Origin: Styela clava
Taxonomy: Eukaryota; Chordata; Ascidiacea; Stolidobranchia; Styelidae
Length of the DNA: 64,000 nucleotides
Assembly: GCF_964204865.1 (NCBI RefSeq)
Contig: NC_135258.1
Span: forward strand, 6,625,001 to 6,689,000
Direction of reading: 5' to 3'
The notes beneath the pieces were generated by a model. It was given only the letters and a program-made list of their open reading frames with translations, did no database searches and was not told the origin of the DNA. Every line of letters starts with the position of its first letter. Within the stretch, counting starts at the first letter, position 1. The translations under genes were made by a program, and so were the position numbers. Shown piece after piece: positions 1 to 64,000 of this stretch.

Positions 1-45
1 TAAATTCGAATTCCTTCTTTAAGTACATTGTTGAAGATTATGATA

Positions 46-425
46 GCGATTGAAATAGAACAAGAGAGCAATCCTCAAATATATGGACGCGTAGACCAAA
101 GCAAGCAGTATTCTACCTTAGCTTTAACGGTACCGTAGCAAGAATTTGCAGAATCAAAACGGACAGCAAGTCATCACCCGGACTAAAAACCGTGTGTGTT
201 CCTATGAATAAAAATAATAATGCCAAATTTTGAATGAAATATCAGATTTCATAAAATTTATACGAAATTTAGTAATAAATAAAAGTAATACCCTTCTAGA
301 GAAAATTCCATCTTTAACATGAAAAATGATTTTTATCGATAAAATTCTGTGTCAAAGAACAACAACAACATAATAACAAAACGATCCATAGGTCCCATAC
401 GTGTCTCTTTAATGACAAAATTGTT
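46..425 (+). repeat. Interspersed repeat family R1, copy 1
   Basis: This stretch opens with an AACAAGAGAGC-type end followed by a CTCAAATATATGGAC motif and closes with an AACGATC...ACGTGTC motif. The same two ends recur at 10629-10870 and, inverted, at 36465-37925, and a single end-like fragment (CGAGAGCATTGCTCAAATATG) lies near 856-880. No coding capacity or clean target duplication was seen, so the transposon class is unknown. It sits directly upstream of the isolated plus-strand exon of remnant A. Confidence 0.6.
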
Positions 426-492
426 TATCATTTAGGAGAGCTAAGTGTTTCATCAGATCAATATCGATCTTTGAGATTACTTTTTTATTTAG

Positions 493-1115
493 ACTTTTTT
501 GTCAATTTTCATGAAGAAAATGAACGCCAGATCACGAGATGAGACTTTTTATGATCTACTGGGATTTTTCATAAGTCTAACAGATGAAACTCCCTCAACG
601 TGTAGAAACATTGTTGATGCGGGTGGGCTAACTATATTTGCTGAATTACTTGAGGTATGTCCTTACGTTTGCAGAAATAATATGGCGTACAAGATAACAA
701 AATAAAACCTCATTTTGACCATTTCTTTCGGGATGTGATATATTGCCGAAGCTAAACCGAACCAGAAAAATCCCTACGTTTCCAATAAATAGGCTACGGT
801 TTGGTAAAGGTCATTTTAAAAATGTAGAAATCAAAATTATATCTTTAATTCAACACGAGAGCATTGCTCAAATATGTGGTCACGAAGACCAAAACAAAAT
901 AATTATCAACAATTTCCCCCCTCCGGTGCGGAAAACTTTCGACTTTCGCAGCACAAGAAATTATAGTTTGCTGACTAACCGCCAAATCAGAGTTTATTCT
1001 TTAATTTGTAGATGTGTAATTCGTACACTTAAACTTTCATAGCCGATTTTTTTTCCATTTTTCACAGAATAAAGAACTCAGTTTTAAAGGCCAAGCTAAT
1101 GTGGTATTGAATTTG
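493..1115 (+). pseudogene. Remnant A: two exons of a RING-ZYG11-like gene
   Basis: Two exons match exons 7 and 8 of the minus-strand array genes, but on the opposite strand. Exon 7 (493-654, 54 codons, phase 0) follows an AG acceptor, ends before GTATGT and contains the family motif SLTDETPSTC. Exon 8 (1068-1115, 16 codons against 14 in the other genes) follows CACAG and ends in ATTTG before GTAATG. Neither carries a stop. No later exons (9-12) are visible to the right, where transposons begin, and exon 6 is not seen in 1-490, which is mostly repeat R1. It is best read as a broken inverted paralogue. Part of the gene could lie outside the window to the left, so the upstream end is unresolved. 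Confidence 0.7.
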
Positions 1116-1225
1116 GTAATGTAATGAATATCATAATTTATTTTGCATCTTATCTTTATAATCCAGGTCTTTGCAAGCAGGTATCATCTTAGATTTGTGA
1201 AAATGAACGAGCGCCCTTTACACCA

Positions 1226-1260
1226 GGGATGTCCAACCCGCGGCCCTCATATAAATACGG
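1226..1260. mobile_element. hAT-like terminal fragment
   Basis: The sequence CAGGGATGTCCAACCCGCGG looks like a hAT terminal repeat (CAGNG start, GC-rich subterminal). No matching opposite end was found, so this is a solo or truncated end. It lies just downstream of remnant A and may mark where that gene was cut. Confidence 0.35.
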
Positions 1261-1424
1261 ATATATAAACATATTTAACATAAAAAGTTCCTGGTATGAT
1301 ATCAAATCTTACTAGAATTTAGGCTAAAATTTCACGCGACTCCGCCATAAGAAGCGTTGTTAAGCGCCACACAACACAACGTGGTTTTACAGAGGGTCAC
1401 TCAAGCGTGCTCATCTGTGGCGAT

Positions 1425-2116
1425 TAGGGCTGGGAATGGTTAACCGGTTAATCCGTTAACCGATTTTAGATGGTTAACAGTTACGATTTGATTTAAACTG
1501 ACATCTCAGGTACAAATCGTCTTTACAATGTACAACTTCTTCAAAAATGATTACGTCATCTAAAATTTATCTCATGTGGCATTTAATTCAAAAGTATATC
1601 ACTAACTGTATCGATAAGGACCCAATAATTGTGAGAAATAAATAATAATTAAAGTATCAAGATTGCTGATTATGAAAATTTGACAATGATAATTTCAGAA
1701 TCAGTGTTAGGTCGAGATACATTATTCACGATTTTATTGAAAAATCGTTTATTTAATGTCATAATGTAAGTGCAGTTGATGCTGTTCTTCCTTGTGATAT
1801 CTCAAGGTAGAATCTGCACATCGGGCACTGAAAATTTGTCTCATAAATGGCATTTAATAGCAGGTTCGGGTTTTACTAAAATTTTTCCACATGTCCAAAC
1901 CACTCTTGTAGCAGAGCGATCATGAAACTACCTCGATTCGTGAATAATTTTGAGCGATACCGGAATATGATCACGCAAAAATACTTTGGAACCATTGTGA
2001 CGTTACAAGCTTAAATTACAAATTATTGCGTGAAACGCCACGCTGCGGTTAACCGGTTAACCGTTAATTTTACCCGGTTAACGGTTAAAGTGTTTTCCCT
2101 GAAATTCCCAGTCTTA
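1425..2116. mobile_element. hAT-type MITE, TAGGGCTGGGAAT family, copy 1
   Basis: The 692-bp element begins TAGGGCTGGGAAT and ends ATTCCCAGTCTTA, which are near-perfect inverted termini. It is flanked by a perfect 8-bp duplication gtggcgat (1417-1424 and 2117-2124). Next to each end are clusters of the GGTTAACCGGTTAA palindromic motif. A second copy in the opposite orientation is at 53877-54555. There is no transposase reading frame. The 8-bp duplication is typical of the hAT superfamily. Confidence 0.9.
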
Positions 2117-2124
2117 GTGGCGAT

Positions 2125-4169
2125 ACAATGAGTTTTCTACCCCTTGTGAAGTCATCAAGGTTGAAGTCATATACCGGTACTGTGTTTTATCGCTTGTTGT
2201 TGAGGGAAACCCGTGTAACTCCGGAAATTTCTCCCGATGTTAAATTCGCGGACACGCTTCCTGCGTTTTTCTGTGTTCTGACGGCGCTGTCTCGCGTCAA
2301 GATTAAGTGAGTGACTTATAAATATTCAAGTTAGTTGTGCACATGGAATATTACACAATAAACTTGACTATAGAACTGATAGAATTCAGATTACAAAACA
2401 AAATAGAGGAACAATCAATTGAGTGGGAAGGCCCTAGCACCGGTTCAGCACTCGGAAGCACATTGACAGTAAGATTTTAAATTCACTTCAAAGCTCCCAT
2501 GAGTAGATGTAGTCTAGTGGAGAGCCGCTTTGTGCTACGATTGTTCAGCATAAAAAAGAGTAAGTTGTAAATGTTCTTATGGGTACCCAATACAGTAATG
2601 ATTTGTCAAGGAATGTAAATTTTGATAGGATATATGTGTATTTTCGGATCATAAAAAAGTTGCAGTGTGAGGATTTATGCTGTGTGATCAAAGCAGTAAG
2701 GCAGTGATGGGTGATTGAAATTGTGACGTCTGTACGAAAAACATAAATTAAACACACATATTTTAACTTCAATTAATCAGTGTTTTATAATGGAGTTCTA
2801 CTGATCTTGATAATTTTTTCCCAGACTCGTTCTGTTATTGTATACAAAGTCACCAGCTGCATATTACAACATAAGAGGTGTTTTACGTTGGCCATGATAA
2901 TCCATTTTGCTTGATTTCAGGCTGTTACTAATAACTTTTTTCACATAAATTGGATACCTATTATTGCTATATATATTTATAATTTTAGATGTGCCAAAAA
3001 GTTTTGAATTATTTTGTTGAATGTTTTTAAATTATTGATTTGTGATCAATAGCAATAACCTTTTTGCTACTGCAAAAACCACCACATTGAATGCATTAAT
3101 ATTTCTCCTGGAACCGTTACATTTAATTAATTCCAATTTGTTTTGTGGAGTATTCACATTCTTGTTTCAAATATTACTTTGTCAAAGTGGCTGTTATATT
3201 TATATATATATATAAACACATACATGCTTAGATGGTAGACAAGGTTCAATTGTTGAGGCAATTCATTTCAAAATACCGTAACTAAAATATAAATTTTTGC
3301 CGACGGCTCGAAACCCGCTTTTGAAGAATGATTTGCTGTCACCAGATGGGGATTTGGCATGGAAGCACATCTAGAGGGAATTTATGAACATATGTCTGAA
3401 AAAACATTTGAAACAGTCATGTAAACTAACAGACCAACATGTTTAACTCAATAGATTGATAAAAATGTCTGTTAAATATTAAGCACAGGTATAGCACAAA
3501 GAATTGTTTTGGATATTAATTCATTTGTATTTTCTTATTATATCCCCTATTGAGCATTTAATTACTTGGTTCATGATAGTTATTTCTAAAATTACCAACA
3601 GTATTCAGGTCATTAATAACAGAGGAACCGGGGAAATTTTTCTTTGTAGGTTCTTCCTGCATCTGTTGCTAGGATTTCGGAAATATCTGAATTTGAAGCA
3701 ACTGCCTGCAAGTTTTGCAAACTGCCGAATATCTTTTTAGACATATGCAACAGCACTACTGACGTGGCTTCCCTCAAAAACGGAAATCTACTTCCTCTTT
3801 ACACACTGTTAGTCTACAACAGGTGATTATCTCAAGGATTTTTTAACAAAATAAATGCTATACAGCTGCATGCAACACATTTTGTGCTCATATTTAAAAA
3901 AACAACAACATTTTATTGCTTCTCCAGCGTATGAAGGGCTCCAAATACTGGTACCTCCAACATGTGATATACCATATTAGACCAAAAATCTGTCAGATCC
4001 CCCTTTAAGTGTAAAATAAAAGTCTTCCATATTGTTTTATTATATCATACATATAAAATTTTTGTGGCTTGAAACACTTTTTAGAGTTAGACCATCGAGA
4101 CTAACATTTGTCGGCTTCTTATCAGACCTGCTAGGTGTTTTGGTCTAACTTGTCAATTGAAAATTTCAG
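2125..4169. other. No gene recognised
   Basis: About 2 kb without a supported gene. Short open frames (for example 2128-2310 and 3504-3740) have no recognisable family motifs or splice context. Host or older repeat sequence resumes after the MITE with the duplicated gtggcgat. Confidence 0.5.
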
Positions 4170-4186
4170 CCCCCCCCCCCCCCCCC
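4170..4186. repeat. Poly-C tract
   Basis: An uninterrupted run of 17 cytosines, unusual in this AT-rich sequence. It lies just left of a hAT-derived repeat. Confidence 0.95.
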
Positions 4187-4197
4187 TTCAAAATCTT

Positions 4198-4685
4198 CAG
4201 CTATGTCCGTAAAGAAGGCTACGGCCCGCGGGCCGGATGCGAGTAATAGAATCCGGCCCGCGACGGTTCACCGAATTATAGTAACAAAACAGCAGTTTTG
4301 ACGATTAGTTTCCTTAACGTAACAGAAATTATTGAGACACGTGTAGATTAAATTATATTATATCCTAACAAGTATAAAAATCACAATTACTCGTTCAATG
4401 AGCCTATAATTTAATGATAGATCGACAAATGGCAACGAAACGCAGAAGTTAATGCTGAGTGCAAAGGGTTCAATGGCGCCGAAAATATTCAATTGGAATT
4501 TATTAAAATGCAGTGCAATGAGAAAATAAATTTATATTCTATTCGAGAAATGTATAACTGCTCGATTTTTTTTTATAAAGAGTATCATCTGTTCGGTTTT
4601 CAATTTTCTAAAAATATGTGCGGCCCACCAATGACTTGCAACCCTTAATTATGGCCCGCGAACGACAGAGGATTACCGACCCCTG
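4198..4685 (+). mobile_element. Deleted ZBED/GTF2IRD2-type hAT copy 1
   Basis: The copy ends in GATTACCGACCCCTG, the inverse of the CAGGGGTCGG terminus seen in related copies at 23386 and 57209. Internally near 4428 it carries a translation-start region like that of GTF2IRD2-type BED-finger transposases (ATGGCAACGAAACGCAG..., then GATGCTGAGTGC in the relative), but it is short and out of frame. It is an internal-deletion derivative. The left terminus is degraded. Confidence 0.6.
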
Positions 4686-4791
4686 CCGTAGGGCCTCACT
4701 CTAAATATTGAATGAATCGCCAAAAGATTTTCAGTTTACAAGATGCATGGTTTGCAGGTCGCGGGGCTGAGAATCCATCGGTGCTCCAGTT

Positions 4792-7197
4792 CAGTGGTCG
4801 GCAACCTTTTTTGGGTGACGGACCGGTAAAGCCTGACAAAAATTTTGGCGGACCACCTTTACAAAACTGAACTAAGCTTATGTAATAAATTACACGCGAT
4901 AGAAAATTTACATTGACAATATATTGAAAAACATAGGCGTTGCTATTCAATGCGAGATCTGCATTTGTTTGCTGGCCATTAACTGTTTCCAATTTGGAGA
5001 TATGGTCGACAGTGACACACGTAACGTGTTTCTTACATCCAGTCTACTTCGATATTTCGTTTTTGTAGTTGTCAATATTGAAAATCCGGCCTCACATAAA
5101 TACGATGTCGGAAAAGGTAGCAATTCCTGTAAAGCTTCTGTAGCTACGTCTGGGTATTCATTTAAGAGTTTTGACCAAAAGACTGGCAAAGTAGATATCG
5201 CAAAGACGCTTTTCAACTCATTATCATTTGAAATTTCAATCAACTGCTCTATAGAAGAAACTTCCATCGTCGTTTCGTTAGGTTTATTTACAAATGGATT
5301 TCGTATCCATTCTTTTAAAATTCTTGGGTCGTTTGCGCTAGGGAAGTAGCGTTCAAACGCCTTTGAAAGCATATCCAAGTGGTTACTCACGATAATACTA
5401 ACGGTCTCATGCGGTGCGGAATCTCCCAATTGTTCTGTAAGTGTATGAAACATGTCAAATATCCCCATATCAACCCGCCTTTTTTCAAAAATTCAATTTG
5501 TCTTTGAAAGCAGAAACTTTATCTGCTCACACAAAGACTGTAGTCATTTTAACTTGAAGTGACAGATTAAGATCGTTAAGCAAGCTAAATATGTCGCACA
5601 AGTATGCAAGTTTTTGCAGCCACTGTTTATCATTGAACTGTTCAGCAAACTGAGACCGTTTCTCCATTAAAAATGTTCTTAACGGCAGACGTAGATCAAA
5701 GTCACGGTTTAACGATTTTCCTCTGGATAACCACCTAATTTCTGTGTGCAGCAAAAGGTTTCTATGTTCTGCTTCCATATCTTCGCAAAGCTGTGCAAAC
5801 AATCGGGAGTTCAAAGAATGTGCCCTGATGAAATTATTAACTTTAACGACATGATTCATTACTTCGTTAAGTTCAGGTGACATCTTTTTGCTGGCCAACA
5901 TTTCTCCGTGAATAACACAATGCGTTGAATTGCAGTTAGGTGCGACCTCTTTGTTACGAGTTACCAATCCAGACAACCTCCCAATCATAGCTGCAGCCCC
6001 ATCTGTGCATACTCCGACACAATTATTCCAATTTAATTTTCCTGAAATGTAATCATTCAGAAATTTGAATAATTCAGCTGCTGTAGTTTTGGTCGGCAAT
6101 AATAAAAGGCATAACATATCCTCGTGTATATCTTCCTGGTAAAGATATCTCACGTAAACAAGAAAATTTGCATTATCGCTGATATCAATCGACTCATCAC
6201 ATTGAAGAGCAAACCATGGGGACTTATTAATGCGTTCTATCAATTCAGATTCAATGTACTCGGCTATATCTTCGACGCGTCTGCTAACAGTGCGGGCTGA
6301 TAAGGGAACTTGTGCAATTTTCTTTGCTGCAGCCTCACTAACAACTTCGCGGCAAATATCTTTACAGGTGGGCAAAATAAGTTGTTCTCCGATTGTAAAT
6401 GGTTTGTTCGATTTTGCTATTCGACTGGCCACGAGATATGATGCCATAAGCACATCAGAACTGGACGTCGAGCTGACCCTCATTAACTTCATTTCTTCCT
6501 CATAATATTGTTCCCGTCTCTGAAAAAACTCCAGTGGTTTATCTTTAAATCCTACGTGCTTTGACTCCAAATGTCGAAGAAGTTTCGAAGGCTTCATCGC
6601 CTCATTTGAGAGCTTAGTATGACAAAGGACGCAAACTGTACTAATTTCGTTGTTGTCATCTACCGCTATAAATCCATATTGCAAATACAATTCACTGTAC
6701 TTGCGCTTGAAGGACTTTTTTTCGTGGCGGATGATGTTCCCGGTATATCTACACTCTCAGTTTCGTTAGATATTGGGCCACAGTCATTCAAGAATTGCGT
6801 TATGGACGTTTGTTTAGCCATAATTAATTTTATTACAAGTGCTAACTTTATGTGTGCTAACTAGTTACGACCGGTTAGCTGCGAGCCAGTAGTCACGTTG
6901 TTTGAGAGATCTTACCTGGACTGAAGTGAGATGTTCTTATAAAGACGTAATTGACGCAGCATTATTACGACATACTGACATGGTAATTATTTGTGAAGTC
7001 AGAAATGCTATTCAGATGCGTTGTGTTTGTCTGATTTTCTGTTTGGTGCTGTTTATTAGTCAGAAGGTTCTAGCTATAATCTAGATTGTGGAGGTATTAT
7101 TACGACCTTGTCTGTTTTTGTGTCACCTTGCCGCGGACCGGTCGTAACTTTTCCGCGGACCGGCGATGGGCCGCGGCCCGGTGGTTGCCGACCTCGG
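4792..7197 (-). mobile_element. Complete hAT transposon with 8-bp target duplication
   Basis: The element starts CAGTGGTCGGCAACC and ends GGTTGCCGACCTCGG. It is bounded by a perfect 8-bp duplication ctccagtt at 4784-4791 and 7198-7205. GC-rich subterminal blocks (ggaccggt and ccgcggaccgg) lie inside both ends. At 2406 bp it is the length of an autonomous hAT element and holds a transposase on the minus strand, which is broken (see next entry). The last four bases of the right terminus have diverged. Confidence 0.92.
4947..6821 (-). pseudogene. hAT transposase, SCAND3/ZBED5-like, decayed
   Basis: A BED zinc finger is visible near the N-terminus (VCVLCHTKL...LLRHLESKH), followed by the transposase core (FALQCDESIDIS, CVGVCTDGAAAMIG, THCVIHGEMLASK, TEIRWLSRGK) and the C-terminal hAT dimerisation region (CEAGFSILTTTKTKYRSRL). 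The likely start is the ATG at 6821 (MAKQTSITQFLND). Translation is interrupted by a one-base shift in an A-run near 6717-6723, by TGA codons near 5525 and 5490, and by another shift near 5480. Frames on either side still align with the family, so damage is fairly recent. The gene lies wholly inside the transposon bounded by ctccagtt repeats. Confidence 0.9.
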
Positions 7198-7345
7198 CTC
7201 CAGTTGATTGAAAAGCAGCAGAAGAAAAAAAATATGTAGCAATGTCCACGTGTTAGCTCAATAACTCGATATTTAGTATCTAATCACATTGATAATTAAA
7301 ATAATAATTTGTATTTCTATGGATTATTGAAAAAGAAACTTGTGT

Positions 7346-7570
7346 CCCCCAGAAATACGTGTACCAAGATGACGGTCAACGGAACATAGTATGTGTACCA
7401 GGTTAGGCCATATTTTACGGTACAAATACTACAAAACTCACTTGGTTAGTCCCTGAACTCGTAATAGAACTGAAATAAGGAAAATTGGAATAAAATTAAG
7501 GCCTAACCCTAACGTGGTACACATATTACGTTCCGGTGTCCTCATTTCTTGGTACGCATACTTACGTACG
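7346..7570. mobile_element. R3 MITE, copy 1
   Basis: This belongs to a family with long inverted termini built on GGTRCTCCNGAAGTATGTG plus TACCAAGATGG. Here the left arm reads AATACGTGTACCAAGATG and the right arm TTGGTACGCATACTTACG. The centre carries GGCCTAACCCTAACGTGG and CTCGTAATAGAACT, shared by all full-length copies. Other copies lie at 12926, 31105, 46836, 48461 and 56794. Confidence 0.75.
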
Positions 7571-9350
7571 AAAACTTGACTGTAATCACATATTTCTGAA
7601 TCTTCGTTTTAGCTGCTGTGTTTCTTCAATTGTTTTCGTATTCCATAAGTCCTATTGTCCATCTTGTTGTTATTATTTTAGCTGCAGTACTTTGCGTATA
7701 CATTCGCTCTAATTTTTGTAAATTTTTTGAATACTTTTTCAAGTAGTGTTGTTACATCTTGACATTCAGTTACATTGTTGAATAGGTATTCGCTCATGAA
7801 TGATTTGAAAATATTTTTCATTTATATCAAGTGTCGGATTTTCAATGATGTGATGATGGAATTAAATTTCAGCTGCTTGCATGTATTGTGATAGCCCTTG
7901 TATAATCATTGACTCTTGAAAAAGTTATTTATAGATTGGTTTGATTAATTTCTTGAGCAGAGCCTTGTGTGTCTGGGTTGCATTGTAAACAGAAATTGCT
8001 GCTCTACCTGTGGATTCCAGATTATTGTCACATTCACAAATGCTGCAGTGCCCAAATCACAGGCCCTTTCGTCGTTTGACGCCGTTGAATTATTTTTCAT
8101 AATCATCACAGCAAATGTTTTCACGTTTACTCATTTTATCTCTTATGAAGTTCCAGATCTAAACTAAATTCAAAGTTTAATTTACCGATATATTTATTCA
8201 TAAGGTTAAAAATCAGGACACACGTCAAAATAAGGATGTTTTTTAGAAAAAGGACAAAAATAATTCCTAAGACAAAGACCTTCAAAATAAGGACAAATTC
8301 TAAAAATAAGGACGTTATGGCAGCCCTGATTATAGGTCAAGTAGAGAAAAAACTTCTGTAAAAGCTACAATACTTGAGATGGAGTGAGACCAACAGGCTG
8401 TGCTACTAAGCGTTTTTTTATATATATAAAGTGCAAAGTATTCATTTTTGTCACCGCTTTACCTACATCTGACTGACATTTTTTGCAATGCATCGCATTT
8501 TTGATGACTTGCTTTCCTTCCACAAGGAAGTTGCACATCATCTTGATCATTTGCAGGACAGACTGTGTCTTCATGTTCAAAATTATTTGTTCATTTTTAT
8601 CAAATTCTCCACGTCCTTCAGCAAATATTTCGATCAGTCATTAATGAACAGGGCGACTTTGCGAGCTGTGATGCAGGAGCGTCGTCGTCGTTAAGCAAAT
8701 TGTCAGAATCTAACCGACCGTGACGCCCGCCACTTAGAGCTGCAAAAAAAACGCCTTTGTTTGTTTATTATACGGCGAGCGGAGTTGGACATCTAGTAGT
8801 AGTATGTATTTACGGTTGTACACATTGACTTTTGGATTGACAGATATTTGTAAGACATTGTTTATGCCTTTGTGTTTGTATAAATTTAAGCTTGAATCAA
8901 ATAATGTAGACGCCATTTTTTCTTTATGTCAGCTTTAGTTCCATGAAATATCGGTTCTGGATAAGCTACGATGGACTAGAATAAAATCGGCTGCTTGTTT
9001 TTTGCACTGTCAACGGATTTAATATTTTGAATGTAACCATTCACAAGATGAAGTATGTTCTTAAAAGTATCACTTGGCCCACACTCGCATGACTCGTTCT
9101 ATTTGTCTCACTTGTGTGTGGTATATATGGTACGAATAGCTGCAATGCTGTTAAGATATTCTTAATATGATACTGAGAAGGTGGGAATATATTTGAGAGT
9201 GCATTCGATCTAATTATGACAACACATCCCTATCCGCATCTAGCTTACAGTGTAGGTATATTAACCTGCAAAGTATGAAGTAAGAGCGCCGCAGAAAGTT
9301 GTTTTTTCAAATGACGTATGGAATATACCAAAGTACTATATAAAAGATAA
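7571..9350. other. No gene recognised; degenerate AAGGAC-rich repeat at 8208-8330
   Basis: Between 8208 and 8330 the motif AAGGAC(A/G) recurs about five times, giving an imperfect simple repeat. The remainder contains no supported gene. One cysteine-containing open frame (8365-8580, minus) is discussed among the rejected items. Confidence 0.4.
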
Positions 9351-9479
9351 TGTGAATTCCGCAAATTTTTTCCCGTCATTTTTTTGACCAGATTTAGTCT
9401 ATTCGTTCGCAGCAATTTTCAATAATCTCTGGAATCTTTCGCGAAATTCACAAAGTATCCACATGCCCGCATGTTGAAG

Positions 9480-10478
9480 TTGGAAACGTTCATTATAAAT
9501 TGCTCACAGTACACTCATATGTTTATCAAAGTGACACTTTACAAGTACGTCTAACCCAAATTACTCCTCAACAAGATTAAATTCCTACAACGATTAACGA
9601 GAAGCAACAGTTTTCAATCATTTAGTTGTTTGTTATTTGATATATTTTCAAACCTATGAAGTAGTCTTTTCTACGCAATATATAAGTATAGAGTACTTCT
9701 TTATTGATCTACATTTAAATATATCATAAGAACATTATCTAATGTTTAAATTTCTTCCTGATTTCTCATTATAAAACGTCTAACTGCTAGAACAGCATTG
9801 CATCAAAATATTAGAGGGGAAATTCCTAATTTAAAAAAATAACATGGCAACTTATTATATTGTATCGCAACTTATTGACCTGTTTCCCTTCACTACACTA
9901 GACGCTTGTAATCTAACCGAAACTCATCAACCTCAAATATACCAGATAAAGCATGACACATAATATAAAATGATATAAGGATATTTAACTTTTAATTGCG
10001 TTAGATATATAATCATAAATTATATAATCGGTTATGCATAGAAGAGAATTCAGAGAAAGTTATGTTTCAAACAATTATTTTCAACTGTCATCTCTGTACA
10101 AATGGTTTTCAACCAGTGTTCCGCCAGTATAATCCGGTGTCCGCAAGTTTATTTTCAAATTCAGGAGTTTATATTATGATATTTATATATATACCTATAT
10201 TCAAATACTTATTAGATTTGTTGTTGAACTCGCTACACTTCACATATCATTTTTTGCTAGTATTTGGTTCATTTTATATATATATTTATATTTTATACAA
10301 TTCAGACAATTAAATTATTATACAGGGGTTCCTCGGGCGCATGTAATGTTTCATTGAAGTTTCTGCTCCACCAAACAGATTGAAAACCACTGTACATCAT
10401 TGCATTAATCAACGGGCGTTTATAAGCCGCAAAGTAGTTATTGATTTTTCGTGTTTGGTCGTCGAATTCTTTTTTTAA
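9480..10478. repeat. 3' flank of unit B, part of the tandem duplication
   Basis: Sequence here matches the 3' flanks of units D (31005-32098) and E (42950-43760). Shared words include TACTCCTCAACAAGATTAA, CAACAGTTTTCAATCA and AGAGAATTCAGAGAAAG. The duplicated unit therefore extends about 1 kb past the stop codon of gene B. Confidence 0.75.
10100..10392. mobile_element. hAT-like MITE in 3' flank of B (CAGTGGTTTTCAACC family)
   Basis: The ends TGGTTTTCAACC and TTGAAAACCACTG are inverted. Orthologous copies lie in the flanks of D (about 31769-32025) and E (about 43402-43674), so the insertion predates those duplications. A CAGGGGTTCC block lies inside the element. The target duplication is not clean. 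Confidence 0.6.
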
Positions 10479-13400
10479 TTAATGAATTGAGTTCAGGGTG
10501 AGTTCCGCAAATTTTTTGACATTTTTATCCACGTAGAGATTTTGTTTCAGTTCCAGAAGATAGTCGATACCTTGCTCTTTGATCAGCATTTCTTGGTATG
10601 TTTCAGCTGAAATAATATTATGTTATAAATAAACAAGAGAGCTATGCTCAAATATATGAACACGTAGCGCCACCTAATGGCAATAATTTTGATGACGTCA
10701 TAGCAACAAAAAAAAGTAATAGCATTCTGGAATTTTTTTCTATCTTAAATCACTAAAAATTTCAAAGCAATTGGTCCAGTAATCAAAGAGAAAAGCGATT
10801 TCTTCAAAACGTGTCAAAGAACAAGAACAACAAAACGATCGTTATGTCCACTACGTGTCCAATAAAATACTCGTTGACGAAACGCACACATTGTGACAAA
10901 TATGGATAATGTAAATACTGTACACTGTGTACATGGTACAATAAAGCAACGACGCACATTTAAAACTTCACGAACAGATGAAAAAAGCCTTCACTTACAT
11001 GAATACGTACAACACTTCCATATGGTCCAAACAGCAAATAATTGAAGTGGTGGCGCGTCGTATCTTTGAAGAAGTAGATAGAAAGGCTTGAATGTTTTAA
11101 AACGGATATGAAAACATATATTTGATTCCATTTGACCCCATTTCGCCAAGCAGTCATACTACAGAAAAATAACACAACTTAATCGGGGCATTTTATCTTT
11201 TTGTAATCTTTTCATTTTAAGACAATGAGCATGGCATCTTATGTCGAATACAGACAAAAAATTAATAAATCAGGCAAATCTTGTTTTTTGTTTGCTAAAT
11301 ATTTACTAAAATAATTTACCACATTTGTCAGTGCCGTATTCCTTAGGTTAAGCGACTTTGTGAGTTTTTCCCATTCCTTGAAGTCGATTGTTAGCAAACG
11401 CGATATGACTGCAGCGGAAAGATAGCTGATCTGCCGATAAAAAATTTACATTGCTGGGGTGAAGTTTTTAGTCAGGAACATGAACAGGAACAAAATATTT
11501 ATTAATATGTGGAGCAAGCTGTATTTCAGCTTTAAATGTGACGTGATAATATAATTTGAATGCTAATATAAGCAATGATTTACTCACATGCATTTCACTT
11601 GAATTCATCAATTTTAGTACACACTCGACTGCCCCGCAGTTGTCGTCCAAAAAGTGGTAGCATATTTCTGGTACATCCGTCAAATTGCTCTAAATCAATT
11701 ACGCTGAATAGCTTTTATCATGTCAATCAACTTATTTCAGATATTGGAAATAAATAATTTAAACAACTTAGAAATATATATTTTTTAATATCACAATGAT
11801 TACGCCATCAGATAAATTAGAAAAAACAACGCGAGGATTCGTGAGGCAAGACCAGATACCCATAATAAATATATGTTGTTAGGATCCAGATCGTTAGAGA
11901 GTAGATTAAAATTTAATGCATTACCAAAATTATTAGCACTGGTTTAATTGATCTGAAATCGCTATCCTGTAAAAACAAGACGAGAAGTAAATAAAGTACA
12001 GCACTCGGATTTAACAAATAAAAATCTAGGATCGAATGACGCGGTGAAATTTCAAATTCGATCGAATTCTCATCGGCAAAACCAACATACCGTATATTTT
12101 AAAGGGCCAAGATGTCAAATTTATCTGCAAAAGCTCTGTTGTATCGGTTTTGTTGCTTAAATTCAAAGAATTCTGGCAATATTTCACAAATGAATATATG
12201 TTGTATAATTGTCGGTGATTTATTAAAATGTAACATCCTGAAAATGTGTTGCAATTCAAATCTACACATTTTTATAACTTGACTCAGATTTTCAAAAAAC
12301 GGAATTTAGTTGACTCGACATGACCAATTTGGTTTTTAATTCGATACTCTTACTCTTACTTACTTTTTTCAGTAATTGTAGTTATTATACCTCGTATCAT
12401 TTTACATTGGTTGAGAGTTGAGACATACCTCAAGCAATTCAACAAAAATTGTTAGCCCTCCTGCATTAACAATATTTGTACATGTTGAGGGTATTCCAGC
12501 TGTTAGGTTCTCCAAAAATGACAGCAAATTATAAAAAGTAGCATCTCGGAGCCTGGCGTTCACTTTCCCCCTCAGCATCGATAAGAGATTCTAGATAAAA
12601 AGAATTATTCATTCCAACAAAATTCTGTGTTGCTGTAATTATTATATTCTAATAAAACACATAAAAACAATCAGAGTATACATTTATCATTAATATATTT
12701 CAGTCAGTTTTATGTTCAACAATATATTTTTATGGAAAAAAGTCATATTTGATTATCGAAATAGTAGACGAATTGTATATTAATTGTTATATTAAAAAAA
12801 AATCAATAAAACTTTGTTATCTGGCAAGTCGCACTGTGACTAAGACAAAGGATTAAGTATATACTTAATTGAATGATAACCTAAATAAACAACATTTCTC
12901 ATTTTATTGCTGACATAGAAAAAAGGGCGCTCCAAAAGTGTGTGTACCGATATGGAGGTACCGGTAACTAATTTTGTTCGCCTACTTTACATCAAGTTGT
13001 GTAAAGGGAGGAAGCCTATGGGCAGGGGTGTATTTACTTGTCTACCACAATCTCCGAACTCGTAATAGAACTAAAATAGGGAAATCTGGATAAAATTATG
13101 GCCTAACCCTAACATGGTACATACACTACGGGAGTACCGAAACAAGTTTATAATTGAAACAAATATTATAATTGAAAAGATTAACATTTTATCTATTATT
13201 CAGATAAGTTTTCTAAATAACAATATACCTCCACATATTTTCTGTTTCCGATAGTGGCGTTATCTGATAGTGACAGATTTATTGCTATATTAGTTAGAAA
13301 CTCCACAAACTTCGATTCTATTTCCAAATTTTCATTTGTAGTTAGAATTGTCATCAGCAGGTGTGCTAAGTTCAAGTAATTGGAGCACTAGAAAAGAAAA

Positions 13401-16290
13401 TAGCTACAGGGCTCGGTAATCGCCGAATCGGATTAAAATAAACATTATTAATTTACGGATATCACAGATATCATGGCATTAAAATATATTTTGGCAGACC
13501 CGCAATTATTGATTCAAAGATTAACCAATATACCTAACAAAAAATGGATATACACTTCAGCTATCACAATTTCTACGTTTCGTATGTTTGAGACGCTTTG
13601 AAATTTATGTTGCAACAAAAGTTTTAAATATTCCAGTGATCAACACACAAAACTATAAAACAGACTAAAAAAAATTCTCTGTGACACGATACAATGAAAA
13701 AGCCTGTGGGTATAAAAAGATATTTTCTCAAAGGCAAGCCATGGGGCCGATGTAGATATATACATCTTACCGATTTATTCCTCAAAGCGGGTAAAGTCAA
13801 TACTGCCAGACAAGTCAGCAATACCTCGGAAGAGAGTTTATCGTCTTTGAAGGCTTCTATAGTTTTTATAAGTTCAGTAGCAACCTAACAAAAATAAATA
13901 TTTTAGTCTAGAATAAATTCACCTGCTGTCTCAGCAACAAATAATATTGTTCGTTATCATTTCAACTATCATAACCAACCATGTTAGCATTAAATGGAAA
14001 GGGCGCATTTCCTTGAAATCAATTGGGATGTTTTCAACAGCGCATATAAGCGAAATGGTCATCGTTGTGCTCCCTATGTTCCCTTAAAACGCGCAATTGA
14101 TGATCCTTAAATGCATCTGTTCACATAAATTTTTTAGAAAACCATCGATAAAAGGTCTCGAAAAATCATATGCAATGAGGACACAGCATTCGCGCTATTT
14201 GATTATCTACAATCTACATGGTATTTTCTATTCCGCGTCGACAGGCCTGCTATTTTAATATATGGTAAGTTCTTTGCAAGGTCACAGGACGTCATGGATT
14301 GCATACATTAGATTAAGATTAAGGCCATCATCAATGTACAATAAAGCTCGATCTTCAAAAACTCAAGTATCATTACTTCGGAAAGCAAATGCACTGTCAC
14401 TCTTTCACCCCCAGCTGAAATTAATTGCATCACAAACTTTGTGGCTGTAATTTGAATTGAGCGACTTGTGTCGCTTGGTATTCTGTAGTATTGAATGCAA
14501 TTGAGCGCCGCCTAAAAAATACGATCACAATATGAAATTATAAAATCAAATTGTATTGTATTAAATCTTGTAATTATCTTGCAAGATCAATGAAAATGTA
14601 GCTGTGATAATTTCCTAATCCCTACTCTTTTTCAAACGACCCGATTATTCGTGACCCAAGGATATGCGTAAATACTAAGACGGCATGCAGTGCTTTAATG
14701 GTCGCATAATTAAATTACTAATATAAAACAATCATTTCCACATAATATTTATTTTACCAGAAATTACTTCAAAGTGAGGAACCTTGACAAACGTTCTTTT
14801 AGTTACAGACATGATACGTACGCTGATCAACCAAGTAGATTTGATAGTAAGTTGAATTAAAAAAAACACTTCAAGAAACTAAATTATTTTGAAACATAAT
14901 AATCGTTTTTGAAAACTATCCCAAACCTCAATTTCTTCTAAGTTGAACTTTTTCACCCTCAAAACTTTTTCAGTAAGTTTTGACAAATAGTCTTTTGCTT
15001 TGTCAGAGTCACGAAATTTTTCTTTGAACAGATCCGAAAGATTTCCATCAGTGACCTAGATATAAAAACATCAAGTTTATATTGTAGAAACAATTTGGTT
15101 GTTTTATATTCATCTAAAAAATGGAATGTTATATTGACTAGATTAAAGCTAGTAAGTAGTATCAACGGTGTTAAAAATAGAAAGACATTAACAAAAAACA
15201 CATAAACGATATCTGTTCTTGAACGTTCTCGACCGATATAGTTTTCTTTATATCTGAATAATTATTTAACCAAATAATAATTATTTTGTAGATATATCCT
15301 TTTGCAAATCTATTTGTTCAGTGCCATATTTGAAAGGAAAAAAAAAACGGGTTATTACTCACACATTATCTTTATCTTTCTTAGGTGATAACCCTCTAGT
15401 GTCCAGTAGCTGAATAAGAACGAAACTTCTGGAAAGTTCATCAACACGTATAGAGAATTGTTTACGACAACTTGGACAATGTATTCTGCAATAAAATGTT
15501 ATTATTAGTGAATTCTATAAATATTTCCCTGTCAGACTGTTGATATCCATATGTTAAAGATAATGACCTGAACGAGAATAATCAACGATACTACACAACG
15601 ATATTTATTTTAATCGATGCAAGATATTTGAACCGCTCCCAAATAGGCTTGGGGTACCATGAGTGAACTTGTAGGACCTAACCTAACGTTTACTTGGTAA
15701 AATGCTCTTTCAAAATTACCATGAAAGTGGACTCAGGAAAAGGCTAATCTAAATTAAATAAAACTTTGCGTCGGCTTCACAAAATGAGAAAAAAAATCTT
15801 TTGCAATAAAATGTATGGTAATTTAGGATCTGGAAAAAGACATTTTGCAGGGTAATGTATCTCTAATGCATCGCAAAATACAGTCAGACAATTAGATTTC
15901 AATTAGAAGTTTGGCAAAACAAATTTAGTGCTTGAATAAAGCTCGGACCTATTCTGGTCTGAATCAATGAAGCTTATATACCCATTGTTCCATCATCACA
16001 AACCATAGCGTTACTTATTCCGGATATAAATGAGCTATAACATATTATAGCCCAATATTTGAATATGTATATTGATAACATTTGTTAACGGAAAAAGTCT
16101 ATCATCACAAACCATATAATAAACAAAAATACCTTCCGTCTCTGGAAATTTTTTCCAAACATTCAACGCAAAAGGAATGTTGACATGGCAGCATTTTGGG
16201 TGTCTGGGGTCCGGATTCTTGATACGACTCCATACACACCGAACATTGAAGTAAATTTTCAACAACGCCATCGCCACTATTGGATGCCAT
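10479..16290 (-). CDS. Gene B: RING finger plus ZYG11-like armadillo protein (506 aa)
   Basis: Twelve exons on the minus strand: 16290-16133, 15485-15365, 15055-14927, 14511-14377, 13884-13771, 13387-13229, 12590-12429, 11966-11925, 11689-11588, 11430-11320, 11158-10999, 10606-10479. All introns are GT-AG, all phases join, and there is no internal stop. Exons 1-2 encode a C3HC4 RING finger (Cys16, Cys19, Cys36, His38, Cys41, Cys44, Cys56, Cys59; motif LPCQHSFCVECL then CPSC). Residues about 137-506 resemble the ZYG11/ZER1 armadillo region; FYLLLQRYDAPPLQLFAVW corresponds to FFPLLGCFTTPGVQLWAVW of human ZYG11B (recalled). Exon 8 is a 42-nt micro-exon. Inferred role: E3 ubiquitin ligase in which one chain supplies both the E2-binding and substrate-binding parts. 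Odd: NLTAGIPSTC replaces the LTDETPSTC of D, E and A. There is no leucine-rich or VHL-box region, unlike true ZYG11. Confidence 0.87.
10629..10870. repeat. R1 repeat in intron 11 of gene B
   Basis: This short copy begins CAAGAGAGCTATGCTCAAATATATG and ends AACGATCGTTATGTCC...ACGTGTCC. The matching introns of genes C, D and E lack it, so it inserted in unit B after duplication. Confidence 0.65.
12926..13138. mobile_element. R3 MITE in intron 6 of gene B
   Basis: The 213-bp element begins GGCGCTCC and ends GGAGTACC. It is flanked by 8-bp repeats gaaaaaag (12918-12925) and gaaacaag (13139-13146) with one mismatch. Gene C shows the empty site at the same intron position (near 22887, GATATAGAAACAAG). 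The central CCTAACCCTAACATGG is shared with other R3 copies. Confidence 0.85.
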
Positions 16291-17590
16291 TACCTGGCGT
16301 GTATATATACAATGGAAGATTGTGAAGTAATTTCACCAACAAGTTAAGTAATTCAGACGTACACTAGATCAAAAATATATATATATATATATACTTTGAC
16401 TTTTCTATCCCTCGCTGACAAAATGTCAATGCTGTTTCAATATTTAGGCATTGTCATATTCTACTTGTTACGTGCTATCCTAAAAACAAAGCCAATCACC
16501 GCGCAAAGTGATCTATAACTGCTAATGGTTTTTTCACGCCTGTCACACACCATTACATAATTGTCTATTCCTATATCCGAACCAAGCTGGAAATATAAAA
16601 ACCATCTGATAATACAAAGTTGCTGACGAAAGTTAACGACCAATTTCTTTCAGTTATTTTATAATTAAATGTAAACCATACGATATTAAGTGTCGGCTTT
16701 ATTTATAATATCCCTGTCATTTTGTAGCCTCTGATAAAACTTGATAAGCTGTAAGCCTAACTTCAGGCGTAAAAAATATGAAGCTATAAAGTGTTATAAC
16801 GTATCTTCAGCCATAGAATGAGGAAGTTTACTTGGTTAACTATATACGCCGCGTCACCGGATATTGCGTTGACAATTAATGGGCTGCATATAAAGCATAC
16901 TACGCAGAGTTTAAAATGGGAAAATATACGCTCGAGGTGAAATAACAATTTGCTTCCCATTACCGAATGAATATTTTTCTCAATGTTACCTCAAAATAGA
17001 TCAAATGCAACTATTGTTTGCTTAAAAACGAGTTATGTTTCTAAATAGGCATCACAACTTTATCAATATCATTTTGGAGTTGGAACTGTCGTAAATGTTG
17101 CTGTACAATTGTAGCTTTCATTTTTGGTGGGTGAATGCTGACACCAAAATGTAAAATCCCAATTTGAATTCTACACGATGACCGACTTGCTTACTTCATC
17201 TTACATGTAATCATATCTGGATTATATATTTTCATGAGGACTCAGGAAATAAAGAAACAAAACAATCAAGTTAACCCTGTCAATATTAAAAATGTTTCAC
17301 AGCCAAGCATCAATTCTTTTTCAGCATCATGATCAAATTTACTCTTCGTTCATCTGCAGAAGTCACGAACAAGGTCGCCATGTTCTCATGCTGTAGATCA
17401 CAGATTTCCGCATTTCTGGGGTCATGCTTTCACTTTTGTAAATTAACGAGGCTCATTCGATTTTTTTTTTAAAATCACGCAAACAATTAGATACAACCAA
17501 TCTTTCTCTTAATTAATAAACATTGACAGAAATTCGATGGATAGTATATCGCCCGTGTCTGTTTTTTCTGAAGTTGATACTGACAACTTC
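16291..17590. repeat. Upstream region of gene B, shared with gene D
   Basis: About 1.3 kb upstream of the start codon is closely matched by the region upstream of gene D (39768-41660), e.g. GGATATTGCGTTGACAATTA and GGGCTGCATATAAAGCATAC. C and E share a different version (ACGGAATACTGCTTCGG in E). Just before the ATG all four genes keep an ACACGCCAGGTA-like stretch, weaker in E. A TA dinucleotide run lies near 16374-16394. A core promoter is likely here but cannot be pinned down. Confidence 0.6.
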
Positions 17591-17849
17591 ATACCAAAAA
17601 AAAGCCGGTAGGCGCCCAGTATGAATCTCCGCCATTGCTTGAGACCTGGTCATTTCAGTTTAATAATGGATAACTGGTATAGACGCCATTGTTCCGAGAA
17701 AATTTGTTCCAAAACTGACAGTTCATATAAGCGATGCGTCTCATCGATATCCATGAGCATGGGTATGCTTTGACTAACTATTAAAACATGCTCACCAAAA
17801 TTCCTAAAACTTCCTTAGTTTATAGGCTATACAGAAGAAAGACAACTTG

Positions 17850-18105
17850 TTCAAACGATTTTTTTCTTCCGCGGAAGGTTGCATTCTCGAAATTTTAATA
17901 TTCGACTTGGTTGACGAGAAAATGATAAAAATTTATATGAAAATGGGAATATTTTCAACGATCGGTGTGTTTGTTGCTGCTTCCATGGAAACGAAACAAC
18001 AGTCCGGACTTTCAGTAAAACGCACATAACTAAGGTGACAGGATATCCCACGTGTTAAATTTAATACAGAACAGTCCAGCCGTTAAGACGCTACATCTTC
18101 GACAC

Positions 18106-18142
<37 letters not shown>

Positions 18143-18150
18143 ATGGCTGA
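17850..18150 (+). repeat. LINE-tail-like repeat ending in a GACA microsatellite
   Basis: The block runs from a CCGCGGAAGG area through CCATGGAAACGAAAC, GGTGACAGGATATCCC and CAGTCCAGCCGTTAAGACG to a (GACA)n tract at about 18107-18140. A diverged second copy at 18330-18640 repeats the same order (GCCATGGAAACGAAACTCC, GGTGACAAGATGACCC, CGGTCCAGCCATTAAGACG). Such tails with a simple repeat at the end resemble the 3' ends of non-LTR retrotransposons. No reverse transcriptase is visible. Confidence 0.5.
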
Positions 18151-18329
18151 TAATAAGGGTCTCCTAGATCGGAGATCCAATAATAAACTAATATACTAAC
18201 AACCCGATGCCCAGGATCTCCGCTGATATTTGGGGCGCGCACTAATGCAACCGGTTACTATCAGTAGAAACTTGCGGATCTATAACAGCAGCGTGATTTA
18301 GTGAGCGGCTTACCAAAACTGCCAGTTCT

Positions 18330-18640
18330 TTTTAGATCTGCGCCTTCTCGCGTGAGAAAAATCTCTAAGGCTTTTCCAGTTGATGAAGTATCGAGACGAA
18401 AGACGACTTGTTCAAAAGAGTATTTTCTTCTGCAGAAGGTAGCGTTATTGGAATTTCAATATTTCAATTTCATAACGATCGGCGCGATTTTTCGTTGTTG
18501 CCATGGAAACGAAACTCCAATCCATACTTTTTAGAAAATACACTTTACTAGGGTGACAAGATGACCCACGTATGAAATTTCATCCAGTTCGGTCCAGCCA
18601 TTAAGACGCTGGAGCCTGACACACAGGAAGACAGAACGAC
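18330..18640 (+). repeat. Second copy of the LINE-tail-like repeat
   Basis: It has the same order of motifs as 17850-18150 but has diverged, and it ends in ACACACAGGAAGACAGAACGAC instead of a clean GACA run. The two copies lie about 480 bp apart in the same orientation. Confidence 0.45.
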
Positions 18641-19592
18641 TGGCGGTATGTCCTGATATATTAATGCCACAAAGAAGTTCTTCCTTGAAATCCCTTTCTC
18701 AAAAAAAAAAAAATTATTTCGATTGGTTTATGCATTGATTGACATCATGGCGACTTTTTCACCTTTTTCAAAAGATGCCTGCCTACATCTATTACCATAT
18801 CTTCAATTATTCGCAGAACTTTAGAGTTCTATGCCTTCGATTTCCAAACTGCAATAAAACTCCAAATCTTTTTTGCTGCAGATAAGATACGTGTCTTTAA
18901 ATCTTCTTGAGCTTTATCCGTTTTTTTTAGTTATTAGAATTTAAATGTCATGTATTGAAAATTTTTTTTTTGCAATTGTCACTTTTTCCCTTTGCATTAT
19001 TTCTAATTTTAAGATTATTACCCGTTACCCGTGATCTTAATTGTGAAAATTTTATTGCAGTGAACGAGTCTGTTCCTTGCGACGTAGTCGAATATACGCA
19101 CATACTTCACTACCATTCTCATCTGAAGTTAAGGGGCACGAGATCCATTGTCCTCAAGTCATTGATGATAAGCTTTTCAACTTTTGTTCAAAATACTAAT
19201 AATTTGTCTCCGATATGGTATATCAGAACTACCGAGTCTACGAGTTTTGTTACATTGTTTCATGGCTATCCTTTTCTAATGATTGTAATTTTTTTTGACT
19301 AGGGTGCATGTGACTCATTGTTAACCTCACAAATATCTAATTAGGTTTCAACTGCTACTCGCACCGATTAGTAATTTATGGTTATACCAACAGCAATCAG
19401 ACTGAGACAAAAAATCACAATTGTAAAATCCAGTTAAATATCCCTCACGGGGCTAGTGAAACAAGCAATCGCCGAATATGAAAAAAAAACATCGCCGCAA
19501 ACGATTCGTCCGTCTGAAGAGACTGGTTAATCAACTTGTTTCAATCACGCGTTTCAACTTGGTATTCCCTAAAAATGCGAATGCACGGGTTA

Positions 19593-19664
19593 CGTGATAT
19601 ATTTCAGTGGTAGAGCATTCGACTGCTGGTCGAGAGGTCCCTGGTTCAAATCTTGGTGCCCTCT
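19593..19664 (+). ncRNA. tRNA-Cys-like pseudogene or SINE head
   Basis: The D-arm and T-arm words TTTCAGTGGTAGAGCATTCGACTG and GAGAGGTCCCTGGTTCAAATC (each quoted in part) match eukaryotic tRNA-Cys. The acceptor stem does not pair and the anticodon reads GCT instead of GCA. It is most likely a tRNA-derived retroposon or pseudogene, not a working tRNA. Confidence 0.55.
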
Positions 19665-19959
19665 TTACTTATAATTTAAATTTTAACAATACTAGGGGGG
19701 CAACGAAATTAAAAATTGCCAAATAAAAAATCTTTGCCTCACACAAATCTTCCTTTGGACTGAACTGATTAATCAGCGTGTTTTTGTGCTGAACTTTGGT
19801 GTTATTTCTCGTAATAACCAGGGTGAGTGCCACAGTTTTGTGGTGAATTGCAAGGCAAGTAATTATCTTACTCGGACAATCACGCGTGAGAGATATGAAA
19901 ATACAAACGGCAAACACATGTAAAGCAATATTTATCAAAGTTCTCTCGAGGCTAGGTCC

Positions 19960-20030
19960 GGGGACGTAGCTCAGTGGTAGAGCACTCGACCGCTGGACGG
20001 GAGCTCCCTGGCTTAATCCCAGTTGTCTCC
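19960..20030 (+). repeat. tRNA-derived SINE, copy 1
   Basis: A tRNA-like head (GGGGACGTAGCTCAGTGG...GTTGTCTCC) with intact A-box but altered B-box (GGCTTAATCCC) is followed by a body shared with the copy at 41758: ATCGTGCAGCCTTG, GTTTATTGTCGACTGGAACG and AATCCAGATGT. The left flank (GCAATATTTAT...CTCGAGGCTAGGT) also matches the flank at 41758, so the two are copies of one insertion duplicated with the gene units. Confidence 0.65.
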
Positions 20031-20049
20031 TTACCTTTAATTAGATAAA

Positions 20050-20800
20050 TTTATCTTGCGCTCATCGTGCAGCCTTGCGTTTATTGTCGACTGGAACGAA
20101 TCCAGATGTATCTATTTCGAGTCGGTTTTATATTTCAAATTCAAATCCAATGGATTTTTTGCGATCTTGCGAATTTGTTATCGCTGTTAGAAAAATCCTA
20201 CTTTCTGCTATAAAGTTCTAGAAAGTACAACTTGATTTAGTTCTTATTAAAAATATATTTAATGTTTATTAGTAAATCAAAAATAGCCTACATATTCATT
20301 GCCTTGCTTTACTATTGAGTTAATTGTGATGATTTTGATCTGCAATTGTGTTGACGAAATAAAAGCAATACTACTCAGAAAATATCAAGTGGTAAAGTGC
20401 CCGAATATATTTCGTTTCGATTCGTATGTTTGTGAATTCTTATGGTGTTATCCGTTTTTTTTAGTATTTTGTATGGCCGCTTTTCAATTTGGAAAATTTG
20501 TGTTGCCACCATTACCACCTATAGGCACCTACCAGAAAGAAAAAAAATATTCCTCGTTGTTCGAACTCGCGAACTCTATCGAAGCGTGCGCAAACTCGAC
20601 TTTTCGTCGGAAATCCGCAAGTGAGTTGTGAAATCCAATGGTTTGATTAGGCGACGCATCACCTGTTACCAAATTTTCAAATAGTAAATTGCTATTCTAA
20701 TAGTAGAATATTCGAATATATGTCCAGTCCTACTCATTAACCAGTAATTATTGATTGCAGATTGCTTTGAAGTAAGTCTTTTCGAACAAATCCCCAAATT
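20050..20800. other. No gene recognised (between SINE and gene C)
   Basis: This contains short open frames, such as 20299-20631 (plus), with no family motif. Nothing further can be supported before the 3' flank of gene C. Confidence 0.4.
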
Positions 20801-20887
20801 TCTGTACATTATTGAATTATTTAATAGGCGTTTATAAGCCACAAAATAGTTCTTTTTTATGTTTACTGGTTGAATTCATTTTTTAAA

Positions 20888-23800
20888 TTAGTGAATGAAG
20901 TTCAGGGTGAATACGGCAAAATTTTTGACATTTTCATCCACGTAGAGATTTTGTTTCAGTTCCAGAAGATGGTCGATACCTTGCTCTTCGATCAGCATTT
21001 CTTTGTAAGTTTCCGCTGAAAATTGTTATGTCATATATATATATATAAATATCCATTGTGGAAACCCACACATTGTGGCAAATGTAGGCTAATAATGTAA
21101 ATAGAGTACAAAGTACAATAAATTACCAATGCAGATTTAAAACTTCAAAAAAAAAAAACCTGCCTTTACGTGAATCCGAACAGCACTTTGATATGGTCCA
21201 AACAGCAAATAATTGGAGTGGTGGCGCGTCGTATCTTTGAAGAAGTGGATAGAAAGGCTTGAATGATACGAAGTTGATTTCGTCACATATATCTGATGCC
21301 CTTTGAACCCATTCCAGCACGCAATTATACTGCAGAAACAGATTTATCGTGATATTTTATCTTTTGTATGATATATGATTTTGTATGAAATTTCAAGACG
21401 AAGAAAACAATTAGCATGACACTTCATGTCGAATAAGGTAAATACATAAACCAGGCAATACTGGCATTATTTGCTACCTAATTATTAGAAAAATTTACCA
21501 CATTTATCAGTGCTGTATTCCTTAGGTTAGGCCACTTCGTGAGTTTTTCCCATTCTTTGAAGTCGATTGTTAGCAAACGCGATATGACTCCAGCGGAAAG
21601 ATAGCTGATCTGCCAAATAAAAATTCGCATTGCTGGGGTGAAGTATTTAGTTCAGGAACATAAACAATTATTAGTATTTTAAGCAAGCTGTATTTTAGTC
21701 TTAAATGTGATGTGACAATATAATTTGAATGTTATAAGCAATAATTTACTCACATGTATTTCATCTGAATTCATAAGTTTTAGTAGACACTCGACTGCCC
21801 CAGAGTTGCCGTCCAAGAAGTGATAGCATATTTCTGGTACATCCGTCAAATTGCTCTAAATCAATTACGCTGTGTAGGTTTTACTTTGTTAATCGCCATG
21901 TTTTAGATATTGCTTGAAATAAACTATCTAAACAACCTAGGTAGCTACGATATATTTCCTCAATTTTACACTGATTAGCCTATCCGATAAACTAAGAAAC
22001 TCAACGAAATGATCCGTCAGGTCAAATACACACTTTATATGTGGTAAGGATAAAGATTGTTAGAAAGTAGAATAACGTTCAGTGCATTACCAAATTCATC
22101 AGCACTCTTTTATTTGATACGGGATCGTTATCCTGTAAAAACAAGACACAAGCTGTTAATATAGTACACAACTCGGAACAATCCAGGATCGAATGACATG
22201 GCAAAATTTCGAATTCTCAACGACAAAACTAGCAAATAGTTTAACAGGCCAAGCTGTCAAATTTATCGGCAATTGTCGGTGATTTATCAAAATATAACAT
22301 TCTGAAGATGTGTTCGAAATTTACTTTTTGATTCGTTATCTTCTCTTTCAGTCATTGTAGATAATATACCCCATACCATTTGGCATAAAATGAGACATAC
22401 CTCAAGCAACTGAGCAAAAACTGTTATCCCTCCTGCATTAACAATATTTGTACATGTTGAAGGAGTTTCAGCTGTTAGGTACGCCAGCAATGACAGCAAA
22501 TTATAAAAAATGGCATCTCGGGACCTGGTGTTCATTTTCCTCCTCAGCATCGATAAGAGATTCTAGATGAAAAGTTGTTTATTTCAACAAAGTTCTGTGT
22601 TGATGTAATTATTAATATTCTGATAAAACACTTAAAAGACAATCAGAGTATACATTTATCATTAATATGTTTCAGAGTCAGTTTTATGTTCAACAATATA
22701 TTTTTATGAGAATATTTGATTATCGAAATAGTAGACGAATTGTATATTAATTGTTATAATATAAAAATATCATTGAAATTTTGGAATCTGGCAAGTCGCC
22801 ATATGACTAACGACAATGGAATAAATATATACATACCCTAATTAAATGATAGTTTAAATAAAGAACCATTGCTCAATTTATTGCTGATATAGAAACAAGT
22901 TTATAATTGGAAAAAGTATTATAATTGAAAATATTACAATTTTATCTAACATTCACACAAGTTTTCTAAATTACAATAAACCTCCACATATTTTTTGTTT
23001 CCGATACTTGCAATATCTGATTGTGACAGTTTTCTTGCTGATATATTAGTTAGAAATTCCACAAACTTCGATTCTAATTCATTTTTATTCGTAGTTAGAA
23101 TTGTCATCAGCAGGTGGGCTAAGTTCAGGTAATTGAAGAACTGGAAAAGAAAATATCTACAATGGTCGGTAATCGCCGAATCGAATATTAATTTGTCAGA
23201 TATCACAGATAGCATGGCAAAAAATGAAATATATATTTTGACAGTCCCGCACTTATTGTTTTTAAAGATTAACCGATATAACTCAGGAATAAAACAACTG
23301 ATATATACTTCAGCTATCACATATTCTAGTGAGTTTTTGTATGGTTGAGCCCTTTTACGTTTATGTTGCATCAAACACTTTGAATCAGGGGCCGACCTAC
23401 GGCCCGTGGAGTAATATAATTCGTCCCAGGACGCTTCACTGAATTATAGTAACAAAACAGCTGTTTTGACGATTATATTCCTTACGTAACAGAATGTATT
23501 GTGAGACACGTGTAGACTAAATTATATTATAATCTAACGGTTATATAATTCACAATTACTCGTTAAATAAGCCTATAATTTAATTATAATTAGACAAATG
23601 GCGACAAAACGCAGAGGAGTTGATGCTGAGTGCAGAGGGTTCAAAGGCGCAGAAAATATTCAAATGGAATTTCTCGAGATGCAATGCAAGGAGGAAACAA
23701 ATCTATATTTTATTCGAGGGATGTATCACTGCTTGATTTTTATCATAAAAAGTATCTTCTTCATAGAAAACTTTATCCAAATTTGACAAACCGTGCGAAG

Positions 23801-26800
23801 AAATTCACATTCATGTTTTGAAGTACATATGCATGCTAACAAATATTTTCAAAAAGCAACATTAGAAAGAACAAGCTGAGAACTGAAATTAGTGATTCGC
23901 ATTCATGAAGTGTTCTAATCTTGGCTTTACTAGTGTCCCATTTAGAAAAGCGTGATGCAACAAAAGGGTCACATTAAATGTCATTTTAATTTTTCTTTTC
24001 TAGTAAAACGACTAAGTTGAGTTCACGAGTTGGCGCACTATTCGCGCGCTGCTTCAAATTTAACTTCTGATCTGCGTAACAAAATGTGATTCATCGGCCA
24101 TGCGTTCGGTTTTTTTGACCTTATAAAAATATGTGCGGCCCGCCAATGACTTGCAACCCTTTATTTTGGCCAGCAAAATGCTTCGCCGATCAACACACAA
24201 ATCTGTAAAATAGATTTATTAAAACCTTTATGTATATGACGAGGCATAATAAAAAAAACGTGGGTATAAAAAAACGATTTTCCCAAATACATCTTACCGA
24301 TTTATTCTCCATAGCGGGTAAAGCCAAAACTGCCATACAAGTCAGCAATACCTCAGAAGAAAATTCATCATCTTTAAATGTCTCTATAGTTTTTATCAGT
24401 TCAGTAGCAACCTGTATCAAAAGATTTTTTAACTACTATATACTACTATAAAATTAGCTGCTGCTGCAGAACAAGCAATGTTGTTCGTTATCATTTCAAC
24501 AATCATATCATTTTAACCAACCATATTTAACATTATATAAAAAAGAGGGTTATTTTCTTGAAAATGAATGGGGGTGTTTACGAGAGCGCACAAATGCGAT
24601 AATAACTTGAAAACTGTGATCTTTAAGCTCCACATGTTCCCTTGAAACGCGCAATCAATGATCCTTAGACGTCAATTAATCAGCATGTGAGAGAATGAAG
24701 TACGACGTCATGGTTCACTTACATTAAGGTATGTTTATTAGATTGGCGACCTTGCTTTGTAAAAAAAAAAAAAAGTACAGTTGGGCTCAATCTCCAAACA
24801 CCTAAGTATAAATACCTCAGAAAGCAAATGTACTGTCACTCCTTCACCTCCAACTGAAATCGAATTCATCACAAACTTCGTGGCGGTAATTTGAATTGAG
24901 CGACTTGTGTCGCTTGGTATTCTGTAGTATTGAATGCAACTGAGCGCTGCCTAAAACATATGATTAAAATATGAAATTATTAAATCTAATTGTATTGAAG
25001 TAAATTTTGCAACATCAATGCAAATGTAGTTCCTTAATCCCTACCTTTTTTTCGAACGCCCTACTTTTTTAAAAACTGTAATATAAAATCTTGCGACCCG
25101 AGAATATGCGCAAATACTGGACAACATGTAGTGCTTTGATGGCCGCAAAATTAATTTAATAATACAAAAAATTCATTTTCACATAATATTTAATTCTACC
25201 AGATATTACTCCAAAGCGAGAAAGCTGGTCTTGTTTACCCACGGCGTGTTTTCGAAATCCTGCACGGCGTGGCTTTACTTTCAGCAAAATATTGGCTGCC
25301 ATATTTTTACCAGACGACACTCTCCACAAATATAATTCCTTCTGAGCAACAATCTCGTACCGAATACAGAATAAACTATTCAAAAACCCACAGCTTTTAG
25401 GTTTTTGCTTTGAAAACAAACGATCCAGGAGAATTTCCAGTCGACGCATAGGTTAGACAACATTTTACTAAGACTCTTAGAGCATAAGGCGACCTGGCGA
25501 CGAATTACCATAATTACCTCATGGAGTAGCTATTCACAGCCCATTCATTCAATTACCGATCTAAGCAAGGCGAGCTTGTTTTTTCAGATCAAATCGTAAT
25601 AAAGTTTAAAACGTGATCGAATTCTTTGAAAAATATTCCAAACCTCAATTTCTTCCGACTTGAACATTTCTACCCTCAATATTTTTTCAGTAAGTTTCGA
25701 CAAATACTCTTTTGCTTTGTCGGAGTCACGAAATTTTTCTTTGAGCAGATTCGAAAGATTTGCATCAGTTACCTAAATATAAAAGCATCACCTTACATCC
25801 TAAATAAAAAAAATCTAGATTTTTATATTGTAGAAATTGTCGTTTAGTAGTTGAGTATTTATTTGAAAAATCAAATGTTAATTATCGAATCATATAGGTT
25901 AGACTAAAGATAGTCAAATTTTAGTAAGATAGTAAAAACTTTACCAAACAACACCTTAACAGTATCTGTTTCTGAGAGTCCTCGACCGAGTTAGTTTTCT
26001 TTAGATCTTGATTAATTTTTCATTTTACAGATCGTTTTATTTTGCGAAACGTTCAGTGTCATATTTGTAAAGAAAATAAAAGGGTCAATACTCTTACATT
26101 ATCATTTCTGGGTGACGACCCTCTAGTGTCCAGTAGCTGAATAAGAACGAGACTTCTGGAAAGTTCATCAACAGGTATAGAGAATTGTTTACGACAACTT
26201 GGACACTGTATTCTGAAAATAAAGTGTTAATATCGGCGAGTTCTACAAATATTCCCCAGTCAGACTGTTGATATCGATATGTTAAAGGTAGTGACGTAAA
26301 CGAGAGTAAACTTTTTGAGAATAAACGAAGAAAAGCAAAATTAGAATTTAATGCTTGGTGCAAACGATTAATAATTTAAGTTTTTATAGAAAAAAATCAT
26401 AATGAACGACGTAAAACTTGATATTTATCTAACGGTTACATGGTGAAATGTTCTTTTGAAATTACCATAAAAGTACACGCAAGAAGTGCATAATCTAAAT
26501 TAAATATAACTTGCGTCGAAGATACAAAATAAGAAAAATCTTTTGCAATAAAATGTACATTAATTTGGGATCTGAAAAAGACACTTTGAAGGTTAATGCG
26601 CTTTGTATTTACACGCAAAATACAATCAGACAATTAGAATTAAAAAAAAATTAAATTAATTAGTAGTTTTAATTAGTGACATCTTTTAGCACGAGATATA
26701 AATATGTATATTGATAACGTTTGATATATCAAACGAAAAAGGCCCATTATCACAATCGATATAATAAACAAAATTACCTTCCCGCTCTGAAAATATTTTT

Positions 26801-26935
26801 CAAACAGTCTACGCAAAATGAATGCTGGCACGGCAGCATTTTAGGTGTCCGGGGTCCGGATTCTTCATATGACTCCATGCACACCGCACATTGAAGTAAA
26901 TTTTCAACAACGCCATCGCCACTATTCGATGCCAT
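20888..26935 (-). CDS. Gene C: RING finger plus ZYG11-like armadillo protein (504 aa)
   Basis: Twelve exons on the minus strand: 26935-26778, 26212-26098, 25772-25644, 24950-24816, 24411-24298, 23140-22982, 22562-22401, 22132-22091, 21855-21754, 21609-21499, 21329-21170, 21015-20888. Phases join and there is no internal stop. RING residues are as in gene B (LPCQHSFCVDCL; CPSC). The armadillo part keeps FYPLLQRYDAPPLQLFAVW and ends in TLNFIH. Exon 2 is six bases shorter than in B. Pocket-region motifs are LTAETPSTC (exon 7) and SNLTDVPEICYHFL (exon 9), both of the B type. Exon 1 (CLKNIFRAGR) and exon 3 (MF near the end) instead resemble gene E. Intron 5 holds an 800-bp hAT derivative. Inferred role as for B: a single-chain E3 ligase with a ZYG11-type substrate domain. 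Confidence 0.87.
23386..24189 (+). mobile_element. Deleted ZBED/GTF2IRD2-type hAT copy 2, in intron 5 of gene C
   Basis: It begins CAGGGGCCGACCTACGGCCC and carries the start of a BED-type transposase (MATKRRGVDAECRGF, plus strand near 23598), followed by a short frame with ...YPNLTNRAKKF that fits the end of a BED finger. The core of the transposase is gone. The right end is degraded (GCTTCGCCGAT). The paralogous introns of B, D and E have no such insert. Confidence 0.7.
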
Positions 26936-28767
26936 TACCTGGCGTGGTTATTTTCAATGAAATATTGTGAAGTCAATTAACGTTAGTCACGTTAGATAAT
27001 TCAGATTTACGCTGAATCGAAAAAATAAAAAAGGCAATATATATCAAGAAAAACACCTTGGGATCTTTTGTAGAAAGCTCCCGCCAGTAATGCAAAACTG
27101 TGAGATTTTGGGAAAACACCCCGGCCATGTTTTAAAATAAATAACTAGTATTAATTATTAAGTAAGTATCTGGCTAGGAATTATTTAAAAAGTTGAATTT
27201 GCGCAATCTGTATTCCCTACCCTAACTTAATATTAAAGTTGGTAGCGGGGTTGTTTTATGACGGGGGATTTCTGCACGAGATCCAACATCATGTTATTAT
27301 ATACACAGGGGTGGGCCAGGTTTTATGGTCAAAAATTTTGCCCACCTAGACTGGCGGGCTATGTAAGTGTGACGTATAACGTTTCATTTTATGAACGATA
27401 TTTACATCAAAATCTGGTTTTAGTTCGGTTTTGGCAGCATCAGGCGGGCCAGATTGAATAACCAAACGGGCTGGATTTGGCCTGCGAGCCGTAGTTTTCC
27501 TATGTCAGCTTTAGTGTATAGTTAGTTTTTCTGATTGGAGTGGGGTAGACTAGGTTTGTTTTGCAACTTTTGAAAATTTTTCTTATATTGGACTGTTTGT
27601 TATGGCAAAAATGTCAGTTGTAAATACGTTGATCGATTTTAATGTTTGTACTAAAATAGTTGGATTAATAACGAACAGTAAGGTTTGAATTGGTTCTGAA
27701 ATATATATAATTAGAATTTTCTATGCCTCGCTGACAAATTGTCTTGTTACACATGGCTGCTTCAATATTTAGGCATTGTTATATTCTACTTGCTACGTGC
27801 CATTTTAAAAACAAAGCCAATTACGGCGCAAAGTGATCTATACCTGCTATTAAGTTTTTTACGCCTGTCACACACCATTACATGATTATCTATTCCTATA
27901 TCCGAACTGAGCTGGAAATATGAAAAACATATTCTAATCCAAAGAGTGGCTGACGAATGCCAATGACAAATTTCTTTCAGTTATTTCATATTTAAATCCT
28001 GGCCATTCGACATTAGTTGGCCTTATTTCTGATATGCCTGTGTTTTTTTCAGCTGCAGGTTGAACTTAATAAGCCGTAAGTCCAACTTTATTCAAAATCA
28101 TATGAAGTTACAACCTTACATATAGCGTTATATTGTATATTTATCCATAGAATGAGAAAGTAACTATATACGCCTCGTCCCGGAATACTGCTTCGGTGAA
28201 TAATGGCCTGTGTAGGAAATTTCATCGCAGAGTTTAAATGAGTAAATAAACGCTCAATACCAATTTAGTCAGCATACTTCATTTTACCGATCAAAAGTTA
28301 CAAATATTATTTTACTTCTATTTCATAAGTTTTCCTAAGATTCTGAAGTTGATTCGGATGCGACATTCTGTCAATATTATTGATATAATATATTTCATTA
28401 TCTGGTTTGCGAACGCTGACACCAAAAATCTAAAATTCAATTTAAGTTTCCTGTAATGTCTAACTTGGCTAATTGCACTTTATATGCAATATTACCTGGA
28501 TTTTATACTTTTATTGAGAACTCAGAAGGTAAATGCGCAAAACAAGTGAGCAAAGGCACGACAAAACGTATTACAACACATAATGTATATTACACAGAAG
28601 AATAGGTTGCGTCATACAATTTTAGTTGAGGACATATCGCATTACAATACTCTCCCAATTTCTACATTGCCACACAATCGGGCTCATAGTTTATGATGCA
28701 AAGAACAATACTTCGAGATAAAACATCATAACGTAAGGCTAGTGTAACACTCAGTGATTGTTGTATG
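26936..28767. repeat. Upstream region of gene C, shared with gene E
   Basis: Matches the region upstream of E (51264-54800), for example CGGAATACTGCTTCGGT and CACGACAAAACGTATTACAA. The C copy preserves the empty site of the MITE present upstream of E (near 28560-28580). A ragged hAT-like block (CAGGGGTGGGCCAGGTTTTA near 27304 to GGCCTGCGAGCCGTAGTTTT near 27500) is inserted here. Confidence 0.65.
27304..27500. mobile_element. hAT-like fragment upstream of gene C
   Basis: It starts CAGGGGTGGGCCAGG and ends CCTGCGAGCCGTAGTTTTCC, the usual look of a hAT terminus pair whose last bases are lost. It is absent from the equivalent region of E. No target duplication was found. Confidence 0.5.
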
Positions 28768-28943
28768 CAGTGGTGGGATTCAAATTTTTTGTCAGCCGGT
28801 TCCATCACAAAAGTCATATTTTTCAGCCGGTTCTGTTAAAAAATTCTTGTTTTTTTCAGTAATGCTAACCGGTTCGCTGATCTCCTAAACTTTCGTTAGA
28901 CGGTTCTATAGAACCGGTGCGAACCGACTGAATCCCACTACTG
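28768..28943. mobile_element. hAT-type MITE, CAGTGGTGGGATTC family, copy 1
   Basis: A 176-bp element CAGTGGTGGGATTCAAA...GAATCCCACTACTG, flanked by perfect 8-bp repeats gttgtatg (28760-28767 and 28944-28951). The empty site is present upstream of gene E at 54773-54780. Copies of GCCGGTTC and its inverse lie inside each end. Confidence 0.93.
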
Positions 28944-28951
28944 GTTGTATG

Positions 28952-31004
28952 TCATATTTATTAAGTATTCAATTTCCCAGTTCCCCATGGATTTCTCGAG
29001 CTAAATATTTAACAATTCTTATGCTATTGAAAAAATGATTACACTATTCATCGCCATCCATCATCTAGTCTTTAGATATAAATTCTACAATATACTCAAC
29101 TCCAAAATATGTCTAAATATGCCTCTGTGGTACGTCCCGGTAAATTTACTCCTTTCGGTAACCTTAATATTTATTTTCATGGGAAACAAATTTCAAATAC
29201 TGAAAATGGTGATTTTGCATGGAATATTACTCGGAATTAACACGTGCTAATCGAATATTGGAATAGAGTGTTAGAGTTTTGAAATATATAAGTTCTGAAT
29301 GCATTTATTTTCATTTGCAGATTGCGATAAAAATACGATTCAAAATATTCAGCATTTGCCTCTATACTGCAAGTCCGGTACGAAAAGGAACTAGACTACT
29401 AAAGTATATATAACTTTCAGTTGGGATTACACGAGACTTTACTCGACGGTTACCAACTCAAGCTAGTTTAAGCCAGACTATATAGAACAGATACAGAACT
29501 ATTGCTGGCACTCAGAAGTGGTCCGTATCCTTACGTATTACACAACAGAACACACAAAATATAAAGTATACGGCACTATGTCATTTTGGAGCATAATAGA
29601 GAACACCATTGAACATCTTCACGAAGACTCAAATATGAATACAGATCAAGTGTTGACATTTACCAAATGCGATTCGGTAGCCTAATACAAACTTCACCTA
29701 AAGTGCGCCAATGTTATTTGCATTCGGTTGTTGACTGAAAACACAGCGCCCGGCACTATTTTCGCTGTGGAAGTCGTAGGGCGCTATGTAAACACATTCA
29801 TTTTACAATATATGCATATGCAGCCAACAAAATACACAAATGAAGCGCACTATGAAATCAGCAAGCAAGTAATATGTATACGAACGCAAATCGAATTATA
29901 TTCATATACAACCAAGTGTAATTTATCAGATATATCCATTTGAAATACTTTAACTTGTTTTGAAGTCAAGCTGTGTTTCACATATCATATATCATTAGAA
30001 AGTATGAATTTAAACTCGTCCAGCATTTTTTCATTTCACCAATCGTTAACAATAAGAAAATGTCACCTCTGAGTGGCCTTTCTAAAGCAAGTTTTCATAT
30101 AATTCAGAGTAATTGTTTATCGTACACTTGGCAAGGTTGTGGCAAACTTTCGTTGGGTACAGGATAAGTAGATATGCCATCATGCCAGAAATTACAGATA
30201 TTTTTAATGTAAAAATATATATATTATAAATAATACCACCTGAAAAAATTATATGTTCTATGAATAATAGCATTTTGAATCCGAATAAACTTACAAAATT
30301 TAATCTTTTAGCGAGATTGGGCAAATTTTACTAAAATGACTTATATTTAGTAAATAATTAGTTTCAACATAGTAAGACGGATGCGCTAGTTTAATGGAAG
30401 TTAGAGTATATGAAAAGCGATATGGTAGAAAATTCCTTCCCGTGTCTTTTATGCGTTTATTGTCTCATTTTTTGCTCTGCATATTTTACTTTGCATCGTT
30501 TTGTTTGTCCACAAAATATCTGAAATATGTGATTAACCGATTGTATTCTTCAGCAGTATTAAATGTTCTAACTTTACATTTGGTAATTTGAGTGATGTTT
30601 AGATTTGAAGAGGAGTGCTGTAGTAATTAAAGATCAGGTAAATACTCGAAAGCAACTGGAGAGGTTTTGAATCAGAAGTCATTCTCAGATATTACTATCT
30701 GGCCGATGTAAGCCATAGTCAAATCAGTCAATCTTTCGAGCCATATGCAAAGGTAGAAAAGGAAATGTTGAATCTTGGATTTTTATTGTGTGTTATGATG
30801 GCAAATGTATGCGTCTAATACTAAATCGTTTTAGAAAGCTCTGAATTAGATTTAATTTAGTCGAGCGACCTTGCAGCAATATCCCATGATCTTTGAAATC
30901 GTTCACAATTTTGATATCACACAGGTACAAAAAATAATGATAATGAAACACCAATCGTTAGAAATTAATTTTCCCCATGATTAAATAAACAAAGTGCATT
31001 GTAA
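28952..31004. other. No gene recognised
   Basis: About 2 kb between unit C and the 3' flank of unit D. It contains only unremarkable open frames (29035-29250, 29728-29943, 30394-30591) without family motifs or paralogous copies in the other units. Confidence 0.4.
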
Positions 31005-31104
31005 ATTGCTCTAGTCAGTAGACTCATATGTTTATTAGACTAACATTTTACAAGGACGTGTAACCAAAATTACTCCCCAACAAGATTAACTTCCTACAAC
31101 GCTT

Positions 31105-31340
31105 GGTACTCCCAAAGTACGTGAACCAGAATGGCGGACATCGGAACGTAGGATGTGTACTAAGTTGGGGTTAGGCCATAATTTTATTCCAATTTTCCGT
31201 ATTTTAGTTCTATTACGAGTTCAGAAACTAGCTGAGTGACTCCCGCAGTATTGGTACGTGAAATTATGCCCTAACCCTAACCTGGTGCTCATGGTACGTT
31301 CCGGTGTCCGCCATATTGGTTCACATACATCGGAGGTACC
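31105..31340. mobile_element. R3 MITE in the 3' flank of unit D
   Basis: Starts GGTACTCCCAAAGTACGTG and ends ATACATCGGAGGTACC. It is flanked by caacgctt (31097-31104) and cgacgctt (31341-31348), an 8-bp duplication with two differences. Units B (near 9590) and E (near 43035) show the empty site CTACAACGATTAACGAG or similar. Confidence 0.8.
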
Positions 31341-31768
31341 CGACGCTTCACGAGACGCAACAGTTTTCAATCAGTTAGTTGTTGTTTACATCAGTCAGCA
31401 TAATCAGGCAATTGCCGGTATGGAATGACAACTAACTTAGGCTACATCTTGAATTATCTAAAACGAGGTAAATTCTCACAAGTCATGTTAGGAAAATTCC
31501 ACATGAATTGAACATAATTTTTTTTCAGATATATTCCATCATAAGAATTAAATTTTGAATCATATGAACTCTCGTTCTCTTTGCTACACTAGACGCTTGC
31601 AATCTAACCGAAACTTAGCAACTCCAAGTATACCAGATAATTTATGACACATAACATAACATGATATTATAAAGATAAATTAGATAGATATATTGCACAT
31701 AATTGTATAATCGGGTATGCGTAGAAAATAACTTAGAGAAAGTTTTGTTTCAAACTATTATTTTCAAC

Positions 31769-32025
31769 TAGTGCATCAGTGTTATTCAACCAGGCTTCCG
31801 TCAGTATAATTCAGGGGTTCCGCAAGTTTACATTTAAATCAAAGAGAGTATATTATTATATGTATATTGTATACGTTTAATCAGATACCTATTATGTTTG
31901 CCACTTTTATTAAAATTGCTACGCTTTATTAATCATTTTTGCTAGTATTAGGTTTATTTATATATAGCTATAGTTTTACGTTTTCATTGAGATTGCGTTT
32001 CATCAAAAATGTTAAAAACCAATGC
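31769..32025. mobile_element. hAT-like MITE in 3' flank of D
   Basis: Orthologous to the elements at 10100-10392 and 43402-43674. Left end CAGTGTTATTCAACC, right end TTAAAAACCAATG. More decayed than the B copy. Confidence 0.5.
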
Positions 32026-32098
32026 TGTAAATCATGGCATTAATTAACAGCCGTTTAAAAGCTAAAAAAGTAGTTCTTTTTTATGTTTGCTCTTTGAA

Positions 32099-35000
32099 TT
32101 ATTTTCCAAATAAGTGAATTAACTTTATAGTGAGTTCCGCAAACTTTTTGACATTTTTATCCACGTAGAGATTTTGATTCAGTTCAAGAAGATAGTCGAT
32201 ACCTTGCTCTTTGATCAGCATTTCTTGATATGTGTCAGCTGAAAAATTGTTATTTCATAAAATATAAATAAAATAGTTGTGGAAACGCAAATATTTTGAT
32301 AAATATTGATAATGTAAATACTGTACAAAATACAATAAAGCAACGAATCAAATAAAAATCACGAAATAATGAAAAAACCCCACACTTACATGAAAACGAA
32401 CAAAACTCCCATATGGTCCAAACAGCAAATAATTGGAGTGGAGGCGCATCGTATCTTTGAAGAAGTGGATAGAAAGGCTTAAATGATCTGTAACTGACAT
32501 AGAAACATATAACTGATGGCCTTTGACTCCATTCCATCACGCAATTATACTGCAGAAACAGAATTATCGTAGTATTTTATCTTTTGTAATATTCAAATTT
32601 TGAGACGACATTAACAATAAAATTTTGATAACATAACTCATGTCGAATACAGGCAAAACAATAATAAATTACTCAATATTGGCTTCATTTGCAAATTAAT
32701 TATTGATATAATTTACCATATTTGTCAGTGCCCTATTTCTTAGGTTAGGCGACTTCGTGAGTCTTTCCCATTCTTTAAAGTCAATTGTTAGCAAATGCGA
32801 GATGACTGCAGCGGCACAGTAGCTGATCTGTCAAATATAAAATAGCTTTGCTGGGGTAACAATTTTAGTTCAGGAATATAAGCGGGAACAGATAACTATT
32901 TTGAGCAAGTTGTATTTTAGATATAAATGTGATGTGACAATATGATTTGAATGTTATAAGCAATAATTCACTCTCATGCATTTTTAGATATAAAAGTGAT
33001 GTGACAATATAATTTGAATGTTATAAGGCCCAGGGTTGGGCAACCCCTGGCACGCGTGCCAAACTTGGCACGCGAGCCCATTTATTCGGCACGCGAGCGA
33101 GGCAAACGAGATCATTCACCTTCAGATAAAAAGTTTCAAGACCCTTCAATTATCTGATGAAATTAGGTGTACGTTTATTCATTATCGTTTGTTAACAATC
33201 CGTTATTTATTTAAACTATTTTTGTACTATCATGACATATGATTACCAAAAATACATTATGAAGTAACAAATGAGTAGGCTCTCCAGAAATTTGGTCGGA
33301 AAGAGCGCAGCATTCATTTGGCTACTATCTTACATAATATAGTCAGACTGTGCCACCCTTTTCTTCACTTCTGTTTGATTTATGAAGTTGTACAGATCTA
33401 TTTGGTTAGTATTACTTGCTAACTTACAGTTATAACACTTGATTTCGAAAGAAATATAAGCGATTAGGGAAGAGAATGCAAGAGAGAAGTGCAGAAAACG
33501 GACTATTTCGTGATTGGGATGACATTCCCGAAAAATTTCATGTATTGAAAACTTTACAACTGCATTACTCTCCATGTTTTCATCTACATTATGCTTGTGA
33601 ATCTCTGTTTTCAGTTATGTACTCAATTAAGTCTCCTAACAGGAGTAGCCCGAAAGTAGTTCAGGTATTTTCTTTAAAGTTACAAAACATAAACCCAATG
33701 TAAAATCTCTATCAGCGGTAATGCAGCAGCGGAAGTCTGACTGGTATAGAATAAGAAAAGTAATCAAATCTAATTGTTGGAATGATATTTTTCTAAATAG
33801 TGAAGCTATCTGTACATGTTTATAAGGTTTATTTATGTGTATTTTTGCTTTGAAATTAGCAAATAGTTGTTTTAATTTTTGTCGGCACGCGAAAGAATTT
33901 TGTCGTTAAATTTACCCGATTTTGGCACGCGAGCCGAAAAAGGTTGCCCACCCCCGTATAAGCAATAATTTACTCACATGTATTTCATCTGAATTCATAA
34001 ATTTTAGTAGACACTCCACTGCATCGGAGTTGCCGTTCAAGAAGTGGTAGCAAATTTCTGGTACCTCCGTCAAATTGTTCTAAGTTAAATGCACTGCATA
34101 GCTTTTATCATGGTAATTATCTTGTTTTAGATATTACATAAAATGTACGATATACAACTAAGCAAACAATGGTATATTCCAAATATTACTCTATCAAATT
34201 AAATGAAAATCTCAACGTAAAGGTCCGCCAGGGCAGATTATATTTACACATTATATATGGTCGAGATCAGTGGTGGGATTCAGCCGGTTCGCACCGGTTC
34301 TATAGAACCAACTCACGGAATTTAATGGGATCAGCGAACCGGTTAGCATTAATCAGTTTATTTGCTAAAATAATATGATTTTTTTAAACAGAACCGGCTG
34401 AAAAATATGACTTTTTTGTTGGAAACCGGCTGACAAAAAATTTGAATCCCACCATTGGTCGAGATAATGATAGTTGAAGAATAAAATAATATTTAATGCA
34501 TTACCAAATTCATGAGAACACCTTTATTTGATCTGGGATCGTTATCCTGTCAAAACGAGACAAGCAGTTATTAAAGTACAACAATCGAATTATACAAATA
34601 TAAGTCTAGGATCAAATGAAATATACATACATTATACACATCAACGCTCGAACTAACTATATTTCAGCTGTTAAAGCAGTCTAACGAATCTGAAAAGGAG
34701 CAGTTGTATCGGTTCTGTTACTCAAAATCAAAATCAAAAAATTCTGAAAATATTCAATAAATGAATGGATGTTGGTAATTCATCAAAATAAAATATTTTG
34801 AGTATGTGTTGCAGTTTAAAATATATAATTGAAGAAACCATGCTGTTTTTGTATGTATTTACAAGTATGTGTTTTTTTTTATAATTTGACTCAGTTTTCA
34901 AAAATAGCTGAACCTCGTTGGTACAGCATGACCAACATATTATGGCCGAACGAGTTGATCTATTTTCAGTATAAACATTTTAATTTTTCACTCTCCGCTT

Positions 35001-38000
35001 CCAGTTGTCGTGGCACCCAATACTATTTTAAGACCTACCTCGAGCAGTTCAGCGAAAATTCTTAGCCCCCCTGCATTAACAATATTGGTGCATGTTGAGG
35101 GAGTTTCATCTGTTAGGCTCGTCAACAGTGCCAGCAGATTATAAAACGTTGCGTCTCGTGAACTGGTGTTCGTTTTCTTCCTCAAAATTGATAACAGATT
35201 CTAGATAGAAGTAATTTATTCCAACAAAGTTCTACGTTGATGCAATCATTATATTCTAATGAAACGCACAAAATACAATCAGAGTATATTTTTATCTTTA
35301 TTATATTTTAGTCAGTTTCATAGTAATGAACATAGTCGGAATACTTAACGTTTTAGCAAACATTTAAACAAATTTTTAAAAAACCAATTTACCTCCACAT
35401 ATTTTCTGTTTCCGATAATAGCGTTATCTGATCGAGACAGTTTTCTTGGTATGTTAGTTAGAAATTCCACAAACTTTCTTTCTATTCCCGAATTTTGATT
35501 TGTAGTCAAAATTGTCATCAGCAGATGAGCTAAATCCAGGTTACTGAAGCTCTAAACACAAAAATAGCTGGAAAGCCCGTAATCACCGAATCACATTAAT
35601 CTGAACATTATTAGTTTGTGCGATAACACAGGGACCATCAAAATAAAATCGATTTTGACAGAATTGGTGTTCCAAAGATTAATTGATGTTACTAAATAAT
35701 AAAACAAAGGATATACACTTCAACTGTCACATATTTACGCGTATTTTTTATGTTTGAGACGCCTTTAAGTTTAGGTTGCAAGTTGCAACAAACGTTTCAA
35801 ATATTCTAGCGATCACTACACAAAACTGCAGAATAGATTAGAAAAATTGTGCTTGACACGGTACAATAAAAAAGAAAGCCATGGGACCAACGTGAATATA
35901 TTACATCTTACCGATTTATTCATCATAGCGGGTAAAGCCAAAACTGCCAGGCATAAGAGCAATACCTCGGAAGAGAGTTTATCGTCGTTGAAGACTCCCA
36001 TAGTTTTTATCAGCTCAGTAGCAACCTATCAAAAGTGAATTTTTAGGACTAAGATAAAATTAACTGCTGTTTCAGCAAACTTGGTATGCAAATGCCTACA
36101 TCAATGTATAATTAAGTACGTATATTTACTTCGGAAAGCAAATGTACTGTCACTGCTCCACCGCCAAATGAAATTGAATACATCACAAACTTCGTGGCTA
36201 TAATTTGAATTGAGCGACTTTTGTCGCTTGGTATTCTGTAGTATTGAATGCAATTGAGCACCGCCTAAAAATATACAATCAAATTATTAAGTTATTGTAT
36301 TAAAGTGTATTGGATTAAATCTTAGCCAGGGTGAAACAGTGCAACTGTGCAAGCTGGCAATACATTACTATAATCATCATATGAAGTAGGTATTCACATC
36401 CCATTCACCATTATCGATCTAAGCAGGGCTTGATTATGACGATGAGAGACGTCAGGTCAGGACTGCGTCCTTATTGGACACGTTAGTGGACATAGCGATC
36501 GTTTTGTTATTATTAGCATGTTGTTGTTGTTGCTCTTTGACGCAGAATTTCATCGTTATGAAAATGTCGCTTTTCTCTTTGATTATCAGTAGAGGTGCGC
36601 GTGACTAACTCCGAATCCTTTTGCGCTGGTAGATCCGTATGCGTGTAACGACTCGTCTGACCAAAATCAGACTTCCCCAGACAAGAAGTTTTACAGTTGT
36701 ATTTTATTCCTGCTACAGCATCCTTGCATTACATGCATACGTATCCACTAGCGCAAAGTCATTGAGAAAGAATTGGGAGTTAGTCTCGCGCAACTCTACT
36801 GATAGTTATATTAGCCTTTTCCCTTGATTTCTGTATCTGAATGGATCCTGCCAACTCCGGACTCAACAAATACCACAAGGAAATAATTTATAAGCAATAT
36901 TCAAAACCCAATAGGATCGGCCTGCTCATGAATGGCTAATCTGTGTCATAATTTGGGATTATGGCTAAATTAAATGTATTTTGGGGGGTCAATAGTATTT
37001 AATAGTGATCTGCATGTGAACAAAATCAATTTCAAAACTCAAAATGTTTGAGTTTAAATTATCCATGCTTGATCCGGGTGTTCTTAATTACGTTGACGTC
37101 ATCATATTTTTTTTATGTATAATTTTTATTTTGCAACAAGGTCAATTTTATTTGTATGAGTATTTCAAAGCTTAAAAATAAACAAAGAAGCTGTTGTTAG
37201 TTGAAAACGAAGTATTTTGAACGCGCGAGCAACGTTCTCCGGCTCATAATAAACAAACAAAGATACCAGACAGCACGCGATCAAATGCTCTTCGATAAAA
37301 CGAATATCACTTCACTTACAAATCCCAGTCTTGTTTTATTTTGAAGGTGACGTAAAGCTCTTCTAAAAGAGAACTCTTTCTCTCGCATATCAATCACGTG
37401 TCGACCACAGCGTTAAAAGTGAGAAACTTTTTCTCGAAATTTTTTGAAATTTCTCTCTTCTTACCGTACAATTTGCGCTACGTAATTTGGGCGCGTTTTA
37501 GTGGAAAGCGACGAAAATAAGATTTTTAGGGACACTGATGTTTTTGGCATTTTTGGTTGTTGAAATATTAAGAAAATTATAGAGGGGTGTCAAAATGACC
37601 CAGGGACACCCGAGATCATTAGGAAGAATTGCATATTCTCTTTGATTACTGGACCAATTGCCTTGAAACTTTTAGTGGTTAAAGATGGCTTTTTTTCCTA
37701 GAAGGCTATTACTTTTATTAACTTTAAATATTCCTATGGGCTCAATGGGATTCATTACTTTTGAGGTATGACGTCAATAAAATTTGCCACCACGTGGGGA
37801 TTCCGCGAACACATATCAACGCATCACGGTTACGTGATCAAGCCTGATGGTAAGTTACCGTACCGTACCACAGTGAATTTGAGAGCTACGTGTCCATATA
37901 TTTGAGCGCAGCTCTCTTGTTTTTGCAATGATTAGGTTATGTCAATTTACATTGCGCTGTGTTTCCTGGCCTTTATTTGAGCTGATCTACATTATTCTAA

Positions 38001-39767
38001 AATCGAAAAAGGTAACATGAGTCATTGCAACTTCCTGATGTAAAGTTTCATTCGGGCTCGTGACTCACCAAACCTAGACAAGCCCACAAATATGGTTAAA
38101 CGATACAACTTCCAAGTTATATATCGACTCCTCTACCTTTGAGTCATCTCTAGAAATTAACATGATTTACGACACAGGTACACGCGGAAATAAGGTTGCC
38201 AGTTTCGAATGTAATGTACACAGAAATAATAAGCAGGGAAATATCATTGGCGTTCGCAACATGGTCACTCAATCACAATTACTACACTACTGCATGCCTC
38301 ACCAGCACCAATTGGGTACGTAATTCGCCTATGGATTGTTGACGTCGTAATGGACCTATTACAGTTGTAAATAATTATGACGTAATAAAGGTAATTTTCG
38401 TTACAAACAAGATACGTACGATGATCGAATTTGAAAACACTCCAAGAAACTAAATTATTTTAAAACATAATAATCGTAAGATTTTAGAAAAATATCCCAT
38501 GCCTCAATTTCTTCTAAGTTGAACTTTTTCACCCTCAATATTTTTTCAATAAGTTTGGATAAATACTCTTTTGCGTTGTCGGGGTCACGAAATTTTTCTT
38601 TGAGCAGAATTGAAAGATTCGCATCAGTTACCTAAATATAAAAACATCAATTTGCATTTTAGACAAGAACTAGAAACAGTTTGATTGTTGAATATTTATC
38701 TAAAAACCTATAGAAACATATTGGTTAGTAATCTAAAGATAGTAATTAGCATTAATGGTTATGTTGAAAATAGAAAGACTTTAACAAACAACACATAAAC
38801 GACATCTGTTCTTAGGCTTTCTCGACCTAGTTAGTGTTTTTGCAAAATTTTTCGTTTAGTGCCATATTTGAAAAAAATAAGCGGGTTATTAGTCGTACAT
38901 TGTTTCTTCTAGGTGATGACCCTCTGGTGTCCAATAGCTGAATAAGAACGAGACTTCTGGAAAGTTCATCAACAGATGTGGAGAATTGTTCACGACAACT
39001 TGGACACTGTATTCTGTAAATAAAGTGTTAATATCAGTGACTCAATTGAATATTTCCCAGTCAGCCTGTAGATATCCATATGTTGTAAATAGAAATCTAA
39101 ACGAGAATCTGAAGAATAAACGCAGGCAAGCAAGATCAGAAAATTTAGCCGGCAAAATAGGACCCACGGGCCGAAACCGACCCAGCGAATTGTTCATCCG
39201 GTTTGACTATAGTTTTTATGAATTTCCTATGAAAATATCGATGAAAATAACATCAAATTGACCCCGATTGTTACATTTTGCAATAAAATGGTAATTTAGG
39301 ATCTGATAAAAAAACATTTCGAAGTATAATGCATCTAGTATTTACGCACAAAATACAGTCAGACAATTAGATTTATATTAGTAGCTTGGATTAACTAATT
39401 CAGGGCTAAAATATAAACATATATACTTTGATTAAGCTCATATACTCATCATTTCAAATCATGACATTACTAATTCAGGGTTTAAATGAGCTATAGCTGT
39501 CTATGACATGTTTTAGCACGAGATATAAATATGTATATATATTCATATACGTTTGATATACCCAACGAAAAAAGTCCAATATCACAAACGATATAATATA
39601 CAAAAATACCTTCCGAATCTGGAAATAATTTCCAAACATTCAACGCAAAAAGAATGCTGGCACGGAAGCATTTTGGGTGTCTGGCGTCCGGATTCTTCAT
39701 ATGACTCCATGCACACCGCACATTGCAGTAAATTTTCAACAATGTCATCGCCACTATTCGACGCCAT
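32099..39767 (-). CDS. Gene D: RING finger plus ZYG11-like armadillo protein (508 aa)
   Basis: Twelve exons on the minus strand: 39767-39610, 39013-38899, 38631-38503, 36264-36130, 36025-35912, 35551-35393, 35200-35039, 34546-34505, 34079-33978, 32827-32717, 32549-32390, 32238-32099. Phases join without a stop. The intron 3 donor reads GAG|GCATGG, i.e. GC instead of GT; the other eleven are GT. RING: LPCQHSFCVECL and CPSCREQF. The ZYG11-like part has SLTDETPSTC and, across exons 8-9, LNNLTEVPEI, nearly the LNNIAEVQEL of human ZYG11B (recalled); Asp301, Asn340 and Glu343 would match its Gly/N-degron pocket positions. The C-terminus is four residues longer (LIHLFGK). Introns 3, 8 and 9 contain transposons. 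Probably functional if the GC donor is used; otherwise mis-spliced. Confidence 0.82.
33030..33956 (+). mobile_element. hAT element with transposase remnant, intron 9 of gene D
   Basis: Ends CCAGGGTTGGGCAACC and GGTTGCCCACCCCCG are inverted. Flanks are tataaggc (33022-33029) and tataagca (33957-33964), an 8-bp duplication with two differences. Subterminal GGCACGCGAGCC repeats occur at both sides. Inside, at about 33476-33640 (plus), are remnants of the transposase C-terminus (ENGLFRDWDDIPEKFHVL; ACESLFSVMYSIKSPNRS), the hAT dimerisation motif. At 927 bp it is a deleted copy. Confidence 0.85.
34268..34457. mobile_element. hAT-type MITE, CAGTGGTGGGATTC family, copy 2, intron 8 of gene D
   Basis: A 190-bp element starting CAGTGGTGGGATTCAGCC and ending TTTGAATCCCACCATTG, bounded by perfect gtcgagat repeats (34260-34267 and 34458-34465). 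Relative to 28768-28943 it is inverted. Confidence 0.92.
36465..37925 (-). repeat. Long R1 copy in intron 3 of gene D
   Basis: The left end TTGGACACGTTAGTGGACAT with GCGATCGTTTTGTT and the right end ACGTGTCCATATATTTGAG with CTCTCTTGTT are the inverse of the R1 ends at 46-425. Gene E intron 3 lacks it between GGTCGGAACTG (about 48070) and GTCAATTTACATT (about 48146). No transposase was recognised in the 1.45-kb interior. Its presence makes intron 3 of D unusually long. Confidence 0.6.
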
Positions 39768-40768
39768 TACCAGGCGTGTATATTACCAATAGGAGATTGT
39801 AAGGTCATTTAACAAACACGTTACGTAATTCAGTGATTCAGATTTACGCTGAACAGAAAAAAAACGAAAATAGATATCAAGAAAACAACTAGGGATATTT
39901 TGTAGAAAGCACCCACGAGTAATGCAAAGCTGTGAAATTTGGGGAAAACAAGCCCGCCACGTTTTAAAATAAAAAAATTAGTATCAATTATTAAGTAAGT
40001 ATCTGGTTAGGAGTGATTTGAAAATTTAAGTTTGCGCAGTCTGTATTTCTTATCATAACCCTAACAGAATAATTTCTTTTTATTTGGAGCGGTGGCCGGG
40101 GTGTTTTATGTGGTGTTTTATGGGGCTTTTCACATGAGATCCGACATCATGTTATTTTCTACACTTTTGAGTATATTTAGTTTTTCCGATAAAAGTGGGG
40201 TAGATTGTGTTTATTACGCAACTTTCAAAGATATTTCTTTAACTATACTCTTGCAATAACATACTCAGTTAATCTCATGAAAAGAATTTTTTCATACTAG
40301 ACATTATTTTTTATTTCTATATGCGACCTGAGCTTGAAATATGAAAATCATATGCTAATCCAAAAGATGACTGACAAATGCCAATTACTTTCTGTTATTT
40401 TATATTTAAATCTTGGCCATCCAACATTAAGTGTCGGCTTTATTTCTGATATGCCTGTAATTTTCCAACCTCATTTTAAACTTGATAAGCTGTAAGCTGA
40501 ACTTTAGTCGCAAAAATTATGAAGCTACAATCTCACATAGTGTTGTACGGTATCTTCAGCCATACAACGAGGAAGTTTACTTGGTTAACTGAATACGCCC
40601 CTTCATCGGATATTGCGTTGACAATTATTGGGCTGCATATAAAGCATACTACGCGGAGTTTAAAATGGGAAAATATACGCTCAAGGTGGAATAACAATTT
40701 TGTCAGCATATTTTCTTTTACCGAATGAATATTTGTCTGAATGTTATCTTATATAGCTCAACTACAAC

Positions 40769-41044
40769 CAATGTTCCCTCTAATTTTTTGTAGTATGTGT
40801 GCGCAGAAATTTTAGTGTGTGCGCACTTTTTTGGAAATGACTGATATTTGTGCAAAAACCAATGAAGAAATTTCGGCGTTCTAACCGGGTAATAAGTGGG
40901 CCAACAACAAACTTTCTCAACCTGCCAACCGAGCACATTGTTACATTACATCGAAATAGGTTTGTGCGCAGTAAATCTATTCGTGTGCGCACCCTCTGAA
41001 AGCTGTGTGCGCGCGCACACGCGCACACCTTAGAGGGAACACTG
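40769..41044. mobile_element. hAT-type MITE, CAGTGTTCCCTCTAA family
   Basis: A 276-bp element CAATGTTCCCTCTAA...TTAGAGGGAACACTG flanked by perfect actacaac repeats (40761-40768 and 41045-41052). GTGTGCGCGCGCACACGCGCAC near the right end is strongly palindromic (20 bases at most quoted in part). The region upstream of gene B (near 17007) shows the empty site. Confidence 0.92.
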
Positions 41045-41271
41045 ACTACAACTATTGTTTGCCTTAAACCGAGTTATGTTTATGAATATTCATCGCAACT
41101 TTATCAATATCATTTTGGAGTTGTAACTGTCGTAAATGTTACTGTATAGTTTAGCTCTCGTTTCTGGTAGACGAATGCTGACACAAAAATGTAAAATTTC
41201 AATTTGAATTCTACACGATGACCGACTTGCTTACTTTATCTTATATATAATCATATCTGGATTATATACTT

Positions 41272-41460
41272 TTATAAGGAGTCAATAAAGGAACAAAACA
41301 ATCGAGTTAACTCCTTCAATATTAAAAATGTTTTACTGCTAAGCATCGATTCTTTTTCAGCATCATGACTAAATTTACTCTTCATGCATCTGCAGAAGTC
41401 AACGAACAAGGTCGTCATGTTCTCATGTTGGAGATCACGGATTTCCTCCTTTCTGGGGTC
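41272..41460 (-). other. Possible exon or relict exon upstream of gene D
   Basis: After an acceptor-like AAAGCAG there is an open frame of 62 codons beginning DPRKEEIRDLQHENMTTL and running through FSHDAEKESML to a TAA. The equivalent DNA upstream of gene B (about 17290-17430) is conserved but has a one-base difference and stops (DPRNAEICDLQHENMATL is still readable there). No protein family is recognised. It could be the last exon of another gene duplicated with the unit, or chance. Confidence 0.3.
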
Positions 41461-41757
41461 CTGCTTTCACTTTTGTAAATTAAAGTGGCCCATTCAAATT
41501 ATTTTAATCATGCCAACAATTAGATACAATCAATCTTTCTCTTCGTAAATAAATATTGACAGTAATTCGATGTATAGTATATCGCCTGTGTTTTTTCTGA
41601 AGTTGATACTGACAATATTAATGATAATAAAAATCTAATATACTAATAAATAAGTCATCAAAAATTAGGAGTCAGATGAGCTTCCTTCAAGTACAACTTC
41701 TTATAATCTTGCAAACGGCAAATCAATATTTATTGAAATTCGATCGAGGTTAGGTGC

Positions 41758-41827
41758 GGGACATAGCTCAGTGGTAGAGCGCTCGACCCCCAGGTCGGGA
41801 GGTCCCTGGTTCAATCCCAGTTGTCTC
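41758..41827 (+). repeat. tRNA-derived SINE, copy 2
   Basis: The head GGGACATAGCTCAGTGG with GTCCCTGGTTCAATCCC keeps good A- and B-boxes, and the acceptor stem is nearly paired. The following body (ATCATGTAGCCTTG, GTTGTCGACGG, AATTCAGATGT) and the left flank (GCAAACGGCAAATCAATATT) match copy 1 at 19960. This is the better preserved copy. Confidence 0.65.
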
Positions 41828-42310
41828 ATGGCTTTCAATTAAATACATTCATCATGTAGCCTTGTGGTGGCGTTGTCGACGGAAATTTGCAACGAATTCA
41901 GATGTCTCGGTTTCACATTTCACAAGTTCAATGGCGCGTTCGAAATTAATTCGGAGAGTCTCGAATTCAAATCTCGTTATCGGCTTTTGCATTAATAACA
42001 TCTATACTGAATATTCCGTTTACATATTTAGAATGTTGATAGGTATTTGTCTGTTTGTTTGTCTGACGATATTCTAGTTTCTTTATTGTTTAACTTCTTT
42101 TGTATTTGATGAAATGTTTGTTATTTCTGCAACATTTGTATTTAAATCATGCAATTGGATTAGCAACAAACAAAGCGTCATCTTCTGCAATTGTATCGAT
42201 GATAAATAAATAAAGCACAACCGGTGTTAGCAAAACGGTTCAATTTGCGACGTTTCGAACTTCTATTCAGAAAAACTTCACCATGACATGATATGGAAAG
42301 CACACTATTG

Positions 42311-42332
42311 TATATATATATATATATATATA
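42311..42332. repeat. TA dinucleotide microsatellite
   Basis: About eleven TA units in a row, inside 1 kb of non-coding sequence (41840-42950) where no gene was recognised. Confidence 0.9.
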
Positions 42333-42949
42333 GGAAAAAAAAGAAAAATTATCACGTCATGAAATCTAAAAACACGAAAATATGACAATAGACATCGGTT
42401 TGTGCTGCATTCACTATCGAAATGAATATACCTGGTGGCAATCACGCGCTATTTCTGCAATTGTATTTATTACTGAAGCATTTGTATTTAAACTTACAAA
42501 TAGCAAACAAAGCACCATGAGATGAGCCATTACTTATGTGTTAGATTAGAAGCTCCGCATTCAGATTTTTTGATGTGCTGTTTGCACTGTCTGTCAGTGC
42601 AGATATTACAAGACTGGATTCTCACGGCTCTGTTATCAGCTACAGTCATTTGTATACAAAGAATTTTTTTTGCTGTTGTTAAAACTTGGATGTATTCTTA
42701 AAGGGTTAAATATCGAATGTTTGTATTATTTGTTATAATTCTATTAAAACATCGAAGAAAAAATTAGTAGAATAGAAAAAATTATTTTTGTTGCTAGTAG
42801 AGTTTATGTTTGCAAAACTTTATGTCAGAAAACGAACTCGCAATCTTGCGCTCTATGTCTGGGTCTGTCTAAACTCGAAAGTGAAGCAATATCATCTGTT
42901 TGACGACAAAATGTACGTTCGAATACGCTAATAACAATAATTAAGTATC

Positions 42950-43760
42950 CACATGTCTGCGTGATTAGTCGGCAACATGGGACGAGGATGTGTAACCCAA
43001 CTTACTCTCCAACAAGATAAAATTCCTACAACATTTAACGAGACAAAACATTTTTCAATCAATTAGTTGTTATTTACATCAGTCAGCTCAATCAGGCAAT
43101 TGCCAGTATATGGAATGCCAGTATATGAAACAACTAACTTACAGTTAAAATAAATTACAATAAAATAAGGTACTTTCGCCATCGCTTAGTATCGTCAATC
43201 ATAGGCCACGTAAGAGAAATTCTACATGAAATCAAAATAAAATTTTCTCAGGTAAATTCGAGTACACGAATTAAGTTTTGAATCTACATGAACTTTCAAT
43301 TGCGTTATTGTACATAATTGTATAATCGGTTATGCATAGAAGAGAATTCAGAGAAAGTTATGTTTTAAACAAATATTTTCAACTTTCATAACTGTACATC
43401 AGTGGTTTTCAACCAGTGCTTCGCCAGTATCACCCGGTGTGCGCAAGTTTACATTTAAATTCAATAGTACACCTTTAACCAGATACCTATTATGTTTGCC
43501 ACTTTTATTAAACTTGCTACACTTTACAGATCAATTTTTGCTAGTATTAGGTTCATATATATTTATATTTTATACAATTCAGACAATAAAAGACAATTAA
43601 ATTATTATACATGGGTTCATCGCGCGCTTGAAATATTTTATTGGCATTTCTGTCAAAAAAATTGAAAACCATTGCTGATTAATATAGAATTATTCAACGG
43701 GCGTTTACAAGTCACAAAGTACTTATTTTTTATGTTTACTCATTGAATTATTTTTTCAAA
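42950..43760. repeat. 3' flank of unit E
   Basis: Matches the flanks of B (9480-10478) and D (31005-32098). Contains the orthologous MITE at about 43402-43674 (CAGTGGTTTTCAACC ... TTGAAAACCATTG). Confidence 0.7.
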
Positions 43761-46700
43761 TTAGTGAATCAACTTCAGGGTGAGTTCCGCAAACTTTTTG
43801 ACATTTTTATCCACGTAGAGATTTTGTTTCAGTTCAAGAAGATAGTCGATACCTTGCTCTTTGATCAGCATTTCTTGGTATATTTCAGCTGAAATATTAT
43901 TATGTCATATAAAAAATAAATGAAATAGTTGTAGAAATGCACACATAGTGACAGATATTGATATTGTAGATACTGTACAAAGTACAAGAAATCAATGAGT
44001 CACATTTAAAACTTCACAAGAAATGTGAAAAAGCCTACACTTACATGAATACGAACAAAACTTCCATATGGTCCAAACAGCAAATAGTTGAAGTGGTGGC
44101 GCGTCGTATTTTTGAAGGAGTGAATAGAATGGCTTGAATGATATGAACTTGATATGAAAACATATTAAGGATGCTTCTTGACCCCATTTCATCACGCAAT
44201 TATACTGCAGAAACAGATTTATCGTGGTATTTTATCTTTCTTAAGTTTTAAACATTAAGACAAAGAAAACAATTAACATGACATCTTGACATGTCGAATG
44301 CACGCTGAAACATTAATAAACCAGGCAATATTGGTTTATTACTTATCGATCTCGATCGGTAAGTATGTTGATAGATATTTTTCTGTCTATATATTTGACA
44401 CTTTTGTATGTTACACGATATCTCACGAAAGCGAGGTTGAATCTGCTCCAATTTTGCACCTGCATTCATCATATCGAAGCCTATTGATTTGGATGAATTA
44501 TGTCGTATAATTAGCGATTTATTAATTAGTTAGTGATGGGACACGCGGTGTCGCTATTGAGTCAGAGCGAAGGAATCAAAACCGCAGTTTTTGTTTTGGG
44601 GGATCTCCTACGTTTCGTCGCTGCGAACGATTGTAACATGCGGAAGATCGATAAGTCGGCGGTCTCCGATCGCTATCTATTTATTTAATTAATTATTTAT
44701 ATAATTTACCATATTTATCAGTGCCCTATTTCTTAGGTTAGGCGACTTCGTGAGTTTTTCCCATTCTTTGAAGTCGATTGTTAGCAAACGCGAGATGACT
44801 GCAGCGGCACAGTAGCTAATCTGTCAAATAAACAATATAATTTGTAATGCTGTAACAATATAATTTGAATGTTATAGACCAGAGGTGTGCAACATTCAAT
44901 ACAGAAGGGCCAGATAAAAATAACTGGGTGAAACCGCTCCTTTATTTAATATATAGGCTATTTAGTAGTTGCAGACACAAAAATCTTAGTTATGGATCTT
45001 GTTACACGCGTTAATTGCACGAGCTAGCTGTTAAGGCATTGTGAAGTCGTATGTATAGATAATGAATTGGACCCTGTATCAAAACTGGTTTCGCGGGCCG
45101 CGCATCGTTCAACTTTTCCGTGGGCCGCGGAATTTTTTTTGGGGGCCCCAGGTTGCACCCACCGTTCATAACCAATATTTACTCACATGCAATTCATCTG
45201 AAATCAAAAGTTTTAGTAGACAATCGACTGCACCGGAGTTGCCGTCTAAGAAGTGGTAGCATATTTCAGGTACCTCCGTCAAATTGCTCTAAATTAATTA
45301 CACTGTATAGCTTTTATCGTGGTAATCAACTTGTTTTAGATATTGCATAAAATGTACGATATACAACTAAGCAAACTAAGGTATATTTTAATGATTACCC
45401 TATCACATAAACTAATAAACACATTAAATAATTGAGATAAGATTGATAAGAGAATAAAATAATATTCAATGCATTACCAAATTAATGAGAACTTCTTTGA
45501 TAAGGTTGATGTCTTTATCCTGTACAAATAAAACGCAAGCAGTTTATAAAGTGAAACATTCAGATTAAACAAATAAAGTTATAGGATCGAATGCTACGTA
45601 TATTTCAACTAATCCAGCAATCAAACTTATCTGCCAAGGCTCTGTGTCGATTCTGTTACCTCATATCAAGATAGGGATTCTGGAAATATTTCACAAATGA
45701 ATGTTGTACAATTGTCGAAAATTTGTTGAACAAAAACATCTTGGAAATATTAAAAGTTACATTATTTGAATATGAATAAGTTTTTGAAAATACCAAGATC
45801 TTGTTGGTTTGCCATGACCAACTTATTCAGTACAGTATGTCCCCCTACTTCTTAATTTAAGGTGGGGTGTTTTTAATGATAGATCGGTAGATATTTTGTT
45901 ATGAGAGATAAAACTATTTGTAACTTATAAAAATGTGGTATGTGTTTGTCTGATCATCTTCCCCGGAATATGAGCCTCTTTTAAATATATAAATACATTT
46001 CTATTCACGTTAAGAATTAAAGTATGGCGCATACCTAAAAATTAGGGGGAGGGGGTGTTTGAAATTTTAGGGGGGTGTAGGGAAGTCACTGAACATATTA
46101 TATTCTTAACAAGATGATTTACGTACAGTATAAACTTGTTTCTTCGCTTCTACTTTCAGTAAAATTCCTAATATCCCTTTATATATAGGTAAAGTCATAC
46201 CTCAAGCAATTCGGCAAAAATTGCTAGCCCTCCTGCATTAACAATATTTGTGCATGTTGAGGGAGTTTCGTCTGTTAAGCACATTAACAATGAAAGCAGA
46301 TTATAAAACGTTGCATCTCGTAACTTCATGCTCATTTTTTTCCTCAAAATTGATAACAGATTCTAGACGAAAATTAATTATTCAAATGAAATTCATGGTT
46401 GATCAAATCATCCTATTCTAATGAAACACATAAAAAGCAATCAGAGTATATCTTTATTATATTTCAGTCAGTTTGATATTAATGAACATAAACGGAATAT
46501 TTAACATTTTAGCAAACATTTACACAGATTTAATAAAAAAATACCTTTACATATTTTCTGTTACCGATATTGGCGTTATCTGATCGAGACAGTTTTCGGG
46601 ATATGTCAGGTAGAAATTCCACAATCTTCTGTTCTAATTCCGAATTTTGATTCGTAGTTAGAATTGTCATCAGCAGATGAGCCAAATCCAGGTTATTGAA

Positions 46701-49700
46701 GCCCTAAACACAAATATCTAGAAAGCCCATAATCGCCGAATCGCATTAATCTAAACATTATTAGTTTTTGCGATAACACAGATACCATCACAATGAAATA
46801 TATTTTGACAGACTTGGTGTTCCAAAGATTAATTAGTGCTCCCGAAGTATGTGTACCAAGATGGCGCACAACCTGAACATAGTATGTGTACTAGGTTACG
46901 GTTCAGGTTGTGCGCCGATTAATTAATGTAACTAAATAATAAAACATGATATACACTTTGGCTGTCACATATTTAAGCGTATTTTTTATGTTTGAGACGC
47001 TTTTAAGTTATGTTGCAACAAACGGTTCAAATATTCCAGCTATCAATACACAAAACTGTAAAATAGATTAGAAAATTTGTGCGTGGCACGGTACAATAAA
47101 AAAGAAAGGAATGGGGCAACGCATGGGACCAGCGTGAATATAATACATCTTACCGATTTACTCATCATAGCGGGTAAAGCCAAAATTGTCAGGCATAAGA
47201 GCAATACCTCGGAAGATAGTTTATCGTCTTTGAAGGCTTCCATAGTTTTTATCAGTTCAGTAGCAACCTATCAAAAGTAAAATTTTAGGACTAAGATAAA
47301 ATTAACTGCTGTTTCAGCACACTTGCTTTAATAAAGCCCATATCAATGTATATATTCAAATAGGTATATTTACTTCGGAAAGCAAATGTACTGTCACTGC
47401 TCCACCGCCAAATGAAATTGAATACATCAGAAACTTCGTGGCTGTAATTTGAATTGAGCGGCTTCTGTCGTCGCTTGGTATTCTGTAGTATTGAATGCAA
47501 TTGAGCGCCGCCTAACGCATACAAAATATGAATTTATATTACTAAAGTGTATTGAATTAAATCTTGCAACACCAAGGAAAATATAGCCATGGTAGTTTCG
47601 TAATTCCTACTTCTTTAGGAGACTTTTTTTAAAATAATGTATCGACATGTTGTCATTCTATGGCCGCAAAATTTATTAACTAATACAAAACAATCATTTT
47701 CACATAATATTTATTCTACCGGATATTACTTCAAAGCGAGAATGCGAAATTTTAAAATCCTTGCGTGTGTTTACTTTGGGCAAAATTTATGCTGCCAAGT
47801 TTTTGCGTGGCGATACTTTCTACTGAGCAACACTCAGTAATATTTGAAAATCGATGGCTTTGAGGTTTTTGATTTAATAACAAGCAACCCAAGAGAAATT
47901 CTAGGCGACCCAGATGCGGGTCGTAACTCACAGGTTAGACCACATTTGTCATTTAAAATGGTGCAACCTGGCATTACCATAATCAACCATATGAAATAGG
48001 TATTCACATCCCAGTCACCATTACCGATCTAAGCAGGGCCGGATTATAACGATGAGTGAGAGATCTTAGGTCGGAACTGAGCAATAATTTTTGCTATGGG
48101 GGCACATCAAAAATTAAAATTCAATGGCGAGTCGGACCAAGTAAAGTCAATTTACATTACGCTGTGTTTCATTGCCTCTACTTGCGCTGACCTACATCAT
48201 TCTAAAACCAAAGAAGATAACATGAGTCATTGCAACTTCCTGATGCAAAGTGCCATTCAGGCTCGTGACTCACCAAACCTAGACAAGCCCACGAATATGG
48301 TATGGTTAAACGATGCATTATTAATTCATTTGTCCAATTCATCTGAATTTAAGACTAGAAATCTATAAGAATCGAACTAATCAACAATTGATATAGTTTA
48401 CAATACAGGTATTCAAGGAAATAAGGTTGCCAGATTTGAATGTAATATACACAAAAATGGCCCTCCAGAAGTATGTGTACCAATTTGAGGTAGCTAATTT
48501 TGTTCGCACATTTTACATCAAGTTTTGTAAAGGGACTGAAACCTATATACAGGAGATATTTAGTAGGATAACACAGACGGTCCCCAAACTCGTAATAGAC
48601 CTAAAATACCGAAAATCGGAATAAAATGATGCCCTAACCATGAAACCTAACACATACTACGGGAGTACACAAAAAATTATAACCATGGAAATATCATTGG
48701 CGTTCGCAACATGATCACTCAATCACATTCACCCTACCAGCACAAATTTCACTTCAAAATGATGTGACTTGTGTGCGCCGTATTGCATGTTCAGCGAAAG
48801 TTCGGCAACCCGGCAAAGCCCTCTCACGATCTCCTTATTTGGGGCGAGACCCACACTTTGGGAACCACTGGTCTATGATACATCGCTACCAAAACACTGA
48901 TTTTTATTACAATAATGAAGTTTACAGTTAAATAACATTTTATTTGTAAATGAAAAAAGTTTCTAATTTTAGAAATCTTCTCGCGCGCCGGATGAAACTA
49001 AAGGCTGTAATAAAACCTAACGGTAACAGAAAACCAGACGTCATAATACACGTTTGCAGTCGCGAGAGGTGGGGGAGGTATTGCTCATTTATTGATAAAG
49101 AATACATTACTGATAAATAAAATTAATTACCTTTCCATTTCTATTGATATCGATATTCTATTATCTTTCTCAAACAATGAAAGCATTTTCAGAGTAACAT
49201 TTGTTCAACTACTTTAAATTGGTTTATTTTTTAATAAAGAATTGGGATTTGCAAATTCAATGAAATTTAAACGAAAACAAAGTTTAAGTCGCATAAATTG
49301 AAAATGACTTATAATAGATAATAATCAATTGGTCAAAACTGAATGTCGAGGTCCTCAAGGCTTGAGGTCCTCAGGCTTCACTCTAATGGTAAATCGGGCG
49401 GGCCCTAGATCTATGCCAATACCGAGTCACCCTACTGATATGCATATTCGTACATATTGAGATAATTAAAAACTATGTCTATATGAAGGACGTTTGCTAT
49501 TTAGAAAAGTATAATTCCACTCCATAATTGTAAAATACATATCGGTACTATCATGCTTATGTTTTCAGATGTAATCGTAATAAATTTTGAAACATACTAA
49601 TCGTGAATTTTCCTAAAACTATTCCAAACCTCAATTTCTTCTAAGTTGAACATTTTTATCCTCAATATTTTTTCTGTAAGTTTCGACAAATACTCCTTTG

Positions 49701-51263
49701 CTTTGTCGAAGTCACGAAATTTTTCCTTGAGCAGACTTGCATCAGTTACCTGAATATAAAAACATCTATTCAAATCCTAAACCAAAAAATCTAGATTTTT
49801 ATATTGTAGAATTGACGTTTGGTTGTTGAATATTTATTTAAAAAATCAAATCTTAATTATAGTATCATATTAGTTAGACTAAAGATAGTAGGACTTCATA
49901 CAAGACTTTAACAAACAACACATAAACGATATCTGTTCCTGAAAGTTCTCGACCGAGTTAGTTTTCTTGATATCTTTCTTGAGTCTTTTTTATAGATCGT
50001 TCTTTTGTTTGCGAAACCTTTTGTTTTCCCATATTTCGAAGGAAAATAAACGAGTTATTACTCTTACATTATGTCTTCCTGGTGATGACCCTCTAGTGTC
50101 CAGTAGCTGAATAAGAACGAGACTTCTGGAAAGTTCATCAACAGGTATAGAGAATTGTTCACGACAACTTGGACAGTGTATTCTGCAAATAAAGTGTTAA
50201 TATGAGAATTTTCTTTAAATTTAAATATTTCCAGTCAGACTGTTGATATCTAAATGTTAGAGATAGTGACCCAAACGAAAGTAATAGATTAAAAAACAAA
50301 CGAAGGAAAGCGAAGTTAGAAAATGAATGTTTGGTGCAGACGACTATTTAAATCAAGTTTCATATGCAACAAACATAACACGTAACGTAGAACTTGATAT
50401 TTACGATATTTTCTTTCATCAGTTTTCATCAGTGTTTAGTTGGTCTATTACACAAAAAACAGACAATACCAATATTGAATAAATAAATTTCATTCTTAAC
50501 ACTGTTTGATACACATATTTACAAGTTACCAAAAATAAGCAGCATGTTCTTGACTAGTACTTCTTTCTTATTACTGAACCCTTATGTACCGATACTACTA
50601 TCGAAAACAAAAAAATTATAACATTTGTTGAAGGACCATGCAAAATATTTTGACCGCTCAAAAATAGGAACCATGAGTGCTCTTCAAAAATTACCATACA
50701 AGTGTACTCAGGAAACGGATAATCTAAATTAAAAAAAAGTTTGCGTCGACGATGCAAAAAAAGGTCTTTTGCAATAAAAATGTACGATGATTTCGGATCT
50801 CAAAAAAGACATTTTGAATGGTAATGCATCTTGTATTTACGCGCAAAAGACAATTAGATTTAAATTAGTATTGTGGCATAACAAATCAATGGCTTAAAAG
50901 TAACTCCGACCTATTTTGATCTGAAATGTAAACATATATTCTCTGATAAAGCTCATATGTCATTTTCCCATCATCACAAACCATAGTATTCAGGATTAAA
51001 ATGATCTATGACATAATAGTCCGAGATATAAACATGTACATTGATGACGTTAGGAAAGCCAAACAAAAAGTCCATCATCACAAACGATAATTTAATTAAA
51101 ATTACCTTCCCGCTCTGGAAATATTTTTCAAACATTGAACGCAAAATGAATGCTGACATGGCAGCATTTTGGGTGTCTGGGGTCCGGATTCTTCATATGA
51201 CTCCATACACACCGCACATTGAAGTAAATTTTCAACAACGTCATCGCCATTATTCGATGCCAT
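43761..51263 (-). CDS. Gene E: RING finger plus ZYG11-like armadillo protein (502 aa)
   Basis: Twelve exons on the minus strand: 51263-51106, 50182-50068, 49749-49630, 47511-47374, 47267-47154, 46703-46545, 46362-46201, 45519-45478, 45288-45187, 44820-44710, 44204-44045, 43888-43761. Phases join without stops. RING: LPCQHSFCVQCL; CPSCREQF. Exon 3 has lost three codons and exon 4 has gained one (PSDDRSRS), both in frame. The pocket region reads LTDETPSTC and SNLTEVPEICYHFL. An in-frame ATG at 51326 would add 21 residues, but the family start at 51263 (MASNNGDD) is preferred because the other three genes begin there. Introns 3, 5, 9 and 10 contain transposons. Inferred E3 ligase role as for the paralogues. 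Confidence 0.87.
44341..44690. mobile_element. R2 foldback-family copy in intron 10 of gene E
   Basis: Carries the R2 words CTTATCGATC...GGTAAGTATGTTGATAG, ATATCTCACGAAAGCGAGGTTGAAT, GATGGGACACGCGGTGTC and GGTCTCCGATCG. Other copies are at 51797-52958 and 55093-55662. No coding sequence was seen. Confidence 0.65.
44880..45164. mobile_element. hAT-type MITE in intron 9 of gene E
   Basis: Ends CAGAGGTGTGCAAC and GGTTGCACCCACCG are inverted. Flanks ttatagac (44872-44879) and ttcataac (45165-45172) are a decayed 8-bp duplication. GC-rich blocks GCGGGCCGCGC and GGGCCGCGG lie near the right end. It occupies the same intron position as the unrelated hAT element of gene D. Confidence 0.75.
46836..46916. 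mobile_element. R3 mini-copy in intron 5 of gene E
   Basis: About 81 bp, starting GTGCTCCCGAAGTATGTG and ending GGTTGTGCGCC. The words GGCGCACAACCTGAAC and GTTCAGGTTGTGCGCC are perfect inverse copies, giving a small hairpin. It is flanked on both sides by gattaatta. Gene D has the empty site near 35670. Confidence 0.75.
48461..48668. mobile_element. R3 MITE in intron 3 of gene E
   Basis: A copy of about 208 bp, from CCTCCAGAAGTATGTGTACC to ACATACTACGGGAGTAC, with the family core CTCGTAATAGACCTAAAATA and GCCCTAACC. Target repeats are unclear. Confidence 0.7.
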
Positions 51264-51796
51264 TTGACGTGTATAATTGCAATGGAAGAGTGTGAAGAAA
51301 TTTAACCCACAAGTTGTGTATTTCAAATTTATGCTGAATCGAAAAAAAAACGCAAATAGAATTTTTGTAGAAAGCCCCCGGCAGTAAAGCTAAACTGAGA
51401 TGTGGGAAAACACTCCCGTCACGTTAAAAAAAATATTAATTATCCGGTTAGGGTTCGGGATAGAATGTTTTAAAAAATTGAAATTTCAGTGCAATTCTTC
51501 AAGCTAACTAGATAATTACTAATTTCGTTGTTTTTTGACCGGTGGCGGGAGCTTTCTACACGAGATTCAACGCCATGTTATTTTATGCATTGTAGAGTAT
51601 AGTTAGTTTTTGTGATTGAAGTGGTGTGGAATGTGTGTTTTTTAGCAACTTTTAAAGTTATTTCTTTCACTACTCTTGCAATAACATACTCAGATGATCT
51701 CATAAAACGGTCTCTGGACGGTTTGTTATGGCAAAAATGTCCGTTGGAAATACTTGATTAATGTTTGCACTGAAAAAGTCGGATTAATAAAAAAAA

Positions 51797-52958
51797 ACGA
51801 AAATATCGGTCAGAGACCGAAGACTTATCGATCGAAAGTTAGGGGATCCCCCAAAACAGAAACTGCGGTTTCGATTCGAAACATTTTGCAAACCCGAACT
51901 GGATTGTTTCGATTAGTTTTCAGCCAATATCAAAAATGTAGGAAACAATAGCCAACTCCCCACGTCGTCGTCGAAATATTACTCGAGGAAATACTTTTAT
52001 GAAGAATTCTGTAAATCCGAACTGGTTTGTTTCGATTAGTTTCCAGCCAATAGTCTATTAACCAATCCTATATTTTGTGTCAAATACAACGGCGCTAACC
52101 CGGGTTGCGACGGCAATCCAAACACAGCCTAGCGATATTTTGGTGAGGAATTCTGCAACCCCGAACCTGATAGAGGGATATGGACATTGCTTAAAGAGTA
52201 ATTATAGGTAACGAGATACGATCTCGCGGCGTGTATCCTTCGCTCTGTTTCAATAGCGTGGAAAATTTCTCGAAGGAAACTTGCGCATCGTGACGACGTC
52301 AAAGTTACAAGAGGGATATGGACAATGCTTAAAGATTAATCACAAGATACGATCTAGCGGTGTGTATCCTTCGCTATGCGTGAAAACTCGCGCATCGCAC
52401 ACACACACATTCGGCGCGTCTCAAAAATTTCTCGCTTTGTAAAAATCGCTCTCTCGATTTGCAAAAATCCAGATCTCTTCATCACTAATTAATTAATAAC
52501 TCGCTAATTATACGACATAATTCATCCAAAATCAATAGGCTTCTGATCCGAGATATGATGAATGCACATGCAAAATTTAAAGCAGATTCATCCTCGCTTT
52601 CGTGAGATATCGCGTGTATCTAACAGACAGACAAACAAACAAACTAGAATTCGGTTGGAAACCGAAGACTTATCGATCGGAGGTTAGGGGATCCCCCAAA
52701 ACATTGGTCTTACTCCATAGTGACACCGTGTGTCTAATCACTAATTAATTAATAACTCGCTAATTATACGACATAATCCATCCAAAATCGATAGGCTCCT
52801 GTTCCGAACTATGATGAATGCACATGCAATTTGGAGCAGATTCAATCTCGCTTTCGTGAGATATCGCGTGTATTTAACAGACGGACAAACAAACAAACAA
52901 ATAGACAAATACCTATCAACATACGGTACTTACCGATCTTAAGATCGATAAGTAATAA
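51797..52958. mobile_element. Compound R2 foldback-family insertion upstream of gene E
   Basis: Two R2 copies lie in the same direction. The first begins ACGAAAATATCGGTCAGAG at 51797 and ends in ACAGACAGACAAACAAAC near 52646. The second begins with TCGGTTGGAAACCGAAGAC at about 52650 and ends CGATCTTAAGATCGATAAG near 52955. Both hold GGTTAGGGGATCCCCCAAAA or similar. Two near-identical blocks inside the first copy (about 52140-52230 and 52310-52380; GAGGGATATGGACA...GTGTATCCTTCGCT) are a local duplication. Confidence 0.6.
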
Positions 52959-53876
52959 GGGTCGCATTGGTGCTGAAATATATATTCTCACGACATTTAA
53001 TATTTCTATGCCTCGCTGTAAAAATGTCTTGTTACGCAAGGCTGCTTTAATATTTGAGCATTGTAATGTTCCACTTGCTACGTGCCAAACAAAGCTAATC
53101 ACCACGTACTATTCAAGTGATCAATCGGTAACAGTCAGTAAGATTTTATCCGCATGTAAAACGCCATTACATGACCATCCATTCTTATATCCGAAAAACA
53201 TTCTGATCAAAAAAGTGGCTTACAAATGCTAACGACCAATTTTCACTCATTTTATATTTCAATCTTGGTCATTCGACATTTAGTGCCGGCTTTTAGTGCC
53301 GGCAATTCTCATTCTCATCCTTAACTCTAAAACACGTAAGCCTGAGCCCTGACTTTATTCGAAAACATATGAAGCCACAACCTCACATAGCATTATAATG
53401 TATCTTTAGCCATAGAATGAGGAAGTTATCTATACGCCTCGTCACGGAATACTGCTTCGGTAAATATTGGCCTGCGCAGGGAGTTTCCTCGCAGAGTTTA
53501 AATTGAGTAAATATACGCTCAAGGTAGAATAACAATTTTGTCAGCATACTTCATTTTACGGACTAAAAGTTGCTTGAATATAAGTGAATTGCAGATATTA
53601 TTTGCCTCAATATTACTTCTTATTTCATAAGTTCGCCTAAGCGTCTGAAGTTAACCCGGGTGCGACATATTGCATCTCTATCAATATAAATTTATAGTCG
53701 AAACGGTTGTTGTTCAGTCGTAGCTTTTATTCTCTGGTTCTGGATAGCTCACAATAAAACTCACTTTGAAACTTCACGTAATGCCTGACTTGGCTAATTG
53801 TGCCTTATACGCACTAATAACTCAGAAGTTGATGTACAGAAGCAAGCAAGCAAGGCACGACAAAACGTATTACAAC

Positions 53877-54555
53877 TAGGGCTGGGAATTTTAGGGAGAA
53901 AACTTCAACCGTTAACCGGGTAAAATTAACCGGTTTACCACAGCGTGACGTTTGACGTAAAAGTTATAATTTTAGATTGTTACGTCACGATGGTTACAAA
54001 CCAATTTTGAGTGATATTATCCCGGTATCGCACAAAATCATTCACGAATGGAGATAGTTTCATGATCGCTCTGTTGCAATAGATATGCAGCCTGCTTCGG
54101 ACATATGTAAGTCTTTTGGGGATACTCCATTCCGTTATTAAATGTCATTTATGAAACAAAATTTAAGTGTTCGATCTGCAAATTCTGCTTTGAGATATCA
54201 TAAAGAAAGACAGCATCAACTGCGCACTTGTTGGATGACATTGAATAGACGCTTTTGCAATAAAATCGTGAACAATATATTCTGACCGAAATCTGATTCT
54301 GAATTTATCATTGTGAAATTTTCATAGTCAGTGATATTGGTACTTCAATTATTTTCTACATTTTTTGGTGCTCACCAATGCAATCAGTGATATTCTCATG
54401 AATTAAACGCCACGGGAGATAAATTTGCGATTAAGTTGATCATTTTTGAAGAAATTGTACATTATAAAGATGATTTGTACTTGAGATGTCAGTTAACGGT
54501 TAAAATAAATCGTAACCGTTAATCATCTAAAATCGGTTAACCATTCACAGCCCTA
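53877..54555. mobile_element. hAT-type MITE, TAGGGCTGGGAAT family, copy 2
   Basis: A 679-bp element, inverted relative to 1425-2116, with ends TAGGGCTGGGAAT and ATTCACAGCCCTA. Flanked by perfect attacaac repeats (53869-53876 and 54556-54563). The region upstream of gene C (near 28570) has the empty site ACGTATTACAACACATAAT, which confirms the insertion. Confidence 0.95.
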
Positions 54556-55092
54556 ATTACAACACATAATATTTGATTACACAGAAGAATTGGTTTCGTC
54601 ATACAATTTTAGTCGAGGACACATTGCATTACAATACTTTCCCGATATCTACATTGCCACACAATCGGGCTCGTAGTTCATGATGCAAAGAACAATAACA
54701 CTGTGATTATAGAAGATAAAAAGAAGTGAAGGAATGAAATTAAACACTAATGTAAGGCTTTGTGTAATGGTGGTTGTATGTCATAATTGCTAAGTATTTA
54801 TTTTCCCACACCGTAGATTGCCCGAGCTAAATATCCAAACAATGCTCATGTTTCACTTTATTGCGCTATCGGATCTTTATATAAAAAGTGCCTTCAACGA
54901 TTCAAATGTAGCTTAAGGGTTAGAAAGACATTTCCCACGCCAGCTTGGCTAGTAACGAGAAGTAACAGAACCATCCAGCTGTGACGCGATCTGCAAATCG
55001 TATAAAAAGCGTCGATTTCGAAATCGCCACTCAGGTACGTAAAATTGCTGACGCGACTCAGACAGAAAATAAATATCAGTAACCTCCTTATA

Positions 55093-55662
55093 ACGAGAAT
55101 ATCGGTCAGAGACCGAAGACTTATCGATCGAAAGTTAGGGGATCCCAAAACAGCGCTCTTACTCCATAGTGACACCTTGTGTCCCATCACTAATCAATTG
55201 TTAAATCGCTAATTATACAACATAGGCTTCTGGTACGAGATTTGATGAATGCACATGAAAAATCTGCAGCAGATCCAATCTCGCTTTCGTGAGATATCGC
55301 GTACATCTAACAGACAGACAAAAACAATTTAAAGATCGATAAGTAATAAGTCATTACTTATCGATTTTAATCGGTAGGTATGTTGATAGGTATTTGTCTG
55401 TCTGTTAGAGCGATTTAAATATCGATAAGTTATAAGTCATTACTTAATGATTTTAATTGATAAATATGTTGATAGGTATTTGTCTGTTTGTCATATCTCA
55501 GACCAGAAGCCTATTGATTTTGGATGAATTATTTGGTATAATTAGCGAGTTAATAATTAATTAGTGATGGGACACGCGGTGTCACTATAGAGTCATGAAT
55601 CGAAACCGCAGTTTCGATCTATAAGTCTTCGGTCTCCGACCGATATTCTCGTTATTGGTTTT
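55093..55662. mobile_element. R2 foldback element with long inverted arms
   Basis: The element begins ACGAGAATATCGGTCAGAG and ends with the inverse CTCCGACCGATATTCTCGT. The first 38 bases of each arm differ at only about two positions. Both arms go on to contain the R2 words (ATCTCGCTTTCGTGAGATATC-type and TTGATAGGTATTTGTCTG), so most of the 570 bp can fold into a hairpin. No coding sequence is visible. Confidence 0.75.
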
Positions 55663-56785
55663 GCATGTATTTTCAGTCATACATACCATCCCTGGCGCTA
55701 TGATATTTTAATAAATATGATTTCGACTGCACCATACTTGGTAGAGGTATCGAGATTTTTCAAACGTGAAACAAACGTTAAAGTAATGGTAATTGTCACG
55801 CGTAACGACGCTAATTGAATTGTTTACGTCTTTCTACGCGCATTTCCGTCGCAAAAATAACATTTTTTTGCATTGGAGGTGGTCTGTGCAGTAATAATTA
55901 GAGCTGTGACGTCTTCAAAATTGTCAATTGAAGCGTTGAACTTGAAAATTCTTTAATACAATTGTGTAACCATTTTCAACCAATTATGCTATAATAGTCG
56001 TTTTGGTATTGTTCTGTGGGTAAAAACTTCAAGAAAACGGCAAAATGAAGATTAATCAATTAGGAATAATTATTAACCCTATACTGGACACAAAATCTCT
56101 CAAGACCAAGGTTTTTTATTAGAAATTTTCGAAATTTTGTCGTATAAAAAATATTATTAGAGGAGTGTGTTTTAAAGATATATCGCTGAATAGAACTATA
56201 GCACAGGCTTATTAAAAGCCATGAGAGAAGCTTTGGGGCTTAATGGTTGACGGAAAAAAATATTTCAAAAATTCTCATGCAAAATGGCTTAAGAGAAGCG
56301 GCCTGAAACAGGTGGAATAATAAAAAAAATAAATCAAGATCGGATAACCCCAACATTGATTATGTTTTAAACCTTATTTAGTCATTTTGAATAAAGCAGT
56401 TGCGTTATATCCATGACCTCAGTTTATCGCCTAGTCTTCAAATTTAAATTCTTACAATATATTTAACTCGGAAATATGTCTGAATATGCCTCGGTATACG
56501 TCCTACGTGTATGAGTATGCCTCGATAAACGTCCTGGTTAATTATTGCCACATCAAAGTTCTTTCCTAAAACTCGTTTAAAAAAAAATTGGTTGGTTATA
56601 TCGTCGAGTCGAATCATGGCGACTTCTTAACTTTCTCCAAAAGCCACTGGTAGATCACGTATCGGTATTGAGCAATTTCTGTCAGTTCAAATCAACATTG
56701 TTTTCTTATTTTTCAATTTGAAAAATTGTATAGGTAATCAATTTGAACTGTTGATTATGGATCGTTTTCATTGTTGATCGTGTAT
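55663..56785. other. No gene recognised
   Basis: Non-coding, AT-rich. No exon of the array genes, tRNA or named repeat was seen. Confidence 0.4.
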
Positions 56786-56793
56786 GAAATTTC

Positions 56794-56871
56794 GGCGCGC
56801 CAGAAGTATGTACACCAAGATGACGCATAACCTGATGACTCCAACCTTGGTACACATACATCGGGAGCACC
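56794..56871. mobile_element. R3 mini-copy with perfect 8-bp duplication
   Basis: A 78-bp element starting GGCGCGCCAGAAGTATG and ending CATACATCGGGAGCACC, flanked by perfect gaaatttc repeats (56786-56793 and 56872-56879). It is almost nothing but the two terminal arms of the R3 family. Confidence 0.88.
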
Positions 56872-57109
56872 GAAATTTCTTGGTATAAATCGGGGCCGAC
56901 ATCACGAATTTGTGAACGTAGTTCTACTATTTGGAGGCGAAATCGGATTCACACCACTCCACGGTGAGCGGCGATAAGCAGTGTGCAGTTAATCATATTT
57001 CTGTCATCTGCCTTTGCAATATCTTGTATCCTGTTAATTATGTCTTCGCTTGACCTAACATGTAAGAGTCAGGTGTTTCAAAAAAAAAAACTAACGAAGC
57101 TATGATTCG

Positions 57110-57640
57110 AATTTTATTATGTCGATAACAAGTAATAGATGCTTAAAGCAGAGACGTGACTTAAAGCAGAGACGGCTCGAACCCGAAGCCAAAATCATAC
57201 CCCTAAACGAGGGGTCGGCGACCTACGGCCCGTGGAGTAACATAAACGGACCCACGATACTTCACTAAATTATAGCGAAAAAACGGAGGTTTTGACAATG
57301 AATTAATTTTATATTGCACACTCGAGGAGTTGATTATATTCTTTACGTAACAGAATTTATTGTGAGACATGTATAGAATAAATGATATTAGGACCTAACA
57401 ATTTAGTGAACAGCAACTTGTTTAACGAGCATACAATTTAATTATAATTAGCCAAATGGCAAAACGAAGAAAATCTGATGCTTAATGCAAAGGGTTCAAT
57501 GGCGCAGAAAATATTCGATAGAGAGTTTTTGAGACGCCAAGCACAAGTAAAATATGTTTTAAATTTCAGTTTCAAATCTTGCTCGCGTAGGAAGCCTAGT
57601 CCCGAACCAACGAACCGCTCGCACGGCATGTGATACATAA
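57110..57640 (-). pseudogene. Degenerate tRNA-Pro unit split by a hAT derivative
   Basis: The leader TATGTCGATAACAAGTAATAGATGC and the tRNA-like piece CTCGAACCCGAAGCCAAAATC (in part) plus CATACCCCTA match the tRNA-Pro units further right. At about 57209 a CGAGGGGTCGGCGACCTACGG terminus begins, the third copy of the ZBED-type hAT derivative (start region GCCAAATGGCAAAACGAAG near 57451). After it, CCTAGTCCCGAACCAACGAACCG resembles the rest of the tRNA 5' half. The reading is an inactive tRNA-Pro relic interrupted by a transposon. Confidence 0.45.
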
Positions 57641-58737
57641 AAAACATTGACTTTATGTCCGTATTCAATAACTCTGATATTTATCTGTTACCAGTTCTTT
57701 TTTCGTTTTGCCTCATGACCAAGTTCAATGCAGCCAAGAGTTTAAATGCGAATCAATCTCCAAACTTTCTGTTGACCTATTCGAATTCCATTCTATTACA
57801 AATAAACGAAAGACCAATTTATATTACCTGGGTAACCTTTCCAAATTATGTTGTACAAATGTAAACTGATAATAAAAAAGATCAGATTGAACAATAAAAT
57901 ATTTCATTTATATTGATCTAGTAAAAAATGATGTGTGATTTAACTTTTAATGTTTAAAAATTGAGACACACAATGACCCAGTTTACACCACGGACCAACA
58001 ACGGGAATGAAACAGGTAGTTTTGAGGTCAATTGTCAATAGTATGCCGTTAGTGAAGATAAGATGTCCACTACCGCTTATGCAGTACACACTTAGTAAAA
58101 CCGATGGTGTTAATATCGCTGACAATAAGTTCGAAATTCAGAAGAAAGTGAGGAAATAGGACACTAATTAACACATTCCGTGCAATTATCAGTTTTTGAA
58201 TTTTCACATCGAATGCCTCGGTGAAAACGAGAGAGAGAGCTTGTCTCCTATTTATTCTTTCTCGTATTTTTTTAGGGGCCAAGCTAGTGATGTTATCTAT
58301 TTTCGGTCACTTGAATGCAGCAAGTGCAGGTGATCTAACTCAGTGTTCTTCAACTTTTTTTTTATCGCGGTATACCTTTTACAATTTTTCAAGAACTTTG
58401 TGTACTTTACAATTACCAATGTTTATTTAAGGCTTGAATAAACATCAAATTTTGAGCACATATTGTACTGCAATATGATCATGCAATTTAATAGGCTAGT
58501 GTCCGCAATTTATAAAGATGACTGAGGTCCTCAGCGTCAACGGGAGTAGTGTACAACGTAAATCAAACGTGCATGGCAGCCGAAATCACCAACCCAGACA
58601 CGTGACAGCATTATCCTTATAATTTTAGATGTATCAATGTGTTCATGTCAGTTCCTTGCGTAAATGACATTTTATATTTCATGTGCATCGCGTTTGCATT
58701 GTTGTCTACGCTTGAATATTTTATAATTTATTATATT

Positions 58738-58935
58738 AATTTATTCTTTGAAGGCTTCATTCTCTTGAAATTTCTGACAACTGTATACAGCATTTTCAAT
58801 ATCACTGGATATAGCAGGCCAGTAAACCGATTGTCTTGCACGTCTTTTTGTTCTTTCAACGCCCTGGTGAGACGCATGTAATTTCTGCAACACTTCGCGT
58901 CTCTTTGATTTTGGAATCACAATTTTGGAATCCAA
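58738..58935 (-). pseudogene. Fragment of a Ty3/gypsy integrase zinc-binding domain
   Basis: The 64-residue frame reads IVIPKSKRREVLQKLHASHQG, then RARQSVYWPAISSDIENAV, typical of the H2C2 domain of gypsy-type integrases. The His pair is present and the first Cys is kept (SCQ), but the second Cys of the usual CxxC is Phe (CQKFQEN). No catalytic core follows. It is a retrotransposon relic, not a host gene. Confidence 0.8.
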
Positions 58936-59164
58936 AAGTATTGAATCGTTTAAAAAAATTTTTTTTCAACTTGTTGTGGAACTGTATAAACTGCAATCTT
59001 TCAAATGCTTTGTCCCACGGTGACAATAAACAATAATCAATGGTATTCCGTGAAATTTGGTTTCAACGCGACTTCACGCATTACAGTTGTATAATGCTTC
59101 ATAAAAACAAGAAAAGCTTTTTATGTCATTAACAAGCAGTAGATGCGTATGAATCTGGAAAATT

Positions 59165-59236
59165 GGTCTCGTCCGGGATTTGAACCCGGGGCCTCTCGCA
59201 CCCGAAACGAGAATCATATTCCTAGACCAACGAGCC
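59165..59236 (-). tRNA. tRNA-Pro(CGG)
   Basis: On the minus strand it reads GGCTCGTTGGTCTAGGAATA at the 5' end, with anticodon loop TTCGGGT, a T-arm GGGTTCAAATCCC and a closing acceptor strand. The D-loop has GAATA where others have GGGTA, and the acceptor stem has one A-C mismatch. A TTTT follows directly downstream (59164-59160 region), as expected for a Pol III terminator. Confidence 0.82.
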
Positions 59237-59574
59237 ACTCTGGTATTCCGAGAAACCAGCCACTCTGTAGCGCAAGAGAAACATTTAGACATTTCCTTAT
59301 TAAGAATCTCTGATACCACCTAATTATATTTTCTCCGCAAAATAATTAGAGATCTATATTTGTTACGTGTGTTATCTTGATAATTGAGGTAAAAGGTATG
59401 TGAATAAATAGTAAATAAGTCAAATTTGAGCACTATAATATGTCACTTAATTTCACCCATTAAACAATACCTTTTGTTTCTACTTTAAATGGTCGAAAAC
59501 TGGGATTCAACACACATTGAACTTGTTTACACCCATGGATCAATAGGTATAAAGTGTACCTGAGGCCATCGCGT

Positions 59575-59592
59575 GGCTCGTTGGTCTAGGGG
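59575..59592 (+). repeat. 5' tRNA-Pro half, copy 1
   Basis: GGCTCGTTGGTCTAGGGG equals the first 18 nt of tRNA-Pro, then diverts into AAAGTAAATCAAAGCCGC. The anticodon and T-arms are missing. Confidence 0.8.
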
Positions 59593-59959
59593 AAAGTAAA
59601 TCAAAGCCGCATCATAAAACGGAATAATGAATTGTGCCAGTTGGAATCCGCAGCTGGATTCAAACCGCTCTTTCATGAGGCGATATATTCATTATGATAT
59701 AACTTCTTCGACAAGTAATTATTGGCATGTCGTTTGTAAGTTGTGATATTTGGTATTCCGAGAAATTTTATTTCAACGCGACCTCACACATAACAGTTGT
59801 ATAATGCTTCTTAAAAATATCCACTTCCACTTTAATATCACCCATTAAACAATAACTTTTGTTTCTACTTCAAATGGTAGGAAACCGGGGTTCAACACAC
59901 ATTGAACTTGTTTACACCCATGGATCAATAGGTATAAAGTGTACCTGAGGCAATCGCAT

Positions 59960-59977
59960 AGCTCGTTGGTCTAGGGG
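59960..59977 (+). repeat. 5' tRNA-Pro half, copy 2
   Basis: As copy 1, with A for the second G at the start (AGCTCGTTGG). Same downstream AAAGTAAATCAAAGCCGC. Confidence 0.75.
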
Positions 59978-60075
59978 AAAGTAAATCAAAGCCGCATCAC
60001 GAAACGGAATACTGAATTGTGCCAGTTGGAATCCCACCCTAAAATTAAACGCTACCTGTTGGAGCTGTAAATGCA

Positions 60076-60158
60076 ACCGGGTTGGCCGAGTGGTTAAGGC
60101 GTTGGACTTAAGTTCCAATGGGCGAGTGTCCGCGTGGGTTCGAACCCCACACCCGGTA
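60076..60158 (+). tRNA. tRNA-Leu(TAA), copy 1
   Basis: 83 nt with a paired acceptor stem (ACCGGGT/ACCCGGT), D-arm GGCCGAGTGGTTAAGGC, anticodon loop centred on TTAAG in GGACTTAAGTTCC, a long variable arm and T-arm GGGTTCGAACCCC. This is the class II leucine pattern, close to human tRNA-Leu(TAA) as recalled. A TTTT terminator follows at about 60160. It has no intron. Confidence 0.95.
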
Positions 60159-60616
60159 GTTTTGCAATAAAGAACGTCTACATTTTGGTTTCTTTGAGAA
60201 TGCTCTGGTTGAAATATTGCGGTTCCTTGTCAACACTGGTAACAACCTGTGAAGAAACATGCAGATTACGTATCAATGTCTTGAAATTGATGTAAAGTTC
60301 TGAACAACAATTATTGAACACATATATGCCTTTTTTATTTGTTATCAACCCATCTAACAGTTAAAGTCGATAAAGACGCAGTGCAAATCACAACTTCAAA
60401 GAAGGCGTCGAGATGAACAGCGTAGGAAAATTTTCAACGGGGAATAATTGCCCTGTTTTTTTGTCATTTGTGATAATTGGTATCCTGTTAATTATCGCTT
60501 CGGCGTGACTTGGCATATTTGAGTCAGGTGCTTCTAGATGACTTTTGAAGTTGCAATCATGAACGAATTCCAGTAATTAAATAAATTGCGATATATGCCA
60601 ATAAATGAAACAGAAC

Positions 60617-60688
60617 GGGCTCGTCCGGGATTTGAACCCGGGACCTCTCGCACCCAAGGCGAGAATCATACACCTAGACCAACGAGCC
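60617..60688 (-). tRNA. tRNA-Pro(TGG), copy 1
   Basis: Paired acceptor (GGCTCGT/ACGAGCC), D-arm GGTCTAGG, anticodon loop CTTGGGT and perfect T-arm. Lacks a T4 run in the ~40 bases downstream. Confidence 0.9.
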
Positions 60689-61000
60689 ACTCTGTAACGC
60701 AGAAGAAACATAAAGACTTATCCTTATTAAGAATCTCTGATACCACCTAATTATATTTTCTTCGCAAAATGATTAGAGCTCGATATTTGTTACGTGTGTT
60801 ATCTTGTTAATTGAGGTAAAAGTTATGTGAATAAATAGTAAATAAGCCAAATTTGAGCACTATAATATGTCACTTAATTTCACCATTAAACAACACCTTT
60901 TGTTTCTACTTTAAATGGTCGAAAACTGGGATTCAACACACATTGAACTTGTTCACACCCATGGATAAATAGGTATAAAGTGTACCTGAAGCCATCGCGT

Positions 61001-61018
61001 GGCTCGTTGGTCTAGGGG
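61001..61018 (+). repeat. 5' tRNA-Pro half, copy 3
   Basis: Exact 18-nt tRNA-Pro head followed by the shared AAAGTAAATC sequence. Confidence 0.8.
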
Positions 61019-61300
61019 AAAGTAAATCAAAGCCGCATCACGAAACGGAATAATGAATTGTGCCATTTGGAATCCGCAGCTGGATTCAAACCGCTCTCTC
61101 ATGAGGCGATATAATCATTATGATATAACTTCTTCGACAAGTAATTATTGGCATGTCGTTTGTAAGTTGTGATATTTGGTATTCCGAAAAATTTGGTTTC
61201 AACGCGACCTCACACATAACAGTTGTATAATGCTTCCTAAAAACAAGAAAAGCCTTACATGTCATTAACAAGCGGTAGATGCGTATAAATCCAGATAGTT

Positions 61301-61372
61301 GGGCTCGTCCGGGATTTGAACCCGGGACCTCTCGCAACCTAAGCGAGAATCATACCCCTAGACCATCGAGTC
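61301..61372 (-). tRNA. tRNA-Pro(AGG), copy 1, altered acceptor
   Basis: Anticodon loop TTAGGTT within a paired stem, good T-arm. The 5' acceptor strand reads GACTCGA and leaves at least two mismatches, apparently because a CGAGT insertion disturbed the end (a GGCTCGA lies just outside). Possibly a pseudogene. Confidence 0.6.
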
Positions 61373-61492
61373 GAGCCATTGAAAAATACCTTTGTTTCTA
61401 CTTCAAATGGTCGGAAACTGGGGTTCAACATACATTGAACTTGTTTACATCCATGGATCAATAGGTATAAAGTGTACCTGAGGCCATCGCTT

Positions 61493-61510
61493 GGCTCGTT
61501 GGTCTAGGGG
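61493..61510 (+). repeat. 5' tRNA-Pro half, copy 4
   Basis: Exact 18-nt head, same downstream sequence. Confidence 0.8.
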
Positions 61511-62122
61511 AAAGTAAATCAAAGCCGCATCACGAAACGGAATAATGAATTGTGCCAGTTGGAATCCGCAGCTGGATTCAAACCGCTCTTTCATGAGGCG
61601 ATATAATCATTATGATATAACTTCTTTGACAATTAATGATTGGTATGTCGTTTGTAAGTTGTGATATTTGGTGTTCCGAGAACGTCTACATTTTGGTTTC
61701 TTTGAAAATGCTCTGGTTGAAATATTGCGTTCGTTATCAATATAGGTACAACCTGTGAACAAACATGCAGATTACGTATCAATGTCTTGAAATTGAAGTA
61801 AAGTTCTTAACAACAATTATTGAACACATATATGCCTTTTCTATTTGTTATCAACCCATCCGTCAGTTAAAGTCGATAAAGACGCAGCGCAAATCACAAC
61901 TTCAAAGCAGGCGTCGAGATGAACAGCGTAGGAAAATTTTCAACGGGGAATAATTGCCCTGTTTTTCTGTCATTTGTGATAATTGGTATCCTGTTAGTTA
62001 TCGCTTCGTCGTGACTTGGCATATATAAGTCAGATGCTTCTAGATGACTTTTGAAGCTGTAATCATGAACGAATTCCAGTAATTAAATAAATTGCGATAT
62101 ATGCCAATAAGTGAAACAGAAC

Positions 62123-62194
62123 GGGCTCGTCCGGGATTTGAACCCGGGACCTCTCGCACCCAAAGCGAGAATCATACCCCTAGACCAACGAGCC
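62123..62194 (-). tRNA. tRNA-Pro(TGG), copy 2
   Basis: Full cloverleaf with anticodon loop TTTGGGT, acceptor GGCTCGT/ACGAGCC, D-loop CTAGGGGTATGA. The cleanest proline copy. It lies 1506 bp from copy 1. Confidence 0.93.
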
Positions 62195-62506
62195 ACTCTG
62201 TAACGCAGAAGAAACATAAAGACTTATCCTTATTAAGAATCTCTGATACCACCTAATTATATTTTCTCCGCAAAATGATTAGAGCTCGATATTTGTTACG
62301 TGTGTTATCTTGTTAATTGAGGTAAAAGTTATGTGAATAAATAGTAAATAAGCCAAATTTGAGCACTATAATATGTCACTTGATTTCACCATTAAACAAC
62401 ACCTTTTGTTTCTACTTTAAATGGTCGAAAACTGGGATACAACACACATTGAACTTGTTCACACCCATGGATCAATAGGTATAAAGTGTACCTGAAGCCA
62501 TCGCGT

Positions 62507-62524
62507 GGCTCGTTGGTCTAGGGG
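62507..62524 (+). repeat. 5' tRNA-Pro half, copy 5
   Basis: Exact 18-nt head, same downstream sequence; 1506 bp from copy 3. Confidence 0.8.
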
Positions 62525-62806
62525 AAAGTAAATCAAAGCCGCATCACGAAACGGAATAATGAATTGTGCCAGTTGGAATCCGCAGCTGGATTCAAACCGC
62601 TCTTTCATGAGGCGATATAATCATTATGATATAACTTCTTCGACAAGTAATTATTGGCATGTCGTTTGAAAGTTGTGATATTTGGTATTCCGAGAAATTT
62701 GGTTTCAACGCGACCTCACACATTACAGTTGTATAATGCTTCCTAAAAACAAGAAAAGCCTTTCATGTAATTAACAAGCGGTAGATGCGTATAAATCCAG
62801 ATAGTT

Positions 62807-62878
62807 GGGCTCGTCCGGGAATTGAACCCGGGACCTCTCGCAACCTAAGCGAGAATCATACCCCTAGACCAACGAGCC
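62807..62878 (-). tRNA. tRNA-Pro(AGG), copy 2
   Basis: Anticodon loop TTAGGTT, intact acceptor stem. The T-loop is TTCAATT instead of TTCAAAT. Downstream of the 5' end GCCGAGCCGAGCC repeats follow. Confidence 0.82.
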
Positions 62879-63003
62879 GAGCCGAGCCAATAAACAATAC
62901 CTTTGTTTCTGCTTCAAATGGTCTAAAACTGGGGTTCAACACACATTGAACTTGTTCACACCCATGGATCAATAAGTATAAAGTGTACCTGAAGCCATCG
63001 CGT

Positions 63004-63021
63004 GGCTCGTTGGTCTAGGGG
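63004..63021 (+). repeat. 5' tRNA-Pro half, copy 6
   Basis: Exact 18-nt head, same downstream sequence. Confidence 0.8.
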
Positions 63022-63526
63022 AAAGTAAATCAAAGCCGCATCACGAAACGGAATACTGAATTGTGCCAGTTGGAATCTGCAGCTGGATTCAAACCGCTCT
63101 CTCATGAGGCGATATAATCATTATGATATAACTTCTTCGACAATTAATTATTGGTATGTCGTTTGTAAGTTGTGATATTTGGTGTTCCGAGAACGTCTAC
63201 ATTTTGGTTTCTTTGAAAATGCTCTGGTTGAAATATTGCGGTTCGTTATCAACATAGGTACAACCTGTGAACAAACATGCAGGTTACGTATCCATATCTT
63301 GAAATTGATGTAAAGTTCTGAACAACAATTATTGAACACATATATGCCGTTTCTATATGTTATCAACTCAGCCGTCAGTTGAAGTCGATAAAGACGCAGT
63401 GCAAATCACAACTTCATAGCAGGCGTCGAGATGAACAGCGTAGGAAAAGTTTCAACGGGGAATAATTGACTTTCATGTCATTAACAAGCAGTAGATGCGT
63501 ATAAATCCAGAAAGTTGGGCTCGTCC

Positions 63527-63598
63527 GGGATTTGAACACGGGACCTCTCGCACCCTAAGCGAGAATCATACCCCTAGAACAACGAGCCGAGCGGAAGG
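63527..63598 (-). tRNA. tRNA-Pro(AGG), copy 3, probably damaged
   Basis: Anticodon loop TTAGGGT is fine, but the D-arm has GTTCTAGG for GGTCTAGG and the T-stem/loop region has GTGTTCAAAT, breaking the last T-stem pair. Likely a fading copy. Confidence 0.6.
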
Positions 63599-63863
63599 AT
63601 TAGTTACACATAGGCCGTTATTGTCGTATAACTTATCTATGATATTGCCCTGTAACCACTGTCTTCTATGCGTCATCAACTCATCCGTCAGTTAAAGTTG
63701 ATAAAGACGCAGTATATGCTTTTTCTACCCTTATCAACTTATCTGTCATTTAAATTCGATAACACGTACATACAAACGGTTGGCTATTGACAGATATTTC
63801 TAATAGTACCTGTTTCATAGAACCTATAAAAATTTAACGCTACCTGTTGGAGCTGCAAATGCA

Positions 63864-63946
63864 GCCGGGTTGGCCGAGTGGTTAAGGCGTTGGACTTAAG
63901 TTCCAATGGGCGAGTGTCCGCGTGGGTTCGAACCCCACACCCGGTA
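63864..63946 (+). tRNA. tRNA-Leu(TAA), copy 2
   Basis: Identical in its arms to copy 1 except that position 1 is G (G-U closing pair). The flank GCTACCTGTTGGAGCTG also matches copy 1. Followed by TTTT. Confidence 0.93.
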
Positions 63947-64000
63947 GTTTTACGACAAAGAACGTGTACATTTTGGTTTCTTTGAGAATGCTCTGGTTGA

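Follow-up and report, generated by a model that had tools for sequence, protein, structure and literature searches.

The genome of Styela clava carries a tandem array of genes predicted to join a RING finger to ZYG11-type armadillo (ARM) repeats, and our main new result is that change among the copies is concentrated at the positions with which human ZYG11B holds the N-degron, with omega above 1 at these positions. ZYG11 and ZER1 are conserved proteins that read N-termini. The window analyzed here is a stretch of 64,000 nucleotides of contig NC_135258.1, and all positions below are counted from its first letter.

Architecture of the RING–ARM genes

Using splice sites conserved among the copies, we modeled four 12-exon genes, A–D, all on the minus strand and encoding proteins of 502–508 aa. 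Gene A (51263-43761; 502 aa; Pfam RING and PF22964, the latter at E 4.5e-49) has exons 1–6 at 51263-51106, 50182-50068, 49749-49630, 47511-47374, 47267-47154 and 46703-46545, and exons 7–12 at 46362-46201, 45519-45478, 45288-45187, 44820-44710, 44204-44045 and 43888-43761. It is followed by gene B (39767-32099; 508 aa; PF22964 E 1.3e-52), gene C (26935-20888; 504 aa; E 1.3e-48) and gene D (16290-10479; 506 aa; E 1.4e-43). The intron phases were identical in the four genes (2,0,0,0,0,0,0,0,0,0,1), 43 of the 44 donors were GT and one was GC (exon 3 of B), and AATAAA or ATTAAA hexamers lay 62–325 nt past the stop codon in every gene, in AT-rich surroundings. The genes are predicted to be spliced as modeled. 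The four intact 12-exon genes proposed in the initial annotation were borne out, with outer ends agreeing exactly with ours and no internal stop in the spliced models. Each of the signatures it quoted was present in some of the four genes: FYPLLQRYDAPPLQLFAVW in B and C, LTDETPSTC in both A and B, and NNLTEVPEI, which it had placed in D, solely in B in the rebuilt models.

The RING is encoded by exons 1–2 on the minus strand (A 51263-50068; B 39767-38899; C 26935-26098; D 16290-15365), with ligands 1–6 in exon 1 and CPSC in exon 2 of A and the same layout in the other three genes. All eight RING ligands, as claimed earlier for each gene, were invariant in A–D (C16, C19, C36, H38, C41, C44, C56 and C59 in the numbering of A), and zf-RING_UBOX exceeded its Pfam cut-off in the four proteins. 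Each of A–D reads CPSCR, with an Arg directly after the last zinc pair, which we take to be the linchpin of the RING. The closest solved structure was the TRIM32 RING (E 7.3e-12, residues 8–90), and relatives of the array's RING exons are present elsewhere in the genome. The putative RING proteins A–D would be expected to have ubiquitin ligase activity.

Exons 4–12 (minus strand; A 47511-43761; B 36264-32099; C 24950-20888; D 14511-10479) encode the ZYG11-type ARM half. PF22964 (ZER1-like_2nd) was detected in all four models over nearly the whole Pfam model, spanning residues 147–501 of A, and the union of a RING with ZYG11-type ARM repeats suggested from the first inspection was supported in each of these models. 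The solved structure of human ZYG11B matched residues 170–501 through its part 397–720 (E 4e-47), ZER1 matched at E 4e-17, and full-length ZYG11B chains aligned to the fused proteins over the ARM part alone. No LRR family was among the Pfam matches of A–D, and a comparable search of the local ZER1 gave LRR_Zer-1 at 5e-12. A pattern search detected no N-terminal VHL/BC box in A–D; the sole BC-box-like string of each copy sits within the ARM part, starting at residues 444–448. The position of this string and the ARM-only match of full-length ZYG11B uphold the claimed absence of a VHL-box region. The local ordinary ZYG11 has a BC-box-like TLQQACINAI near its N-terminus, at residue 10 of the first exon, and a phmmer search of that exon against solved structures gave no match. 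Read by eye, exon starts coincided with those of the local ZYG11 for exons 6, 7, 9, 10, 11 and 12. These shared intron positions indicate that copying took place at the DNA level, with a local-type ZYG11 gene as the source of the ARM half.

Six RING–ARM loci were found in the genome, four of them complete (A–D). The array extends beyond the window, with a fifth copy, E, beginning to its left and a sixth, F, further left. Exon 7 of E lies at 493-654 on the plus strand, opposite to A–D, and its exons 1–6 lie left of the window, the exon order being that of A–D; exons 8–12 were not found downstream on the plus strand (655-10400, best E 0.37), so E is probably truncated and was rejected as a full gene. 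In F, exons 1–2, 6, 7 and 9–12 were identified, and the search for exons 3–5 and 8 gave nothing convincing (best E 0.024). E and F are diverged and apparently incomplete. An exon 12-like piece at 9339-9398 (E 0.004) was set aside as a weak relic. The genome also encodes one ordinary ZYG11 and one ordinary ZER1. Outside this genome, no relative was confirmed in viral and genome contig collections without eukaryotes, scanned with two short peptide patterns each. A search of the genome for mitochondrial COX1 came up empty. The genome carries, besides, a cellulose-synthase–GH6 gene (GH6 by Pfam, synthase motifs by eye), a fusion that is a mark of tunicates.

Divergence of the degron pocket

We took the pocket positions of human ZYG11B from published work (PMC9741652, PMC13379236, PMC13201589) and defined a 7-residue set, W522, N523, D526, N567, E570, A647 and R649 in ZYG11B numbering, all of which the local ordinary ZYG11 retains. 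The first three fall in exon 7 (A 46362-46201; B 35200-35039; C 22562-22401; D 12590-12429; minus strand) and the last two in exon 11 (A 44204-44045; B 32549-32390; C 21329-21170; D 11158-10999; minus strand). W522 is lost in all six copies, being M, T, A and E in A, B, C and D, respectively, and I in both E and F. In the same order, position 523 is C, S, Y and N (S in E, R in F), position 526 is D, D, A and A, position 570 is E, E, D and D, position 647 is K, S, N and R (T in F), and position 649 is I, R, V and K; N567 is kept in A–D and F. The Gly/N-degron pocket (W522, N523, D526, N567, E570) is therefore not preserved in the array, where W522 is found in none of the six copies and D526 is gone from C and D. 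With these two residues lost, N-terminus binding could have disappeared instead of being retuned.

None of 330 circular shifts was as variable as the pocket set, for the 7-residue and a 15-residue set alike. Only 8 of 500 alignment columns held four different residues, 5 of them in the 15-residue set, in which 435, 515, 516, 567 and 685 are invariant in A–D. Simple counts of variable versus invariant sites gave a modest signal (6 of 7 variable, p = 0.010; 10 of 15, p = 0.014), 12 mutagenized residues were equaled by 10/330 shifts, and the four Gly-contact residues alone were less striking (24/330). When E and F were added for exon 7, columns 522 and 523 had the top variability among 54; with F added, five different residues occurred in 5 of 267 columns, including 522, 523 and 647.

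Codon models of the four full copies gave an omega of 2.70 for the 7-codon set versus 0.47 elsewhere (against omega 1, p = 0.0016) and of 2.33 for the 15-codon set versus 0.46 elsewhere (p = 0.0005). Among shifted 7-residue sets, 1/330 reached the real omega and 51/330 lay above 1. Without prior choice of sites, M2a was preferred over M1a (2dlnL 16.95, p = 2e-4), with residue 51, within the RING, among the top M2a sites. Exon-by-exon distances disagreed among the copies, which suggests gene conversion, a process that can inflate the results of site models. When each exon group was given its own tree, the omega of the two sets dropped to 1.95 and 1.78 (against 1, p = 0.022 and 0.013). Seven EloC- and dimer-contact residues, used as a control set, showed no excess (omega 0.73, p = 0.42). 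The initial annotation had described fast-changing paralogues, and this holds for the degron pocket (omega 1.8–2.7), a part that it had not singled out, but not for the whole protein (pairwise dN/dS 0.34–0.47, codon-model omega 0.50).

A proposed single-chain ligase and its alternatives

We give slightly better than even credence to the explanation that the array encodes single-chain, cullin-independent E3 ligases with a diversified N-terminus-reading pocket. A TRIM-like RING (residues about 10–90) would recruit the E2 and take the place of the VHL box and LRR, the parts by which ordinary ZYG11 docks to Elongin B/C and CUL2–RBX1, so that a cullin would no longer be needed. The ZYG11-derived ARM superhelix would still be the substrate receptor, with a pocket lacking the Gly/N-degron code, and positive selection on the pocket after duplication may have tuned each copy to an N-terminus or peptide end of its own. 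Possible targets are protease-made neo-N-termini, parasite proteins and polymorphic self proteins. Cullin independence, end binding and any defense or recognition role are predictions from sequence. More tentatively, we envisage a gene-encoded repertoire in which the degron-reading half of a tunicate ZYG11, given its own RING, was multiplied, with pockets diversifying and being reshuffled among copies, and which may scan the cell for protein ends, foreign-protease-made or polymorphic self, and destroy their bearers.

A fused ligase with a decaying pocket would have lost N-terminus binding after fusion and come to use another ARM surface while the pocket drifted. The loss of W522 in all six copies, a residue whose mutation impairs N-terminus binding by ZYG11B (PMC9741652), and of D526 in C and D fits such decay; we nevertheless consider it rather unlikely, given that the pocket omega estimate exceeds 1 rather than equaling it, N567 is retained in A–D and F, position 570 is always E or D, and the remainder of the protein is constrained. 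Dimerization of ZYG11B partly via its ARM domain (PMC13201589) and the presence of ordinary ZYG11 and ZER1 in the genome raise the alternative that the fused proteins are partners or competitors of CUL2 complexes, which they would modulate by binding ZYG11 substrates or dimerizing with ZYG11. The RING, however, appears complete, an N-terminal BC-box-like string is absent and most of the seven dimer- or EloC-contact residues checked are not retained, which makes this role quite unlikely.

We regard as very unlikely a selfish toxin–antidote system in which the fused ligases are antidotes removing toxins. Changing targets would suit positively selected pockets, and ZEEL-1, which belongs to a family that includes a tandem array, joins a new domain to a ZYG-11-like half (PMC3144186); the same paper, however, ascribes antidote activity to the membrane domain and reports no rescue by the ZYG-11-like half alone. 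No toxin-like partner was noticed next to the array. For ZEEL-1 of C. elegans, a connection with degradation has been proposed (PMC12680543). That the RING and ARM exons are separate genes, joined by an artefact of the exon models, is scarcely credible: exon 3 has a weak donor (GAG|GTTTGG, GC in B), but order, phases and orientation are identical in A–D, E has the matching order, and no Met shared by A–D occurs from the RING exons to the middle of exon 4, so that translation of the ARM exons depends on a start further upstream.

Significance and comparison with known systems

PMC3144186 reports one to two zyg-11 genes for most animal genomes. On the single-chain ligase reading, one N-terminus reader would have become a self-contained ligase and then multiplied, and change has centered on the positions at which human ZYG11B touches the degron. 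It becomes testable whether trading docking domains for a RING can make a cullin receptor cullin-free, and what N-termini are read by each variant pocket. The copies offer natural ZYG11 pocket variants, which could be useful for designing degraders with a chosen end-specificity.

The array proteins resemble the TRIM ligases (TRIM32, TRIM56, TRIM2) in having a RING with a flanking C-terminal stretch, TRIM32 being the best solved match, but Pfam lists no B-box, NHL or SPRY domain in A–D. Plant U-box–ARM ligases such as ARC1 (PMC4017152) likewise combine an E2-binding domain and ARM repeats in one chain and form a multi-gene family; the array, in contrast, has a zinc RING with eight ligands present, whereas the U-box lacks zinc ligands, and its ARM is of the ZYG11 type, with ARM_PUB matching D at 1.2e-3 (18.8 bits, cut-off 33). 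The Caenorhabditis zyg-11 family and ZEEL-1 (PMC3144186) share a lineage-specific expansion, a tandem array and a new N-terminal domain on a ZYG-11-like half, but the part added in ZEEL-1 is a six-pass membrane domain, with no RING described in the passages considered, and family members were defined by their LRR region. ZYG11B and ZER1, which are CRL2 substrate receptors (PMC13201589, PMC13379236, PMC9741652), are similar in the ARM domain, which covers nearly the full Pfam model, and six exon starts are as in the local ZYG11. In contrast to ZYG11B and ZER1, the array proteins have no detected LRR or N-terminal VHL/BC box and lack W522 in all six copies; they carry a RING of their own, and their pocket varies from copy to copy.

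Gene models and domains of the RING–ARM array

Exons of the array were found through similarity between copies and their edges were aligned, which yielded models of the four full genes, A, B, C and D. Each comprised 12 exons with identical phases and no internal stop, as the initial annotation had proposed, and the predicted proteins were 502, 508, 504 and 506 aa long, respectively. Within exons, length differences between copies were multiples of three, and pairwise identity amounted to 388–417 residues per 500–504 aligned. The pairwise dN/dS ratios of 0.34–0.47 (Nei–Gojobori) indicate that the proteins are constrained overall. The Pfam search revealed a C3HC4 RING (residues 15–60) and ZER1-like_2nd (PF22964) in all four copies, the latter covering nearly the entire domain model in A (residues 147–501), and thus bore out the suggested joining of a RING to ZYG11-type armadillo (ARM) repeats. 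Against solved structures, the ARM half matched human ZYG11B (4e-47; ZYG11B residues 397–720) and ZER1 (4e-17), and the RING with its C-terminal flank was nearest to TRIM32 (E = 7.3e-12; residues 8–90). In the same search no likeness to the VHL box or the LRR was detected and full-length ZYG11B chains aligned in a single stretch only, in agreement with the claim that the VHL-box region is missing.

Exon similarity placed two further copies at the left of the array: E on the plus strand, with exons 1–6 in the stretch left of the window (L012) and exon 7 at window positions 493–654, and F on the minus strand, left of the window, with exons 1–2, 6, 7 and 9–12. Array exons had no match at E 0.01 in L009 or L010, each a 10-kb stretch farther leftward, or in the 10 kb on the right (L013). 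A faint relic of exon 12 lies downstream of gene D (9339–9398, minus strand). The blocks upstream of D and B (17008–17586 and 41049–41615) are 86.6% identical, on a par with the D and B exons, a likeness that may reflect recent conversion or a conserved regulatory region; the adjacent block 16385–16951 is matched less strongly by DNA upstream of C and A. The window also holds two ORFs of 181 and 409 aa (4947–6756, minus strand), which we take to resemble a broken hAT/ZBED-type transposase and which had no Pfam match at 1e-3, and an approximately 5-kb cluster of six tRNA-Pro and two tRNA-Leu genes with repeated surroundings (59165–63946; ARAGORN).

Origin of the ARM half and relatives of the RING

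A search of the 376.6-Mb assembly found PF22964 matches in three regions, namely the array (on C10, where the window occupies 6625001–6689000), C1 and C14, with at least 14 matches in all. The C14 gene is ZER1, a single intronless open frame of 880 aa (L016:2688–5330) with LRR_Zer-1 and ARM domains, and its best solved-structure match was ZER1. By its sequence, the C1 gene is an ordinary ZYG11, with ARM exons 51–63% identical to human ZYG11 and a BC-box-like TLQQACINAI in its first exon; LRR-like ORFs were seen by eye upstream, one of them matching the local ZER1 (E = 0.019). Since the exon starts of this gene, read by eye, coincide with those of array exons 6, 7, 9, 10, 11 and 12, the ARM half of the array arose by DNA-level copying of a ZYG11 gene. 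Exon 1 of the array has RING-exon relatives at three places on C8 (52–59% identical), on C6, clustered on C1, and at other loci. Those on C8 (L028–L030) adjoin ORFs judged by eye to be rich in membrane-spanning stretches, so fusions of this RING module to different partners may have arisen; the one such ORF tested had no Pfam match. On C9 (L036–L037), cellulose-synthase-like ORFs, with motifs identified by eye, are followed by a GH6 domain; such a cellulose-synthase–GH6 gene, considered diagnostic of tunicates, indicates a tunicate genome.

Variation and selection in the degron pocket

In human ZYG11B the degron is held by W522, N523, D526, N567, E570, A647 and R649 together with extended-surface residues (PMC13201589, PMC13379236, PMC9741652), and we transferred these positions to the copies by alignment as sets of 7 and 15 residues. 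All seven of the named residues are unchanged in the genome's ordinary ZYG11 on C1. In A/B/C/D the residues are M/T/A/E at 522 (I in both E and F), C/S/Y/N at 523 (S in E, R in F), D/D/A/A at 526 (D in E and F), E/G/R/P at 560, N throughout at 567, E/E/D/D at 570, K/S/N/R at 647 (T in F) and I/R/V/K at 649 (R in F). Four different residues occur in 8 of 500 columns, five of which are 522, 523, 560, 647 and 649, and 5 of the 15 residues of the larger set are invariant among A–D. No circular shift was as variable as the real set (0/330 for each set), while weaker subsets were reached more often (four Gly-contact residues by 24/330 shifts, 12 mutagenised residues by 10/330). Among six copies of exon 7, positions 522 and 523 were the two most variable of 54 columns; with five copies compared, every residue differed in 5 of 267 columns, three of them being 522, 523 and 647 (hypergeometric 1.1e-4).

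A codon model written for this analysis and fitted on the four full copies gave an omega of 2.70 for the 7 codons versus 0.47 for the rest, and 2.33 versus 0.46 for the 15 (against omega 1, p = 0.0016 and 0.0005). The description of the paralogues as fast-changing therefore holds for the pocket codons and fails for the constrained proteins as wholes. Of 330 shifted 7-residue sets, one reached the omega of the real set and 51 exceeded 1. M2a was favoured over M1a (p = 2e-4; omega 6.5 at 3.2% of sites), with top sites, in order, at the positions of K560 and R466, RING residue 51 and 555. The closest pair varies by exon (A–C in exons 1–3, B–C in exon 8, A–D in exon 12), which makes conversion or recombination among copies likely. 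When each exon group was given its own tree, omega was 1.95 (7 codons) and 1.78 (15 codons), with p = 0.022 and 0.013 against 1. Seven control residues contacting EloC or the dimer partner gave an omega of 0.73, no different from the rest (p = 0.42), and the RING region (residues 1–90) was under stronger constraint (0.35 versus 0.53 for the rest, p = 0.02). As far as four full copies allow, the pattern of change fits retuning of the pocket better than its decay.

Proposed working and known systems

In ZYG11B, EloC is bound by the VHL box, CUL2 is touched by the LRR and the degron is held in the ARM groove. The modelled array proteins have these docking parts swapped for a RING and the reading part retained, so in the simplest working the RING would recruit an E2 directly and whatever the ARM groove holds would be ubiquitinated. 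The W522A mutant of ZYG11B is reported to be defective in N-terminal peptide binding (PMC9741652), so the array copies are unlikely to follow the canonical Gly code. Protease-made ends of NLRP1 are reported as ZYG11B targets (PMC13379236) and ZYG11B is reported to act against enteroviruses (PMC11998487), which makes a surveillance role for the array proteins a reasonable proposal.

Among the matches listed, drawn from a literature with few subscription journals and preprints, none described a RING–ZYG11 fusion, consistent with the initial annotation, which was aware of no described system of this form. The nearest relative in the sources consulted is the Caenorhabditis zyg-11 expansion with ZEEL-1 (PMC3144186, PMC12680543); in working, the nearest are the plant U-box–ARM ligases (PMC4017152).
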